In this document: piece after piece, positions 1 through 64,000 of the stretch
Numbering within the stretch: position 1 is the first letter of the stretch
Layout: each line of letters opens with the position of its first letter
Source of the DNA: an uncultured Prevotellaceae bacterium
GTDB taxonomy: Bacteria > Bacteroidota > Bacteroidia > Bacteroidales > Bacteroidaceae
Assembly (NCBI GenBank): GCA_902767775.1
Contig: CACXIP010000008.1
Span: 1-64,000, forward strand
DNA: 64,000 bases
Direction: 5' to 3'
Notes under the pieces: model-generated
What the model was told of the DNA's origin: nothing
Database searches by the model: none
What the model saw: the letters and a program-made list of their open reading frames with translations, nothing else
Position numbers and translations under genes: made by a program

Positions 1-132
1 CTTTACTTTTCAACCAAAACTTAACTATCTATCAAACCTATTCATTACCTAAAAACCTATAACCAAAAACCTAACATTTTTATCAACCTAAATATCTAAT
101 CCTATGAAACTTTCTTTTTGCTTTTGACATTG

Positions 133-140
133 CAAAGATA
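133..140 (-). promoter_or_regulatory. Possible leftward -7 box
   Basis: On the minus strand this reads TATCTTTG, a perfect TAnnTTTG Bacteroidetes -7 box. No clear -33 TTG is visible at the right spacing. If real, it would drive a gene lying to the left of the window. Confidence 0.35.
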
Positions 141-250
141 CACCCGTTTTCCCCACCCTGAACGTTTTTTCTTGTTTTTCTCTTCTATTCGTTACGACAC
201 ACCGCCTCATTTGCGACAAATCCTCGCCACACCCTTAAAAGATGACGCAG

Positions 251-298
251 GTTTGGTCGTTTGGTTGTTTAGTCGTTTGGTCGTTTGGTTGTTTGGGA
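251..298. repeat. 8-bp tandem repeat, six units
   Basis: Six contiguous octamers of the form GTTTGGTC/GTTTGGTT with one GTTTAGTC and a final GTTTGGGA. It is non-coding and lies directly before the AGGAGTTT array. Confidence 0.8.
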
Positions 299-307
299 GT
301 TTTATTA

Positions 308-339
308 AGGAGTTTAGGAGTTTAGGAGTCTAGGAGTTT
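308..339. repeat. 8-bp tandem repeat AGGAGTTT, four units
   Basis: Four contiguous octamers AGGAGTTT (third unit AGGAGTCT). The motif recurs at about 657-670 and, inverted, near 20400-20432. Confidence 0.8.
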
Positions 340-378
340 AGACAATACCCCAGCAAGAATGGCAGTGCAGTATAGTAG

Positions 379-398
379 GGACGCGATGTATCGCGTCC
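379..398. repeat. Palindromic dispersed repeat (copy 1)
   Basis: Perfect inverted repeat with arms GGACGCGAT and ATCGCGTCC around a 2-nt centre (GT). A nearly identical copy sits at 20342-20361. Both copies lie near GGAGTTT-type repeats, which suggests a dispersed REP-like element. Confidence 0.7.
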
Positions 399-410
399 GA
401 TAAAATTGAG

Positions 411-460
411 CAATTCATAAGAAAGAAAAACATATAATTCCCATATAATGAGTCATGAAT
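411..460. repeat. 50-bp direct repeat (copy 1)
   Basis: This stretch matches 569-618 with only about five mismatches over 50 bp. Both copies begin CAATTCATA and contain GAAAGAAAAACATA and CCCATATAATGA. Confidence 0.8.
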
Positions 461-568
461 GACATACCGAGCAGCCTACGGCTGGAAATCTTACAAATCT
501 ATTCAAATCGAACAAATCTTCGCCGCTGGCGGCGATATATATAAAATTGGAGTGACACCAATTGGTGG

Positions 569-618
569 CAATTCATATGAAAGAAAAACATATTATTCCC
601 ATATAATGAATCATAAAT
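569..618. repeat. 50-bp direct repeat (copy 2)
   Basis: Second copy of the 50-bp element at 411-460. The two copies are separated by about 108 bp of non-coding sequence. Confidence 0.8.
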
Positions 619-797
619 ATATTTGTGCTTATTTGTGAGATTCGTGGTTTTAATGTTTAGGAGTTTAGACGTATGATTGGCTTGTAATGGAACTGCAAAT
701 TCTGATGAGCGTGTTATATCATTTCCGTTGAAAAACGAGTTGAAAACGTCATAATTATAAAAAAAATGTAGACTTTTTGGATAAAAATCGAGAAAAA

Positions 798-830
798 TTG
801 AAGTTATTTTTGCGAATTCGTTTACTTTTG
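798..830 (+). promoter_or_regulatory. Promoter of the S8 protease gene
   Basis: TTG at 798-800, 22 nt, then TACTTTTG at 823-830, matching the Bacteroidetes -33/-7 consensus. It predicts a leader of roughly 135 nt before the ATG at 974. Confidence 0.6.
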
Positions 831-973
831 CAGCTTGAATCTATCTCTGATGCAGAGATTTTGAACAATCTACGGGGGTGAAAGTGCCAACACCAATCCC
901 TTTTGAAGACGAAAAAGATGACGATGACGACAGATTCTTTTGGCAAATAACGAACAACCTAAATTACAAAAAT

Positions 974-3900
974 ATGAGAAGATTTATTTTCATGATTATC
1001 CTTTCGGGGATGGCACTTGTAGGCTTTGCGCAATATGAGGCGAAATTTACGCCTTCTACACTGATGTTCCTCAGCGAACATAAGGGCGAAACCTCGCTTC
1101 CGCAGGTCAACAAGAAGAAAGACCTTTCTTTGATTGCTCCATTGCCTTTTGGTCAAGAGGAGATGTTGAAAAAGAAAGATTATGGTACACGTGCCATCGC
1201 AGCTTCGGAAATGGTGGGTGGTGTTGAGATGATTTCTGCCTTCATCGGGGTGAGCGACAACAATTTCTCTGCCATCGAGGCACTCGGCGTGCAGATTGAG
1301 GCAAAGTTCGACAAGCTTTGTACCGCCCTCATTCCCGTTGACCAGATTGAGGCGCTTGCCGCCCTCGACAACGTGACCAGAATCGAGGTGGCTGAGATAC
1401 TGCAACCAGCCAATGACATGCAGCGCAAGGCGACTCAGGCAGGTGATGTCATTTCCAACAGTGCTGCCGCCCAGGCATTGGGACTCACCAAGCAATATAC
1501 GGGCAAGAATGTCATCTTGGGAATCATAGATACGGGTATAGACTTCCAGCACATTGCCTTTAAGGACAAGAATGGAAAAAGCCGCATTGTAAGAGCTTAT
1601 AAACTTAGCAGTTCCACAAGTTCCTCACTGACCACCTATTCTACAGAAAGTAGTATCAATGGCCTGACTTATGACACCAATGGTGAGGACCATGGCACTC
1701 ATACCTCCACTACCGCAGGCGGTTCGAGTGTGATTGTCAATGGGTCGACAGTAACCGTCACTGATGACCATGCCAATGCCACCTATGGCGGTATGGCCCC
1801 TGAGGCCGACCTCGTCATTGCAGGATTGAGCAGTCTGTATACTACCTCTATAGGTACAGCCATTAAAAACATTTGTAACTATGCCGATGAAGTGGGCAAG
1901 CCCTGTGTCATCAGCCTCAGTCTGGGTTCGCAGGTGGGACCGCACGACGGCACCGGCAGCATCGCCAGCATCGTCAACCAATATGCCGGCAACAATCACA
2001 TCATTGTCTATGCTGCATCCAATGATGGTATGAGGGCATTGCCATTCCAAGAAATTGGCACCTCCAATGGTGGTGGAATGTATGCCTCTGGCACATCTAC
2101 TTCAAGTGAACCTATGATAGTCAACGTGCAGCGCTCCTTTGAAGATGCCGACGGAAACGTTGAGATGGCCATGCCCACCATTACCGCTTATGCGCGTTCA
2201 GCCAATGTCCCCACTGCTCTGAAATTCCATGTGGTGGATGTCAGTACAGGAAAGATTGTATATTCGAGCAGTGATTATACCTCGAGTACGACCTTTAGTG
2301 TGACAGGAACTTCGGGTTTGGCTAAGTACTTTAAATGTCCGTCAACTGAATATGCGAATCAATATGGTGATGCCGGCAAAATACGCTTAATAAGAACACA
2401 GGACACCAACAACAACAAATACTATTGGCAGATTTATTGCCCCATCATGATCTCAACCAGTTATAATGATGAAGATAAAGATGGTGTGTATAATAGCCAA
2501 TACGCCTTCTGTGTGTCGGTTTATCCCACCAGCAATGGTGCTTCTACCACCATCGATATGTGGGAGAGTGGTTATAGCTGGTTTGGCACAGACCTCAATC
2601 TGAGTGACAACAGTTACAACTACTGCAAAGGTAATGACGATTGCTCTGTGAGCGATAATGCCTGCTATAGCAAGGTCATCTCTGTGGGCGCTTACGTCAC
2701 AAAGAATCAGATTACGGACTACGCCGGCACAACTCATGACTTTAGTGATGAATATCCCAACATTGGCGACCATGCATCCTTCTCCAGTTGGCAGACCGCA
2801 GGCTATGGTCCTCTCGGCACCGCCTTGCCCACCATCAATGCACCTGGAGCTCGCATCGTGGCCGGCATCAACCACTATCACACCAAAACTGTCGATGCTG
2901 ATTACAGTTACTGGTCGGACGACTTTATAGGAGACCTTGTTGTAAACAACAGTAATTATGCATACGGCGCCATGGAGGGAACCTCAATGGCTACTCCTTG
3001 TGTGTCGGGCATTATTGCACAATGGCTTCAGGCCTGTGTTGAGGCAGGAAAGACTCCTACTCCTGATTATATGAAAGAGGTGATGGCTGCAACCTGGGAC
3101 ACAGACGAGTGGACCAACGGCACGGGCAGTGGTGCCCATGGTGCCAAGACTTTCGGCACCCATGGGAAAATAAATGCTGCAAAAGGCATCCAATACATTC
3201 TCGGTGTGTCAGCCGGGCCCGTCATCACAGCAACTCCGACAACGGTTAATTTTGAGGGCTACGCCACCGAAACCTACACGCAGACAGTCAATGTGAAGGG
3301 TATTTCGCTTGAGGGAAACATCACTGCTACGTTGTCAGGTGGTAATGGCGTATACAGCATCGACAAGACCCGCATCACTCAAAGCAACGGTTCTGCACAG
3401 GCTGATATCACCATCACCTGGACCCCGGCCACGGCAGGCACCACCAATGCCACACTGACACTGAAGAGCACAGGAGCTGATGACGTGGTGGTCAACATCA
3501 CTGGTGTGGCACAAGCTGCTACCCCGACCATTATGGTTGATGCCTCCACCCTTGAGTTCAGCACCCAACTCAATGAGGAACAAAGCAAGACCGTGACGGT
3601 GACAGGCCGTTTCCTTACGGGTGATGTCACTATGTCGCTCAACGACCCCAACGGCGTGTTCTCCCTCAACACGACCAAACTCACCGCAACGATGGGAGAG
3701 AATACCCTGTCTCCGCTCATCGTCACCTTCAACTCCGCCGATGAGGGTACTTTCACGGGAAGCGTTACGCTCACCGGCGCAGGTGCTGAGGAAGTCGTCA
3801 TCAGCCTTTCTGCCGAAGCAAATGATGGTGGCAGTGCCACTGATGCCTATCTGAATATTGCAAAATATGCGACGATAGATGAAGCGGGATGGAATACCTC

Positions 3901-5668
3901 CTATGTAAACAACCTCTACAAGTATAGTGAGACATCCACTGGCGATGCAGCCTGGCTGACGCTACCCATATATGGCGCTTGGGCTGGTTGCTACTACAAC
4001 AACCATCCGCAGAAGTGGATCAAAACTAATGTGACAAACATCAACAACAAATATGCCGGCACAATATGGGACAGCAGTGATGAGCTTCTCGGCAGTTCTC
4101 ACTACTTCACCAGTACATCGGCACGTGCGATGGGTTACAACTCAAGGAACAATTATACTCAGGAGACCGTCACATTTTATGTGACGAACACGACGGCCGT
4201 GAAAATACTTGGTCTTGGTCAGAGCCGCTCTACCAGCACCCTTCCCACCACGCTGAAGGTATATGAGTGCACGAAGAATGCCGATGGTACGCTGACAGAA
4301 GGAACAACAGTGGTGAAAAGTGACAGCAACTCCGACACCTCTGGGACATTCGTCCTGACAGCAGATGGTCTTGATGCGGGGAAAATCTACAAGGTTGAGA
4401 CAGCCACCTACCGCAATTATCTCTGCGAGATTGGCTTTAAGATGCCTATTATGGACAACCGCTCGGAGCAGACGCTTTCCTATTCAGAAATACCCTCTAA
4501 GACCTACGGAGATGCAGCCTTCACGTTGCCAGAGAAGACAACTGAGGGACTGACCATCACATGGGCATCGAGTGATGTGAATATCGCCACCGTGAGCGGC
4601 AACACGCTGACCATCAAGGGTGCCGGAACGGTCACCATCACCGCCACACAGGAAGGCAACGACAGCTACAAGCCCTTCACGAAAGACTTTACCCTGGACA
4701 TCGCGAAAGCCGCTCTCAGCATCACAGCCAAGAGCTTCACCATCACAGAGGGTGATGAGCTGCCTGCTTTTGAGGTGGAATATGAAGGCTTCGTCTATGA
4801 TGAGACCGCCAGCGCGCTGACAACACTGCCCACCGTCTCTTGCAGCGCGACAGCAACATCTGCCCCGGGCACCTACGACATCACCGTGAGCGGCGCTGAG
4901 GCACAGAACTACGAGATAACCTATGTCAACGGCATTCTGACCATAGAAGCCAAGAAAGTCTTGATGGGCGACGTGAACGATGACGGCGACATCGACGTGA
5001 TGGACGTGGTGACTATGGTAAGTTTCATTATGGGCCGTGATCCCGCAGGCTTCGTCTTTGCCGCCGCCGATCACACCGCCGACGGTGAGGTGGACGTGAT
5101 GGACCTCGTACGCCAGGTGAGTCTTGTGATGAGTCAGGCAGCCTCAGGCGCACCTGCTGTCAGCAGCTTCGATGCCCTCGGCAGCGGAATGACGCTCGAC
5201 GGCACATCTGATGGTGCCCTGCACGTAGGCCTCGGCGATGGACGCCAATACGTCGCATCGCAGTTCGTCATCACTCTCTCCGACGGCCAGCAGCTCTCCA
5301 GCGTGACTGCCGACCGGAGACACACCATCAACATCCAGTCTTTGGGTGACAACCGCTATTTCGTAATGAGCTACTCTGCTGCCAACGAGACCTTCGCCTC
5401 CAGCGACCATGCGCTGACGCTGCGCGTGGCAGGCAGCGGCATGGTGACAGTAGGTGAGAGCGCTTTCGTCAGTGCCGACGGTCAGAAGGTAGTCTTCGAG
5501 GGTGCCAGTTCTGCTACCACCGGTATCGACAGTGCCACCTTCGGCAGCAATGTCCCGGCCGATGTCTACTCCACTGGTGGCATGATGATCAGAAAGGGCA
5601 CCGCCAACACAGAGGAACTTCCAGCGGGAGTCTATATTGTCAATGGTAAAAAATATATAAGAAAATGA
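974..5668 (+). CDS. Secreted S8 (subtilisin-like) protease, multidomain with dockerin
   Basis: A 1564-residue secreted serine protease. Residues 1-20 form a signal peptide (MRRFIFMIILSG...), which is why the ATG at 974 is preferred over the in-frame GTG at 878. The S8 triad is visible as D186 (IIDTGID), H240 (DHGTHT) and S671 (GTSMATP), with a large insertion between His and Ser. Downstream are two tandem Ig-like repeats (about 751-849 and 850-952), a beta-rich region, a bacterial Ig-like segment (about 1161-1243), an MBG-like domain (about 1244-1327), two EF-hand-like dockerin repeats (GDVNDDGDIDVMD and a second ending in DVMD, about 1329-1389), a cohesin-like domain (about 1403-1516) and a tail ending PAGVYIVNGKKYIRK. 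That tail is shared with two other secreted enzymes here and probably directs export or surface anchoring. The stop overlaps the next start (ATGA). Protease family is certain; substrate unknown. Confidence 0.92.
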   Translation: MRRFIFMIILSGMALVGFAQYEAKFTPSTLMFLSEHKGETSLPQVNKKKDLSLIAPLPFGQEEMLKKKDYGTRAIAASEMVGGVEMISAFIGVSDNNFSAIEALGVQIEAKFDKLCTALIPVDQIEALAALDNVTRIEVAEILQPANDMQRKATQAGDVISNSAAAQALGLTKQYTGKNVILGIIDTGIDFQHIAFKDKNGKSRIVRAYKLSSSTSSSLTTYSTESSINGLTYDTNGEDHGTHTSTTAGGSSVIVNGSTVTVTDDHANATYGGMAPEADLVIAGLSSLYTTSIGTAIKNICNYADEVGKPCVISLSLGSQVGPHDGTGSIASIVNQYAGNNHIIVYAASNDGMRALPFQEIGTSNGGGMYASGTSTSSEPMIVNVQRSFEDADGNVEMAMPTITAYARSANVPTALKFHVVDVSTGKIVYSSSDYTSSTTFSVTGTSGLAKYFKCPSTEYANQYGDAGKIRLIRTQDTNNNKYYWQIYCPIMISTSYNDEDKDGVYNSQYAFCVSVYPTSNGASTTIDMWESGYSWFGTDLNLSDNSYNYCKGNDDCSVSDNACYSKVISVGAYVTKNQITDYAGTTHDFSDEYPNIGDHASFSSWQTAGYGPLGTALPTINAPGARIVAGINHYHTKTVDADYSYWSDDFIGDLVVNNSNYAYGAMEGTSMATPCVSGIIAQWLQACVEAGKTPTPDYMKEVMAATWDTDEWTNGTGSGAHGAKTFGTHGKINAAKGIQYILGVSAGPVITATPTTVNFEGYATETYTQTVNVKGISLEGNITATLSGGNGVYSIDKTRITQSNGSAQADITITWTPATAGTTNATLTLKSTGADDVVVNITGVAQAATPTIMVDASTLEFSTQLNEEQSKTVTVTGRFLTGDVTMSLNDPNGVFSLNTTKLTATMGENTLSPLIVTFNSADEGTFTGSVTLTGAGAEEVVISLSAEANDGGSATDAYLNIAKYATIDEAGWNTSYVNNLYKYSETSTGDAAWLTLPIYGAWAGCYYNNHPQKWIKTNVTNINNKYAGTIWDSSDELLGSSHYFTSTSARAMGYNSRNNYTQETVTFYVTNTTAVKILGLGQSRSTSTLPTTLKVYECTKNADGTLTEGTTVVKSDSNSDTSGTFVLTADGLDAGKIYKVETATYRNYLCEIGFKMPIMDNRSEQTLSYSEIPSKTYGDAAFTLPEKTTEGLTITWASSDVNIATVSGNTLTIKGAGTVTITATQEGNDSYKPFTKDFTLDIAKAALSITAKSFTITEGDELPAFEVEYEGFVYDETASALTTLPTVSCSATATSAPGTYDITVSGAEAQNYEITYVNGILTIEAKKVLMGDVNDDGDIDVMDVVTMVSFIMGRDPAGFVFAAADHTADGEVDVMDLVRQVSLVMSQAASGAPAVSSFDALGSGMTLDGTSDGALHVGLGDGRQYVASQFVITLSDGQQLSSVTADRRHTINIQSLGDNRYFVMSYSAANETFASSDHALTLRVAGSGMVTVGESAFVSADGQKVVFEGASSATTGIDSATFGSNVPADVYSTGGMMIRKGTANTEELPAGVYIVNGKKYIRK

Positions 5669-6267
5669 ATATAGCAAGACAACTGGCGACCATCATGTGC
5701 TTTGCCATGGTGGCACACGCAATGGCAGATGACTTCACCATTGCCGACTTTTCCATCAAGCAGGGAGAGACCAAGACCGTCTCCATCGAACTTAACAACA
5801 CGGAGAAAAGCTACATCGCCTTCGAGTTCTACATGACCCTGCCCGAGGGAATTTCCATCCCCGAGGATGAGAGCGGTTACCTGATGGCAGAGCTCAATGC
5901 CTCGCGTATCAACCACCACAACCTTGAGGTGAGTCGCATGCCCGACGGCAAATATCACTTCCTGTGCTACTCTGGCAGCAACGAAGCACTGCAAGGTACA
6001 TCGGGAGAGATTATCTCACTGACAGTGAAGGCGGCCGACGATGCTGCCGAGGCCAGCGGACTTGAAGGTCTGCTGTTCACCCAAAAGCTCAGCGACACCA
6101 GCGAGAAAAAGGTGACCTTCGACGACTTCACCTTCCATGTTAACATCACCAAGGCAGCGGAAGAGGGGATGTGCCCACACGGCTGCCTGCTGGGCGATAT
6201 GAACCAAGATGGCATTCTCACCGTAACCGATGTCATGCTGCTGCTCAAAATCATCAGCACTCAGTAG
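5665..6267 (+). CDS. Small secreted cohesin-like/dockerin-like protein
   Basis: A 200-residue protein whose start overlaps the stop of the S8 protease by 4 nt, so the two are probably translationally coupled. Residues 1-21 look like a signal peptide. Residues about 22-150 form a beta-rich cohesin-like domain, resembling the region after the dockerin in the upstream protease. The C-terminus carries one Ca-binding-type repeat (GDMNQDGILTVTDVMLLLK), a half dockerin. Domain order is the reverse of the protease tail. It could bind the protease or a shared scaffold; this is inference, as no catalytic motif is visible. It lacks the NGKK tail of its neighbour. Confidence 0.75.
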   Translation: MNIARQLATIMCFAMVAHAMADDFTIADFSIKQGETKTVSIELNNTEKSYIAFEFYMTLPEGISIPEDESGYLMAELNASRINHHNLEVSRMPDGKYHFLCYSGSNEALQGTSGEIISLTVKAADDAAEASGLEGLLFTQKLSDTSEKKVTFDDFTFHVNITKAAEEGMCPHGCLLGDMNQDGILTVTDVMLLLKIISTQ

Positions 6268-6324
6268 TAGACTCATCTCGCGCCCATGGGGCGTAATATG
6301 GTAGTGGATATGTTCGATGTATCC

Positions 6325-7560
6325 CTATCTATAAATCAACGTAGTGAGGTGGTCGGGACCGAAGAGGTCGCTGGCCACCTCTTGTATTTGCTCGGCAGTG
6401 ACGCAGTCGATGTTTGCATAGAGCCGCTCTACGTCGCGTTCCCAGCCGTAGTGGAGGAAACTCTTCCCAAAACTAAGTGCAAATGCCTCGCGGGCATCAC
6501 AGGCGATGCCAATCTGTCCCTTCAACTGGCGCTTGGCGGCAGCAAGTTGAGAGTCGGTGAGTCGGTGTGATGCCATTCGGGAGAGTTCGCCGCGCACGAG
6601 GCGCAGGCAGCGGTCCACGTGCTGATGGTCGCACCCGAAATAGATGCTCCAGGCACCGGTGTCGCTGTAGCTTGCCATGTTGCTCTCCACCGTATAGACC
6701 AGTCCGCGGCGCTCGCGCAATATGATGTTGAGGCGGGCGTTCATCCCCGGTCCACCGAGGATGTTGTTGAGCAGATAGAGGGGGATGCGGCGGTCGCTGT
6801 GTATGCTGTAGGCACGGCAACCCACCATCACGTGTGCCTGGTGCGTGCTGCGGTTCACCTCACGGGTAACGGGCACATAGGGCGGCAGCGGTGTCTCTGC
6901 CGTGTCAAGGTCGGGCAGGCGGGGTGGGGCAGAGGGAAAGTCGGCAGTCGCCCGCTCCAATAGTTTCACCAATTGGGTGGAACTGATGTCGCCGTAAGCG
7001 AAGAATACCATGTTTTCGGGGCGGTAGTGTGTGCCGGTGAACCGTTTGGCGTCGTCGGTAGTCAATTGGCGGAGCCTTGATGCCTCGCCAAGGATATTAT
7101 GCCCCAGGGGGTGGCCCGAAAAAATCATGTTGTCGAACTCGTCGTAGATGAGTTCGGAGGGCGAGTCGTTGTAACTCTCTATCTCGTCGGCGATAACTTC
7201 CACCTCACGTTCAAGTTCTGCCTGTGGATAGGTGCTGTGGAGCACGATGTCGGTCAGCAGGTCGACGGCGCGTGGAAGATGCTCTCGCAGGATGGCGGCA
7301 TAATAGACAGTGTCCTCTTTATTGGTGAATGCGTTGAGGTCACCGCCCACACGCTCCAGGCTGTTGAGCACATGCCATGCCCGACGGCGTGAGGTGCCTT
7401 TGAATGTGACGTGCTCGCAGAAATGGGCAAGCCCCTCATCGCCGGGAGCCTCATCGCGGCTGCCGGCATTAATGCCTATGCCGCAGTAAACCACAGGCGA
7501 CGCATCATGCAGATGGATGACGCGGAGACCGTTGCTAAGTGTGAAAACATGGTAATTCAT
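6325..7560 (-). CDS. M16 family zinc metallopeptidase
   Basis: A 411-residue insulinase/processing-peptidase-like protein. The inverted zinc motif HxxEH is present (HFCEH; H46, E49, H50), followed about 75 residues on by the acidic EREVEVIADEI segment that supplies the third zinc ligand in the family. Length matches single-unit bacterial M16B proteins. The reading frame extends upstream to 7710, but MNYHVFTLSNGLRV at 7560 is the typical family N-terminus, and no signal peptide is seen there. It converges with the cohesin-like gene and diverges from the C10 protease. Likely a cytoplasmic or periplasmic peptide-degrading or processing enzyme; substrate unknown. Confidence 0.88.
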   Translation of the reverse strand: MNYHVFTLSNGLRVIHLHDASPVVYCGIGINAGSRDEAPGDEGLAHFCEHVTFKGTSRRRAWHVLNSLERVGGDLNAFTNKEDTVYYAAILREHLPRAVDLLTDIVLHSTYPQAELEREVEVIADEIESYNDSPSELIYDEFDNMIFSGHPLGHNILGEASRLRQLTTDDAKRFTGTHYRPENMVFFAYGDISSTQLVKLLERATADFPSAPPRLPDLDTAETPLPPYVPVTREVNRSTHQAHVMVGCRAYSIHSDRRIPLYLLNNILGGPGMNARLNIILRERRGLVYTVESNMASYSDTGAWSIYFGCDHQHVDRCLRLVRGELSRMASHRLTDSQLAAAKRQLKGQIGIACDAREAFALSFGKSFLHYGWERDVERLYANIDCVTAEQIQEVASDLFGPDHLTTLIYR

Positions 7561-7682
7561 AGGAAATGCAAAATTAAGGATAATTGTTGATTCCATCTTT
7601 AAAAATACATAATTATTTTTAATTTTAAGGGTGTTTTCGTGAAAAGTATCTAATAAATAATGAGAAATAATTGAGAAAATAG

Positions 7683-7690
7683 TAATTTTG
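7683..7690 (+). promoter_or_regulatory. -7 box of the C10 protease gene
   Basis: TAATTTTG, a perfect TAnnTTTG element about 42 nt before the start codon at 7732. No clear -33 TTG is seen at the usual spacing. Confidence 0.5.
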
Positions 7691-7731
7691 CCAAAATATG
7701 TTTTGTTCAAAACAACGAATTACTGAGTGGA

Positions 7732-10700
7732 ATGAAATTTTACAGACTATATTTTTTATTAATTGGGCTTTTTGTTGGAGTCTCTGCATGGTCGGCACCT
7801 GTTGACCAGCAGACGGCTTTGGCAAGGGCAAAGGCTTTTGTTTCAGAGAGGGGAAGTGACATGCGGTTGGGAACAGCCAATGTAAGAAAGGCTCCCCGCA
7901 AGTCGGGCAATGAGGAGGCCTATTATTACATTTTCAATGCAGAGGGGAGCGACAATGGTTTTGTGATTGCGTCTGGCAGCGACATGATGGAACCCATTCT
8001 TGGCTATTCCGACCATGGCAGCATTGACCCCGACCATCTTCCTGATGGTCTGAAAGCATTGCTTCAGACTTATCGTGATGCTATTGATGAGATGGGACAG
8101 CAGGATGAAGCAAATTCGTTGGTTCAGGGGCGCCGTGAGGTCAAGCGAGCCATGGAATTTCCCAAGCACCAAGTTAAACCATTCCTCACCAAATTCTGGC
8201 ATCAGTACGAACCTTACAATATTTTGAATCCTGTGGTCAACGATACCATTTGTCCGGTAGGATGCACCACTGTGGCACTGGGTGAGGTGATGGGATATTA
8301 TGAATATCCTGCTGTCATGCCAGGTGTTGTCGGTTATACAACCGCCACAAATGAAATCAAGATGCCCTATCTGAAAGAGTATGAGATTGACTGGTCGAAC
8401 ATGCTTTCCAACTATTTGCTGGAGACATACGACAGCGTACAAAATGCTGCTGTAGCAAAGCTTTTGTTGCAGTTGGGCTGTGCATTTGTCAGCGATTTCA
8501 AGACAAAGACAACAACAGCATCATTGGCGCTGGCATCACCGATTTTGCGGGCCTGCGGATACAAATGCTCTGCCTTCACTCAGATGGAGAGCAAATCAGA
8601 CAAAGAATGGGAAGATATCTTTTTTGATGATGTCTCCCATGGTCGGCCTGTCATGGTAAGTGGCGTCAACGTGTTGGATAATGGCTCTTCACATGTGTAT
8701 CTGATTGACGGTTACGACATGGACGGATTATGGCATATAGATTGGGGATGGAGCGGATTGTCAGATGGTTATTTCAGAATCACCGACTTTTCTCCTTATT
8801 ACAACACCCGTACTTATGCCTACAAATACAAGATGGGCTTTGTTTGCAATATTGAACCCAATTCGGACACGTCGGTGGCTGTGGAAAGTAAGCAGAAATC
8901 ATATGATTGTCTGACAACGACAAGCCTTACTTTTGACGAAATGGCCACTATCTCCATTACCCGCACCAACCAGACGGGAGTGAAGCGCCAGTTCAATCAA
9001 GCTTTGGGACTTGTTGATGACAACGGGCAATTGGTAAGAGTACTCGACAGTGAGACGAAGACCTATACCACCAAAGGTTCCCAGACAAGCATTTGGAATA
9101 TTTCCGACCTCAGTGGCTACCGCAACGGTCACCTTAGGGCATATCCAGTCAGTCAGGTGGTAGGCGGTGACAGTATTTGGCATTTCGATATCTGCAAAGC
9201 AGAGAATTCATGTCTTGATGTCGACATCGTCAATGGCGATTACACGTTGAGTCCTGTTCCTGCGTTGACTTATGACTCTTTTGAGGTGGACAGCACGCTC
9301 CCCTCTCCTGTAGGAGCGGCACGGAGATATGTGCTCACTGTCACCAACAACAAGATGAACGAACATGTGCAGTGGCTCTACTGTTTTGAAGACACCATGA
9401 AAATGGACATCCAGCAGATTCGCGTGCCGGCATTGAGCACCATCAAGCATGAGTTTACCTATATTCCTGATGAAACAGGTGAGCATACGGTCAGACTTTG
9501 CACAGATACTGCGAGGCAAGTAGTGCTGTTTGAGAAAACTGTCAAGGTGACATCGAGTGTCGCATATGCTCTGAAACTGACCAATTGGGAGATGGACAAT
9601 TATGTCAAAGGCTCCTCAAAGTCATATTTTTATGGAGACAAGCTGAGGTTCCGCTTCACGCTCAAGAACACGGGCAAAAATGATTACAATGATTTCATCC
9701 GTCCCCTGCTGACAACGTCCAGTTGGTTTGACACCCAAAAGATATGGGTACATATTCCTGTCGGGGAGTCTCAGGACTTTGAATTCGACTGCGACCATCT
9801 TGATTATGGAGTAGTTTATTCGATGAGGGTAATGGTGAAGAGCAGTTCGCACAGCAATTCCGATATCCTCAATACGTCATTGCTCAAGCACTCTTTCAGA
9901 ACGCTTCGTGGTGCCTGCTGGTGGGACAAGGATGGTGTGATGACTGCATTGGCTCCTCCGGGCAAGACATATACTGTGCCGGAAGAGGCGGTTGCCGTCA
10001 GTTTCTATGACATCTCGCAGCCGAACAGTTTAAAACCTAACAGCAACCCCAACACCATCTACTATTTGAAGAAGGACTTCCCCAGTTCTCTGCCGACGCA
10101 GAACAAGGTCATCAACGGAGAAGCTGAACTCATCCATTTCACAGACAGCTGTCCGGTATTTGTGCCCTTCGACTTCAAAGCCGACTCCATCGTCTACACG
10201 AGGACGTTTGACAAGGGATTCACCGGACGCCGCGGTGGCAACAACTGGACCACGATGACCTTGCCTTTTGCTCCTGACAAGGTGTTCAATACCGTGGACT
10301 CTGTTGAGGTAGACTGGTTCAGGCCTGGTGATACGGAGGAGAAGAACTTCTGGCTCAGAGAGTTTTGTGCTGAGGAGGGTTTCTATGCCTATTTCACTGA
10401 TGTGGAGGAGTTCGAGCCTAATACACCTTATATTATAACAGTGCCTGACAACTACAAGGGTGAGGAATACAGTTTGGTGGGCAAACCTTTGGAATTTACT
10501 GCCGTCAACGCAGACGTGCTCAGTGGAAAAATCTTTGCGGATGCTCCCCATTTCAACTTTGTAGGTTCTCTTACCGAGACAAAAGCTATGGGCGACTTTA
10601 TCTTCTGTTTGAACGAGGAGGATGGCGGCAACAGTTTTGTGTATCAGTCCGAACCGGTTGATGTGAAGCCATTCAGGGCCTATTTCACTGCAGCAACCGA

Positions 10701-10956
10701 ACCGCGTGTGGGTATGCAGATGTATGTGGCGTCTTACATCTTCCAGCCAGAGACAGATGTCGAGGAAGGGAAGAAAACAGACGGTGTCATAGAGATGGCA
10801 GCTCCTGTCTCTCCATCGATGCCCACGAATACGGGTGTCTACACCCTTTCGGGCGTCAAGGTTGCATCGGTAGATGCCAGTTCGCTGAATGAGGTGCTTT
10901 CCACTCTGCCCAAGGGACTTTATATCATCAACGGCAAGAAGGTGCTGGTGAGGTAA
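7732..10956 (+). CDS. C10 family cysteine protease (streptopain/interpain-like)
   Basis: A 1074-residue secreted protease. Residues 1-22 are a signal peptide, followed by a Spi-like propeptide (to about residue 140). The C10 catalytic domain has Cys178 (CPVGCTTVALGEVMGYY) and His321 (SSHVYLIDGYD), followed by the characteristic WHIDWGWSG segment. The remaining 700 residues are beta-rich repeats of unknown function, ending in a tail of the LPKGLYIINGKKVLVR type shared with the S8 protease and the GH2 enzyme in this window. C10 proteases include streptopain and Prevotella intermedia interpain A, which act on host proteins; a similar role here is inference. Its last 29 bp overlap the convergent AlbA_2 gene. 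Confidence 0.92.
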   Translation: MKFYRLYFLLIGLFVGVSAWSAPVDQQTALARAKAFVSERGSDMRLGTANVRKAPRKSGNEEAYYYIFNAEGSDNGFVIASGSDMMEPILGYSDHGSIDPDHLPDGLKALLQTYRDAIDEMGQQDEANSLVQGRREVKRAMEFPKHQVKPFLTKFWHQYEPYNILNPVVNDTICPVGCTTVALGEVMGYYEYPAVMPGVVGYTTATNEIKMPYLKEYEIDWSNMLSNYLLETYDSVQNAAVAKLLLQLGCAFVSDFKTKTTTASLALASPILRACGYKCSAFTQMESKSDKEWEDIFFDDVSHGRPVMVSGVNVLDNGSSHVYLIDGYDMDGLWHIDWGWSGLSDGYFRITDFSPYYNTRTYAYKYKMGFVCNIEPNSDTSVAVESKQKSYDCLTTTSLTFDEMATISITRTNQTGVKRQFNQALGLVDDNGQLVRVLDSETKTYTTKGSQTSIWNISDLSGYRNGHLRAYPVSQVVGGDSIWHFDICKAENSCLDVDIVNGDYTLSPVPALTYDSFEVDSTLPSPVGAARRYVLTVTNNKMNEHVQWLYCFEDTMKMDIQQIRVPALSTIKHEFTYIPDETGEHTVRLCTDTARQVVLFEKTVKVTSSVAYALKLTNWEMDNYVKGSSKSYFYGDKLRFRFTLKNTGKNDYNDFIRPLLTTSSWFDTQKIWVHIPVGESQDFEFDCDHLDYGVVYSMRVMVKSSSHSNSDILNTSLLKHSFRTLRGACWWDKDGVMTALAPPGKTYTVPEEAVAVSFYDISQPNSLKPNSNPNTIYYLKKDFPSSLPTQNKVINGEAELIHFTDSCPVFVPFDFKADSIVYTRTFDKGFTGRRGGNNWTTMTLPFAPDKVFNTVDSVEVDWFRPGDTEEKNFWLREFCAEEGFYAYFTDVEEFEPNTPYIITVPDNYKGEEYSLVGKPLEFTAVNADVLSGKIFADAPHFNFVGSLTETKAMGDFIFCLNEEDGGNSFVYQSEPVDVKPFRAYFTAATEPRVGMQMYVASYIFQPETDVEEGKKTDGVIEMAAPVSPSMPTNTGVYTLSGVKVASVDASSLNEVLSTLPKGLYIINGKKVLVR

Positions 10957-11572
10957 ACAGCCACTGACTGTCGAGGTGGCAATCGGCGAGACCGAATCTC
11001 ACCAGTTTAGCCAGGATGACAATCACCCTGTGTCGGTTCACCCCTGATCGTCGTGCCACTTGGCCGACGGTGAGGGGTGAACTATTCTCCAATACTTGTA
11101 TCACGCGGGTTTCCTCATCGCCGATGCTGATGAGTTGACCTTGTGCCGACAGTTCATCTCGCCATATGTGCAAGTGTACGGGTGATGCAACGATATTCTC
11201 ATCAGCCACACGGATATAAGCTTTCCATTTACCGTCTTCACACAAGGCCTTGATGGGTTTTTTGCCTGATTCTTCCACTGTGGCGATGACCACGGTGCGT
11301 CCTTCCGCCAACAAGGTCTTGAAACTGATGTCGGCAGCAGGACGGCAATAATCGCCTGCAGCAGAGCGCATCATATAGATTTCCTCCTCCGACCTCACTC
11401 CCGACACATGGCCATCATCGCGCACGCCTATGAGCAAGCGTCCGCCACCGGTGTTGGCGAATGCCGATACCGACTTGGCCAGTTTGGCGGCATCAGTGAC
11501 CTTGTATTTGAAGTCTTGTTGCTGATGCTCACCCTCTGCAATGAGTTGGTGGAGAAAAGTCTTTTCGCTCAT
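10928..11572 (-). CDS. AlbA_2/Schlafen-type ATP-binding domain protein with C-terminal HTH
   Basis: A 214-residue protein. The N-terminal half is an AlbA_2 (divergent AAA/Schlafen-like) domain: E(H)QQQDFKYKVTDAAKLAKSVSAFANTGGGRLLIGVRDDG is the family hallmark (the ExxxxDFK and ANTGGG-LLIGV motifs). The C-terminal 60 residues look like a winged helix (SSPLTVGQVARRSGVNRHRV). The frame is open upstream into the GH35 gene to 12031, but MSEKTFLHQLI is the natural start. A strong terminator hairpin ends immediately before this ATG, and the 3' end overlaps the C10 protease gene. Probably a nucleic-acid-binding or regulatory protein; target unknown. Confidence 0.82.
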   Translation of the reverse strand: MSEKTFLHQLIAEGEHQQQDFKYKVTDAAKLAKSVSAFANTGGGRLLIGVRDDGHVSGVRSEEEIYMMRSAAGDYCRPAADISFKTLLAEGRTVVIATVEESGKKPIKALCEDGKWKAYIRVADENIVASPVHLHIWRDELSAQGQLISIGDEETRVIQVLENSSPLTVGQVARRSGVNRHRVIVILAKLVRFGLADCHLDSQWLFTSPAPSCR

Positions 11573-11605
11573 GGCAAAAAAAGAGGGGTGTGGCTGCACA
11601 CCCCT
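11573..11605 (-). terminator. Rho-independent terminator after GH35, abutting the AlbA_2 start
   Basis: On the minus strand a 9-bp perfect stem (AGGGGTGTG / CACACCCCT, 4-nt loop) is followed by CTTTTTTT and then GCC-ATG of the AlbA_2 gene. The U-tract ends 3 nt before the start codon. Confidence 0.85.
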
Positions 11606-11612
11606 ATGATAA

Positions 11613-14015
11613 TCAGTAAAGGTAAATCTTGTAATCCTTGATGTTTCCTGGTGCCCCTTGTTCTGCACGGGGGAGATATTCCAGAGCATTGATGGTCTGC
11701 ACACTGCCAAGGTCGACCACCAACAGATGAGGTGTGGATGCGCCACGCTCCGTCTGCCAATAGGTGGACTCCTGCAGGTCGAACACCTTGTCGCCCGTGT
11801 GGTTGCCGTTCTCCTCCTCGCTGTTGGCATATTTCGTCGTCCAAGGCTCGCGGCTGATACGTTTGCCGTCGGCACCTTGCAGATAGAGTTCGGCGATAGC
11901 TGCGCGGTCGCCGTCTTTCTGGGTGGAGAGCACCTCGATGGCGAGATAACGGCCCTTGACGGGTTTGTCGAATGAGACGGTCTGCCAGCCATTGCCAGCC
12001 TTGAAGGAGCCTTTGGCTGCCGGTGTGGCACTGTTGAGGTCAGGTTTGTCGCCTATGTTGTTGTGTTTGTTGGTCTTCTCCAATTGGAGTTTGTTGAGCT
12101 CAGGCTCAGCCTGTCCCCAGCAGATCGCCTCCTTGGGACCCACCACATCGAGCACGATGACCTCATTCTTGCCTTTCTTCAGCCAACAGCCCGGGATGTA
12201 TAGCGTCTGCTGTGGTCCGATGCTCCAGATGCGGCCCATGGCGTGGCCGTTTACCCACACCTGACCTTTGCCCCATGTCTCGAAGTTGAGGAAGGTGTCG
12301 CCCACCTTCTTCAGGTTGAAGTAGCCGCGATGGTATCCGGGTTTCATGAACTCAGCGAGTTTTGCTGACTCCTCGTAACTCCGAGTGACAGCGATACCGG
12401 GGACGCTGCCCTTTAAGTCGGTTTTTGCATTAAATGAATTCACCATATCGAGTGTATTCTTGGCCGTCTCGTAGTCATCGGGGATGGCAATGTTCAACCA
12501 GTTTTTCGGTGTCAGCACAATCTCGGCATCGTCAGTCTCTGTGCTCAGTGTGACATTTCCGACGATACCTTTGAAGTCTTTGATGGCGCGTCCGAAGTTG
12601 ATGCGGCCCATACCCTCCACCAAGATAATCAGTTCTGCACCTTTCTTGACGGGAGGTAGGGTGAGCGATTTCTCGTTCTTCACACGGTCAATCTTTCCGA
12701 TGTATTTCCTATCGATGAACACCTGTGCGAAGTCATGGAACTCGCCTGTCAGAACACTTGAAGAGGTGATTTCCGGCAATCGTGTAGAGTAAAACATCAT
12801 ACCCCATCCCAAGTCCATCTCCTCAAAGGTCTTCAGGGCGCCTTTCTCTGCCTTTCCGTCTTTTGAAACAGCTGTCATCAGGGTGGCAAACTCCGTCAGT
12901 TCAAACTTGGGCACGGTGATGATAGGCATGGGAGCCTTGGGAACTGATGGCATTTTCTTGCCATTGTTATACTTCTCCATCATCTCACGCAGTTCCCAGA
13001 ACTTCGGTGTGGCGAGTCCCCACTCATTGATGGGTGCATCATAGTCGTATGAGGTCACATCGGGTGCGAAGCCAGGGCTGTTGGCGCCCGCCCAGTGGCC
13101 GAACGAGGTGCCGCCGTGAGTCATATAGAGTGAGAAGGAGATACCTTTGGAAAGCATTTCGTCCATACCTTCCACCATGTCCTTGGCAGGGCGCGTCTCA
13201 TGGCGTGCTCCCCATTTGTCGAACCAGCCGCTCCAGAATTCCGAGCACATCTTTGGAGCATTGGGGCGCAGTTCACCTAAGCGGCGGAACTGCTCGTCGA
13301 TATTCGCACCCGTGCCGAAATTCATGGTCCATGTCAGGTCGTCCAGACCATTTTTCTCAAAATTTGACGACCAGTCGCACTGAAACAATGCCATCTCGTT
13401 GCCATAGATGGAGCGCAGGCAGTCGCGTATTTCCGACACGTAGGGTTTGTCCTCGCCGTATGAGCCATATTCGTTTTCCACCTGTATCATGATGATGGGA
13501 CCTCCGTTTTGGATGGTGAGCGGAGCGAGTTGCTCACCCACCTTCTGTTCGAAGATTTTCACACGCTCCATGAAATACGGATCTTGCTCGCGCAGTTTGA
13601 TATCCTTCTTCTTCAGCAACCACCAGGGCAGACCTCCCATCTCCCATTCGGCGCAGACATAAGGACCAGGACGGACGATGACATACATGCCGTTTTTTTG
13701 TGCCAGACGGCAGAACTCCGCCACATCGTTGTTGCCGGTGAAATCAAATTCGCCCTCACGCTGCTCATGGATATTCCAGAACACATAGAGGCACAGCGTG
13801 TTCATGCCCAGAGCCTTGCACATCTTGATGCGGTGGTCCCAATAGGGGCGAGGGATGCGTGGGTAGTGTACCTCGGCAGCCTTCACGATGAAAGGTTTGC
13901 CGTTGAGCAGGAATGTCTTGTTGCCCACAGTGAATGTTTCCACTGGGCGTGCTGTTGATACGGTTGTCACGGCCATCAGCAGAAGTGCCGTGAGCAGAAA
14001 GGATTTATAGTTCAT
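11613..14015 (-). CDS. GH35 beta-galactosidase with C-terminal discoidin-like domain
   Basis: An 800-residue secreted glycoside hydrolase. Residues 1-22 are a signal peptide. The GH35 TIM barrel (about 30-345) shows the acid/base Glu182 in VENEYGSYG and the nucleophile Glu259 in CSEFWSGWFDKWG. A middle jelly-roll region follows (QVWVNGHAMGRIWSIGPQQTLYIPGCWLKKG), and the last 140 residues resemble an F5/8-type carbohydrate-binding domain (GRYLAIEVLSTQKDGDRAAIAELYL). It releases terminal beta-galactose, probably in the periplasm or at the surface. It is 15 nt downstream of the alpha/beta hydrolase gene, so the two likely form an operon attacking acylated galactose-containing glycans (inference). 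Confidence 0.93.
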   Translation of the reverse strand: MNYKSFLLTALLLMAVTTVSTARPVETFTVGNKTFLLNGKPFIVKAAEVHYPRIPRPYWDHRIKMCKALGMNTLCLYVFWNIHEQREGEFDFTGNNDVAEFCRLAQKNGMYVIVRPGPYVCAEWEMGGLPWWLLKKKDIKLREQDPYFMERVKIFEQKVGEQLAPLTIQNGGPIIMIQVENEYGSYGEDKPYVSEIRDCLRSIYGNEMALFQCDWSSNFEKNGLDDLTWTMNFGTGANIDEQFRRLGELRPNAPKMCSEFWSGWFDKWGARHETRPAKDMVEGMDEMLSKGISFSLYMTHGGTSFGHWAGANSPGFAPDVTSYDYDAPINEWGLATPKFWELREMMEKYNNGKKMPSVPKAPMPIITVPKFELTEFATLMTAVSKDGKAEKGALKTFEEMDLGWGMMFYSTRLPEITSSSVLTGEFHDFAQVFIDRKYIGKIDRVKNEKSLTLPPVKKGAELIILVEGMGRINFGRAIKDFKGIVGNVTLSTETDDAEIVLTPKNWLNIAIPDDYETAKNTLDMVNSFNAKTDLKGSVPGIAVTRSYEESAKLAEFMKPGYHRGYFNLKKVGDTFLNFETWGKGQVWVNGHAMGRIWSIGPQQTLYIPGCWLKKGKNEVIVLDVVGPKEAICWGQAEPELNKLQLEKTNKHNNIGDKPDLNSATPAAKGSFKAGNGWQTVSFDKPVKGRYLAIEVLSTQKDGDRAAIAELYLQGADGKRISREPWTTKYANSEEENGNHTGDKVFDLQESTYWQTERGASTPHLLVVDLGSVQTINALEYLPRAEQGAPGNIKDYKIYLY

Positions 14016-14030
14016 AGTTCATTATATTAT

Positions 14031-14852
14031 TTAGAAGCTGTCGAGCCACGCTTTGAGTTCCATAATCATCTCGATGTGGTATTTGAAGCTTAGGCGGCTT
14101 CCCCATCCGTGGCCTCCGTCGGGATAGACGTGGATGGAGGCAGGCACGTCGTGGCGGTAGAGTTCGAGATAGTAATTGGCGCCATTGGCTGGCGGCACAG
14201 CGGTGTCGTCGTCGCTCAGTGCTATCCATGCGCGCGGTGTGGTGCGGGTCACGAGTTGGTCGCTGCTATAGTTTTTCTCCAGTTTCTTGTGGTTGCCCTT
14301 TCCCAGGAAATTGTCGTGTGAGCCTTGGTGGCTGAATCCCTGCATCATGGTGATGACCGGATAGAAAAGGATTTGGAAGTTGGGCTTTGCAGTACGCTCC
14401 GACTTGGTGGCTATGATGGATGCAAGATGCCCTCCGGCGGAGGAGCCCATGATGCCCACGTCGTTTGATTTCAGGTGCCACTGCATGGCATTGCGCCGCA
14501 ACAGTTTGATGGCCTCTTCGGCATCTGAGATGGGTACTTCTGGGTTGCCGTGAGGCATGCGGTATTTGAGCACCACGGCAGTGATGCCCATGTTTTGGAA
14601 GAATTTTGCCCACTCATGTCCCTCGTGGTCCATGGCGAGGTGGGAATAGCCGCCGCCCGGACAGATGACGATGGAGCGTCCTGTCGACTTCTTCTCCATG
14701 GGGAGATATATCCAAACCTTGGCAGTGTCATTGGGCACACCGTTGCGGTTGGGTGCCCCTGTGGGCCAAAGGTTCATCACTTTCACACTCTGTGCCGACA
14801 TCGAGGCGGCCATGATGACGCAGGTCATCAGCATAAGGTATCTTTTCATCAT
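14031..14852 (-). CDS. Secreted alpha/beta hydrolase (acetylesterase-like)
   Basis: A 273-residue protein with a signal peptide (residues 1-20) and an alpha/beta-hydrolase fold. ICPGGGYSHLAMDHEG is the oxyanion region, Ser138 sits in GSSAGGH, the Asp is in SDDDTAVPP, and the His in GGHGWGSRL. The pattern resembles acetyl-xylan-esterase/BD-FAE-like esterases (endo-1,4-beta-xylanase-B-like annotations). It lies upstream of GH35 on the same strand, supporting a role in deacylating glycans before galactose removal. A clear paralogue sits inside the polyene locus (54851-55702), with the same motif spacing. Confidence 0.88.
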   Translation of the reverse strand: MMKRYLMLMTCVIMAASMSAQSVKVMNLWPTGAPNRNGVPNDTAKVWIYLPMEKKSTGRSIVICPGGGYSHLAMDHEGHEWAKFFQNMGITAVVLKYRMPHGNPEVPISDAEEAIKLLRRNAMQWHLKSNDVGIMGSSAGGHLASIIATKSERTAKPNFQILFYPVITMMQGFSHQGSHDNFLGKGNHKKLEKNYSSDQLVTRTTPRAWIALSDDDTAVPPANGANYYLELYRHDVPASIHVYPDGGHGWGSRLSFKYHIEMIMELKAWLDSF

Positions 14853-14918
14853 TCTCTGTTTTTCTTTTGAAATGATAGATTATTTTATCAATTAGGCTTT
14901 CTGTTGGTAAATTTATTG

Positions 14919-14926
14919 CAAAGGTA
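14919..14926 (-). promoter_or_regulatory. -7 box for the hydrolase-GH35 operon
   Basis: Minus-strand TACCTTTG, matching TAnnTTTG, about 67 nt upstream of the hydrolase start. No -33 element is obvious. Confidence 0.45.
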
Positions 14927-15023
14927 GCGAATTTTTTGTAATATTGCATCGCGAAACGACAATATCAGCATTATTATGTTGAAAGAAGTTAAAGAAGTTA
15001 AGTAGTAAAAGTAGTTAAGCCAT

Positions 15024-16517
15024 ATGTTTACAAAGGAGTTAGGAAGAATAGGAAAAAGGGAGTTAAGGTGTCTCTATATGGTTGTCGCATTGGTGCTTGC
15101 GGCCAGTGCCGCTGATGCCAAAGTGAGATTGCCCCACATCATTGGCGACAATATGGTCCTGCAGCAGCAGACGGATGCCCGCCTATGGGGATGGGACAAG
15201 CCGGGGACGCGCGTCAGCGTCACGGTGTCGTGGAATGAAGAGACCTACACTGCCACAACTGGACGTGATGGCAAATGGATGGTAAAGGTACCGACGCCCA
15301 AAGCGAGTTATACTCCCCTGTCCATCACCTTCGACGATGGTGAGCCGACCACCATCAGCAATGTGCTTTCCGGTGAGGTGTGGGTGTGTGCTGGTCAGAG
15401 CAATATGGAGATGCCCATGAGGGGTTTTGGCAACTGTCCCGTCGACGGTTACGTCGATGAGGTGCTTCACGCCCGTGAGTACCGTGGCATCCACTATGTC
15501 AAGATTCCCAGTGTGATGCGGATGACCCCACAGGAAGATGCACAATGTGAGTGGCGTGAGGTGGGGTCGCAGACCATCGGCGATTTGTCCGCTACCGGAT
15601 ATTTCTTTGCTCAGGCGGTGACGAAGGCACTCGATATCCCTGTGGGATTGGTTGTAGCTAATAAAGGAGGTACGCGCGTGGAGAGTTGGCTCACCAAAGA
15701 GAATCTGGAGAAATACACCAATGAGCCCACCGATTCAGCCGGCATCGTGCGTTTCAAGCCTGAGTGGGACTACCACAGGGCGCTGGTATGGGGCAACGGC
15801 ACGTTCAACCCCATCCTCAACTACACTGTAAAGGGCATCATCTACTATCAGGGCTGTTCCAACGTGGGTGACCCTGGCAACCAATATTCTGAACGGATGA
15901 AATTGTTGGTGAGTCAGTGGCGGGAGCAGTTTGGTCTGGGTGAGATACCATTCTATTTCGTTGAGATAGCACCTTATCATTATGACAATGTCAACGCAGA
16001 TAATGGCGCGCGTCTGCGCGAACAACAATATAAGGCTTCTTTAGGTATTCCCAACAGCGGTCTGGTTTGTACCAACGACTTGGTGTATCCGTATGAGTCA
16101 ACACAGATTCACCCAGCGCAGAAACGTGCTGTGGGCAGGCGCCTGGCTTGTCTTGCACTCAACCAGACCTATGGGATGACTGAGGTGTGGTGCAAGAGTC
16201 CTACATATAAGGATATGCGGATAGTGGGTGATGCCATTCATATCCATCTCAACGACGATTATGGCAGCATCAACCGTTTTGAGGGCATTGAAGGTTTTGA
16301 GGTGGCAGGGGCCGACCGTGTGTTCCATCCAGCCAAGGCGATGCATTTCTGGCGTCCCGGCGGCGGTTACTGGGATGAGACCATCCAAATTGTGTGTCCT
16401 GAGGTGAAGCAGCCAGTGGCACTGCGTTACTGTTTTAAAAACTTCCAGATAGGCAACCTCAAAAATGGTGCCGGGCTACCCCTCATCCCCTTCCGCACGG
16501 ACGATTGGGGAGATTGA
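15024..16517 (+). CDS. Sialate O-acetylesterase (SASA family)
   Basis: A 497-residue secreted esterase. The N-terminus has a basic stretch followed by a hydrophobic core (MVVALVLAASAADA), consistent with a signal peptide; an internal Met (15078) is an alternative start. The family N-terminal beta domain is followed by the GDS-like block VWVCAGQSNMEMPM with nucleophile Ser126, and ANKGGTRVESWL, with the catalytic DxxH-like region near ESTQIHPAQKRAVGRRLA. It should remove O-acetyl groups from sialic acids or other sugars. No sialidase is in the window, so the substrate may instead be an acetylated plant or host glycan. Divergent from the hydrolase-GH35 operon. Confidence 0.88.
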   Translation: MFTKELGRIGKRELRCLYMVVALVLAASAADAKVRLPHIIGDNMVLQQQTDARLWGWDKPGTRVSVTVSWNEETYTATTGRDGKWMVKVPTPKASYTPLSITFDDGEPTTISNVLSGEVWVCAGQSNMEMPMRGFGNCPVDGYVDEVLHAREYRGIHYVKIPSVMRMTPQEDAQCEWREVGSQTIGDLSATGYFFAQAVTKALDIPVGLVVANKGGTRVESWLTKENLEKYTNEPTDSAGIVRFKPEWDYHRALVWGNGTFNPILNYTVKGIIYYQGCSNVGDPGNQYSERMKLLVSQWREQFGLGEIPFYFVEIAPYHYDNVNADNGARLREQQYKASLGIPNSGLVCTNDLVYPYESTQIHPAQKRAVGRRLACLALNQTYGMTEVWCKSPTYKDMRIVGDAIHIHLNDDYGSINRFEGIEGFEVAGADRVFHPAKAMHFWRPGGGYWDETIQIVCPEVKQPVALRYCFKNFQIGNLKNGAGLPLIPFRTDDWGD

Positions 16518-16568
16518 CTATTTTCCGACAAGTCTGACGTGTCCGACTTTTCACAAACTCATCAAGCC

Positions 16569-17078
16569 ATGAACTCTTTCAACTATTGCCCAATCTGCGG
16601 AAGCAGGCATTTTGTGCCCAACAGCGTGAAAAGCAGGAAATGCGAGGACTGTGGATTTGAGTTTTTTCAAAATCCAAGCAGTGCCTATGTGGCGTTCATC
16701 ACCGATGGTAATGGACGTTTGTTGGTGGAGCGGCGCGGCCGCGAACCGGCACTTGGCACCCTCGACTTGCCTGGTGGCTTTGCTGATGCAGGTGAGACCG
16801 CTGAAGAAGGTGTTGCCCGTGAGGTGTTGGAGGAGACCGGACTGGTGGTGACGGCTTCACATTATCTGTTCAGCATCCCCAATACCTATCTCTACTCGGG
16901 TTTGTCCATCCCCACGCTCGATATGTTTTTCCTGTGCGAGGTAGAAACCATAACGACACTCCGTGCCGCTGATGATGCCGCTGAATGTATGTGGATAGCA
17001 TTTGAAGAACTACACCCGGAGGATTTCGGTCTCGACTCCATTCGCAAAGGGGTACAAAGATGGATGATTGAAAAATGA
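16569..17078 (+). CDS. Nudix hydrolase with N-terminal zinc ribbon
   Basis: A 169-residue protein. Two CxxC pairs (Cys7/10 and Cys25/28; CPIC and CEDC) form a zinc ribbon like that of NudC-related Nudix enzymes. The Nudix box GX5EX7REUxEExGU is complete at about residues 70-92 (GGFADAGE...AREVLEETGL). The start is the ATG at 16569; an upstream GTG (16539) in frame is less likely. Such enzymes hydrolyse nucleoside diphosphates linked to another group; the exact substrate is unknown. It lies 51 nt after the sialate esterase and converges with the DUF5686 gene. Confidence 0.88.
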   Translation: MNSFNYCPICGSRHFVPNSVKSRKCEDCGFEFFQNPSSAYVAFITDGNGRLLVERRGREPALGTLDLPGGFADAGETAEEGVAREVLEETGLVVTASHYLFSIPNTYLYSGLSIPTLDMFFLCEVETITTLRAADDAAECMWIAFEELHPEDFGLDSIRKGVQRWMIEK

Positions 17079-17086
17079 AGATGGGA

Positions 17087-19141
17087 TTACCATCTATTGA
17101 ACAACTCAAATTCAACATTGCAACCTATTGAGTAATATTCGCCTCTCTTGAAACCGGCGAAAAGCCCCATGGAGAAATATTGATTGGTCAACCCATAACC
17201 CACCTCTATATAATGGCTTAACCCTTTCAGATGCAACCCGCTCAGATACAGCCGTTCCTTCTCAATGAGATTGCCGGCAAGCGGAAGCCACGACAGAATA
17301 AGCATGGGCGACTCATAGGTGGCATTCATCCTAAAGTAGTATTTTGATGAGTTATACCAGTTGCGGTGGAGAAGTTCAAATTCTCCGCTCCACTCATCGT
17401 TCCACCCCCCAGGGATATAGTCATTTCGGAAATTGTTGAAATCGAGGAAATAGGTTCCTTTGCCCCCCAATGTGTAAAGTCCACCTCCAACACGCATGGA
17501 CAGAGAGCGGAGACATGTCATGGAATGGATGTATGAGCAGTCTGCTTCCCATTTCTCGAAGTTCATCCTCTCTTTGCTCCATTTTGGAATGGTGCGGTCG
17601 TAGTTGAATGTGATGACAGGTCCTTTCCATCCCAGTGGTCTGAGGGAAGCCGTAGTTGTCCAATATATGGCTTGATAGCGTGTGGGTTTACCCATATCCC
17701 GGAAGTCTTTGTCAATGACTGAGGTCCAACGGTTGAACACCACTCCCGCCTCAAGACCAAACATGGGCGTAAAATCGTAGTGAGCCAGTACTTCTGTCTT
17801 ATAGTGCCTGAAATAGCCAAGGTCGACCTTTTCCAAGTCAACCGTGTCGCCGCGCTCTTCCCTCACTTTGTCGATGACTGTGGAGTTGGACAACAATTCG
17901 CCTGCTGTCCATCTGAATTTGACATATCCGTTGTTGCGTTTGTCGAAATTATAGGTGACGGGTATGTCTGTCAGCAACTGGCGGTACTTGAAAGAATAAC
18001 CCATTTTTATTCTTGTGTTGATATCCATGTTTTCGCTGAAGTCATATCCCATACGGGTGACAAAACGATAGGATAGTCCTCTGCGCTCGGAGTAACTGAT
18101 ATTGATGGGATTGAGAATGGGATAGATACGGTAGTAGCCACGTTCCTCTTTGCCGAAATCACCCCTGATGTCATGCAGCAGGTTTTCACCCACCACGTTC
18201 CAGAGAACATCTGTGAAAGGTTTTCGTCGAGGAGGCAGAGATGCCTGCTCCTCTCTTCGTCTCTGACGCTCCTCCCGCATGGAGTCGTCAGCGGCATATA
18301 GTTGTGACTGTTCCTTGGTGAGCGTATCAGGACGTATGCTTCTGATTAGTTTGCGGCTTTCTTCATCTGTTTCTGTTGTTGTAAGACTGTCGGCGACATT
18401 GTATGTGGTTTCATAGACAGCCCGCAGACGGTTGCCCACAAATGCGAATTTTGCTTTCAGGCGGCTGCTCACCGGGAGGAGAGAGGCCATGCCCTCCTCA
18501 CCCATAACCAAGCTCAGTTCGAAAAAGACAAAGTCGTATTCGCCCGACAAAGAGCAGGAGATGACTTTTCCTGTAGTCATATCCACAATGGCATGTCCCC
18601 TTACGGTTTGTGTGTTGGATGCACGGCGATGGATTTCCACCCGGGCGTGCTTGCCCATGACTTTACTGATAAAATAGCGGTAGTAGCGCTTGTTGCTGGG
18701 ATGGAAAGGAGACAATATCCGGTCGTAAAAGAGGGTGGTGCGGTAAATGTCGGGTGTTAGATAGTCATAGATGTTGGGCAGCATCGTGCGGTGGCGGCGG
18801 ATGGTACTGGTTCGGGCTATCAGTCGGGCATCACATGGTGTTTTGTCGTGATAGGTAAGCGCTACAAGATATTCTCCAACGATGCTCCTGCGGTTTTCCT
18901 GAGCAAAATTGTGCATATTGGGTATGGTGAGAAGGATAGGGTTGCGGCGCTCGGTTTTTACTTGGTATCTCATGTAGGCCGTGGTTTGGTGGCCCTCGGT
19001 GGTTGTATCAATGGTGGCTCGGTATGCGAACATATGCTCGATGACAAGAGAGTCTGGAATACTCCTGCCATTCGCTTCCATCATAGCCGACAATGCCCAT
19101 GCGGTGATGAGAATCCTGTACCAAGCCATTTGCGGTATCAT
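17087..19141 (-). CDS. DUF5686 family outer-membrane beta-barrel protein
   Basis: A roughly 684-residue protein of the DUF5686 type found across Bacteroidetes. The start at 19141 gives a signal-peptide-like N-terminus (MIPQMAWYRILITAWALSAM). The first half is mixed alpha/beta (DYLTPDIYRTTLFYDRILSPF is typical), followed by a charged linker (RQRRREEQA). From about residue 310 on there are alternating aromatic strands ending in a terminal ...VEFELFNRW, with a C-terminal aromatic as in outer-membrane barrels. The usual N-terminal carboxypeptidase-regulatory-like domain seems absent. Function in the family is not established. It is divergent from the ABC cassette, sharing a 336-bp intergenic region. 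Confidence 0.8.
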   Translation of the reverse strand: MIPQMAWYRILITAWALSAMMEANGRSIPDSLVIEHMFAYRATIDTTTEGHQTTAYMRYQVKTERRNPILLTIPNMHNFAQENRRSIVGEYLVALTYHDKTPCDARLIARTSTIRRHRTMLPNIYDYLTPDIYRTTLFYDRILSPFHPSNKRYYRYFISKVMGKHARVEIHRRASNTQTVRGHAIVDMTTGKVISCSLSGEYDFVFFELSLVMGEEGMASLLPVSSRLKAKFAFVGNRLRAVYETTYNVADSLTTTETDEESRKLIRSIRPDTLTKEQSQLYAADDSMREERQRRREEQASLPPRRKPFTDVLWNVVGENLLHDIRGDFGKEERGYYRIYPILNPINISYSERRGLSYRFVTRMGYDFSENMDINTRIKMGYSFKYRQLLTDIPVTYNFDKRNNGYVKFRWTAGELLSNSTVIDKVREERGDTVDLEKVDLGYFRHYKTEVLAHYDFTPMFGLEAGVVFNRWTSVIDKDFRDMGKPTRYQAIYWTTTASLRPLGWKGPVITFNYDRTIPKWSKERMNFEKWEADCSYIHSMTCLRSLSMRVGGGLYTLGGKGTYFLDFNNFRNDYIPGGWNDEWSGEFELLHRNWYNSSKYYFRMNATYESPMLILSWLPLAGNLIEKERLYLSGLHLKGLSHYIEVGYGLTNQYFSMGLFAGFKRGEYYSIGCNVEFELFNRW

Positions 19142-19235
19142 CGCTACAAAATTACTGCTTTTTATCCTTATTACCCCCATTTTCTGTAAATAAACGTTAA
19201 AAATTGATGATTTGATGAAAAAAATCATCGTAAAA

Positions 19236-19268
19236 TTTGGAACATATATGAAAATTGCTATACATTTG
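19236..19268 (+). promoter_or_regulatory. Promoter of the ABC/GntR cassette
   Basis: TTTG at 19236-19239, 21 nt, then TACATTTG at 19261-19268: a near-ideal Bacteroidetes -33/-7 pair immediately upstream of the operator. Confidence 0.75.
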
Positions 19269-19270
19269 CA

Positions 19271-19292
19271 GTGTACTATTAAAGTAGTACAC
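19271..19292. promoter_or_regulatory. Likely GntR (YtrA-type) operator
   Basis: Perfect 8-bp inverted repeat GTGTACTA-N6-TAGTACAC starting 2 nt after the -7 box, so a bound dimer would cover the transcription start. The last gene of the cassette encodes a YtrA-type GntR regulator, the natural ligand for such a site (inference). Confidence 0.8.
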
Positions 19293-19354
19293 TAATATAC
19301 TCAATAAAATGATAGTTTGAAACCGAATTACTCACCCTATAAAATAAAGATGTT

Positions 19355-19420
19355 ATGATTACCATTATCACTTTCTTCGTTACCGTGTTTATGTCAATAG
19401 TCACCTTCTTTGGTGCATAG
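19355..19420 (+). CDS. 21-residue hydrophobic peptide ORF
   Basis: An ATG-to-TAG frame encoding 21 residues (MITIITFFVTV...FFGA), almost wholly hydrophobic and long enough for one membrane helix. It lies between the operator and the ABC ATPase start (57 nt downstream). It could be a small membrane subunit of the transporter, a leader peptide, or chance. The upstream region AAATAAAGATGTT offers only a weak ribosome-binding site, as is common in this phylum. No homology is claimed. Confidence 0.45.
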   Translation: MITIITFFVTVFMSIVTFFGA

Positions 19421-19477
19421 TTATTAATCAAGTGAATAATCAAAAGACTCGTAACTCACTTTTATAATTCCACAACA

Positions 19478-20302
19478 ATGATTGACATTCAAAATATTGA
19501 TTTCAAGTACGCAGGAAACAAGGAACAGGTATTCCAGAATTTCAGCCTGCAGTTGGACGCCAACAACATCTATGGCCTTCTTGGCAAGAACGGCACCGGC
19601 AAGAGTACGCTGCTCTACCTCATCGCCGGTCTGCTTCGCCCCAAAAAGGGTTCGGTGAGCATCGATGGCATCAAAACGATGCAGCGCCGTCCTGAGATAC
19701 TCGAAGAGCTGTTTATCGTGCCCGAGGAGTTTGACCTCCCCTCGATGTCGCTCGATGAATACGTCAGCATCAACCAGCCTTTCTACCCCCATTTCAGCCG
19801 TGAGGTGCTGAATAAATGCCTTGAAGACTTCGACATGCCTACCTCTCTCAAGTTGCAGTCGCTCTCCATGGGTCAGAAGAAGAAGGTCTTTATGAGTTTC
19901 GCCCTCGCCACCGGTACACGTCTGTTGCTGATGGACGAGCCCACCAATGGTCTCGACATCCCATCCAAAGCACAGTTCCGTCGTGCTGTCGCCAACAACA
20001 TGACGGAGGACCGCACGCTGATCATCTCCACCCACCAGGTGCATGATGTAGAGTCGCTGCTTGACCATATCCTCATTCTGAGCCGCAGCAACCTGCTGCT
20101 CAACGCTTCGGTGAGCGATATCTGCGACCGTTACAGTTTTGAGTACCGCGCTCCCGGTGAGCCGATGGACGACGTCATCTACAGCGAGCCTTCTGTGCAG
20201 GGCAATGCCGTCATCACACCCAGAAAGGCCAACTCGCCAGAGACACCGCTCAACCTGGAGTTGCTCTTCAATGCCGTTACACTGAAGAAGATTAAGAATT
20301 AA
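19478..20302 (+). CDS. ABC transporter ATP-binding protein
   Basis: A 274-residue ATPase. Walker A GKNGTGKST begins near residue 36, the signature is LSMGQKKKV, Walker B is LLLMDEP (D153, E154), followed by NGLD and the H-loop STHQVHD. It energises the two downstream membrane proteins. ATPases paired with YtrA-type GntR repressors often belong to small exporters involved in envelope or peptide stress (family knowledge); the substrate here is unknown. The stop codon lies inside a heptamer tandem repeat. Confidence 0.93.
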   Translation: MIDIQNIDFKYAGNKEQVFQNFSLQLDANNIYGLLGKNGTGKSTLLYLIAGLLRPKKGSVSIDGIKTMQRRPEILEELFIVPEEFDLPSMSLDEYVSINQPFYPHFSREVLNKCLEDFDMPTSLKLQSLSMGQKKKVFMSFALATGTRLLLMDEPTNGLDIPSKAQFRRAVANNMTEDRTLIISTHQVHDVESLLDHILILSRSNLLLNASVSDICDRYSFEYRAPGEPMDDVIYSEPSVQGNAVITPRKANSPETPLNLELLFNAVTLKKIKN

Positions 20303-20324
20303 GGATTAAGGATTAAGAATTATG
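20290..20324. repeat. 7-bp tandem repeat over the ABC ATPase stop codon
   Basis: Five contiguous heptamers GATTAAG / AATTAAG / GATTAAG / GATTAAG / AATTATG. The TAA stop of the ATPase gene (20300-20302) is inside the second unit. Confidence 0.75.
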
Positions 20325-20341
20325 ATTACACCTGCATGTAT

Positions 20342-20361
20342 AGACGCGATGTATCGTGTCC
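20342..20361. repeat. Palindromic dispersed repeat (copy 2)
   Basis: Arms AGACGCGAT and ATCGTGTCC around GT, differing at two positions from the perfect palindrome at 379-398. An inverted GGAGTTTAGAC-type repeat follows at about 20391-20432, so the whole composite module of the left edge recurs in the opposite orientation. Confidence 0.65.
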
Positions 20362-20443
20362 GCAAACCAAGAAAGGTGGAACATCAAAATCATATGTCTA
20401 AACTCCCAATCTCCTATACTTCCAAACTCCTAATAAAATAACA

Positions 20444-21232
20444 ATGAACAATATTTTCAACATACAGCGCGTGGGATGGCTCTCCCGGTGGATCATTTCC
20501 ACTGACATGCCCTACTACCGTAAGAGTGCCGCCACGACTCTTGCCGTTATTCTTTTCATCTTGCTAATCCCCACTTTGCAGTATTTCTTCGGTGGTGATG
20601 GAGAGACAGCTGGAGAATTCCCTGCAACGGTGATGCTTTTCATGTTGGCTGCCGTATTCCTCCTTGGCGGTAGTTATATGATGTATTCCTACTCACAGCG
20701 GAAAGAAGGATTGCGCGAACTGAACTTGCTGCCAGCCAGCAACCTGGAGAAATTCCTCATGCGCTATCTTCTATCCTTTCTTTCTCAGTTGGTCATTTGC
20801 ATAGGTTGCATCCTGATAGCCGACCTTGTGCAATATGTCGTGGGATGGATTATTGGGAGGTCTGAAACGTGTTTCTTCATCCCCCTCATGTGTGATATTC
20901 TGAGTCGTTTTGACAATATACCCGGTCCTATGGTATGGTGCCTTTTCACTCAGTTCCTGTGGGTACACACCTTCTATATTGTTGGAGCCAATTTCTTCCG
21001 CAATATCAAGTTCAGTTGGTTATTCACCTCCATCGTCCTGTTCGTCTTGTTTTTGGGAGGTATTTATTTGCTCAATTCTTTTGTGGAGAACGGCCGTCAG
21101 GTGACGTTGTACATGGAGAACCATACATGGCAGTTCAGCTTTCTTTTCCTGGCATTAAGCATCTTTCATGTATGGCTCGCCTATCGACTCTTCTGCCGCC
21201 GCCAACTCGTGGGCAGGTTCTTCAATTGTTGA
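20444..21232 (+). CDS. ABC transporter membrane protein 1
   Basis: A 262-residue integral membrane protein with about six hydrophobic segments (for example near residues 29-46, 62-80, 107-130, 159-185, 188-208 and 226-245). The segment RKEGLRELNLLPASNLEKFLMRYLLSF resembles LKQKRIAYLTLPATNLERYLAAF in the next gene, so the two are paralogues and probably form a heterodimeric permease. It lies in the operon with the ATPase (142-nt gap filled by repeats). Confidence 0.8.
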   Translation: MNNIFNIQRVGWLSRWIISTDMPYYRKSAATTLAVILFILLIPTLQYFFGGDGETAGEFPATVMLFMLAAVFLLGGSYMMYSYSQRKEGLRELNLLPASNLEKFLMRYLLSFLSQLVICIGCILIADLVQYVVGWIIGRSETCFFIPLMCDILSRFDNIPGPMVWCLFTQFLWVHTFYIVGANFFRNIKFSWLFTSIVLFVLFLGGIYLLNSFVENGRQVTLYMENHTWQFSFLFLALSIFHVWLAYRLFCRRQLVGRFFNC

Positions 21233-21267
21233 TACTCCACTTTGTCAAACCATATATAGAAACAACA

Positions 21268-22077
21268 ATGGAAAATTTCAATATCAAACGTTTCGGAAAT
21301 ACTTTTAAATGGCTCTTCTGCGAGAACCGTGGCCGTTTATTGGCATGGACAGCAGGTTTTGCATTGGGAGTCTTCGCCATACAGTCCCTATTCCTTTGGA
21401 TGATGGTGGCACGCATCAATGGACTGGAACTGAACTCCGAGATAGTCACTGGGGTATGTACTCCCATTACTAAGATTGGTTGCTATGTGGCACTTCTCCT
21501 TGGTTTTTGTCAGATATTCTCCACGCTGAGGCTCAAGCAGAAACGTATCGCCTATCTGACGTTGCCGGCAACCAATCTGGAGCGCTATCTGGCGGCTTTT
21601 ATCATGGCGACAGTTGTATGGACCATCTTCATCTTGCTCGCTGCGGTACTGGGTGATACCCTGCGGATGGTATTCTTCGGACTCCTGGGCAAGGGATGGG
21701 TCAGTGGAATAGGAGCATATTTCTCCTCCAATCATCTTGACTTGATAGGAAGTTCAAAGGTGATGAACTATGCATACACCATATCTGTTTGGCTTTGGAC
21801 ATGTTCGTTCTATGTTCTCGGCGGCACTTTGTTCAGGAAACGTGAATTCCTTTTCACCACTCTTATCCAGATAGTGCTTTTCACAGGTTTTATTTGGCTG
21901 TGCAAACAGTTAGGCAGCAATTTCTTCGAGGATCCAGACATAATAGTAAAAAATGTTAATGCATTTTCCTATGTTGTCGTATTTGGCCTATTCGCCTTCT
22001 CTCTTCTCAACATCTGGGGCAGTTACCAGTTATTCAAGCGCTTTCAGATTATCACCTCTAAATGGACAAACGTATGA
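21268..22077 (+). CDS. ABC transporter membrane protein 2
   Basis: A 269-residue membrane protein with about six hydrophobic segments. The start at the ATG 21268 (MENFNIKRFGNTFKWLF) follows AACAACA; the longer upstream frame (from 20935) overlaps the first permease in another frame and is rejected. It shares the LPATNLERYL motif with the preceding protein. Its last 16 nt overlap the GntR gene, showing tight coupling to the regulator. Confidence 0.82.
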   Translation: MENFNIKRFGNTFKWLFCENRGRLLAWTAGFALGVFAIQSLFLWMMVARINGLELNSEIVTGVCTPITKIGCYVALLLGFCQIFSTLRLKQKRIAYLTLPATNLERYLAAFIMATVVWTIFILLAAVLGDTLRMVFFGLLGKGWVSGIGAYFSSNHLDLIGSSKVMNYAYTISVWLWTCSFYVLGGTLFRKREFLFTTLIQIVLFTGFIWLCKQLGSNFFEDPDIIVKNVNAFSYVVVFGLFAFSLLNIWGSYQLFKRFQIITSKWTNV

Positions 22078-22433
22078 TATTCAACAACGACAAGGCCATA
22101 TATATGCAGATGGCAGACCGCCTCTGCGATGAGATTATCTCCGGTAAATATCAGGAAGATGAGCGCATTCCCAGTGTCCGTGAGTATGCCGTGCTCCTGC
22201 AGGTGAACACCAACACCGCCATGAAGGCTTACGACCAATTGGCTCGCGATGAGATTATCTACAACAAGCGCGGACTCGGCTACTTCGTCAAGTCTGGTGC
22301 CAAGCAGAAGATTATGACAGCCCGCCGCAGTGAGTTCATGGAGCAGCATTTGCCCGAGCTTTTCCGCAACATGCAGTTGTTGGGCATCGACATCAACGAC
22401 GTGACTAAAGCATGGGATAAAATTAAAAATTGA
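22062..22433 (+). CDS. GntR family regulator, YtrA subfamily
   Basis: A 123-residue transcription factor. The winged helix lies at about residues 14-78 (IYMQMADRLCDEIISGKYQEDERIPSVREYAVLLQVNTNTAMKAYDQL in part), with the family wing GLGYFVKSGA. Only a short C-terminal helix pair follows, which is typical of YtrA-type members lacking a large effector domain. It overlaps the upstream permease gene. It probably represses its own operon by binding the inverted repeat at 19271-19292 and is probably derepressed by envelope-acting compounds (inference). A start at 22074 is possible. Confidence 0.88.
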   Translation: MDKRMIFNNDKAIYMQMADRLCDEIISGKYQEDERIPSVREYAVLLQVNTNTAMKAYDQLARDEIIYNKRGLGYFVKSGAKQKIMTARRSEFMEQHLPELFRNMQLLGIDINDVTKAWDKIKN

Positions 22434-22455
22434 TGATAGAAATTTGAAGATTACT

Positions 22456-22495
22456 AAAGGGCGGATTGCAAATATTGCGAATCCGCCCTTTTTAT
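22456..22495 (+). terminator. Rho-independent terminator of the ABC/GntR cassette
   Basis: Perfect 12-bp stem AAAGGGCGGATT / AATCCGCCCTTT, extended by an inner GCAA/TTGC pair, followed by TTTTATT. Confidence 0.9.
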
Positions 22496-22539
22496 TATCC
22501 GGATATTCCGGGTTATCCGGAATTTCCGGAAATTCCGGT
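22495..22539. repeat. 9-bp tandem array centred on TCCGG, five units
   Basis: Five consecutive nonamers: TTATCCGGA, TATTCCGGG, TTATCCGGA, ATTTCCGGA, AATTCCGGT. Strict 9-bp period between the cassette terminator and the GH2 promoter. Confidence 0.8.
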
Positions 22540-22577
22540 GGACAATCCATAATTTTTAATATTGAATCTTGATTTCT

Positions 22578-22608
22578 TTTGAGGATAGGAGTTTTTTCGC
22601 TACCTTAG
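22578..22608 (+). promoter_or_regulatory. Promoter of the GH2 gene
   Basis: TTTG at 22578-22581, 19 nt, TACCTTAG at 22601-22608 (one mismatch to TAnnTTTG), 24 nt before the ATG. Confidence 0.6.
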
Positions 22609-26643
<4,035 letters not shown>

Positions 26644-26737
26644 CTTGTGGATTCGCAGAATTGTTGCTACCTTTCCCTAATTCCTTAAAAAATCAAAATT
26701 TTAACTATATAATAAGGTATATCAATAAAGTTTTATG

Positions 26738-26745
26738 TACTTTTG
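26738..26745 (+). promoter_or_regulatory. -7 box of the topA operon
   Basis: TACTTTTG, a perfect TAnnTTTG, about 27 nt before the topA ATG. The -33 element is not clear. Confidence 0.55.
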
Positions 26746-26772
26746 CGGCTCGAATAACAATTTTGACAAGAT

Positions 26773-29133
26773 ATGCAAGACAATTTAGTGATTGTAGAGA
26801 GCCCAGCAAAAGCCAAGACAATTGAGAAATTTTTGGGCAAGGACTACAAGGTGATGTCGAGTTATGGACATATCCGTGACCTGAAGAAGAAGGAAATCAG
26901 TATAGACCCCGATACCCTTGAGCCCTTTTATGAGATACCAGAGGAGAAGAAGAAAGTGGTGAGCGAGCTTCGCTCCGCAGCCAAGAAAGCCAGCAAGGTG
27001 TGGCTCGCATCTGATGAGGACCGTGAGGGAGAGGCTATCTCCTGGCACCTCTGTGAGGTGCTTGGACTCGATGAGGAGAAGACCAACCGTATCGTGTTTC
27101 ATGAGATTACCAAGAGCGCTATCCTTGAGGCGATAGAGACACCGCGACATATCGATATGAACCTCGTCAACGCGCAGCAGGCACGCCGCGTGCTTGACAG
27201 GTTGGTAGGATTCCGTCTCTCACCTGTGCTGTGGCGCAAGGTGAAGCCCGCCCTCTCTGCAGGACGTGTGCAGAGCGTGGCAGTCAGGCTCATCGTGGAG
27301 CGCGAGCGTGAGATACAAGCCTTCCATAGCGAGTCCTTCTATCGTGTGGGAGCCGTGTTCACCCTGCCTCAGGCACAAGGTGCATCAGAGGTGAAGGCAG
27401 AGTTGCCTATCCGTTTCCGCAGCCATGAGGAGGCCATCGCTTTCCTTGAGCATTGTAAGGATGCCACCTTCACAGTAGAGGCCGTTACGAAGAAACCCCT
27501 CCACCGCACCCCCGCTCCTCCTTTCACCACCTCCACCCTGCAACAGGAAGCCTCGCGAAAATTGGGCTTCACTGTCTCGCAGACCATGATGGTGGCACAG
27601 CATCTGTATGAGAACGGACACATCACCTATATGCGTACCGACTCCGTCAATCTCTCCAAACTGTGCATTGCCGACAGCAAGGAGGAGATAGTCAAACTCT
27701 ATGGAGAGAAATACAGCAAGCCCCGCAACTACAAGACCCATGCCAAAGGTGCACAGGAGGCCCACGAGGCCATCCGCCCCACCTATATGAGCAACACCGA
27801 GATAGAGGGCAACTCACAGGAGCGCCGTCTGTATGACCTCATCTGGAAGCGCACCGCCGCCTCACAGATGGCTGATGCGCTCATTGAGAAAACCACCGTC
27901 AACATCCGCATCGGATTTGCCAAAACTCCCGCTTCAGATTCTCTTGCAAACAAGAACAACCAAGGAGAGGCAGCCGACTATTTCGTGGCTACAGGAGAGG
28001 TTATCACCTTTGATGGTTTCCTCAAGGCTTACCATGAGTCGACCGATGATGAGAGCGAGACAGAGGATGTCACACACATCCTGCCCGTGATGAAAGAGGG
28101 CGACCGTCTGGAGCGCTCAGCCATCACCGCTACAGAGCGTTTCACCACAGGTCCCATCCGCTACACAGAGGCCAGTCTGGTGCATAAGATGGAGGAGCTG
28201 GGCATCGGTCGTCCATCTACCTACGCTCCCACCATCAGCACCATCCAGCAACGCGAGTATGTGCAGAAGGGTGATAAGAAAGGCGTAGAGCGCACCTTCA
28301 CCATCGACACCCTCAAGGGCAACAAGATTACCACTGCCACCAAGAAAGACGTGGTGGGCAAGGAGAAAGGCAAGTTGCTGCCCTCCGACGTGGGTATTGT
28401 GGTCAACGACTTCCTGCTTGAGTATTTCCCCGACATCATGGACTACGGCTTCACCGCCAACGTGGAGAAGCAGTTTGACAGGATAGCCGAGGGCAAGGCC
28501 AAGTGGACGGCGATGATTAAGAGTTTCTACAAGGATTTTGAACCCGTGGTGGAGCGCACGATGAACATACGTGCTGAGCACAAGGCCGGTGAGCGCGAGT
28601 TGGGTCTGCATCCTACGACAGGAAAGCCCGTCTCGGTGAAGATAGGCCGTTATGGTCCCATTGTGCAGATAGGCAGCGCCGACGACAAGGACAAACCACA
28701 GTTTGCCCAGATGCCGGCAGGCAAGAGCATGGAGACCATCACCCTTGAGGAGGCGCTTGAACTCTTCAAACTGCCCCGCACCGTGGGTGAATTCGAAGGT
28801 TCGCCGGTGGTCATTGGCACAGGCCGCTTTGGTCCCTATGTGCAGCACAACAAGAAATATGTGTCGCTTCCCAAGACCGACGACCCGCTGTCTGTCAGTC
28901 TGGAAAGGGCTATAGAACTTATTCAGGCAAAACGTGAGCAGGAGGAGAAACGTCACCTGCAGCAGTTTGAAGAAGACCCCAAGATGGAGGTGATGTCGGG
29001 CCGCTATGGACCCTACATCTGCTACGATGGCAAGAATTACCGTATGCCGAAAGCCATGCACGCAAGGGCCGGACAGCTCACCTTCGAGGAGTGCATGCAG
29101 GTGGTCACCACTGCTGACAGCAAGAAGAAATAG
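26773..29133 (+). CDS. topA: DNA topoisomerase I
   Basis: A 786-residue type IA topoisomerase that relaxes negative supercoils. The TOPRIM domain begins at VIVESPAKAKTIEKFLG, with DEDREGEAISWHL as its acidic motif. The catalytic tyrosine is Tyr286 in ITYMRTDSVNLS, and GIGRPSTYAPTIS is the conserved late motif. The C-terminus has three glycine-rich topoisomerase repeats (IGRYGPIVQIG, GRFGPYVQHNKKYVSLPK, GRYGPYICYDGKNYRMPK) instead of Cys4 zinc fingers, typical of Bacteroidetes. It is 3 nt upstream of aroK. Confidence 0.97.
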   Translation: MQDNLVIVESPAKAKTIEKFLGKDYKVMSSYGHIRDLKKKEISIDPDTLEPFYEIPEEKKKVVSELRSAAKKASKVWLASDEDREGEAISWHLCEVLGLDEEKTNRIVFHEITKSAILEAIETPRHIDMNLVNAQQARRVLDRLVGFRLSPVLWRKVKPALSAGRVQSVAVRLIVEREREIQAFHSESFYRVGAVFTLPQAQGASEVKAELPIRFRSHEEAIAFLEHCKDATFTVEAVTKKPLHRTPAPPFTTSTLQQEASRKLGFTVSQTMMVAQHLYENGHITYMRTDSVNLSKLCIADSKEEIVKLYGEKYSKPRNYKTHAKGAQEAHEAIRPTYMSNTEIEGNSQERRLYDLIWKRTAASQMADALIEKTTVNIRIGFAKTPASDSLANKNNQGEAADYFVATGEVITFDGFLKAYHESTDDESETEDVTHILPVMKEGDRLERSAITATERFTTGPIRYTEASLVHKMEELGIGRPSTYAPTISTIQQREYVQKGDKKGVERTFTIDTLKGNKITTATKKDVVGKEKGKLLPSDVGIVVNDFLLEYFPDIMDYGFTANVEKQFDRIAEGKAKWTAMIKSFYKDFEPVVERTMNIRAEHKAGERELGLHPTTGKPVSVKIGRYGPIVQIGSADDKDKPQFAQMPAGKSMETITLEEALELFKLPRTVGEFEGSPVVIGTGRFGPYVQHNKKYVSLPKTDDPLSVSLERAIELIQAKREQEEKRHLQQFEEDPKMEVMSGRYGPYICYDGKNYRMPKAMHARAGQLTFEECMQVVTTADSKKK

Positions 29134-29136
29134 CCC

Positions 29137-29664
29137 ATGGTGAGAATCATCATCATCGGATACATGGGTGCCGGGAAAACCACGGTGGGAAAGGCTCTGT
29201 CGAAGGAGACCGGCTATCCCTTCTATGACCTCGATTGGTATATTGAGACCCGCATGAGAAAGAGCGTGTCGCAGTTGTTTGCCGAGAGGGGAGAGGAGGG
29301 CTTCCGCAAAATCGAGCACGCCATGCTCCATGAGGTGGCAGAGTTTGAGAATGTCATCATCAGTTGCGGGGGCGGCACTCCTTGTTTCTTCGACAACATG
29401 GATTACCTCAACCAACAGGGTCATACCGTCTATCTCAAGGCCGACCCAGAGGTGCTCCGCTACCATCTCCTCCTTGGCAAGGGCGTCCGACCGCTCCTGC
29501 AAGGGAAGACACCCGAGCAGATGCTCGAATTCATCACCGAGCAGTTGGCCAAGCGTGAGCCATTCTACACCAAGGCAAGGCACATCCTTGATGTCAACAA
29601 ACTCGACAGCTATGAGAAAGTGAAGATTTCGGTCAGCCGAATTCGGGAACTGACAGGTATCTGA
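29137..29664 (+). CDS. aroK: Shikimate kinase
   Basis: A 175-residue enzyme phosphorylating shikimate at the 3-OH in aromatic amino-acid and chorismate synthesis. The P-loop GYMGAGKTTVGK has Lys14, followed by DLDWYIETRMRKSVSQLF (shikimate-binding acidic region), RKIEHAMLHEV and the GGGTPCF motif; the lid carries the RPLLQGK arginine. It is coupled to topA by a 3-nt gap. Chorismate made by this pathway could also feed an aromatic starter for the polyene locus, but no direct link is visible. Confidence 0.95.
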   Translation: MVRIIIIGYMGAGKTTVGKALSKETGYPFYDLDWYIETRMRKSVSQLFAERGEEGFRKIEHAMLHEVAEFENVIISCGGGTPCFFDNMDYLNQQGHTVYLKADPEVLRYHLLLGKGVRPLLQGKTPEQMLEFITEQLAKREPFYTKARHILDVNKLDSYEKVKISVSRIRELTGI

Positions 29665-29698
29665 TTTCCAAGAACACACTTAAACCCCAATAACAAAC

Positions 29699-31591
29699 AT
29701 GAAGAAATGGACCATTGACGACTCCCTGGAGCTTTACAACATCCCCGGTTGGGGCACTTCATACTTCGGAGTCAATGAGAGAGGCAATGTCTATGTCACT
29801 CCATGCAAAGACGAGACCAGGATAGACCTCCGCGAGGTAATGGATGAACTTGCCCTGCGTGACGTCACCCCACCGGTGCTCCTCCGCTTCCCCGATATTC
29901 TTGACAACCGCATTGAGAAGACGTGGAGCTGCTTCAGAAAGGCAGCTCAGGAATATGACTACAAGGGGGAGAACTATGTGGTTTATCCCATCAAGGTCAA
30001 CCAGATGCAGCCCGTCGTCGAGGAGATAATCTCTCACGGCAGGAAGTTCAACCTCGGACTGGAGGCAGGGTCGAAACCCGAGCTCCACGCCGTCATCGCC
30101 ATGCAGTGCCAGAGCGACTCCATCATCATCTGCAATGGATACAAAGACCAGAGCTATATCGAACTCGCCCTGCTCGCTCAGAAGATGGGCAAGCAAATCT
30201 TCATTGTCGTGGAGAAGATGAATGAGTTGGAAATCATCGCCCGCGAGGCCAAGAAGATGGGCATCCGCCCCAATATAGGTATCCGCATCAAACTGGCATC
30301 GAGTGGAGCCGGCAAGTGGGAGGAGAGCGGAGGCGATGCCTCCAAGTTTGGTCTAACCAGCGCCGAACTCCTTGAGGCACTGGAGATACTTGACAAAAAA
30401 GGCATGCGCGACTGCCTGCGCCTCATCCATTTCCATATCGGTTCGCAAATCACCAAGATACGCCGTATCCAGACCGCTCTGCGTGAGGCATCGCAGTTCT
30501 ATATCCAACTCCACAAGATGGGATACAATGTAGATTTCGTGGACTGCGGCGGTGGACTGGGTGTTGACTACGACGGCACTCGCTCCCCCAGCAGCGAGAG
30601 TTCGGTCAACTACTCCATTCAAGAGTATGTCAACGACTGTATCTATACTTTCGTGGAGGCAGCCAACAAGAACGGACTGCCCCATCCCAACATCATCACC
30701 GAGAGCGGCCGCTCTTTGGCAGCCCATCACTCTGTGTTGGTCATCGATGTGCTGGAGACCGCCTCGTTGCCCGAGATGGACGAAGAGTTTGAGCCAGATG
30801 AGAACTCCCACCAGTTGGTGAAGGACCTCTATGACATCTGGGACAACCTGACGCCACGCAATGTTCTGGAGGACTGGCACGACGCAGAGCAGATACGGGA
30901 AGAGGTGCTTGACCTATTCTCTCATGGCATCGTTGACCTCAAGACACGTGCGGAGATAGAGGCCATGTACTGGAGTGTCTGCCACGAGATACATGCCCTT
31001 GCCAAAGGGCTGAAGCATATTCCGGAGGAATTGATGAAGATAGACAAACTCTTGGCAGACAAGTATTTCTGCAATTTCTCCCTCTTCCAGAGTCTGAGTG
31101 ACTCATGGGCAATCGACCAGATTTTCCCCATCGTGCCCTTGCAGCGCCTCAATGAACGTCCGACGAGGAATGCCACCCTTCAAGACATCACCTGCGACAG
31201 CGATGGCAAGATAGCCAATTTCACCACCAACCGCCACAACTCACACTCGCTTCCGGTGCATCCCTTGAAGAAGAATGAGCCTTATTATCTTGGCGTGTTC
31301 CTCGTGGGAGCCTATCAGGAGATTCTCGGCGACATGCACAACCTCTTTGGCGACACCAATGCTGTGCATATTTCGGTGAAGGACAATTCCTACCACATCG
31401 ACCAGATTATCGACGGTGAGACGGTGGAGGAGGTGCTCAAATACGTACAGTACAACCCCAAGAAACTCGTCAGACAACTTGAAGTATGGGTTGCCAAAAG
31501 TGTGAAGCAAGGCAAGATTTCGCTTGAGGAAGGCAAGGAATTCCTCAGCAACTACCGCAGCGGCCTCTATGGCTACACCTATCTGGAATGA
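29699..31591 (+). CDS. speA: Biosynthetic arginine decarboxylase
   Basis: A 630-residue PLP enzyme that converts arginine to agmatine, the first step of the agmatine route to polyamines. The N-terminal alanine-racemase-like barrel carries the PLP lysine Lys99 in YPIKVNQ. The glycine-rich phosphate-binding block is CGGGLGVDYDG, and the C-terminal catalytic segment is SDSWAIDQIFPIVPL. Length fits the long SpeA family rather than short lysine/ornithine decarboxylases. Its stop lies in a heptamer repeat that runs to the argB start. Confidence 0.96.
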   Translation: MKKWTIDDSLELYNIPGWGTSYFGVNERGNVYVTPCKDETRIDLREVMDELALRDVTPPVLLRFPDILDNRIEKTWSCFRKAAQEYDYKGENYVVYPIKVNQMQPVVEEIISHGRKFNLGLEAGSKPELHAVIAMQCQSDSIIICNGYKDQSYIELALLAQKMGKQIFIVVEKMNELEIIAREAKKMGIRPNIGIRIKLASSGAGKWEESGGDASKFGLTSAELLEALEILDKKGMRDCLRLIHFHIGSQITKIRRIQTALREASQFYIQLHKMGYNVDFVDCGGGLGVDYDGTRSPSSESSVNYSIQEYVNDCIYTFVEAANKNGLPHPNIITESGRSLAAHHSVLVIDVLETASLPEMDEEFEPDENSHQLVKDLYDIWDNLTPRNVLEDWHDAEQIREEVLDLFSHGIVDLKTRAEIEAMYWSVCHEIHALAKGLKHIPEELMKIDKLLADKYFCNFSLFQSLSDSWAIDQIFPIVPLQRLNERPTRNATLQDITCDSDGKIANFTTNRHNSHSLPVHPLKKNEPYYLGVFLVGAYQEILGDMHNLFGDTNAVHISVKDNSYHIDQIIDGETVEEVLKYVQYNPKKLVRQLEVWVAKSVKQGKISLEEGKEFLSNYRSGLYGYTYLE

Positions 31592-31624
31592 GGTTTGAGG
31601 TTTGAGATTTGAGGTTTGAAGTTA
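31590..31624. repeat. 7-bp tandem repeat bridging speA stop and argB start
   Basis: Five contiguous heptamers GAGGTTT, GAGGTTT, GAGATTT, GAGGTTT, GAAGTTA. The speA TGA (31589-31591) opens the array and the argB ATG begins on its last base. Confidence 0.8.
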
Positions 31625-32400
31625 TGAAGGAAAAACTGGTTGTTGTCAAAGTAGGCGGTGCCGTCGTAGAGGATGAGGCACAGCTGGCACAGTTGCTGAA
31701 AGATTTCGCTGCCATCCCCGACAGGAAAGTTCTTGTGCATGGCGGTGGTCGCAGGGCCACCAAGGTGGCAGCGGCACTGGGTATTGAGACGAAGATGGTG
31801 AATGGCCGCCGCATCACAGACGCCGATATGTTGGGCGTTGTTACCATGGTCTATGGCGGACTGGTGAACAAGAACGTGGTGGCACGTCTTCAGGCATGTG
31901 GGGTGAACGCCCTCGGACTGACCGGTGCCGACATGGATGTGATTCGCTCGCACCGCCGTCCGTTGAAAGACGGTATCGATTTCGGTTTTGTGGGTGATGT
32001 AGACCATGCCGACGGACAACGACTCTCCAAGCTCATCGAACAGGGTGTGACACCGGTGATGGCACCGCTCACCCATGACGGTGAGGGAAACCTGCTCAAC
32101 ACCAATGCCGACACCATCGCGGCAGAGACAGCCAAGGCATTGGCGGAGTTTTATGACGTGACGCTCATCTACTCTTTTGAGAAAAAAGGAGTGCTCGCCG
32201 ACCCTGAAGATGACAACAGCCTCATTCCCACCATTACCCATCAGGACTTCGTCCGCCTCAAGGCCGACGGCACCATTTCTGGGGGAATGATTCCCAAGAT
32301 AGAAAATGCGCTGGAGGCCATTGATGCCGGTGTGTCGAAGGTCATCATCACCTTGGTCACTGCCATTGACGGAAAGCAGGGGACGATGATTTGTTCATAG
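31624..32400 (+). CDS. argB: Acetylglutamate kinase
   Basis: A 258-residue amino-acid kinase that phosphorylates N-acetylglutamate (or N-succinylglutamate in some Bacteroidetes) in arginine synthesis. It shows the N-terminal KVGGAVV phosphate loop, VHGGGRRAT, the substrate loop GLVNKNVVARL, NTNADTIAAE and the C-terminal GMIPKIENALEAID. The ATG at 31624 is preferred over the GTG-like upstream extension because it precedes KVGG at the usual distance. It is co-directional with speA; both genes act on the arginine/polyamine branch. Confidence 0.95.
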   Translation: MKEKLVVVKVGGAVVEDEAQLAQLLKDFAAIPDRKVLVHGGGRRATKVAAALGIETKMVNGRRITDADMLGVVTMVYGGLVNKNVVARLQACGVNALGLTGADMDVIRSHRRPLKDGIDFGFVGDVDHADGQRLSKLIEQGVTPVMAPLTHDGEGNLLNTNADTIAAETAKALAEFYDVTLIYSFEKKGVLADPEDDNSLIPTITHQDFVRLKADGTISGGMIPKIENALEAIDAGVSKVIITLVTAIDGKQGTMICS

Positions 32401-32538
32401 TTACGGATTGTTTTCTCATAGATTTTGTTTTAAATACGATAAACCAACATATTATTGTTAATAAACATTAAAGACAACAGTTGTTGCCTTTGATCTGTAA
32501 CTTTTGGTGCATCCTATTCGTCATTAAAACAGTAAACG

Positions 32539-33051
32539 ATGAAAGAAATCAGTTTCCGCCATGATGTGCTTCCGCTGAAGAACCTGCTCTACAGGCTCGC
32601 GCTGCGAATCACACAAAAGCACGAGGAGGCAGAGGACATCGTGCAGGACACACTGATTAAGGTCTGGAACAAGCGAGATGAGTGGGAGAAAATTGAGTCG
32701 ATAGAGGCATGGTGTCTTACCATCTGCCGCAACTTGGCGCTCGACCGCATCAGAAGCAGGGACAACCAGAATGAGTCGCTTGATATCATACAGTCTGACA
32801 CACCCGACAGAGACGGCACACCTTATGAGCAAATGCTCCAACGCGACCGCATCGAATTGGTCAGGCGAATGGTGAACGCACTGCCCGAGAAACAACGCAG
32901 TTGCATGCAACTGAGGGATTTTGAAGGGAAAAGCTACAAGGAAATCGCTTCGATTCTCAATATCAGTGAGGATCAGGTGAAAGTAAACATCTTCAGGGCC
33001 CGACAGGCCATCAAGACCAAATATCAACAAATCGAGGGATATGGACTATAA
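32539..33051 (+). CDS. ECF RNA polymerase sigma factor
   Basis: A 170-residue sigma-70 family ECF factor. Region 2 is visible at EEAEDIVQDTLIKVWNKRDEWEKIESIEAWCLTICRNLALDRIRS, and region 4 at LPEKQRSCMQLRDFEGKSYKEIASILNISEDQVKVNIFRARQAIK (quoted here by segment only, residues about 28-75 and 114-160). Its end overlaps the next gene by 11 nt. Targets are unknown, though the secreted genes at 33.7-37.2 kb are nearby. Confidence 0.92.
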   Translation: MKEISFRHDVLPLKNLLYRLALRITQKHEEAEDIVQDTLIKVWNKRDEWEKIESIEAWCLTICRNLALDRIRSRDNQNESLDIIQSDTPDRDGTPYEQMLQRDRIELVRRMVNALPEKQRSCMQLRDFEGKSYKEIASILNISEDQVKVNIFRARQAIKTKYQQIEGYGL

Positions 33052-33508
33052 ATACATCGAACAACTGCTGGAGCGCTACTGGCTCTGCGAGACTTCTTTA
33101 GAGGAGGAGCAGATTCTGCGCACATTCTTCAGTCAGGAGAATGTTCCGGTAAGTCTCCTGCCCTACAAAGACCTGTTCACCTATGAGCAGACCGATGTAG
33201 AAGAGACGCAGCTGGGAGATGACTTCGACCGCAGAATGCTGGAAATGGTGGGAGAGGCCGCACCCGTCAAGGCGCGCACCATCAGTCTCGCACAGCGGCT
33301 CAAGCCACTCTTCAAGGCAGCAGCCATCGTGGCCATTATCCTCACATTGGGCAATGCCATGCAAGTGGCGATGCAACCAGCCGAGGCTCCTGATATCGCT
33401 GGCACCAATGGATACGACGAGGTAACACAGGAAGGTGTCTCTGTTGCGATTGCCGACACCATGAGGCAAGACTCGATGAAAATCACCGAGGTGCCCATCA
33501 TCAAATGA
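33041..33508 (+). CDS. Putative anti-sigma/membrane partner of the ECF sigma factor
   Basis: A 155-residue protein overlapping the sigma gene. The first 85 residues are acidic and helical (YIEQLLERYWLCETSLEEEQILRTFF), then a single membrane helix (about residues 96-112, AAAIVAIILTLGNAM), then a short outside tail. This layout is common for Bacteroidetes proteins coded directly after an ECF sigma and resembles membrane anti-sigma factors, but no zinc anti-sigma HxxxCxxC motif is seen. Function is inferred from position and topology. Confidence 0.65.
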   Translation: MDYKYIEQLLERYWLCETSLEEEQILRTFFSQENVPVSLLPYKDLFTYEQTDVEETQLGDDFDRRMLEMVGEAAPVKARTISLAQRLKPLFKAAAIVAIILTLGNAMQVAMQPAEAPDIAGTNGYDEVTQEGVSVAIADTMRQDSMKITEVPIIK

Positions 33509-33609
33509 TTAATTTCTATGCTTTTAATATAAACATCAAGGTTTAGTAAAACAATCATGAAACTGTGAAGTTTCAATTCTCTCAAATTTTTCATAGCATA
33601 CTGACAAGA

Positions 33610-33638
33610 GATGCCGCTGCCAACGCAGCGGCATCTTG
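33610..33638 (+). terminator. Terminator of the ECF sigma operon
   Basis: Perfect 11-bp stem GATGCCGCTGC / GCAGCGGCATC with a CAAC loop, followed by TTGGTT; the T-run is short. Confidence 0.75.
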
Positions 33639-33727
33639 GTTGTAAGGCGGTTCGGCCGCTTCACTTGTTGTTGTTGGTTTTGGGAGATATTTTTTGAAAA
33701 TTCTTTAAGAAATGCACACTTCCAAGT

Positions 33728-34390
33728 TTATTGTTTAGAAGCCTTTTTGTCCTTCTTAACTATTTTTGAGAGTTTACCTTCAAAAATGTATTTTTTAATA
33801 TATCCTTTAAACAACTTCTCTGCAGACTCTTCGCCTGCATGAACAGGTACAAAATCTGTAGCACCAACAGAAAATGATGATAAAACCTTTTTACCAAGTC
33901 TGTCTGAGAATAACAGATAAGCGTGATCTTTACCTTTGTCATCAAATACATACTCCATAATGAAATCAGCCTCATCTTCGCATCCCACAATTTTCCAATA
34001 GTCCGTCTCATTGACCAGTTCAATTAATTTCTTAGCACCCCAACGCTGTTGAATAATTCCACTTGAAAGTGGAATGTAGACACGTTTTCCTGATGCCAGG
34101 AAAGCGTCAATATTATTATCAAAAGCGACAGGTTCCACTTTCTTCAATTTATCTGGCTGGAGAATCTTCAGACCTTGTTCCATATATTCAATACTCACGA
34201 TGTCTGATATGGGGATTCTTATAATTCTCCTGCCATCCTCTACACTAACATCTTCAAGATTGGCGAAGTTATCAATTTTTTCATTAACCCAAAACATCTT
34301 ACCATCAACAGTAAAGATAACCCCCTGAGAGTAAGATGACATAGCTACCATCATCAAAGCTACCGTCAAAAAGATTTTGATGTTCTTCAT
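33728..34390 (-). CDS. Secreted protein of unknown function
   Basis: A 220-residue protein with a clear signal peptide (MKNIKIFLTVALMMVAMSSYSQG), which sets the start at 34390 even though the frame is open to 34465. The rest is a beta-rich domain with a basic C-terminus (KIVKKDKKASKQ). The segment RIPISDIVSIEYMEQGL resembles the IPMSKVEKVEMAD element in the divergent neighbour at 34821, hinting at a shared small fold. I do not recognise a family or catalytic motif. Confidence 0.7.
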   Translation of the reverse strand: MKNIKIFLTVALMMVAMSSYSQGVIFTVDGKMFWVNEKIDNFANLEDVSVEDGRRIIRIPISDIVSIEYMEQGLKILQPDKLKKVEPVAFDNNIDAFLASGKRVYIPLSSGIIQQRWGAKKLIELVNETDYWKIVGCEDEADFIMEYVFDDKGKDHAYLLFSDRLGKKVLSSFSVGATDFVPVHAGEESAEKLFKGYIKKYIFEGKLSKIVKKDKKASKQ

Positions 34391-34502
34391 AATTGTTCTT
34401 ATTAAAATTATTAAACTGATGATTATTGATGTTGAAAATACTAACAATTTGAGTTGAATAATCATTTATCATATCATTTGATAGTATCTATTTTTATGTT
34501 TG

Positions 34503-34510
34503 CAAAGGTA
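34503..34510 (-). promoter_or_regulatory. -7 box of the 33728 gene
   Basis: Minus-strand TACCTTTG, matching TAnnTTTG, about 113 nt upstream of the start. Confidence 0.45.
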
Positions 34511-34733
34511 TAATTCTTTCAACATATTATTTTATTATTGCAAAGTTAGTTAAAACCTTTTTTCCTTCCAAATTATCATTCGTTTTTTTGAAAGTCAACG
34601 CACCGGACATATCTTTCAACGACGGACTGCTGTTTGGGCTGCTAAACCTCCCCTTTTTGCGCTATTCATGCAACTAACAAGCCACTTTGGTTGTTTCTTG
34701 TTGTCAATTGTATTTTTTTTCTTGAAAAAATTC

Positions 34734-34762
34734 TTGTAATACATAAAAAAATCTTAATTTTG
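34734..34762 (+). promoter_or_regulatory. Promoter of the SUMF1-domain gene
   Basis: TTG at 34734-34736, 18 nt, TAATTTTG at 34755-34762; leader of about 55 nt. Confidence 0.6.
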
Positions 34763-34820
34763 CAAAGATAATAATAACACCTATAGAATCTACATTTCCT
34801 AATTTTGTTAATAATCTATT

Positions 34821-36578
34821 ATGAAAAAATTGGTGACATTTGCTTTGTTCTTGGCTGTTGCTCTCACTTTATATGCAAAAGATGGAGACCAAATCACACT
34901 TGAGGCAGGTACTGCCAATGTGATATGGACATTGCCTTCAGCTTATTTCCAGACAGATTTCTCAGAAGTGACTGTGGAGGGAAAGCCATGGAATCAATGG
35001 TTGAAAGACCATGGTGATGACTATGTGAGGGATTGGCCTCAGGATAAGTTGAATTTTGAGGGTTATTTCATGACCCGTTTCAACAAGAAAACGAAGAAGA
35101 AAAGGGGAATGAATCTTCAGAACACTAATCCCAATGATGCCTATCGCATGATTATCCACTTGAAGGAAGTGGATATGGGCAGTATAGGTGGCGGAGTCAC
35201 CGCAAGGGTGTTCTTGGGCGCTTTTGCCAGTAAAGCCGGTGGAATCACTTTGGAAAACGGTTATATTGACATCCTTGAAAACAAAACAAACAAGGTGGTT
35301 TGCCGTTTGTCATACAAGAAAGTGAAGGGAGACGGCGGACTGAGCATGAGTTCTCAGTTTGTGCTTGTTTTTGAGGACTTGCATGATGAGGTTATCGGTT
35401 TCGCCGAGCGTTTCAAGGACAAGCAGATGCCAGAGACTTATGCAAGTAAGGTGGATTATGAAACACCAAATACGCAAATTGCTGAGCCCCAGGTGGCAGT
35501 CGAAAGCCAGTCACCCGCAACGCAACGTGAGCAGTTGGAAGCCCAGGCCACGCCAAAGAAAGAGAGTGGAAAGTCCTCCAAGACCAAGGCTGTTCCTGCC
35601 ACTAAAGTTCAGTCCAAACCCACTGCCAAGTCTTCTGCAAAATCAGAACTCCAGCCTGCAACACAACCTCAGGCACCTGTTTCAGCCTCAGGTTCACAAA
35701 TGGTTTCGGTGAAGTTGAAGACGGGAACGACCATTAATGGTGTGATGAAGAGTTTCGACCCCTTGGACAAGATTGTCGTGGTTATAGCAGGTCAGGAAAC
35801 GACGATACCGATGTCTAAAGTAGAAAAAGTAGAGATGGCAGACAATACTCCTACATCTGTGCAGCAGGTTAACACATCTTCTCCTGTCGTCTCCTCTGGT
35901 TCAAATGCATCATCATCTGTTGTGTCGTCCAATTCCTCTTTGGGAAACCAGAAACTGTTAGCCACCGACAACGGCAACTATTCGGAGAGAATCTCGATAA
36001 CCATCGGCAACACCCCCGTAGAGATGATATTGGTGCGTGGTGGCCGCATGAATATGGGGTATGACGGCAGTGGCAGCCTCAAGATGCACAGTGAGCCTGT
36101 GCATGAGGTGGAAGTCACTTCATTCTACATCAGCACACAGCCATTGTCCGCCTCTTTGGTTAATCAATTTGTCAACAGCAAGAATATTGACGGCAAGGGG
36201 AGCGAACCGGCAGAGGTGAGAATGTATGAAGATGTGGAAAAAATCATATCGTCAATTGCCAGCCAGACCGGACGCCCATTGAGATTGCCCACAGAGGCCG
36301 AATGGGAATATGCAGCTTGTGGCAACAGCCAGAACACGATTTTCAGCATCGCTTCTGGCAAGCGTACTGCTTATGAGTGGTGCAGTGACTTCCTTGATGA
36401 CTTTCCTGAAGATGGGGCTGTGCTGACCGACCCCACAGGTCCGCTGAGAGGCAAGGAGCATGTCATCCGCGCTTTCAACAACAAGCGTGGAAAATTTGAC
36501 CGCAGCAATAAAATCGATGAGGATGAGGCCTACCTTGGTCTTGTCAGACTGGTGTTAAAAGCTAAAGATATTAGATAA
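34821..36578 (+). CDS. Secreted protein with degenerate SUMF1 (formylglycine-generating-enzyme-like) domain
   Basis: A 585-residue secreted protein. Signal peptide 1-19; an N-terminal domain (about 20-205) unknown to me; a Lys/Ser/Pro/Gln-rich linker (210-290); a short beta domain (293-335, VSVKLKTGTTINGVMKSFD); a Ser-rich linker; and a C-terminal SUMF1 fold (about 390-580) recognised by LRLPTEAEWEYAACG and YEWCSDF. The usual family C-terminal R-GGSW and GFR motifs are replaced (HVIRAFNNKRG, YLGLVRLV), and no catalytic Cys pair is evident, so it is probably a binding or structural version. It is followed closely by a small barrel protein. Confidence 0.75.
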   Translation: MKKLVTFALFLAVALTLYAKDGDQITLEAGTANVIWTLPSAYFQTDFSEVTVEGKPWNQWLKDHGDDYVRDWPQDKLNFEGYFMTRFNKKTKKKRGMNLQNTNPNDAYRMIIHLKEVDMGSIGGGVTARVFLGAFASKAGGITLENGYIDILENKTNKVVCRLSYKKVKGDGGLSMSSQFVLVFEDLHDEVIGFAERFKDKQMPETYASKVDYETPNTQIAEPQVAVESQSPATQREQLEAQATPKKESGKSSKTKAVPATKVQSKPTAKSSAKSELQPATQPQAPVSASGSQMVSVKLKTGTTINGVMKSFDPLDKIVVVIAGQETTIPMSKVEKVEMADNTPTSVQQVNTSSPVVSSGSNASSSVVSSNSSLGNQKLLATDNGNYSERISITIGNTPVEMILVRGGRMNMGYDGSGSLKMHSEPVHEVEVTSFYISTQPLSASLVNQFVNSKNIDGKGSEPAEVRMYEDVEKIISSIASQTGRPLRLPTEAEWEYAACGNSQNTIFSIASGKRTAYEWCSDFLDDFPEDGAVLTDPTGPLRGKEHVIRAFNNKRGKFDRSNKIDEDEAYLGLVRLVLKAKDIR

Positions 36579-36609
36579 TTCCTTATTTTCTAACTTAATT
36601 TCTTTGATT

Positions 36610-37209
36610 ATGAAAAAAACATTTAAAATGATGCTTGCAGTGGCCATGCTGTTCACTGTAACGCTGAGTGCCAACGCACAATTCTCAAGTAGTGGCGGCG
36701 ACCGTGTGCCCGACCGTTTTCACATGGGTATCAGGGGTGGTCTCACATCCAATAGTTGGACACACTATGATCCCCTCCTTTTCCCCACAGGAGGAATTGC
36801 TCTTGATTTCCAAGTGGCTCCAGTGCCCATTTTCCTGGGAATTGGAATGAACTATGCAAATCTTGGTTTTAAATATGATTCTTATGGTGATACAGAAACA
36901 GTTGATGCTCACAGCATTCACATGCCTCTTACCGCCAGTTACCATATCAATGTGGCTCCCAATCTGTTTATCAATCCGTTTGCAGGCCCATTCTTCTCCT
37001 ATGATCTAACAGATATTGAAGACGAAGACGACATTGATGATTCTCGTTTCAATTATGGATTCCGTGTCGGTTGTGGCATGAACTTCGGACGTCTGACCTT
37101 TGACCTTGGATACGACCTTGGTTTGAAGAATTTTGGTAACAGTGATCACAGTATTAAGACAGGAACTCTGTTCATGACTGTTGGTTTCAACTGGGCAGGC
37201 AGCCGTTAA
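36610..37209 (+). CDS. Small outer-membrane beta-barrel protein
   Basis: A 199-residue protein with a signal peptide (MKKTFKMMLAVAMLFTVTLSANAQ). The rest alternates short aromatic/glycine strands (FHMGIRGGL, FLGIGMNYANLGF, FNYGFRVGCGMNFG, LFMTVGFNWAG), as in 8-strand porin-family barrels. It lies 31 nt downstream of the SUMF1-like gene and is followed by a strong terminator, so the two probably form an operon. Function unknown. Confidence 0.8.
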   Translation: MKKTFKMMLAVAMLFTVTLSANAQFSSSGGDRVPDRFHMGIRGGLTSNSWTHYDPLLFPTGGIALDFQVAPVPIFLGIGMNYANLGFKYDSYGDTETVDAHSIHMPLTASYHINVAPNLFINPFAGPFFSYDLTDIEDEDDIDDSRFNYGFRVGCGMNFGRLTFDLGYDLGLKNFGNSDHSIKTGTLFMTVGFNWAGSR

Positions 37210-37236
37210 GCCAATTTGTTGAGACACAACTATAAG

Positions 37237-37270
37237 GGAGGTCTGTTCATGGGGACAGACCTCCTCTTTT
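37237..37270 (+). terminator. Terminator of the 34821-37209 operon
   Basis: Perfect 10-bp stem GGAGGTCTGT / ACAGACCTCC, 8-nt loop, followed by TCTTTT. Confidence 0.88.
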
Positions 37271-37333
37271 CATTTTTTATCAAGCTGCAGACAAACCGCT
37301 GATAGTTCTTTGGGGCATTTTTGCAAGAATATT

Positions 37334-37365
37334 TTTGCATGTTAAATAGGTCTTTCCTATCTTTG
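37334..37365 (+). promoter_or_regulatory. Polyene locus promoter P1
   Basis: TTTG at 37334-37337, 20 nt, TATCTTTG at 37358-37365: a textbook Bacteroidetes promoter. Confidence 0.75.
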
Positions 37366-37393
37366 TTAACGCGAAGATAAGTTGCACCTCGGT

Positions 37394-37431
37394 AATACAA
37401 AAATCAAAAAATTGCTTTTTTGTTTTGTATT
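37394..37431. promoter_or_regulatory. A/T-rich hairpin between P1 and P2
   Basis: Stem AATACAAAA + CAAAAAA (2-nt bulge between) pairs with TTTTTTG + TTTTGTATT around a TTGC loop, 16 bp in all. It lies in the P1 leader and covers the P2 -33 TTTG. It could attenuate P1 transcripts or be a protein-binding palindrome. Confidence 0.6.
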
Positions 37432-37454
37432 GCTCTCGGTTTGCACTATCTTTG
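37424..37454 (+). promoter_or_regulatory. Polyene locus promoter P2
   Basis: TTTG at 37424-37427, 19 nt, TATCTTTG at 37447-37454, about 71 nt before the first start codon. Confidence 0.78.
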
Positions 37455-37525
37455 CACTTTATTATATAACGGATACCAATGTTTAAAGGGGGTGAAATCA
37501 TCCTAAAAACTGACTATTACAAAAC

Positions 37526-38257
37526 ATGAAATATGCTTTAGTGACAGGCGCTTCCAGAGGGATAGGCAAGGCCATCTCATTGCGTTTGGCTGCAAAGGGG
37601 ATACCTGTCGTTGTCAATTATTTGAAAAACAAGGATGCTGCAGAGGCCGTAGTAGCCCAAATTCAGGAGGCTGGTGGAATGGCGGAGTTGTTGCCATTCG
37701 ATGCCTCTCAGCCCAGTGAGATAGAGAAAGCCCTGGATGCTTGGGAGGAAGCACATCCTGATGACCATATCTATATTTTGGTGAACAATGCCGGCATCCG
37801 GCGTGACAACGTGATGTTCATGATGTCGGATGACGAATGGCATAGTGTGCTCGACACCACACTCAACGGTTTCTTCTATATCACACGGCGGTTGCTCAAG
37901 CACATGATGCCCAGAAAACGAGGTGGGAGAATCGTCAATGTCGCCTCCTTGTCAGGATTGAAAGGACTGCCGGGACAAACCAATTACAGCGCAGCCAAAG
38001 CGGCTCTTATAGGCGCCACTAAGGCTCTTGCTCAGGAGGTGGCTCCAAGGGGAGTCACCGTCAATGCCATTGCTCCGGGCTTCATCGAGACAGATATGAC
38101 CAAGGACCTTGCAGAAGAGGAACTGAGAAAACTCATCCCCATGGGGCGCTTTGGCAAACCCGAGGAAGTGGCTGCTTTGGTTGAATTTCTTGTTTCCGAT
38201 GGGGCAGCATACATAACAGGAGAGGTAATCAATATCAACGGTGGCTTATATACATAA
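37526..38257 (+). CDS. fabG: 3-oxoacyl-ACP reductase (FabG-like), polyene locus
   Basis: A 243-residue short-chain dehydrogenase. NADPH-binding TGASRGIGKAI is at the N-terminus, NNAGIRRD in the middle, and the catalytic Ser...Tyr154-x3-Lys158 in YSAAK. The C-terminus is ITGEVININGGLYT, as in FabG. It should reduce the beta-keto group after each condensation, and is the only ketoreductase in the locus. It is the first gene of the 25-gene run and 3 nt from the next ketosynthase. It is probably a dedicated paralogue, not the primary fatty-acid FabG (inference from context). Confidence 0.9.
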   Translation: MKYALVTGASRGIGKAISLRLAAKGIPVVVNYLKNKDAAEAVVAQIQEAGGMAELLPFDASQPSEIEKALDAWEEAHPDDHIYILVNNAGIRRDNVMFMMSDDEWHSVLDTTLNGFFYITRRLLKHMMPRKRGGRIVNVASLSGLKGLPGQTNYSAAKAALIGATKALAQEVAPRGVTVNAIAPGFIETDMTKDLAEEELRKLIPMGRFGKPEEVAALVEFLVSDGAAYITGEVININGGLYT

Positions 38258-38260
38258 CAG

Positions 38261-39487
38261 ATGGCAAGAAGAGTTGTAATAACAGGAATGGGAATCTGGT
38301 CGTGTTTAGGGACAGATATCAATACCGTTAAGGATTCTCTGTATTTTGGGAAGTCTGGTATTGGTTTTCAACCCGAGCGTCTGGAATATGGCTATCGTTC
38401 TGGATTGACAGGCATTGTAGAGGAACCCGTCATCACGAAGCAGATGTTGGACCGCCATACCCGTGCCGGTATGTCGGAAGAGGCCCGGTATGCCTACATG
38501 GCCAGCAAACAAGCATTCACGCAGGCAAATATGGATGACCAATATCTTCGGGAGAATGAAGTGGGTTGTATTTTTGGAAACGACTCCTCAGCCAAACCTG
38601 TGATTGAGGCATCCAAAATCATGGATGAGAAGCACGACTCAGCCATGTTGGGCTATGGACTGATATTCCAATCGATGAACTCAACCGTGAACATGAACCT
38701 CAGCACCATCTTCCGTTTGCGTGGCGTCAACTTCACAGTCAGTGCGGCGTGTGCCAGCGGAAGCCACTCGATAGGATTGGGGTATATGTTGATTAAACAG
38801 GGGTTGCAGGAGATGGTGCTTTGCGGAGGAGCTCAGGAGACGAACTATTACTCCATGGCTTCATTTGATGCACTTGGAGCCTTCTCCGTCAGGATGGACG
38901 AGCCTGCCAAAGCCAGCCGACCATTCGACAAGGACAGAGACGGTCTGATACCGAGTGGTGGTGCCGCAGCCCTGGTGTTGGAAGACTACGACCATGCCGT
39001 TGCCCGTGGAGCCGATATCCTGGCAGAAGTTGTGGGATATGGATTCTCCAGCAATGGGGGCGGCATATCCGAGGCAAGCGATGCTGGCAGCGTGACAGCG
39101 ATGTCGAGAGCCATCAAAGACGCAGGCATAGCACTTGATGACATTGACTATATCAATGCCCATGCCACATCCACCCATCAAGGAGACATGTATGAGGCCA
39201 TAGCCCTCAACAAACTGTTTCACGGACAGAGGGCATTGATCAGCAGCACGAAGTCCATGACCGGACATGAGTGCTGGATGGCGGGTGCAAGCGAGATAGT
39301 GTATTCCATCATCATGATGCAGAATAATTTTGTTGCGCCCAATATCAATTTTGAAAATCCTGACGAGTATTCGGAAAAAATCAACATCACACCAAAGACT
39401 GTGGAGATGGAGGTCAACACGGTCCTCAGCAACTCCTTTGGGTTTGGTGGAACCAATTCTGCATTAGTCATCAAAAAATTCAGATAA
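38261..39487 (+). CDS. Beta-ketoacyl-ACP synthase (KS1), FabB/F-like
   Basis: A 408-residue condensing enzyme. The full Cys-His-His triad is present: Cys164 (SAACASGSHSIG), His301 (NAHATSTHQGD) and His336 (KSMTGHECWM), with the C-terminal NSFGFGGTNSALV. It is paired with the ketoreductase by a 3-nt gap, as is common in APE loci where a KS and KR are adjacent. It probably performs decarboxylative condensation with malonyl-ACP, either at initiation or as an auxiliary KS; its division of labour with KS2 and KS3 cannot be read from the sequence. Confidence 0.92.
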   Translation: MARRVVITGMGIWSCLGTDINTVKDSLYFGKSGIGFQPERLEYGYRSGLTGIVEEPVITKQMLDRHTRAGMSEEARYAYMASKQAFTQANMDDQYLRENEVGCIFGNDSSAKPVIEASKIMDEKHDSAMLGYGLIFQSMNSTVNMNLSTIFRLRGVNFTVSAACASGSHSIGLGYMLIKQGLQEMVLCGGAQETNYYSMASFDALGAFSVRMDEPAKASRPFDKDRDGLIPSGGAAALVLEDYDHAVARGADILAEVVGYGFSSNGGGISEASDAGSVTAMSRAIKDAGIALDDIDYINAHATSTHQGDMYEAIALNKLFHGQRALISSTKSMTGHECWMAGASEIVYSIIMMQNNFVAPNINFENPDEYSEKINITPKTVEMEVNTVLSNSFGFGGTNSALVIKKFR

Positions 39488-39558
39488 ATAATTGTCATGA
39501 CGAAAACCATGTATCAAGCCTTATAGATGGCTTTAATGGTTTAAATGAAGAAAACTAA

Positions 39559-40662
39559 ATGAGATTAAGTCCCGCATTACAGAAACAATATACAAAGGAA
39601 CAATTATCTGCTCGTGATGCACAGCGACTGGCTGAGTTCATCGCGTGGGGACCTGTTGTTTTCCAAGCCTCACGATTGATGTTGAAGTTCGGCATTCTTG
39701 ACCTGATACGAGATGCGGAAGAAGGACTGACGAGGCAGGAAATCGTTGAGAAGACCCAATTGTCGGACTATGCGGTGAAATGTCTTCTGGAGGCATCACT
39801 ATGCATTGGCACGATATTGGTGAACCCCGAGACAGAAAGGTTTACCATTTCCAAGACAGGATGGTTTTTGATTAATGACCCTGCCACCCGTGTGAATATT
39901 GACTTCAACCATGATGTCAACTACAAGGGATGGTTTGATTTGGAAGCGTCATTGCTCAATGGGAGACCAGAGGGACTGAAACAATGGGGAGACTGGCCCA
40001 CCGTGTATGAGGGACTGTCAAGTTTGCCCGGTCAGGTACAGAAAAGTTGGTTCGGATTTGACCATTTTTACAGCGATTCGTCTTTTCCCGAGGCTCTGAG
40101 AATCATTTTCGACGAGTGCCATGTCCGGTCGTTGTATGATGTAGGAGGCAATACAGGTAAGTGGGCCCTGCAATGTGTTGGTTATGACAAGGATGTGGAA
40201 GTCACCATTTTGGACTTGCCCCAGCAGATTAAGATGATGCAGGAGAACATCGCGGGAAAGGAGGGCGAGGACCGCATCAAAGGATACGGTATCAACCTCC
40301 TGGATGAGACTGCAGCCTTTCCAAAACGTGACGGAGGGCTTGATGCCATTTGGATGAGCCAATTCCTCGATTGTTTCAGCATGGAGGAAATCGTGGGGAT
40401 ACTGAAGCGTGCCAAGGCTGCCATGACCTCGCAGACACGTGTCTACATCATGGAGACGTTATGGGACAGGCAGAAATATGAGCCAGCTGCCTTCTGTCTG
40501 ACGATGACCAGCCTGTATTTTACAGCAATAGCCAACGGCAATTCGAAGATGTATAATACAGAAGACATGGAAACTTGTATTGACGCAGCCGGACTGAAAA
40601 TAGAGAGAATTGTTGACCATTTGGGACAAGGTCATTCCATTTTGATATGCAGACTAAAATAA
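39559..40662 (+). CDS. SAM-dependent O-methyltransferase-like protein
   Basis: A 367-residue protein with the two-part layout of small-molecule O-methyltransferases. An N-terminal winged-helix/dimerisation part (residues about 10-110, FGILDLIRDAEEGLTRQEIVEKTQLS) is followed by a Rossmann domain with motif I LYDVGGNTGKWAL, DLPQQIKMM and the segment ISMSQFLDCF-like (DAIWMSQFLDCFSMEEIVGIL). Methyltransferases of this kind occur in APE loci and methylate the aryl head group (family knowledge). A 71-nt gap separates it from KS1, the largest in the operon. Confidence 0.85.
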   Translation: MRLSPALQKQYTKEQLSARDAQRLAEFIAWGPVVFQASRLMLKFGILDLIRDAEEGLTRQEIVEKTQLSDYAVKCLLEASLCIGTILVNPETERFTISKTGWFLINDPATRVNIDFNHDVNYKGWFDLEASLLNGRPEGLKQWGDWPTVYEGLSSLPGQVQKSWFGFDHFYSDSSFPEALRIIFDECHVRSLYDVGGNTGKWALQCVGYDKDVEVTILDLPQQIKMMQENIAGKEGEDRIKGYGINLLDETAAFPKRDGGLDAIWMSQFLDCFSMEEIVGILKRAKAAMTSQTRVYIMETLWDRQKYEPAAFCLTMTSLYFTAIANGNSKMYNTEDMETCIDAAGLKIERIVDHLGQGHSILICRLK

Positions 40663-40679
40663 ATAATATTTTGATAAAA

Positions 40680-40922
40680 ATGACAAGAACAGAAATTGAA
40701 GAGAAAGTACGGGAATTCCTGATAGAGGATCTCGAAATTGATGAGGAAAAAATCACTGTCGATGCCAAACTGAAAGACGACCTTGGAATAGACAGTCTTG
40801 ATTTTGTTGACATCGTTGTTATCGTTGAAAAGAAATTCGGATTTAAAATCAAACCCGAAGAAATGGCCAATGTGCTCACATTCAGCCAATTCTGCGACTA
40901 TATTGAGAGCAAGGTAGGGTAA
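40680..40922 (+). CDS. Acyl carrier protein (ACP1)
   Basis: An 80-residue acidic four-helix carrier. The phosphopantetheine serine is Ser39 in LGIDSLDFVDIV. The start is the ATG at 40680 (MTRTEIEEKVREFL), 18 nt after the methyltransferase stop. It carries the growing chain or starter as a thioester; one of three ACPs in the locus. Confidence 0.93.
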   Translation: MTRTEIEEKVREFLIEDLEIDEEKITVDAKLKDDLGIDSLDFVDIVVIVEKKFGFKIKPEEMANVLTFSQFCDYIESKVG

Positions 40923-40930
40923 TCGCGGTT

Positions 40931-41839
40931 ATGCTTTCTCACGAGGATTGGAAGGGAAACACAGGAGGCACCACATGGATGCAGAGAACGCTGATAGGTT
41001 TTGTAGGATTTGTCGGCATTCGTCCTATTTATGTCATTATGGGACTATTTGTGGCGCCTTTCTATATGCTTTTCAATCATAAAGGCTATACCTCGATTTA
41101 TCATTATTTTCGCAAGCGACAGGGATTCGGGTGGTGGAAATCATTCCGTTACTCCTATCTCAACCACTATCGGTTTGGACAAATCATCATCGACCGGTTT
41201 GCAGCTTACGCCGGCTGCAAGTTTCAGTTCGAATTGGAAGGAAACGACATCTTCCTTGACCTGATGAGTGGAGATGAGGGAGTCATCATTCTCAGCAGCC
41301 ATGTGGGTAACTATGAGCTGGCAGGATACTCTTTTGCTGCGACTGAAAAGCGGTACAATGCCCTCGTCTTTTCCGGTGAGACAAAGACCGTGATGGAGAA
41401 CCGCAACCGCATGCTCTCCAAAAACAACATCAAGATGATACCTGTCAGTGAGGACATGTCACATGTCTTCCTCATGAATGCAGCGTTGGCAGACGGAGAG
41501 GTGGTCAGCATACCGGGAGACCGTATCTTTGGTTCCCGCAAAAGTGTGGTGTGTGATTTCATGGGAGGACAGGCATCCTTTCCTTTAGGTCCATTTTCCC
41601 TTGCTGTTCAAAGAGAGGCACCAACAATCGCTATCTTCGTGATGAAGGAGTCGGCATACAAATACCAGGTCTTTATCAGGAGAATAGCGACAGACGATAC
41701 AGTCAAATTGGACAAGAAAACAAAAACAGGAAGGATGGTGCAGTCCTTTGCCAAAGAACTGGAAGACATTCTGCGGCGATATCCCGAGCAATGGTTTAAC
41801 TATTATGAATTTTGGCATGACAGGCCCAACCAATCTTAA
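40931..41839 (+). CDS. LpxL/HtrB-type lysophospholipid acyltransferase
   Basis: A 302-residue membrane-associated acyltransferase. It has an N-terminal hydrophobic segment (about 15-45), the HX4E motif His124-Glu129 (SSHVGNYELAG), and the second block IPGDRIFGSRKSV. Family members move acyl groups from ACP to lipid acceptors; here it may move the polyene acyl chain to a lipid (inference). Its last 23 nt overlap the downstream hotdog gene. It is the first of four LPLAT-type domains in the locus. Confidence 0.87.
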   Translation: MLSHEDWKGNTGGTTWMQRTLIGFVGFVGIRPIYVIMGLFVAPFYMLFNHKGYTSIYHYFRKRQGFGWWKSFRYSYLNHYRFGQIIIDRFAAYAGCKFQFELEGNDIFLDLMSGDEGVIILSSHVGNYELAGYSFAATEKRYNALVFSGETKTVMENRNRMLSKNNIKMIPVSEDMSHVFLMNAALADGEVVSIPGDRIFGSRKSVVCDFMGGQASFPLGPFSLAVQREAPTIAIFVMKESAYKYQVFIRRIATDDTVKLDKKTKTGRMVQSFAKELEDILRRYPEQWFNYYEFWHDRPNQS

Positions 41840-42275
41840 TGAGATAGACGTCTTGACGCTGTTGCCACAACGCCGGCCGTTTGTGATGATTGACCACCTG
41901 ACACATTGTGACCAGGTGCTGACAACCACCACTTTGGAGGTGCGTGAAGACAATCTCTTCGTGGAAGGCGACCATCTCAATCCGTGTGCGTTGGTGGAAA
42001 ACATCGCCCAGACATGCGCAGCAAGGATGGGGTATATCAACAAATATGTGTATCAGGGAGAAGTGAAACTGGGCTTTATTGGCGGCATCAAAAACTTTTG
42101 CTTGCAAAGACCTGCTGTTCTGGGTGAAACACTCACCACGACAATAGAGGTGATAGAAGAGGTCATGCAGATGATACTTGTGAATGCCTATGTCAGGGTT
42201 GGTGATGAAACCATTGCTACTGCGGAGATGAAAATAGCCCAAACCGATATAGAAGTGGGAAAAAGTGATGAATGA
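41817..42275 (+). CDS. FabZ-like hotdog dehydratase subunit (Glu-retaining)
   Basis: A hotdog-fold protein of about 152 residues. LLPQRRPFVMIDHL matches the FabZ N-terminal motif, and the helix ALVENIAQTCAA keeps the catalytic-position Glu61 of FabZ (LILEAMAQ). The loop that normally carries the catalytic His (GHFPGxPxxPG) is shortened to EGDHLNPC: H53 lies only 8 residues before the Glu, not 14. It may therefore work only with a partner subunit, the most obvious being the protein at 45211-45573. The start is chosen from MTGPTNLNEIDVL; upstream in-frame Mets at 41748 and 41805 are alternatives. Confidence 0.82.
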   Translation: MTGPTNLNEIDVLTLLPQRRPFVMIDHLTHCDQVLTTTTLEVREDNLFVEGDHLNPCALVENIAQTCAARMGYINKYVYQGEVKLGFIGGIKNFCLQRPAVLGETLTTTIEVIEEVMQMILVNAYVRVGDETIATAEMKIAQTDIEVGKSDE

Positions 42276-42696
42276 GGAAATCATACTGAAAGCCAGTAAG
42301 GAGTTTGACATCCGTTTTAGTGAGGTAGACTCCATGAATGTGGTATGGCATGGTTCATACCCGCTGTATTTCGAAGATGCGCGAGAGGAATTCGGAAGGA
42401 AATACAAGTTGGAATATCTTAGGATAGCGGAGTTTGGCTATTATGCGCCATTGGTGGATATGCAAATCCACTACAAGAAACCCCTTGCCTATCAGATGAA
42501 ACCGCGCATAGACATCATCTACCGTCCAACAGAAGCTGCCAAGATAGTGTTTGATTATGAAATCTACAACACGGAGACGGATGAACTGATGGCAACAGGC
42601 AGAACCGTACAGGTATTCATGGACAAGAACTATCAATTGGTTTGGATTACACCCGATTTCTATCAGGAATGGAAACGGATGTGGAATTTGATTTGA
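42268..42696 (+). CDS. 4HBT-type acyl thioesterase
   Basis: A 142-residue hotdog thioesterase of the YbgC/4-hydroxybenzoyl-CoA thioesterase type: FSEVDSMNVVWHGSYPLYFEDAREEF is the signature region with the conserved Asp. It overlaps the preceding dehydratase gene. In a polyene locus it could release stalled or finished chains from ACP or hydrolyse wrong starters (inference). The ATG at 42268 is preferred over the adjacent GTG. Confidence 0.87.
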   Translation: MNEEIILKASKEFDIRFSEVDSMNVVWHGSYPLYFEDAREEFGRKYKLEYLRIAEFGYYAPLVDMQIHYKKPLAYQMKPRIDIIYRPTEAAKIVFDYEIYNTETDELMATGRTVQVFMDKNYQLVWITPDFYQEWKRMWNLI

Positions 42697-42744
42697 AAAA
42701 GAAAACTAATATACGAAACAACTAAAAAACCAACAACAGAAAAG

Positions 42745-43002
42745 ATGAAAGAATTGACTAATGAATTGAAGGAACATATCATCGATGTCCTCAATCTTGA
42801 GGAGATGACTCCTGAGGATATAGACAACGACGCACCCTTGTTCGGAGAAGGGCTGGGGCTGGATTCAATTGATGCATTGGAACTGATAGTGATGCTTGAG
42901 AAGGTATATGGCATCAAAATCAAAGACCCTTCCGCAGGAAAGGAGATTTTCAAATCAGTCAGTACAATGGCTGAGTTTGTGGAGAAAAACAGAGTTAAAT
43001 AA
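42745..43002 (+). CDS. Acyl carrier protein (ACP2)
   Basis: An 85-residue ACP with Ser41 in GLGLDSIDALELIVMLEKVYG. It lies between the thioesterase and KS2, 16 nt before KS2, so it probably serves the KS2/CLF pair. Confidence 0.93.
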   Translation: MKELTNELKEHIIDVLNLEEMTPEDIDNDAPLFGEGLGLDSIDALELIVMLEKVYGIKIKDPSAGKEIFKSVSTMAEFVEKNRVK

Positions 43003-43017
43003 TCATATTCATACCCC

Positions 43018-44220
43018 ATGACAGGGCAAATAGTAATAACGGGTGCAGGCATCGTCTCAGCCATTGGCAATAATATGGCTGAGACAGTCCGCTCGTTATG
43101 CTCGGAGAAGACCGGAGTCGGCATCCTGCGACACCTCAATACCACACATAAGGAATTTCCTGTGGGGGAGGTGAAGATGAGTGACTATGACATGAAACGT
43201 CTTCTACATATCTCTGATGAGCCGACCACAAGGACAGCCTTGATGGGCATGCTCTCCATCAAAGAGGCTCTTGAGGCAGCATCTCTCTCAGAAAGAGAAG
43301 GCCTCAGCATCGCATTGGTGTCAGGGACAACTGTCGGTGGTATGGATAAGAGTGAGCAATATTATCTGGACTATTTGGGAAATGATTCCCGAAATGAGTA
43401 TATCAAGGCCCATGACTGTGGAGCAACAACAGAAATGATGGCCGATTATTTCGGGGGCTTCTCGTTGGTGACAAGCATTTCCACAGCTTGCTCTTCTGCA
43501 GCCAATGCCATCATCATGGGAGCCAATCTCATCAGAGGTGGAATCGTGGACATGGCTGTGGTAGGAGGAGCAGAGTGTCTGACGAAATTCCATCTCAATG
43601 GTTTCAATTCCCTCATGATTCTTGACCATGAGCAATGCAAGCCTTTTGATGCCTGCCGGGCAGGACTGAATCTGGGTGAAGGTGCTTCCTTCATCGTGAT
43701 GGAGACCGCAGAGTCGGCACAAAAGAGAGGGGCGCATGTGATGGCGGTGTTGAGCGGTTATGGGAATGCCAGTGATGCCTATCATCAGACGGCATCCAGC
43801 GACCAGGGCGATGGCGCCTATCTGTCGATGCAAAAAGCATTGAATATGGCTGGACTGCAACCAGAGGACATTGATTATATCAATGCACATGGAACTGGGA
43901 CCCCCAACAACGACATGAGTGAGAGCCAAGCCCTCTTGCGTGTCTTCGGCGAGCACATGCCCCTGGTATCCTCGACCAAGGGGATGACAGGTCATACTAC
44001 CAGTGCCTCAGGGGCGGTGGAGACTACCATTTGCCTGATGGCTTTGCAGCATGGCATTGTTCCTGTCAACTATGGATGGAAAACACCGATGGAAAACGGA
44101 ATCATCCCATCGATGTCTGTCAAAGCAGAGAACCCCCTACGGCATATCATGTGCAACTCTTTTGGTTTTGGAGGAAACGACTCCAGTCTGATTATTTCAA
44201 GATACGACCATGAGCAATAA
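43018..44220 (+). CDS. Beta-ketoacyl-ACP synthase (KS2), catalytic partner of the CLF
   Basis: A 400-residue FabF-like condensing enzyme with an intact triad: Cys158 (STACSSAANAI), His291 (NAHGTGTPNND) and His326 (KGMTGHTTSASGAVE). Its stop overlaps the start of the CLF-like gene by 11 nt, the usual arrangement for KS-CLF heterodimers of type II polyketide systems, including the KS:CLF pair of APE synthesis. It is the best candidate for the iterative chain-elongating KS. Confidence 0.93.
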   Translation: MTGQIVITGAGIVSAIGNNMAETVRSLCSEKTGVGILRHLNTTHKEFPVGEVKMSDYDMKRLLHISDEPTTRTALMGMLSIKEALEAASLSEREGLSIALVSGTTVGGMDKSEQYYLDYLGNDSRNEYIKAHDCGATTEMMADYFGGFSLVTSISTACSSAANAIIMGANLIRGGIVDMAVVGGAECLTKFHLNGFNSLMILDHEQCKPFDACRAGLNLGEGASFIVMETAESAQKRGAHVMAVLSGYGNASDAYHQTASSDQGDGAYLSMQKALNMAGLQPEDIDYINAHGTGTPNNDMSESQALLRVFGEHMPLVSSTKGMTGHTTSASGAVETTICLMALQHGIVPVNYGWKTPMENGIIPSMSVKAENPLRHIMCNSFGFGGNDSSLIISRYDHEQ

Positions 44221-45214
44221 GGTATTCATCAAAACAGCAACACAAATCTCCATCCAGCAGCCGCTCAGCGAAAAGTGGATGGAGTGTCCTGCCATATATG
44301 ATGAACCATATACCAGAAGCATCGAGCCGAATTTTCGTGACTGGATGGGGTTGATGGAATCGAGACGAATGGGGAAAATCCTGAAAAGGGCATTGGTGAC
44401 AGCAACAAAGGCTATGGATGATGCTGCCGTTCCCCAACCAGATGCTATCATCACGGGAACAGGACTGGGCTGTATCGAAAACACGGAAGTGTTGTTGGAA
44501 CAACTTTTCAATGAGGGAGAGGAAATGCTCAAGCCCACTTGTTTCATGCAGTCCACACACAATACCATCAGTTCGCTGATTTCCATCAACAGGAAATGCC
44601 ACGGCTACAATTCTACTTACAGCCACAAAAGTGTCTCCTTTGAAAGTGCCCTGATGGATGCTTTCTTACAGATAAGATTGGGGGATATCCAGACCGCACT
44701 TGTCACTGGTAATGATGAGATGACACCATCTTATTTCAAAATACTGCAACGAACAGGTTTTTTAGGTCAAACAGGTCAGGTGACTGCCGGAGAGGCCTCT
44801 GCGGCGATGGTGCTGACCACAACCCCTAAGGATGCATTGTGTATGCTGAAAGATGTGAGGTTATCTTATAAAATGCCACAGCTAGACGGTCTGCCAAAAG
44901 ATGTGGACGCAATCATGGTAGGTACCAATGGCTGTGAGAACAACGACCGTGTGTATAAGCAACTGGCAGAATTGTGCCCAAAAGTTCCCTTGCTTCACTA
45001 CAAACACATTTTTGGAGAAAGCTATACGGCATCTGCATTAGGAATATACGCATCCGCCCACATCTTGAAACGAGGTGAGGCACCCGCTTTCATGAGATGT
45101 GAGAAATGCGCCCAACCACTTCCCGTTTCACGATTGCTTTTTGTCAATCATAGCGACGGAAAGTGTTTTTCATACGTGTTGATGAGTTCAATAAATAACG
45201 AGCAGGCGATATGA
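44210..45214 (+). CDS. Chain-length-factor-like ketosynthase (no active-site Cys)
   Basis: A 334-residue protein of the Ketoacyl-synt_2 type. In the stretch NSTYSHKSVSFESALMDA, the position of the KS cysteine is taken by Ser141, and the C-terminal His motifs are not evident, so it should not condense by itself. It overlaps both KS2 (upstream) and the second hotdog subunit (downstream, ATGA). It probably forms a heterodimer with KS2 and shapes the chain-length pocket. The HNTISSLISINRKCHGYNSTY segment recurs in the C-terminal half domain of KS3. Confidence 0.87.
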   Translation: MSNKVFIKTATQISIQQPLSEKWMECPAIYDEPYTRSIEPNFRDWMGLMESRRMGKILKRALVTATKAMDDAAVPQPDAIITGTGLGCIENTEVLLEQLFNEGEEMLKPTCFMQSTHNTISSLISINRKCHGYNSTYSHKSVSFESALMDAFLQIRLGDIQTALVTGNDEMTPSYFKILQRTGFLGQTGQVTAGEASAAMVLTTTPKDALCMLKDVRLSYKMPQLDGLPKDVDAIMVGTNGCENNDRVYKQLAELCPKVPLLHYKHIFGESYTASALGIYASAHILKRGEAPAFMRCEKCAQPLPVSRLLFVNHSDGKCFSYVLMSSINNEQAI

Positions 45215-45573
45215 GGTTGTTAAACGATATGTTCTCTGTCAGCAAATGGAGTGATGACCGCATTCAAATCCAGATGAACGCAGGCCATCCCATTTATCAA
45301 GCTCATTTCCCAGGAAATCCCATCACACCGGGGGTATGTATAGTAAAGATAATCGGCGAACTTTTAGGTCAGATGTTCAAATGTGATGTTTCGTTGACCA
45401 AGATAGTCAATCTGAAATTCATTGCTCCCATCTCGCCTGTGTCTTATCCTGCAATCGACATCGTGTGGACTGCAGCAGAGAAAAATGCCGAGGAGGTGAA
45501 AGCCAAAGGTGCCATCATGTCGAATGACAAGATGTTGACCAAGTTTTCACTCGTATTCAACGAAGTCAAGTAA
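45211..45573 (+). CDS. FabZ-like hotdog dehydratase subunit (His-retaining)
   Basis: A 120-residue hotdog protein with the FabZ motif AHFPGNPITPGV. His32 matches the catalytic FabZ histidine, but the partner Glu, expected 14 residues later (LILE in FabZ), is Lys46 (CIVKIIGELLG). The losses are complementary to those of the 41817 protein. A heterodimer would have one composite active site with His from here and Glu from there, as FabZ sites are built across the dimer. It is probably the 3-hydroxyacyl-ACP dehydratase that makes each double bond. Confidence 0.85.
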   Translation: MRLLNDMFSVSKWSDDRIQIQMNAGHPIYQAHFPGNPITPGVCIVKIIGELLGQMFKCDVSLTKIVNLKFIAPISPVSYPAIDIVWTAAEKNAEEVKAKGAIMSNDKMLTKFSLVFNEVK

Positions 45574-45584
45574 AAGCAAATCGC

Positions 45585-46883
45585 ATGATGGATAAAGTGA
45601 AGATGAAACTGATCTATCCGAAGTGGAAGAAACTTCCAGGACAGACAACATTTAATTTGCCGCCCCATGGACCCGTGGCATTTGCGGGTACATTGCCGGA
45701 ATATGTGGATGTATCGTTTACAGACGAGAACGTGGAACCCATTGATTTCAACGAGGAATGCGATATTGTCGCATTGTCCATGATGCTTTCCACACAGGTG
45801 AAGCGCGGTTGGGAAATAGCAGAGGAATATCATAAGCGCGGCAAATTGGTCATGGCTGGAGGAATCTCCTCCATGCTTCATGCAGAGGAAATGGTCGACC
45901 ATGTGGACTGCCTTTTTCTCGGAGAGAGCGAAGGCCGCATGGAGGGAGTGATGCAGGATTTCCTTCGGGGGGAGTTGAAAAAGGTTTACAACTTCATGGC
46001 GCAGCTGCCACCGATAGAGACGGTGGGAAAATGTCGACGCGACCTTTACAAACGTGAGCTTTACAACCATAAGGGTGTGCAGATGGTGGATTTGTTTCAT
46101 GCCTCGCGTGGCTGCAGATACAGTTGTTACCCATGTGCCGTCAGTTATCTTGGTGGAAGGAAATTCCGTCCAAGACCGATTGACAAGGTGGTGGAAGACA
46201 TGGCATCAATCAACAACAACAGGTTGTTTATTGTTGACAACTCCTTGGCCCAGGACAAGGAGTGGGAGAAAGAGTTGTTTCGTGCGATAGCTCCATTGAA
46301 GAAGAAATGGATAAGCCATACGATAGAAGACGATGATGAGGTGCTGTCTTTGGCCTATGATGCGGGTGCATGGTATGTCTACCAGGCCATATACGACACG
46401 AGTGATTACATCAGGGAGCGTGTCAGGCGTTATCATGACCATGGAATCGGTGTTGAGGGAACCATCTTGCTGGGACTCGACAATCAGACAGTGGATGACT
46501 GCAAGCGCCTGATAGACTTTTTGGGAGAGATAGACTTGGATTTGGCAGAGTTTACCATCCTCACCCCATTCCCTCATACGAAGACCTATGATGATTTTCT
46601 GCGGCAGGGACGTATTTTTGATTTCGACTGGAATCATTACAATGCTGGGCAGGTGGTATTCCAGCCCAAGCAAATGACTCCCGAGGAACTGCAGGACATC
46701 TATGACTATGCCTGGCAATCTTTTTATAAGAACGAGACTCAGGAACAAAAGATGTTCAACCTCTTTTGTAAGGTTGCTCTCCGTGAGATGGAGGACGGCA
46801 CATATAAACCGAGAGACCGAAGGCTTGCCAACCGAAGTTTCGGCAGGGAGGTGAACCGTTCAAAGCGCAATGTCAATTTGTAA
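45585..46883 (+). CDS. B12-binding-type radical SAM enzyme
   Basis: A 432-residue protein. The N-terminal 140 residues have the Rossmann layout of cobalamin-binding radical SAM proteins (DIVALSMMLSTQVKRGWEIAEEYHKRGKLVMAGG, then CLFLGESEGRM), without the classic DxHxxG motif. The radical SAM cluster motif CxxxCxxC is Cys177, Cys181, Cys184 (GCRYSCYPCAVSYLGG). Later blocks include GVEGTILLGLDNQTVDDC and FTILTPFPHTKTYDDF. B12-type members often methylate unactivated carbons or rearrange rings; modification of the aryl head or polyene is inferred from context only. The first Met may be 45585, 45588 or 45603. Confidence 0.87.
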   Translation: MMDKVKMKLIYPKWKKLPGQTTFNLPPHGPVAFAGTLPEYVDVSFTDENVEPIDFNEECDIVALSMMLSTQVKRGWEIAEEYHKRGKLVMAGGISSMLHAEEMVDHVDCLFLGESEGRMEGVMQDFLRGELKKVYNFMAQLPPIETVGKCRRDLYKRELYNHKGVQMVDLFHASRGCRYSCYPCAVSYLGGRKFRPRPIDKVVEDMASINNNRLFIVDNSLAQDKEWEKELFRAIAPLKKKWISHTIEDDDEVLSLAYDAGAWYVYQAIYDTSDYIRERVRRYHDHGIGVEGTILLGLDNQTVDDCKRLIDFLGEIDLDLAEFTILTPFPHTKTYDDFLRQGRIFDFDWNHYNAGQVVFQPKQMTPEELQDIYDYAWQSFYKNETQEQKMFNLFCKVALREMEDGTYKPRDRRLANRSFGREVNRSKRNVNL

Positions 46884-46894
46884 GGAGAAGAAGG

Positions 46895-47254
46895 ATGAAG
46901 GTACCCAAGGAATACTATGATGAAGTCTTTCATTTTGAAGACAGATGGGGTTTGCCCTCGGCATGTGGCCTGAAAATAAGGCATCATGATGGCAAGGCCT
47001 ATGTCATTGTGACGGAATTGTATCAGGAGAATCCAGGCACCAGCATCACCTATGCGGGTGAAACACTTGTGGAGCAAATCTGCAGCGCAAAGCAGTTGGA
47101 CCCGTCACAAATAGTATATATTGAATGTGCTCCAGACACCAACTCCAAACTGTCGTTTTATGATGAGGAGTATTTCATGGTGGATTTCGGGGCCGATTTG
47201 CGACATCGGTATCATCAGTTGGACGCTGATGAAGTAAAAAAGATTTTGCAATAA
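46895..47254 (+). CDS. Small protein of unknown function in the polyene locus
   Basis: A 119-residue soluble protein with no signal peptide or membrane helix. It has an acidic, aromatic-rich sequence (KEYYDEVFHFEDRWGLPSACG; SFYDEEYFMVDFGADLRHRYHQLD) with a mixed alpha/beta pattern and one Cys. A good ribosome-binding site (GGAGAAGAAGG) precedes the ATG, and it sits 11 nt after the radical SAM gene, so it may be that enzyme's partner. I do not recognise a family. Confidence 0.7.
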   Translation: MKVPKEYYDEVFHFEDRWGLPSACGLKIRHHDGKAYVIVTELYQENPGTSITYAGETLVEQICSAKQLDPSQIVYIECAPDTNSKLSFYDEEYFMVDFGADLRHRYHQLDADEVKKILQ

Positions 47255-47266
47255 TAACGTGAGCCT

Positions 47267-48964
47267 ATGGTATATGTGTTGGCAGACAACATCATCTCCC
47301 CATTGGGAATGAGCTCAGAAGAGAATTATCATGCCGTCAAATCAGGGCAAACTGCCTTGAGGCAATATTCTGATGGGGTGATGATTCCAGAGACTTTCAC
47401 AGCCTCACTGATGAGCCATGACCAGAAAGAGGGGTTGCGGATGGATGGAACAACACCTTTTGAAGCCATGGTGACGGCATCGGTCAAAAGGGCTTTGGAG
47501 GAAACAGCTATCGACTTGGCTCATGAAAGCGTGGTTTTTGTGCTCAGCACCACCAAGGGCAATATCGAGTTGTTGTCGCAAGACAATGAGCATCAAGATG
47601 ATTTGTATCTGGGAACCTCTGCCCGCCATATAGCAGAATCCGTGGGCATTCAGTCCACACCTGTGGTGGTCTGCAACGCCTGCACTTCTGGAGGAGGAGC
47701 CATCCTGTTGGCCTCACGTCTTTTGGAATGTGGGCTTTATGATTATGCGGTTGTAAGCGGTGCCGAATGCCAGTCTCCTTTTATCATTTCAGGATTTCAG
47801 TCTCTCAAGGCGTTGTCGCCAGAAGCATGCAGGCCGTTTGACCTGGAGAGGATGGGACTGAATCCAGGTGAGGCTGCAGCAACGATGGTGCTTGGCAGGA
47901 AACCGCTCCATGGCGGTTGTTGGGCAATCAATGCGGGATGCGTCAGAAATGATGCCTACCATATCAGTGCGCCATCAAAGAATGGAGAAGGTGCTTTCTT
48001 GGCATTGAAATCCATAACTGAGAAGGAGGATTTGGAATCCCTTGCGTTCATCAATGCACATGGTACGGCAACGATGTTCAACGACCAGATGGAATCTGTG
48101 GCCATTGAGCGTGCCGGACTGGGACAGGTTCCTGTCTTCGGACTTAAAGGATATTATGGGCATACGATGGGTGCTGCAGGCATATTGGAGACCATCATCT
48201 CCATGAAGGCATTGGATGATGAGACCGTCTTGGGAACCAAGGGCTTTGACGAACTGGGTGTTTCCGGTAGGATAAGCCTGTCGCCGCACAACCAACATAC
48301 AGATAAGAAAGCCTTTGTCAAAATGCTCTCGGGTTTTGGTGGCGGAAATGTGGCCTTATGGGCAACCCAACATCAAGAGAGAGACGAACAAAAGCCATTG
48401 CCTTCCTTTACTGTTGCACATCATGTCACCATATCCCCCAAGGGAGTATGGATAGACGGAAGACAGTGGGGTGACGGTGGTGAGGGACCGTCGTTGTTGT
48501 CTGAAATCTATAAAAAAGAGATTGGCGACTATCCCAAATACCACAAGATGGATGTCCTGAGCCGTTTGGGGTTCGCTGCTTCCGAATTGTTGCTGAATGC
48601 GGAGGGAGAAAGGATGGCTGAGGCGAGGGAAGACCGTGCCGTTGTCTTTTTCAATCGCAGTTCATCCATTTGTGCAGACAAGGCTTATCTTGAGACCATT
48701 GCAGACAAGGAGAACTATTTTCCCAGTCCGTCGCTGTTTGTGTATACGCTGCCCAATATTGTCACTGGAGAGATAGCCATCCGCAACCACTATCATGGCG
48801 AGACATCGTTTTATGTGATGGACCAACGTGATGAAGACATGATGGGAAGAGTCGTTCAGGCATCTTTCTGCGACGGTATGACCAAGAGCATCTTGGGCGG
48901 ATGGTTGGATTATGAGGATGATGCGCATTTTATGGCCGACATCTTCTTGTATGTGGTTAATTAA
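47267..48964 (+). CDS. Ketosynthase (KS3) fused to a CLF-like half domain
   Basis: A 565-residue protein. Residues 1 to about 370 are a FabF-like KS with intact Cys139 (CNACTSGGG), His265 (NAHGTATMFND) and His299 (YYGHTMGAAGIL). The extra 190 residues contain FVYTLPNIVTGEIAIRNHYHG, which lines up with the CLF at 44210 (STHNTISSLISINRKCHG), so the tail looks like a partial Ketoacyl-synt_2 domain. Normal FabF proteins stop near residue 410. A role as the starter-extending or a second elongating synthase is inference. Confidence 0.88.
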   Translation: MVYVLADNIISPLGMSSEENYHAVKSGQTALRQYSDGVMIPETFTASLMSHDQKEGLRMDGTTPFEAMVTASVKRALEETAIDLAHESVVFVLSTTKGNIELLSQDNEHQDDLYLGTSARHIAESVGIQSTPVVVCNACTSGGGAILLASRLLECGLYDYAVVSGAECQSPFIISGFQSLKALSPEACRPFDLERMGLNPGEAAATMVLGRKPLHGGCWAINAGCVRNDAYHISAPSKNGEGAFLALKSITEKEDLESLAFINAHGTATMFNDQMESVAIERAGLGQVPVFGLKGYYGHTMGAAGILETIISMKALDDETVLGTKGFDELGVSGRISLSPHNQHTDKKAFVKMLSGFGGGNVALWATQHQERDEQKPLPSFTVAHHVTISPKGVWIDGRQWGDGGEGPSLLSEIYKKEIGDYPKYHKMDVLSRLGFAASELLLNAEGERMAEAREDRAVVFFNRSSSICADKAYLETIADKENYFPSPSLFVYTLPNIVTGEIAIRNHYHGETSFYVMDQRDEDMMGRVVQASFCDGMTKSILGGWLDYEDDAHFMADIFLYVVN

Positions 48965-48979
48965 AAGGAGAACTAAGTG

Positions 48980-49333
48980 ATGTGGAGATTGTTGTGTTTT
49001 TCTGTCGTACAGTGCATCCTTTTGGTGGGAGGTCAGGTGTTGCTGAAATTCTCCATGATGCGGATGCCGGCATTCAGTTGGTCGAAAACCTTTTGGCTGG
49101 GGCTTCTGACCAATTGGCAGTTTGCCCTTTGCGGTCTCCTCTTTGGTGCGGCATCATTGCTGTGGATGTATATTGTGAAAACGTTCCCTTTCAGCATGGC
49201 CTATCCAATGATCAGCCTAAGCTACGTTTTTGGAATGTTTGCCGCCATGTTTTTTTTCCATGAGGATATATCCCTCATCAGATGGATGGGCGTGGCATGT
49301 ATTATTGTTGGATGTGTTTTAATTGCAAAATAA
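48980..49333 (+). CDS. Small four-helix DMT/EamA-like membrane protein
   Basis: A 117-residue protein with four hydrophobic segments (about 4-24, 36-60, 68-86, 92-115). It resembles single-domain EamA/SMR proteins such as the ArnE/ArnF half-flippases: FGAASLLWMYIVKTFPFSMAYPMISLSYVFG is the helix-3 signature. The RBS AAAAGGAG is strong; the ATG at 48980 is preferred over GTG at 48977. Together with the GT2-LPLAT it may handle a lipid-linked sugar intermediate (inference). Its stop overlaps the LolA-like start (TAATG). Confidence 0.8.
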   Translation: MWRLLCFSVVQCILLVGGQVLLKFSMMRMPAFSWSKTFWLGLLTNWQFALCGLLFGAASLLWMYIVKTFPFSMAYPMISLSYVFGMFAAMFFFHEDISLIRWMGVACIIVGCVLIAK

Positions 49334-49962
49334 TGAAAAGGATAAAACTATTGATATTGATGGTGATGGTTGTCTGCGTGCATTCTTATGTGCATGCCCA
49401 GACCGTCAACGAAGCAGAAGTCAAGCAGAAAATCAATCAGGCTGCGGCAGCATTGAACACCATGCAGTGTGATTTCATACAGACCAAGCATTTGAGGATG
49501 TTGAATGACAAAATGGTTTCAAAGGGCAAAATGTATTACCAGAAATCCGACAAACTGAGGTGGGAATACGTCACCCCCTATGCCTATGTCTTCATACTCA
49601 ACAAAGACAAGGTGCTGGTGAGGAACAAGGGAAGAAATGATGTGATAGATGTCAACAGAAACAAAGTCTTCAAGGAGGTGGCGCGCATCATGATGAGCAG
49701 CGTGGTGGGCAACTGCCTTTCCGACGAGAGAAATTTCAAGACCAGCATCAGCGAGAGCCAAACAGAATGGTTGGCCACGATGCTTCCTTTGAGAAAAGAC
49801 ATGAAACAGATGTTTCAAAAGATAATCCTGCATTTCAGCAAGCAGAAATCTTATGTGGTGAAAGTTGAGCTGTTTGAGAAGAACGGCGACCATACCACCA
49901 TTGATTTGAAGAATGTCAGATGTAATGACGCCATCAGCGCTAATACGTTTGTTGTCAATTAG
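49333..49962 (+). CDS. LolA-like periplasmic lipoprotein/lipid carrier
   Basis: A 209-residue protein with a signal peptide (MKRIKLLILMVMVVCVHSYVHAQ) and the LolA pattern: NTMQCDFIQTKHLRMLNDKMVSKGKMYYQ-KSDKLRWEYVTPY (cited here as residues about 42-85) is typical of outer-membrane lipoprotein carriers and their APE-locus paralogues. It should ferry the polyene lipid across the periplasm to the outer membrane. It overlaps the next gene by 50 nt. Confidence 0.88.
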   Translation: MKRIKLLILMVMVVCVHSYVHAQTVNEAEVKQKINQAAAALNTMQCDFIQTKHLRMLNDKMVSKGKMYYQKSDKLRWEYVTPYAYVFILNKDKVLVRNKGRNDVIDVNRNKVFKEVARIMMSSVVGNCLSDERNFKTSISESQTEWLATMLPLRKDMKQMFQKIILHFSKQKSYVVKVELFEKNGDHTTIDLKNVRCNDAISANTFVVN

Positions 49963-50365
49963 TCTGGGATTGCTTCTTGCCGAACCATTGCAAGCCCAGA
50001 ACCTTCTCCCTTCTGAAGAGGGAGACAGATGCCGCTATGAGGTCACCATCCAGATGGACAAAGGCTATTTCAGCGGTGTGTGTGCCATGTTGAATGAGGG
50101 AAAAATCATTCAGGGCAGCATATTCAATGAGTTTGGCATCACAGCGATAGATTTCTCCTATGATACGGCCAAGAAGAAGGTTCGTCTGCACACTGTTTTC
50201 AAGATGATGAACAAATGGTATATCAGAAGAGTGCTTAGAAAGGATTTGGCATATCTGATTGATGGACTGAAGACAGGGGAAACCCAATATGTGAACAAAA
50301 GACACCATATCACCTATCTACTGGTTCCCGCCAATACAAGTGAGCCAGAAGATTCAGATGAATGA
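49913..50365 (+). CDS. Secreted protein of unknown function in the polyene locus
   Basis: A 150-residue protein (146 if it starts at 49925). The N-terminus MTPSALIRLLSISLGLLLAEPLQAQ is a signal peptide, followed by a beta-rich domain (YEVTIQMDKGYFSGVCAMLNEG; VRLHTVFKMMNKWYIRRVLRKDL) and a short acidic end. It overlaps LolA (50 nt) and GT2-LPLAT, so it is part of the transport section. Its size and position recall the small lipoprotein-like genes between LolA and MMPL in other APE loci, but no lipobox Cys is seen. I do not assign a family. Confidence 0.7.
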   Translation: MSDVMTPSALIRLLSISLGLLLAEPLQAQNLLPSEEGDRCRYEVTIQMDKGYFSGVCAMLNEGKIIQGSIFNEFGITAIDFSYDTAKKKVRLHTVFKMMNKWYIRRVLRKDLAYLIDGLKTGETQYVNKRHHITYLLVPANTSEPEDSDE

Positions 50366-51866
50366 GATGACAGACAAGGAAAGACAGAAGCAATTGCTTC
50401 ACGACAGAGGTATTTGTGTGGTTATCCCTACATACAACAATGTGGGGACGATTGCCTCTGTTGTCGGAAAAACATTGCAGGAATGTCGCGATGTCATCGT
50501 GGTGAATGATGGTTCTACAGATGGTACGGAAGAAGTGCTGCGTGAAATTGGTGGCGTGACGGTGGTCGACAGCCATCCTAACAAGGGCAAGGGTCACGCA
50601 TTGAGAAAAGGTTTCGAAAAAGCCCTTCAGATGGGATTTGCTTATGCCATCACATTAGATGGTGACGGTCAGCATTACCCAGAATGCATCGGAGACTTTT
50701 TGGAAGCCAACAGAGAGCATCCCGGAGCATTGATTGTGGGAAGTCGGAACTTGGAGGGGGTGGAGCGCTCAAAAGGAAGTGCATTCGCCAATCGGTTCTC
50801 TAATTTCTGGTTCTATGTCCAGACCGGAAAATGGCTTTCCGACACCCAGACGGGCTATAGGCTTTATCCCATCAAGAAAATCCCTGGTTTGTCGTTGATT
50901 ACGTCACGCTATGAAGCCGAATTGGAGATGCTTGTTCTGTGTTCGTGGCATGGGGTGAAGTTGGTTCCTATTCCCATCGATGTTTATTATCCTCCAAAAG
51001 AAGAGCGGGTAAGCCATTTCCGTCCTTTCAAGGATTTTGCACGGATTAGTTTGCTGAACACAATCTTGTGCGTATTGGCAGTTGTCTACGGACTGCCCCT
51101 GCGCATCGGACGTTTTCTGATGAAGTATGTCCGCACCTATTTTTCTTTGATTTTCTTCATCATTTTGTCTCTTTTTGTCATTACGCCAGGTGTGTGGCTG
51201 TATGTGAAGAGTGGAAAGATGACAGAGCATAAGAGGAGAAAACTTCATGTCATGCTGCAAAAAATCGCCCAGTTTATTATGATTAAATGCGGCATACCGG
51301 GGACAAAATTCTCCTACAAAGTGGCAGAAGGTGTGTCGTTCGACCAGCCCCATGTGATTATTTGCAATCATCAGTCGCATCTTGATTTGATGTGCCAGTT
51401 GATATTCACACCCAATGTGGTTTTCCTCACCAACAATTGGGTATGGAACAATCCCTTCTATGGGTTCATCATCCGCAATTCGGAATATTATCCCGTCGCA
51501 GAAGGTATTGAGCAGTTGCTGCCACAGTTGAAATCATTGGTTGACAGAGGATACAGCATTGCCATATATCCTGAGGGGACGCGGTCGAAGGATTGCAAAA
51601 TAGGACGTTTCCACAAAGGTGCTTTCTATGTCGCGGAGAAATTGGGCGTTGATGTTTTGCCCATGTGTTTGTATGGTCCGGGGAAAGTGCTGCCCAAGAA
51701 GACTTATACGCTGCTGAAGAGTCCCATTTATATTGAGGTTGACCATCCTATTTCGCAGGAAGAACTGAGAAGCATGGGTGATTGCAGGCATCAGGCTTCG
51801 ATGATGCGGAAAAGATATGTGAGAAGGTATGAGGAAATATGCAATAGAATAGAGCAGAATGTCTAA
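50358..51866 (+). CDS. GT2 glycosyltransferase fused to LPLAT acyltransferase
   Basis: A 502-residue fusion. The N-terminal half is a GT-A family 2 transferase (CVVIPTYNNVGTIASVVG, VVNDGSTDGTEEVL, LDGDGQHYPE with the metal-binding acids, then DTQTGYRLYP). A membrane segment (TYFSLIFFIILSLFVITPGVWL) links to an LPLAT domain with HX4D in CNHQSHLDLM and YPEGTRSK. It probably adds a sugar and an acyl chain to the same lipid. The start is ATG 50358, overlapping the previous stop; GTG 50340 is also in frame. Such GT-LPLAT fusions are seen in APE-type loci. Confidence 0.9.
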   Translation: MNEMTDKERQKQLLHDRGICVVIPTYNNVGTIASVVGKTLQECRDVIVVNDGSTDGTEEVLREIGGVTVVDSHPNKGKGHALRKGFEKALQMGFAYAITLDGDGQHYPECIGDFLEANREHPGALIVGSRNLEGVERSKGSAFANRFSNFWFYVQTGKWLSDTQTGYRLYPIKKIPGLSLITSRYEAELEMLVLCSWHGVKLVPIPIDVYYPPKEERVSHFRPFKDFARISLLNTILCVLAVVYGLPLRIGRFLMKYVRTYFSLIFFIILSLFVITPGVWLYVKSGKMTEHKRRKLHVMLQKIAQFIMIKCGIPGTKFSYKVAEGVSFDQPHVIICNHQSHLDLMCQLIFTPNVVFLTNNWVWNNPFYGFIIRNSEYYPVAEGIEQLLPQLKSLVDRGYSIAIYPEGTRSKDCKIGRFHKGAFYVAEKLGVDVLPMCLYGPGKVLPKKTYTLLKSPIYIEVDHPISQEELRSMGDCRHQASMMRKRYVRRYEEICNRIEQNV

Positions 51867-53358
51867 GGGGAAAGTGGTTATCATAGGAAGTGGTCTTGGC
51901 GGACTCTCTTGTGGAGTTCTGCTGGCAAAGAATGGCTACGATGTCACTGTGCTTGAGCAGGGTGCCCAGATAGGTGGCTGCCTGCAGTGTTTTACCCGTC
52001 AGAACGCTAAGTTTGAGACAGGTATGCATTTTATCGGGAGTGCGGCAAAAGGCCAAACCCTCGACCGGCTCATGAACTATCTGGAAATCAGGAAAGACGT
52101 CAGGTTGGCAGAATTGGACCGTACCGGATATGAGGTCATCTCTTTGAATGGGAACCTTTACAAATATGCCAACGGGCGTGAGGCATTCATCAAGCAGATG
52201 AGCGACTATTTTCCCCATCAGCATGAGAATCTCGTGCGTTTTTACGATTTGGTGGACAGGGTGGCCGGTGCCTCTTCCCTTCATTCGCTCAAATATGCGG
52301 AAACCGATGCGGCCATCAATACGGAATACCAACTGAGGTCGATTAATGAAGTGATAGACAGCATCATCACAGACCCGCTGCTGGCTAAGGTTTTGGTAGG
52401 AAACCTGCCCTTGTATGCTGCTGAGAAAGACAAAACGCCTTTCTCCACTTATGCCTTCATCATGGACTTTTACAATCAGAGTGCCTTCCGCATTGTCGGC
52501 GGCAGCGACAGCGTGGCCAAGTCTATGCAGCAAACCATCCAGCACTATGGAGGCCAGGTGCTGAAACGGCATCAGGTGACCAGAATAGTATGTGATGACA
52601 CCCATGCTGTAGGTGTGGAGGTCAACGGGAGCCAATTCGTTGAGGCAGACATCGTCATCTCTGATGCACATCCGATGAGAACCCTTGAGCTGATTGACTC
52701 CAAAATCATCAGGCCTGTCTTTAGAAAACGCATCAACTCCATGCCTCAGACCGTAGGAGGTTTTTCTGTGTATCTTGAGTTCAAGGATAAGACGGTCCCC
52801 TATATGAACTACAATTATTATGGTTACAACCAAGGGACGCCATGGGGATGTGAGCAATATGATGAAGATACATGGCCAAAGGGTTTCCTGTATATGCATT
52901 TTTGTCAGGACAACGCACCCATGTTTGCCAAAACGGGTGTAGTCCTTTCCTATATGCATATGAATGAGGTGAGGAGGTGGATGGACACTCGGGTTGGGAA
53001 AAGAGGTCAGGATTATGAGGATTTCAAGAACAGGAAGGCAGAACTGTTGCTCAACTCTCTTGAAAGCTATTTCCCCGGTATCCGCCATGCTATTAAGAAC
53101 ATCTACACCTCCACCCCCCTGACTTATCAGGATTATACTGGCACCCAAGACGGTTCCATGTATGGTATAGCAAAAGATGTGAGTCTTGGGGCTGCAGGAC
53201 GTGTGCCCCACAAAACCAAGATTCCCAATGTGTATCAGACAGGGCAGAACATCAATTCGCATGGAATGCTGGGCGTGCTTGTCGGAACCATTGTCACATG
53301 CAGTGAGCTGTTGTCGGCAAAGACCATTTATCAACAAATCGTGGAGGCAGGGTCATGA
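51859..53358 (+). CDS. CrtI/carotenoid-isomerase-like FAD oxidoreductase 1
   Basis: A 499-residue flavoprotein of the phytoene desaturase / CrtISO / retinol saturase superfamily. Dinucleotide motif GSGLGGLSCG (Gly10-Gly15) is followed by TVLEQGAQIGGCLQ and the C-terminal YQTGQNINSHGMLGVLVG. It overlaps the GT gene by 8 nt. Superfamily members desaturate, isomerise or saturate conjugated polyenes, so this enzyme could change bond geometry or order of the polyene. It is paralogous to the next gene. Confidence 0.9.
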   Translation: MSKGKVVIIGSGLGGLSCGVLLAKNGYDVTVLEQGAQIGGCLQCFTRQNAKFETGMHFIGSAAKGQTLDRLMNYLEIRKDVRLAELDRTGYEVISLNGNLYKYANGREAFIKQMSDYFPHQHENLVRFYDLVDRVAGASSLHSLKYAETDAAINTEYQLRSINEVIDSIITDPLLAKVLVGNLPLYAAEKDKTPFSTYAFIMDFYNQSAFRIVGGSDSVAKSMQQTIQHYGGQVLKRHQVTRIVCDDTHAVGVEVNGSQFVEADIVISDAHPMRTLELIDSKIIRPVFRKRINSMPQTVGGFSVYLEFKDKTVPYMNYNYYGYNQGTPWGCEQYDEDTWPKGFLYMHFCQDNAPMFAKTGVVLSYMHMNEVRRWMDTRVGKRGQDYEDFKNRKAELLLNSLESYFPGIRHAIKNIYTSTPLTYQDYTGTQDGSMYGIAKDVSLGAAGRVPHKTKIPNVYQTGQNINSHGMLGVLVGTIVTCSELLSAKTIYQQIVEAGS

Positions 53359-54866
53359 GGCAGTCCGTCGTTGTCATAGGAGCAGGTTTGGGAGGTCTTT
53401 TCACGGGTGCCTTTCTTGCAAAAGAGGGCTTTCGTGTCACTCTGCTTGAGAAGAATGCGTCCATCGGTGGTGGGCTTCAGACTTTTCAGCGATTTGGCGA
53501 GACTTTTGACACAGGGATGCATGTGGTGGGAGGCATGTATCCTGGGGGTAACGTCAGAAAGATATGCAACTATCTGGGTATTTTCGACCGACTGAAGCTG
53601 CGTGATGTGGATGATGACTGCACCGACAGCATGTATTTTGCTGAGGACAAGAAGTGTTATTCGGTAGCGAGAGGAAAAGAGGGCTTCGCATTGTCTTTGT
53701 CTTCCTTCTTTCCTCATGAGTCGGACAACCTCAGACGGTATGTGGATGCCCTTTTCGACCTTACCGACAAGGTGGACTTATTTAACCTCAGACCCTCAAA
53801 CGGACAATTGTCGCTTTTCACTGGCTCTGATGATTTCCTGCTGTCGGCGGAAGACTTCATTGCCAAATACATAGGTGACGAGAAACTGCGCAGTGTGCTG
53901 GCATTTATGAATCCGCTTTATGGAGGCAGAAAAGGGCAGACCCCCGCTTATATTCATGCCATCATCAGCAGTTTGTATATCAAAGGAACCAGCCGTTTTG
54001 TTGACGGCAGCAGCCACATGGCCGACCTGCTGGCAGAAGTCATCACCTCTCATGGAGGAGAGGTACTCACCAATGAGCCAGTGGAGTGGATTGAGGTCAA
54101 TGACCGTAAGGTGGATGGTGTGAGGACAAAAAGTGGCAGGCAGTTCATTGCCGATTATTACATTTCAGCCATACACCCCTGCACCATGTTCCATCTGATG
54201 GATGAGGGTGCGCTGCCCCGTGCATATCGCAATCGCTTGAATTCCATACCCAATGCCCATTCTGCCTTCTCCTTGTTTATTAAGTTGAAGCCCAAATGTT
54301 TTCCTTATATCAACCATTCAGAATATTATATGACACGATATGAGGATGTGTGGAACTTCAGCCGTGCAGACAAGCCATGGCCATTGGGATTCCTCTTCAT
54401 GACACCGCCGAGTTCCAATCAAGGGGAGTTCAGCAGTAAGGCATTGGTGACAGCCCCCATGCCCTTTGAGATGGTGTCGAAGTGGGAGTCGACCAAAGTG
54501 GGCCGACGAGGCGATGACTATGTCAGATGGAAGCAAGAGAAAGCGTGTCAGCTGCTGCAACTCATTGAGGATATCCATCCAGGATTTGAGGCGTGTATCG
54601 ACAGCATGAATACCGCATCTCCGCTTACTATCCGCGACTATTATGGTGCAAAGGATGGGACGATATGTGGTTTCAGCAAAGACTGCCACAATATCGCCTT
54701 GTCACAGGTTCCTGTTGTCACTAAGATACGCAATCTGTTGCTGACAGGACAGAACAACAATCTCCATGGCATATGTGGGGTTCCCCTTACTGCTATCCAG
54801 ACGTGTGAGGCCATTTTGGGCAACAATTATCTCATTAATAAAATCAACGCATGGAACGAAGGCTGA
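53355..54866 (+). CDS. CrtI/carotenoid-isomerase-like FAD oxidoreductase 2
   Basis: A 503-residue paralogue of the preceding protein, coupled by an ATGA overlap. It shares GAGLGGLFTGAFLAKEGF, TLLEKNASIGGGLQ, the FDTGMHVVGG segment and the C-terminal LLTGQNNNLHGICGVPL. Retained FAD motifs in both suggest that both are active, perhaps as a heterodimer or in consecutive steps. The reaction is unknown. Confidence 0.9.
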   Translation: MRQSVVVIGAGLGGLFTGAFLAKEGFRVTLLEKNASIGGGLQTFQRFGETFDTGMHVVGGMYPGGNVRKICNYLGIFDRLKLRDVDDDCTDSMYFAEDKKCYSVARGKEGFALSLSSFFPHESDNLRRYVDALFDLTDKVDLFNLRPSNGQLSLFTGSDDFLLSAEDFIAKYIGDEKLRSVLAFMNPLYGGRKGQTPAYIHAIISSLYIKGTSRFVDGSSHMADLLAEVITSHGGEVLTNEPVEWIEVNDRKVDGVRTKSGRQFIADYYISAIHPCTMFHLMDEGALPRAYRNRLNSIPNAHSAFSLFIKLKPKCFPYINHSEYYMTRYEDVWNFSRADKPWPLGFLFMTPPSSNQGEFSSKALVTAPMPFEMVSKWESTKVGRRGDDYVRWKQEKACQLLQLIEDIHPGFEACIDSMNTASPLTIRDYYGAKDGTICGFSKDCHNIALSQVPVVTKIRNLLLTGQNNNLHGICGVPLTAIQTCEAILGNNYLINKINAWNEG

Positions 54867-55702
54867 TACTAGTCATATTGTTCATGGTCATCCAATTCCA
54901 TGCATGGTCCCAGGTCAATATCTGGGAAGGGACATCGTGTGGAAAGAAGGTCATGCTGACTCCCTATGTGGCAGCTGGAAAAGACAACCCTGGGATTATC
55001 GTGTGTCCGGGAGGAAGCTATTTCTGGCATGATATGGAGGCTGAGGGTCACGATGTGGGACGATGGCTTCGTGACAATGGCATATCGGCTTTTGTCCTGA
55101 AATATAGGACTGCGGCTTTTCCTGCATTTTCCCTTCATTTCCGGCTTCTTTTCCGCGGCAACAGGTATCCAGACCCGCAGGATGATTTGAGACAGGCCAT
55201 CAGATGGGTCAGGCAGCACGCATCAGAATATGGCGTGGACCCAAAGACGGTTGGAGCCATGGGCTTTTCAGCCGGCGGTCACTTGGTCATGTCAAGTGTG
55301 GAGCTGTTCGACCGTGAGGATTGGCCGGCATTTGTCGTCCCTGTTTATCCTGTGGTGACAATGGTTGAGAATTGTGTTCATAAGCGCTCAAGAAGAGGGC
55401 TGTTGGGTGATTCCAGAACAGGAAACAAACAACTGAAAGATTTGCTCTCTCTGGAGAGACACGTTCCACAGGACTGTCCTCCCGTTTTCTTGGTTAATTG
55501 TGTGGACGACCCCATTGTTGACTTCCGTAACTCGGTGTTGCTCGATTCTGCGCTTTCCGACAAGAAAATCCCGCATCAGTACATCCAATTCCAGACCGGT
55601 GGGCATGGGTTCGGTGCCAGTGAGAAGAAGGTCAACACCGAAACCCGGCAATGGAAGATGCTGTTTTTGAAATGGTTAAATTCAATGATAAGACATATAT
55701 GA
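54851..55702 (+). CDS. Secreted alpha/beta hydrolase in the polyene locus
   Basis: A 283-residue protein with a signal peptide (MERRLILVILFMVIQFHAWSQ). Alpha/beta-hydrolase motifs are IIVCPGGSYFWHDMEAEGH, nucleophile Ser140 in GFSAGGH, Asp in NCVDDPIVDF and His in GGHGFG. It is a paralogue of the GH35-linked esterase (14031-14852; Ser138). It overlaps both neighbours. A periplasmic esterase could trim or transfer an acyl group on the exported lipid; this is inference. Confidence 0.86.
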   Translation: MERRLILVILFMVIQFHAWSQVNIWEGTSCGKKVMLTPYVAAGKDNPGIIVCPGGSYFWHDMEAEGHDVGRWLRDNGISAFVLKYRTAAFPAFSLHFRLLFRGNRYPDPQDDLRQAIRWVRQHASEYGVDPKTVGAMGFSAGGHLVMSSVELFDREDWPAFVVPVYPVVTMVENCVHKRSRRGLLGDSRTGNKQLKDLLSLERHVPQDCPPVFLVNCVDDPIVDFRNSVLLDSALSDKKIPHQYIQFQTGGHGFGASEKKVNTETRQWKMLFLKWLNSMIRHI

Positions 55703-56835
55703 TGAAAAATCCTAAATTCGACGACATTCGTCCTTATTATGAGGACGAGATACCTGCAGCCATGCAGAGGATAGCAAATTATAAGATTTTTCCGCTGTTG
55801 GCATCATTCGTATATCCCAACGAACCCATAGAAGAAGTAAGGAAACGAATCAGTTCGTTTAAGACGGTCAGGGAATTCCAGCATGACACCATGTGGCACG
55901 TCAACGAACAGATTATTTCAAGGAGCATCACCAAGTTCACGGGCTCTGGTTTGGAGAAACTGAATCCTGACAAGCAATATCTGTTTGTCTCCAACCATCG
56001 TGACATCATGCTTGACGCATGCCTGCTTCAGTATTATTTTGTAGCGAATGGTTTTGAGACCACAGAGATTACGTTTGGAGCCAACCTGATGATGAATCCT
56101 GTCGTGATAGATGTAGGCAAAAGCAACAAGATGTTCAAGGTGGAGCGCCCTGGCGGCGACATCAAGGATTTCTACAGGTCATCCATGCATTTGTCGGAGT
56201 ATATCCGATATACCATCAAGGAGAAAAAGCAGTCAGTATGGATTGCCCAACGGAACGGCAGGACCAAAAACGGATTGGACGCAACAGACCAAGGCATCAT
56301 CAAGATGTTTTGCATGAGCGAGCCCAGTGACAAGGTCAAGGCATTGGCAGAATTGAATATCGTGCCGGTATCCGTGTCCTATGAGTGGGAGTCGTGTGAC
56401 ATACTGAAGGCGCTTGAACTGTATGAGTCGCAATACACCCGTTACACGAAGAAGCCTGGCGAAGACCTTAACAGCATTATCACCGGCATTCTCCAACCCA
56501 AGGGAAGGGTGCATTTCGAATTGTGTGAACCCATATCCATGGCTGAGTTGTCCGCCTTGGAGCACCAAACAAAGAATGAATACCACAAGTCTGTTGCCAA
56601 GATAATTGACAGGAGAATCAACACAGCCTACCGGTTGTACCCCAACAATTACATTGCGCATGATTTATTTTATGGAAACACCAAATATCGCTCCATGTAT
56701 ACAAAAGCGGAGTATGATGCGTTTATCAAGCATCTTTCGAAACTCGACAAATATGATACATGCGACATAGAGCGGCTTAAAGACATTTTTGTTGGCATAT
56801 ACTCTAATCCCGTTGACAACAAATTCAGAGAATAA
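55699..56835 (+). CDS. PlsC-type glycerolipid acyltransferase
   Basis: A 378-residue LPLAT. The HX4D motif is in SNHRDIMLDACLL and the second block in RNGRTKNGLDATDQG. The start at 55699 (ATGATG) overlaps the hydrolase stop; the longer frame from 55651 is not needed. There is no fused partner and no strong membrane helix. Similar stand-alone acyltransferases are widespread in Bacteroidetes; here it is the third LPLAT of the locus and is coupled to the MMPL gene by TAATG. Confidence 0.88.
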   Translation: MMKNPKFDDIRPYYEDEIPAAMQRIANYKIFPLLASFVYPNEPIEEVRKRISSFKTVREFQHDTMWHVNEQIISRSITKFTGSGLEKLNPDKQYLFVSNHRDIMLDACLLQYYFVANGFETTEITFGANLMMNPVVIDVGKSNKMFKVERPGGDIKDFYRSSMHLSEYIRYTIKEKKQSVWIAQRNGRTKNGLDATDQGIIKMFCMSEPSDKVKALAELNIVPVSVSYEWESCDILKALELYESQYTRYTKKPGEDLNSIITGILQPKGRVHFELCEPISMAELSALEHQTKNEYHKSVAKIIDRRINTAYRLYPNNYIAHDLFYGNTKYRSMYTKAEYDAFIKHLSKLDKYDTCDIERLKDIFVGIYSNPVDNKFRE

Positions 56836-59800
56836 TGACATCGCTGATAGTCAGGATATACAATTGGATGACAGGACATAAGACCTTCCGGTTGGTGTCC
56901 GCAGTCGTCATTGTTGCCATATTGGCTTCTTTGTTGGTGAGACAAACCTACAAGGAGGACATTTCGGATTTCCTGCCTCTGAACAACAAATACAACAAGG
57001 CGTTGAAGGTATATCAAGGCATATCCAAGGCCGACCGCCTTATTGCTATTTTTGAATATGGTGATTCCACGGAGTCTGCACCAGATTCAATTGTAGCTGC
57101 CGTGGAGCATTTTGTTCAGGTTGTGCAGGAAAACGACCGCGACGGTATGGTGAAAGACTTGACTTTTCAGGTTGATTATGAGAAAGTGTCCAGCATCGTG
57201 GACTTCGTTTATGGTCAAATTCCCTTTTTCCTCACGGATGCGGACTATCACCGTTTTGACAGTCTGATGGGAGAGAAAGACTTTGTCTCCCAACAAATAG
57301 CCAATGACAAGCAGATGCTGACCTTCCCTGTCTCGGCACTGATGTCGGAGAATTTCCAAAGAGACCCTTTGAATTTCTTCACGCCAGTGGTGGAGCAGTT
57401 GCAGAATGGGCAGCCGGAAGTCGTGTATGAGAATTACGACGGTCTGTTCTTTTCTCCTGACATGAGATGTGCGATGGTGATGATGACATCACCCTTCGGA
57501 ACCAGTGAGACAGAAAAGAACACCCGCCTGCTTGAGTTTCTGAAGACGTGCGCACAGCAGACCACCGCCAAGTTTGCAAACCTGCAAATCCGTTTTACCG
57601 GTGGGCCTGCCATCGCAGTTGGCAACTCCAGCCAAATCAAGAAAGACAGTCTTTTTTCGGTTGCCTTGGCGGTTTGTCTTATCGTATTGTTGCTTTTCAT
57701 GGTCTTCCGCAGTGCTTGGAATTTGCTGTTGATTATCTTGTCGATAGCATGGGGGTGGCTGTTCGCCATGGGAGCCTTGGCACTCATTCATGACAGCATC
57801 TCTGTGATAGTCATTGGCATATCATCTGTTATCCTTGGAATCGCGGTCAACTATCCGCTCCACTTGATAGCGCATATGCAGCATACACCCGACATCAGGA
57901 CGGCACTGAAGGAAATCGCCATGCCGCTTGTTGTGGGAAACATCACCACCGTTGGAGCATTCCTTACCTTGGTGCCGTTGAAATCGATCGCGTTGCGTGA
58001 TTTGGGGTTGTTCAGTTCCATGCTCCTCATCGGAACCATCTTGTTTGTCTTGCTCTATCTTCCGCATCTTGTTCGTGTTGGGCGTCATCAGTCCGAGAGT
58101 CATTTCTTAAGCCGCATAGGAAAAGTCTCGTTGGAGAGCAATAGATGGGTAGTCGGACTGATGCTTGTACTGACTTTGTTTTTCGGATACTACAGTCTTC
58201 AGACCTCCTTCGATTCGGATATGAACCATATCAATTATTTGTCGGAGGAGCAAAGCAAGGATTTGAGATATCTCCAGGAGATGATGGTCGACAGTGCAGG
58301 CAGCCAAAATGTTTATGTCGTTTCGTCCGACTCCACCATGGAGGGTGCATTGGAGAAAAGCAGACTCGTCCAACCCGTGCTGAGGGAATTGGAGAAAGAG
58401 GGATATATACAGGAGAGCAATGGATGCAGCCAGTTTCTTTGTTCCCGTGAGGAACAGGCAAGGCGCTTGAGAAATTGGGAAACCTTTGTTGGGAAATACG
58501 GAGACAGGTTCAAAAACGAAGTGAGGGCAGCTGCGCGAAAGGAAGGCTTCGCTGACGATACCTTTGAGGATTTTTTCAATATTCTGGACGCAGATTTTGA
58601 ACCTCATGAGATAAGTTATTTTGATTTGCTTGCCTCCACGGCTTTCTCATCATACCTATCTGCCGACAGTGTGGGGAGAGACTACCGTGTTGTGGATGTG
58701 CTGAGAACGGACAGCAGCAACGTTCAGCAGGTGGTCAATATGGTGGAGGAGAAGGCACATGGACAATATGCTTTTGACGTAGGCAGCATGAATTCGTCTA
58801 TCGCCACACGTCTCTCCGACGATTTCAACTACATCGGATGGGCGTGCGGTCTTATCGTGTTCTTTTTCCTTTGGTTCTCACTGGGCAGTCTGGAATTGGC
58901 CATGCTGTCTTTCCTTCCCATGGCATTGAGCTGGATATGGATTTTGGGCATCATGGCATTGTTGAACATCCATTTCAATGTCGTGAACATCATCCTGGCC
59001 ACCTTTATCTTTGGTCAGGGTGACGATTATACCATCTTTATGACCGAAGGCTGTCAGTATGAGTATGCTTATAGAAGACGTATGCTGTCGTCTTATAAAA
59101 CCAGCATCATCATCTCAGCCCTGATTATGTTTATTGGTATAGGAACGCTGATTTTTGCCAAGCATCCAGCACTTCACTCACTTGCAGAGGTGACCATCGT
59201 GGGAATGTTCTCTGTCGTTCTGATGGCTTATGTGTTCCCGCCTCTGATATACAAGTGGCTCATCTCCAAAAAGGACGGTTATCGGGAGCGTCCTATCTCA
59301 TTGGCAGCATTCGGCGTTACCGCCTATTGTGCTGTTGTCTTTTTCACACAACTGTTCTCTGTTTATGTGTTGGGAGGCATCTTGTTTGGTTTGCTGAAAC
59401 CCAATTCAAGAACAAAGCGTTTTTTCCATGAATATGTGAGAAGATGTTTTTGGTTTGATATGAACCGTATTGCAGGAGTCAAGTTCACATACGAGAACAA
59501 GCATGAAGAGACATTCTCCGACCCCGCCATCGTCATCTGCAACCACCAGTCAATGCTGGATACCGCATATCTGATGGCTGTGTTCTCCAAAATATCCATC
59601 GTGGCCAATGAGCATGCCAGCCAGAATAGAATCATCAGAAAGGTGTTCAAATGGCTGGACTTTTATACAATACCCGACGGCGGTACTATTGACGAGAGCC
59701 GAATCCGTCAGTTGGTGAGCCAAGGTTACTCGGTGCTCATTTTCCCAGAAGGTGAGCGTAACCCATCATCCTCAATTCTTAGATTCCATAAAGGGGCTTT

Positions 59801-60455
59801 CTATCTTGCAGAGAAATGCGGTCTTGACATCGTTCCCATCCACCTGCATGGAATCAATCATGTGTTTCCCCGCAATACCATCTGCACTTATCCGGGTGAG
59901 GTCACATTGAGGATAGGAAAACGAATATCACATGAGGATTTGTCATGGGGACAAACTTACGTGGAGCGCACGAAATCAATACAGAGATTCTTTGACGGTG
60001 AATTTGAGATGATCAGGCGCAAGAAAGAGACCGCAACCTATTTTGCAAGGTTTGTCGCCGACCGTTACCGATACAAAGGCATTGAGATATCATCTGCCGT
60101 CAGCCGACGGTTGTCGAAATACGACCGTTATGAGAAATGGATTTCAAACGAAGAAGACGAGGTGGGACGCACTGCAATTGTTGTCAACAATCACTGGGGT
60201 GAGATGTCGTTGCTGATGGCCGTCGTATGTCCCAAAATCCGTGTCATCGCCTTGGAGGAAGATGATGACAAGATTGCCGTGGCTTCTTATAGCGCAGAGT
60301 CCGTGGCTCCCAACCTCTCCATTAGGAAGAAGGAGGGTGAGGAGCAGGTCGGGCAATTGATGAATGAAGGTGGAAACAGCATTTTGTACATCATTGAACC
60401 GTCGGACAAAGATTTGGAGATATATAGTCATTATCATCCGGTGATAATCGGATGA
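56835..60455 (+). CDS. MMPL (RND-type) exporter fused to LPLAT and a degenerate methyltransferase-like domain
   Basis: A 1206-residue fusion. Residues 1 to about 855 form an MMPL/HAE-type exporter: one N-terminal helix (about 17-38), a periplasmic domain, a helix bundle at about 272-420, a second periplasmic domain, and a second bundle at about 664-853 (FGQGDDYTIFMTEG). From about 880 on is an LPLAT domain (CNHQSMLDTAYLM; FPEGERNP). The last 190 residues (YRYKGIEISSAVSRRL, then VVNNHWGEMSLLMAV and VIALEEDDDKIAVA) recall a class I methyltransferase whose glycine-rich SAM loop is lost. It should move the lipid-linked polyene across the inner membrane. ACP3 follows by 13 nt. Confidence 0.88.
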   Translation: MTSLIVRIYNWMTGHKTFRLVSAVVIVAILASLLVRQTYKEDISDFLPLNNKYNKALKVYQGISKADRLIAIFEYGDSTESAPDSIVAAVEHFVQVVQENDRDGMVKDLTFQVDYEKVSSIVDFVYGQIPFFLTDADYHRFDSLMGEKDFVSQQIANDKQMLTFPVSALMSENFQRDPLNFFTPVVEQLQNGQPEVVYENYDGLFFSPDMRCAMVMMTSPFGTSETEKNTRLLEFLKTCAQQTTAKFANLQIRFTGGPAIAVGNSSQIKKDSLFSVALAVCLIVLLLFMVFRSAWNLLLIILSIAWGWLFAMGALALIHDSISVIVIGISSVILGIAVNYPLHLIAHMQHTPDIRTALKEIAMPLVVGNITTVGAFLTLVPLKSIALRDLGLFSSMLLIGTILFVLLYLPHLVRVGRHQSESHFLSRIGKVSLESNRWVVGLMLVLTLFFGYYSLQTSFDSDMNHINYLSEEQSKDLRYLQEMMVDSAGSQNVYVVSSDSTMEGALEKSRLVQPVLRELEKEGYIQESNGCSQFLCSREEQARRLRNWETFVGKYGDRFKNEVRAAARKEGFADDTFEDFFNILDADFEPHEISYFDLLASTAFSSYLSADSVGRDYRVVDVLRTDSSNVQQVVNMVEEKAHGQYAFDVGSMNSSIATRLSDDFNYIGWACGLIVFFFLWFSLGSLELAMLSFLPMALSWIWILGIMALLNIHFNVVNIILATFIFGQGDDYTIFMTEGCQYEYAYRRRMLSSYKTSIIISALIMFIGIGTLIFAKHPALHSLAEVTIVGMFSVVLMAYVFPPLIYKWLISKKDGYRERPISLAAFGVTAYCAVVFFTQLFSVYVLGGILFGLLKPNSRTKRFFHEYVRRCFWFDMNRIAGVKFTYENKHEETFSDPAIVICNHQSMLDTAYLMAVFSKISIVANEHASQNRIIRKVFKWLDFYTIPDGGTIDESRIRQLVSQGYSVLIFPEGERNPSSSILRFHKGAFYLAEKCGLDIVPIHLHGINHVFPRNTICTYPGEVTLRIGKRISHEDLSWGQTYVERTKSIQRFFDGEFEMIRRKKETATYFARFVADRYRYKGIEISSAVSRRLSKYDRYEKWISNEEDEVGRTAIVVNNHWGEMSLLMAVVCPKIRVIALEEDDDKIAVASYSAESVAPNLSIRKKEGEEQVGQLMNEGGNSILYIIEPSDKDLEIYSHYHPVIIG

Positions 60456-60468
60456 GCTGTTTTAAAAT

Positions 60469-60705
60469 ATGTCAGAAATGAAAGAGAAGATAAGAGAAAT
60501 GTTGGAGGATGCGCTCCCCTTGGTGGATTTCGACTCGGATTTCTTGTTCCGTGAACTCGACTCACTGGGTGTGACAACCATTTTGATGATGCTGTCGGAC
60601 GAATTTGGAATCAAGCTGGAGTCTACGGATGCGACGCCCAAGAACTTGAAGTCGTTGGACAATATTGTCGCCATGGTGGAGAGAAAAATCAAAGAGCAGA
60701 ACTGA
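60469..60705 (+). CDS. Acyl carrier protein (ACP3)
   Basis: A 78-residue ACP with Ser32 in RELDSLGVTTILMML, an LDSLG variant closer to carrier proteins of adenylation systems. It lies 1 nt before the ligase ATG, so it is the likely acceptor of the ligase-activated starter. Confidence 0.9.
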   Translation: MSEMKEKIREMLEDALPLVDFDSDFLFRELDSLGVTTILMMLSDEFGIKLESTDATPKNLKSLDNIVAMVERKIKEQN

Positions 60706-60706
60706 T

Positions 60707-62029
60707 ATGGTTTTTGAAGATTGCCTTAAGCGAAACGCAGAACTTTATCCTCAGAAAACGGCTGTGGTCTGCGGGGATATGGCATGCACCTATGAGCAGT
60801 TGTATCAACGTACCCTCACCCGGATGGAGGAGTTGGAAAAGCAATATGTCAAAGGACAAATAGTCTGTGTTCGGGTTAGTTCCACGATAGAATATGTCGT
60901 GACTTATTTTGCCCTTCATATGATGGGGTGTGTGGCTGCTCCGATGGAGCACGACATGCCAGAATCCGCCTTTGAGTCGGTCAGGAGGCAATTGGAGCCG
61001 CTCGGCACCCCGGAGGGAACAGCCGACGTGCTGTACACCACAGGTACGACAGGAGAGCCAAAGGGCGTGATGGTGAGTCATCAGGCCATCATCGCTGATG
61101 CGGAGAACCTCATCGACGGGCAGGGTTTCACACACGAACTGGCCTTTGTCGTCAACGGTCCCCTCAACCATATCGGCAGCCTTTCCAAGATTTATCCTGT
61201 GATGATGCTTGGGGCGACGCTGATATTGGTGGATGGCTTGAAAGACATCAACGTGTTTTTCAAGGCTTTTGACTATCCAGCAGATAAGATGGCTACATTC
61301 CTAGTTCCTGCCAGCATCAGGATTATACTGCAGTTCAGTGCCGACCGACTGGCCGCTTACGCCGACAAGATAGACTTTATTGAGACGGGAGCCGCCGCCA
61401 TCTCGTCGGGCGACATGGCACATCTTTGCCGCATCCTGCCCAACAGCAGACTGTACAACACATATGCCTCGACCGAGACGGGCATTATCTGCACTTATAA
61501 TTTCAATGATGGGAAATGCGAGGCTGGCTGTTTGGGCCGTCCGATGAAAAACTCGGGTATCTTCATCACCGAGCAAGGTATGATAGCCTGCCATGGGAAA
61601 ACGTTGATGACGGGATATGCCGGAGAGCCTAAGCGCACGTTGTCTGTCCTTAGGGATGGTGTGGTCTACACCTCAGACTTTGGTGTCATTGATGCAGAGG
61701 GAATGCTGCACTTGTCGGGTAGGATGGGCGATGTCATCAATGTGGGAGGATTCAAGGTCATCCCTACCGATGTGGAGGATGCAGCCATGTCTTTTCCTGG
61801 ATTAAGAGAGTGTGTCTGCATCTCTGTGGAGCATCCCATCACGGGGTCGGCATTGAAATTGCTGGTTGCCATGGAGGATGGTCTTGTGCTCAACAAGCGG
61901 GCATTGGCCCTTCATCTCAAAAATCAATTGGAGACATACAAAATACCCCTCCTCTATGAACAGGTAGAGGCGGTGAGAAGGACATTCAACGGCAAAATAG
62001 ACAGAAAAAGTTATAGGGAGTCTTCCTAA
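60707..62029 (+). CDS. AMP-forming acyl/aryl ligase
   Basis: A 440-residue adenylate-forming enzyme, short for the ANL family. The P-loop YTTGTTGEPKG is at about residues 108-118; YASTETG is the A5 motif; YTSDFGVIDAEG the A7 motif; and GRMGDVINVGGFKV the hinge. The C-terminal lysine is in RTFNGKIDRKSY. It probably activates an aromatic acid and loads ACP3, starting the polyene. The acid is not predictable here; no ammonia lyase or chorismate lyase is in the window. It is the last gene of the operon. Confidence 0.9.
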   Translation: MVFEDCLKRNAELYPQKTAVVCGDMACTYEQLYQRTLTRMEELEKQYVKGQIVCVRVSSTIEYVVTYFALHMMGCVAAPMEHDMPESAFESVRRQLEPLGTPEGTADVLYTTGTTGEPKGVMVSHQAIIADAENLIDGQGFTHELAFVVNGPLNHIGSLSKIYPVMMLGATLILVDGLKDINVFFKAFDYPADKMATFLVPASIRIILQFSADRLAAYADKIDFIETGAAAISSGDMAHLCRILPNSRLYNTYASTETGIICTYNFNDGKCEAGCLGRPMKNSGIFITEQGMIACHGKTLMTGYAGEPKRTLSVLRDGVVYTSDFGVIDAEGMLHLSGRMGDVINVGGFKVIPTDVEDAAMSFPGLRECVCISVEHPITGSALKLLVAMEDGLVLNKRALALHLKNQLETYKIPLLYEQVEAVRRTFNGKIDRKSYRESS

Positions 62030-62097
62030 TTGCGAAATATCATGAATTGGTATTTCGTATTTAAACCATTTTCAGTTCTTTTCGTCTAAATCATGTT

Positions 62098-64000
62098 ATG
62101 AATCGATTCTATATATTGATGCTGCTGATAGTTCAGGCAGCATGTGTTTTTGCGCAAGGACAAGTAAGGGGTAAAGTTCTCGACAAGGCCAATGATGAAC
62201 CGCTTGGTTTTGTCAATGTAGTGGTCAACAACGCAGGTGATTCAAAGATGGTGAAGGGTGCCATCACTGATGAGAAAGGCAACTTCCACATCGAGGGTCT
62301 GGCAAATGGCAACTACGACCTCATTGTTACTTTTGTGGGTTACAAGACACTGACACGGCGCTTCTCGCTCACATCGGCCAAGCCCACTCACCATTTCAAT
62401 GCTTTGTATATCTCTGAGGACACCCATCAGCTCAAGGAGGTGACTGTCACGGGACAGCGTGCCATCATGAAGCTGGAGGTAGACCGCAAGTCGTTTGACG
62501 TGACGCAGGACATCGCCAACGCTGGCGGTTCGGCAAGCGACGTGTTGGAGAATATCCCCTCGGTGGAGGTGGACAATGACGGTAATGTGTCGCTCCGCGG
62601 CAATACCAGTGTTGAGGTGTGGATTAACGGCAAGGCAAGCGGTCTCACCGCCGACAACCGTGCTGAAATCTTGCAGCAGTTGCCGGCAGAGAGCATTGAG
62701 CGTATCGAGGTCATCGACAACCCGTCGGCGAAATACTCCGCAGAGGGCAGTGCCGGTATCATCAACATCGTGCTCAAGAAAGACCGCAAGGCAGGCTATT
62801 ACGGTTCGGTGCAGGCTGGTGCCAACACGCGCGGCGGCGCCCATACGAGCGTCAACTTCAACTACAACAGTCCGCTGCTGGATGCCTATGCCAATATCGG
62901 TTACCGCCACCGCAAAAATGAGGGCGGGTCGGAGAGCCGCACCAACTACCTAACCACCAATACCTATCAGAATGCCTTTGGCAAGTCAGAAGGTCAGGGC
63001 AACAACCTTTTTATGAGGGCTGGTGTCACCCTTCATGCTTCGAAGAATGATGATATTTCCATTGGGGGTATGTTGATGACGGGAGCCAACAAGAATTGGA
63101 ACACCACACCCTATCACTACGGTACTATCGGGGCAGCCAACGACTCCTACATGATGATGCGCCACTCCTACTCGCATGGCGACATGAGGATGCGCAATGT
63201 GGAGTTCAACTACCGTCACCTCTTCGGCAGCGACCGCCATTTCCTTGACTTCATCGTGGAATACGACCACTGGGGTGGTGACAACGACAACATCCACCAG
63301 GACTCGACGGTATACTACGACCCCGTCAAACCCTCCATTTACGACTACCTCTCGCGGCCGCTCAACATGCGCAACCGCACATGGGAAATCAGGCTCGACT
63401 ATGAGAATCCCATCACGGAGAACCTGAAGTTGGAGGCAGGTTACAACGCGCGCCTGTCGCATGAGAACACACCACAGGAGAGCTATGCCGACAGTACCAC
63501 CTGGGATGGTCGATACCTCGTGGAGGACAAGGCTTATTTCAACCGCTTTATCTACAACAACGACATCCATGCTCTTTATGCCACGCTCAACTGGAAGTTG
63601 GGACGCTTTGGCGTGATGGCCGGGCTTCGTGGGGAATATTGGAAGGTGAATACCGAGAGCTATACGTGGGAACAGGAGCATGATCCAGCCAAACGGGAGG
63701 CTCCTTTCAAGAAAGACTATTTCCAGCTCTTCCCCAGCCTCTTCCTGTCGTATCAGATGACCGACAACGACCAACTGCAACTCAACTACACCCGGCGTCT
63801 GCGCAGGCCATGGGGCGGACAGCTCAACTCATTCCGCAACACCAGCGACGCATCGATGATTTCGTTTGGCAACCCGCTGCTGACACCAGAGTACTCCAAC
63901 CTCTTCTCACTCAACTACCTCCGCACATGGACGGCGCACTCTCTGCTGGTGAGTGCCTACTACCGTCCCACCTCTGATGTGATGCAGCGCATCGTGTGGC
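62098..64000 (+). CDS. TonB-dependent-receptor-like outer-membrane protein (partial, runs off the window)
   Basis: The first 634 residues of a large outer-membrane protein; the frame is open to the window end. Signal peptide MNRFYILMLLIVQAACVFAQ; a carboxypeptidase-regulatory-like domain (about 22-105, VRGKVLDKANDEPLGFVNVVV); a plug-like region with DVLENIPSVEVDNDGNVSLRG and GSAGIINIVLKKDRK; then the OMP_b-brl_3 barrel (FQLFPSLFLSYQMTDNDQLQLNYTRRLRRP). It is not part of a SusC/SusD pair on present evidence. It begins 68 nt after the polyene ligase, so it may be read from the same transcript or its own promoter; none is obvious. Confidence 0.88.
   Translation, partial: MNRFYILMLLIVQAACVFAQGQVRGKVLDKANDEPLGFVNVVVNNAGDSKMVKGAITDEKGNFHIEGLANGNYDLIVTFVGYKTLTRRFSLTSAKPTHHFNALYISEDTHQLKEVTVTGQRAIMKLEVDRKSFDVTQDIANAGGSASDVLENIPSVEVDNDGNVSLRGNTSVEVWINGKASGLTADNRAEILQQLPAESIERIEVIDNPSAKYSAEGSAGIINIVLKKDRKAGYYGSVQAGANTRGGAHTSVNFNYNSPLLDAYANIGYRHRKNEGGSESRTNYLTTNTYQNAFGKSEGQGNNLFMRAGVTLHASKNDDISIGGMLMTGANKNWNTTPYHYGTIGAANDSYMMMRHSYSHGDMRMRNVEFNYRHLFGSDRHFLDFIVEYDHWGGDNDNIHQDSTVYYDPVKPSIYDYLSRPLNMRNRTWEIRLDYENPITENLKLEAGYNARLSHENTPQESYADSTTWDGRYLVEDKAYFNRFIYNNDIHALYATLNWKLGRFGVMAGLRGEYWKVNTESYTWEQEHDPAKREAPFKKDYFQLFPSLFLSYQMTDNDQLQLNYTRRLRRPWGGQLNSFRNTSDASMISFGNPLLTPEYSNLFSLNYLRTWTAHSLLVSAYYRPTSDVMQRIVW

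Follow-up and report, generated by a model that had tools for sequence, protein, structure and literature searches.

The 64,000-nucleotide stretch analysed here (the window), from an uncultured Prevotellaceae bacterium, carries a long run of type II polyketide genes. Aryl-polyene clusters are among the commonest predicted in rumen genomes, reported as 2,800 of 14,814 biosynthetic gene clusters (BGCs) in 8,160 genomes, second after NRPS (PMC8241843). The locus raises the question of whether it represents a new class of aryl polyene or a variant of a known one, and of how its aromatic starter could be supplied when the ammonia lyase is missing.

Organization of the locus

The ORF check of the window placed 25 co-directional plus-strand genes at 37526-62029, with an overlap at 14 of the 24 junctions, a gap of at most 20 bp at 22 of the 24 and a largest gap of 71 bp. 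This agrees with a preliminary description of 25 co-directional, mostly overlapping genes; its start at 37334 falls at no gene, and the first gene, the ketoreductase g01, begins at 37526. The motif TAnnTTTG, which is promoter-like in Bacteroidota, was found at 37330, 37358 and 37447 by a pattern scan upstream of g01. Profile searches and motif checks agreed with the earlier domain calls across the 25 genes: the three ketosynthases (g02, g09 and g14) contain the Cys and both His motifs, the three acyl carrier proteins (ACPs; g04, g08 and g24) all carry the Ser, and acyltransferase domains occur in g05, g22 and parts of g18 and g23. The features are as follows.

37330..37525, +, possible promoter/leader region, from the TAnnTTTG positions; promoter role putative
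37526..38257, +, g01, ketoreductase FlxB; NF053542, 392.8 bits (cut-off 340)
38261..39487, +, g02, ketosynthase KS1; Pfam and motifs; 58% to Persicobacter KS1
39559..40662, +, g03, FlxJ-family methyltransferase; NF053543, 598.3 bits (cut-off 560); 44% to ApeB
40647..40922, +, g04, acyl carrier protein 1; PF00550, DSLD
40931..41839, +, g05, lipid A-type acyltransferase; PF03279
41817..42275, +, g06, FabZ-like dehydratase, hotdog; no Pfam match, FabZ match below cut-off
42265..42696, +, g07, 4HBT thioesterase, ApeK-like; PF13279; 34% to ApeK
42745..43002, +, g08, acyl carrier protein 2, ApeE-like; PF00550; 49% to ApeE
43018..44220, +, g09, ketosynthase KS2; Pfam, motifs and tree
44210..45214, +, g10, chain-length factor (CLF); SHKSVS, Ser replacing the active Cys
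45211..45573, +, g11, ApeI-like dehydratase, hotdog; PF07977, PF22818, FabA/ApeI below cut-off; ApeI match weak (E 8e-6)
45585..46883, +, g12, B12-binding radical SAM enzyme; PF04055 and PF02310 below Pfam cut-offs; CRYSCYPC (CxxxCxxC); alignments
46895..47254, +, g13, small conserved protein encoded next to g12; no substantial Pfam match; alignment
47267..48964, +, g14, ketosynthase KS3 with a fused second protein of ~200 aa
48977..49333, +, g15, EamA-like small membrane protein; PF00892
49282..49962, +, g16, LolA2 periplasmic carrier; NF053544, 231.5 bits (cut-off 125)
49913..50365, +, g17, LolB2-like protein (weak); NF053540, 25.3 bits (cut-off 60)
50340..51866, +, g18, GT2 glycosyltransferase-acyltransferase fusion; PF00535, PF01553
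51859..53358, +, g19, CrtI-like flavoprotein 1; PF01593; CrtD/CrtISO families below cut-off
53355..54866, +, g20, CrtI-like flavoprotein 2; PF01593; CrtD/CrtISO families below cut-off
54851..55702, +, g21, BD-FAE-family esterase; PF20434; AxeA1 family below cut-off; GFSAGG, VDD, GGHGF
55651..56835, +, g22, acyltransferase; PF01553
56835..60455, +, g23, MMPL exporter with C-terminal acyltransferase; PF03176, PF01553
60469..60705, +, g24, acyl carrier protein 3; PF00550, DSLG
60665..62029, +, g25, AMP-forming ligase at the FlxY place of relatives; PF00501, PF13193

The start of g06 is uncertain, with 41748 possible. Several relatives encode the ~200-aa part of g14 as a gene of its own, and the N-terminus of g21 was judged signal-like by eye.

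A flexirubin-type locus with altered gene content

The FlxB, FlxJ and LolA2 models were all passed in profile searches with curated NCBIfam cut-offs, and 17 of the 25 genes have a blastp match, mostly in the same order, in the FlxA- and FlxY-bearing flx locus of Persicobacter psychrovividus pPP6, which served as a stand-in for the flx clusters of Chitinophaga pinensis and Flavobacterium johnsoniae; the earlier assignment to the aryl-polyene type is thus borne out. Both loci share the ketoreductase (KR), KS1, KS2, CLF, KS3, two ACPs, an acyltransferase, the methyltransferase, the hotdogs, the thioesterase, LolA, GT2, MMPL and CrtI-like genes. In contrast to flx loci, the window locus has no FlxA, FlxY, deacetylase, C45 gene or visible DarA-DarB pair, and has in addition g12-g13, EamA, the esterase, g22 and an ACP-ligase pair. 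By its gene content the locus is a recognisable flx sub-type and no new class. The earlier expectation that it would differ from flexirubins was therefore only partly right, holding for the altered gene content (no FlxA, no FlxY) but not for a separate class. The LolB2 model was failed by g17 (25.3 vs 60 bits), and its position beside LolA fits. The Persicobacter methyltransferase itself missed the FlxJ cut-off (524.3 vs 560), so the FlxJ model does not cover every flx locus.

The KS2 tree, from a quick search restricted to loci with KS2 in the flanks and including several long rows, set an EamA sub-type (53 rows, SH-aLRT 98) apart from the FlxA/deacetylase/C45 type. KS2 relatives were found in 69 class-level genomes, of which 20 stretches were inspected. 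The EamA sub-type is distinctive in lacking the deacetylase and C45 genes that the usual flx type carries. The CrtI-like genes were rejected as a novelty of the window locus, because the Persicobacter locus has one, where the radical SAM gene is absent; an Aureispira plasmid also has a CrtI-like gene, away from its flx core. As previously described, no DarA/DarB was seen in the locus, and the three KASIII genes of the genome, of which the neighbours were checked by eye, showed no DarA-DarB-like pair, lying beside Era/Der-like, acyltransferase-like and polysaccharide-type genes. This absence was rejected as a diagnostic mark, since darA/darB of C. pinensis are reported to sit in a separate locus (PMC3992019).

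Compared by blastp with ApeA-R of E. coli CFT073, the window contains the type II PKS set of E. coli-type APE (KS, CLF, KR, DH, ACPs, MT, TE), and the two loci share KS, CLF, KR, TE, MT, two ACPs, GT/AT, LolA and MMPL homologues. The dehydratase matches are weak (ApeP, E 0.018; ApeI, E 8e-6), as are the counterparts of g06 and g25, and g12, g13, g15, g17, g19-g22 and g24 are without convincing counterpart, supporting the earlier distinction from the E. coli APE, for which the reported predicted starter is 4-hydroxybenzoate (PMC8253772). An arylpolyene BGC of Bacteroides xylanisolvens, likened here by its description, is likewise a gut Bacteroides locus reported to resemble flexirubin BGCs (PMC12940132). 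The celluxanthene cluster of Clostridium thermocellum and other cellulose-degrading anaerobes also yields an aryl polyene in plant-degrading anaerobes, reportedly derived from phenylacetate, but is described as using an iterative type I PKS to make a tetronate product (PMC12144888). No product structure for Bacteroidales loci of the window's kind was found in the literature consulted.

Proposed pathway

In a Bacteroidales cell that is presumably anaerobic, the locus is probably one operon for making, anchoring and exporting an aryl-polyene lipid of the flexirubin type. The ligase g25 may activate an aromatic acid and load it on the ACP g24, in place of FlxA and FlxY, and the chain would then be extended with malonyl units by KS2/CLF and KS1, with reduction by FlxB and dehydration by g06 and g11 giving a growing conjugated polyene. 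By family, FlxJ would methylate the aromatic head, the CrtI-like flavoproteins may change the polyene's oxidation level or isomeric form, and g12 and g13 could make an extra, optional change to the head or chain. Going by the APE and flexirubin loci, the acid would be joined to a (glyco)lipid by the thioesterase, the acyltransferases, GT2 and the EamA protein, and delivered to the outer membrane by MMPL, LolA2 and the LolB2-like protein. We infer the starter, the tailoring and the final lipid of the window locus; the predicted product is a flexirubin-type yellow-orange membrane pigment. That g17 misses the LolB2 cut-off, and g06 and g11 theirs, was counted against this explanation.

Source of the aromatic starter

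The previously noted lack of an ammonia lyase extends to the whole genome. No FlxA above the cut-off was found in the locus or genome, and the best and only candidate, HutH (353.4 bits vs 700), was rejected as the tyrosine ammonia-lyase (TAL) since it lies within the hut operon. FlxA above the cut-off was absent in 21 of the 22 EamA-type genomes sampled in the source family, 10 of these 21 having FlxY above its cut-off; the tests covered 24 of the 25 KS2-bearing family genomes, leaving out G011 (37% KS2 match). In the source genome, the best FlxY match reached 229.7 bits (cut-off 520) and lay outside the locus, and g25 matched neither of two FlxY proteins significantly by blastp. Among the 22 EamA-type family genomes, FlxY above the cut-off occurred in 11, the ACP3-ligase pair, scored at the locus only, in 8, neither in 3 and both in none. 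Judged by gene presence, the ACP and AMP-ligase replace FlxY in the window locus. The match of g25 to ApeH is weak (23% over 282 aa, E 0.008), which was counted against the proposed pathway. The closest matches to g25 among plasmid records shared only 25-27% identity and, if annotated at all, were generic AMP-binding proteins; tracing the ligase ancestry through them was given up.

One possible, though unlikely, source is the plant diet, if the putatively secreted BD-FAE-like esterase g21 were to release a hydroxycinnamate such as 4-coumarate or ferulate from arabinoxylan; a scavenged plant starter would make a tyrosine ammonia-lyase unneeded in herbivore-gut bacteria. The retention of FlxY in 10 of the 21 FlxA-less EamA-type genomes is consistent with this, as is the report that the Chitinophaga FlxY homologue is a 4-coumarate-CoA ligase (PMC3992019). 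The founder of the g21 family is described as a feruloyl and acetylxylan esterase, but the same source reports that more distant homologues belong to alginate loci or lie outside loci of that kind (PMC8165983). In 71 of 79 loci among the best 80 of at least 554 relatives, the esterase gene comes after g13, and many of these 80 bear herbivore-gut isolate names; however, rumen genomes are sampled heavily, the esterase also occurs in the FlxA-holding clusters of G722, G822 and G835, and it was not seen in the inspected stretches of the FlxA-less G118, G023, G049, G050 and G088. Phenylacetate or 4-hydroxyphenylacetate from anaerobic amino-acid breakdown, loaded by g25 onto g24, is a similarly tentative and improbable source. 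It would fit a g25 that is not FlxY and has a precedent in the phenylacetate-derived celluxanthenes, but no window gene points to their iterative type I system, and the sister genomes with FlxY favour C6-C3 acids in the same lineage.

The radical SAM enzyme and its neighbour

The B12 radical SAM families TIGR04013, HpnJ, TIGR04072 and BchE have the same domain make-up as g12, but g12 falls far below all their cut-offs, including those of its best NCBIfam match, TIGR04013, and of HpnJ. For g13, no trusted match was found in Pfam, PHROG or PDB sequences; a TALE-repeat-like assignment, from PDB chains with E down to 2e-5 and no stretch passing alone, was judged to be chance. Among the best 80 of at least 554 relatives, mostly taken with 10 kb on either side, some with less, g13 follows g12 in 79, the contig ending in the remaining one; 76 have a matched gene before g12, the nearest being CrtI-like in 71. 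One of these loci, L111 of the cultured Caecibacteroides pullorum AN421, has matches to g12, g13, the esterase, ACP3 and the ligase. Order-wide, among the 29 loci returned for 36 genomes with the radical SAM gene, 24 have g13 at most 1.5 kb from g12, but only 13 have a CrtI-like gene and 12 the esterase within that distance; the close grouping is therefore particular to the closest loci. Within the family, g12 (at least 83% identity) occurs in 7 of 151 genomes, all seven with KS2, and is absent at E 1e-10 in 15 of the 22 EamA-type genomes, some of which are incomplete assemblies; carried by 7 of 22, g12 is optional within the family.

That g12 and g13 replace the tyrosine ammonia-lyase and make the aromatic starter is extremely improbable. 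FlxA exceeds its cut-off in none of the 7 radical-SAM genomes of the source family and is missing by this measure from 7 of the 36 elsewhere in the order, but one of these seven, G586, has FlxA as two pieces on two contigs, and the idea is refuted as a general rule by the 29 of 36 that keep FlxA (FlxY in 32 of 36), both above cut-off. Moreover, G722, G822 and G835 hold the lyase, a FlxY-like ligase and g12-g13 in a single cluster, and 14 FlxA-less EamA-type family genomes are without g12. A FlxA-like gene stands beside the cluster in 3 of the best 80 of at least 554 relatives, where flanks of at most 10 kb often leave upstream genes including FlxA out of view; in one of the three, L083, the scanned FlxA passes at 840 bits. 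The lyase absence is thus real, but is not tied to the radical SAM gene in general. In ladderane lipids, ring closure by B12 radical SAM and CrtI-like enzymes has been proposed. A similar closure of polyene rings by g12 and the CrtI-like enzymes is very unlikely: the frequent CrtI-like gene before g12 in the closest relatives and a weak match to the ladderane model TIGR04072 would agree with it, but g12 fails this equivalog test (43.8 bits vs 360) and scores higher with TIGR04013 and HpnJ, all below their own cut-offs, while the Persicobacter locus has its CrtI-like gene without a radical SAM gene and only 13 of 29 order-wide loci have the two close together.

Most likely, the g12-g13 pair tailors the polyene or its head. 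If so, an abundant kind of envelope lipid would undergo a new tailoring reaction, and pigment production would be linked to the supply of B12. The combined proposition, that g12-g13 adds a step new to aryl polyenes and that herbivore-gut Bacteroidaceae start the pigment from a scavenged plant phenolic rather than their own tyrosine, is improbable. The locus departs from flexirubin biosynthesis in three respects: the committed lyase is lost, an ACP-ligase pair takes the place of the CoA ligase, and a B12 radical SAM enzyme is conserved together with an orphan neighbour. Two distant relatives of g12 (27-31%; in G021 and G407) were found among genes unmatched to the operon.

Organization and assignment of the operon

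The 25 co-directional genes of the preliminary description were borne out, and its domain list agrees with the domain calls; the start that it placed at 37334 lies upstream of the first gene, which begins at 37526.

37526-62029, plus strand: the operon, 25 genes (g01-g25)
34821-37209, plus strand: FGE-sulfatase-like protein and outer-membrane beta-barrel gene, just upstream of the operon
62098 onward, plus strand (L277:2098-4602): 834-aa protein with a signal-like N-terminus, after the operon

Genes overlap at 14 of the 24 junctions in the operon and are 20 bp or less apart at 22 of them. The window is a portion of a 142-kb contig from a 4.64-Mb genome, whose closest loci, by their names, suggest a member of Bacteroidales near Prevotella. 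The G+C content of the operon is 47.3%, against 49.8% in the remainder of the window. Active-site motifs were found in the ketosynthases (KS1, KS2 and KS3), the acyl carrier proteins (ACPs), the B12-binding radical SAM enzyme (g12) and the esterase (g21), while the chain-length factor (CLF, g10) lacks the active Cys, as expected. KS3 (g14) is fused to a second protein that is a gene of its own in several relatives. Judged by eye, the 834-aa downstream protein resembles an outer-membrane carboxypeptidase-regulatory-like protein.

From its sequence, the operon is assigned to the flexirubin-type (flx) loci, because NCBIfam flexirubin-biosynthesis models were passed by the ketoreductase (KR, as FlxB), the methyltransferase (as FlxJ) and LolA (as LolA2), because the flx locus on plasmid pPP6 of Persicobacter psychrovividus has 17 of the 25 genes in common in a mostly similar order, and because Escherichia coli ApeA-R covers only the core genes, with no convincing counterpart of g12, its small neighbour g13, g15 (EamA-like), g17 (LolB2-like), g19-g22 (CrtI-like flavoproteins, esterase and acyltransferase) or g24 (ACP3). 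The proposed difference from the E. coli-type aryl polyene locus stood; the difference from flexirubins held only in part, the locus being an flx sub-type. The Persicobacter locus differs in having FlxA (tyrosine ammonia-lyase) and FlxY (4-coumarate-CoA ligase) above the cut-off and its methyltransferase beneath that of FlxJ. According to PMC11885536, lolA2 and lolB2 are invariably present in flexirubin-like loci; g17 scores under the cut-off of the LolB2 NCBIfam model. An flx-type locus is also reported from a human-gut Bacteroides (PMC12940132), and rumen genomes have yielded large numbers of such loci under the label 'aryl polyene' (PMC8241843).

Two types of locus

The class-level and family stretches read fall into an EamA type, comprising the window and 21 other genomes of its family, Bacteroidaceae (n = 22), and a FlxA/deacetylase/C45 type, comprising G032, G037, G561 and Persicobacter. 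The KS2 tree separates the two types with a support of 98. At class level, a KS2 relative was found at E 1e-60 in 69 of 375 genomes, and stretches of 20 of these were read for gene content: G005 resembled the window, lyase and deacetylase were both present in G032 and G561, and the other 17 contained the deacetylase in 15 cases, EamA in none, and the lyase inside the 20 kb read in one. KS2 frames are 582-606 aa in several other family genomes, and one 749-aa frame fuses KS2 and CLF (G110, L021:7905-10154). Proteins of 181-190 aa without a Pfam match lie near KS1 in several relatives (L021:2614-3759, L023:2505-3050, L025:4214-4786); none was seen in the window.

Ammonia-lyase, ligase and starter unit

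As the window has a radical SAM enzyme and lacks a lyase, substitution of the ammonia-lyase by g12 was at first thought likely. This was rejected: FlxA is over the cut-off in 29 of the 36 radical-SAM genomes outside the family, so that lyase absence is a matter separate from the presence of g12. FlxY is over the cut-off in 32 of the 36, and 13 of the 29 FlxA-bearing genomes have FlxA no more than 50 kb from g12 on a shared contig; the gene order in G722 reads FlxA-KR-KS1-MT-ACP-LPLAT-DH-TE-KS3-ACP-KS2-CLF-EamA-LolA-DH-GT-MMPL-CrtI-rSAM-g13-esterase-FlxY-LPLAT. One of the seven genomes with FlxA below the cut-off has it in two pieces.

Of the 24 family genomes tested, three have FlxA over the cut-off: a pair belonging to the FlxA/deacetylase/C45 type, and G003, which is of the EamA type. 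The other 21 of the 22 EamA-type genomes have no FlxA over the cut-off. The lyase of G003 (L250:13837-15366, 855 bits) lies apart from its pigment cluster, which has none. FlxY was over the cut-off in 11 of the 22 EamA-type genomes (in G114 on another contig) and the pair of ACP3 and AMP-forming ligase (g24 and g25) was seen in eight; none had both, and three had neither (G066 and G106, cut by contig ends, and G122, near one). Core steps of the pathway are predicted from family knowledge; as starter, the candidates are phenylacetates, a hydroxycinnamate of plant origin or some different aryl acid.

The g12-g13 pair

The curated families nearest g12 (TIGR04013, HpnJ, TIGR04072 and BchE) all score far under cut-off, and a sequence search of the PDB gave a single match at E 0.01, to 6fd2, an apramycin biosynthetic oxidoreductase. 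We found no literature joining flexirubin with radical SAM enzymes; subscription papers were mostly outside coverage, and the pair may have been described there. Among 151 family genomes, 7 have a relative of g12 at ≥83%, each together with KS2; at ≥62%, relatives occur in 37 of 393 order genomes, counting the window's own. In a phylum sample of 395 genomes, E 1e-45 was passed only by g12 itself and one 34% match.

Scanning of genome contigs gave at least 554 relatives. Among the best 80 of these, g13 follows g12 in 79 of 80, with a CrtI-like gene ahead of g12 in 71 of 76 and the esterase next after g13 in 71 of 79; anywhere in the locus, g13 was found in 79, the esterase in 78, the glycosyltransferase (GT) in 72, g22 in 69 and MMPL in 65. 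In order-wide loci (n = 29, 1.5-kb flanks), g13 was found in 24 (one miss having only 381 bases of room), against 13 for the CrtI-like gene and 12 for the esterase; therefore, g12-g13 is the sole general link of this neighbourhood. The pair thus accompanies either type of flx locus but is not obligatory: it lies beside a deacetylase/C45-type locus in G735 and G737, and 15 of the 22 EamA-type family genomes show no g12. Beside the pair in these two genomes are sulfotransferase and BtrH_N-DUF4872 genes (L282:9427-15645; L290:2458-4858), which could point to an additional pathway for an acyl or sulfated lipid; G735 adds an ACP, a phosphopantetheinyl transferase and an acyltransferase-domain protein.
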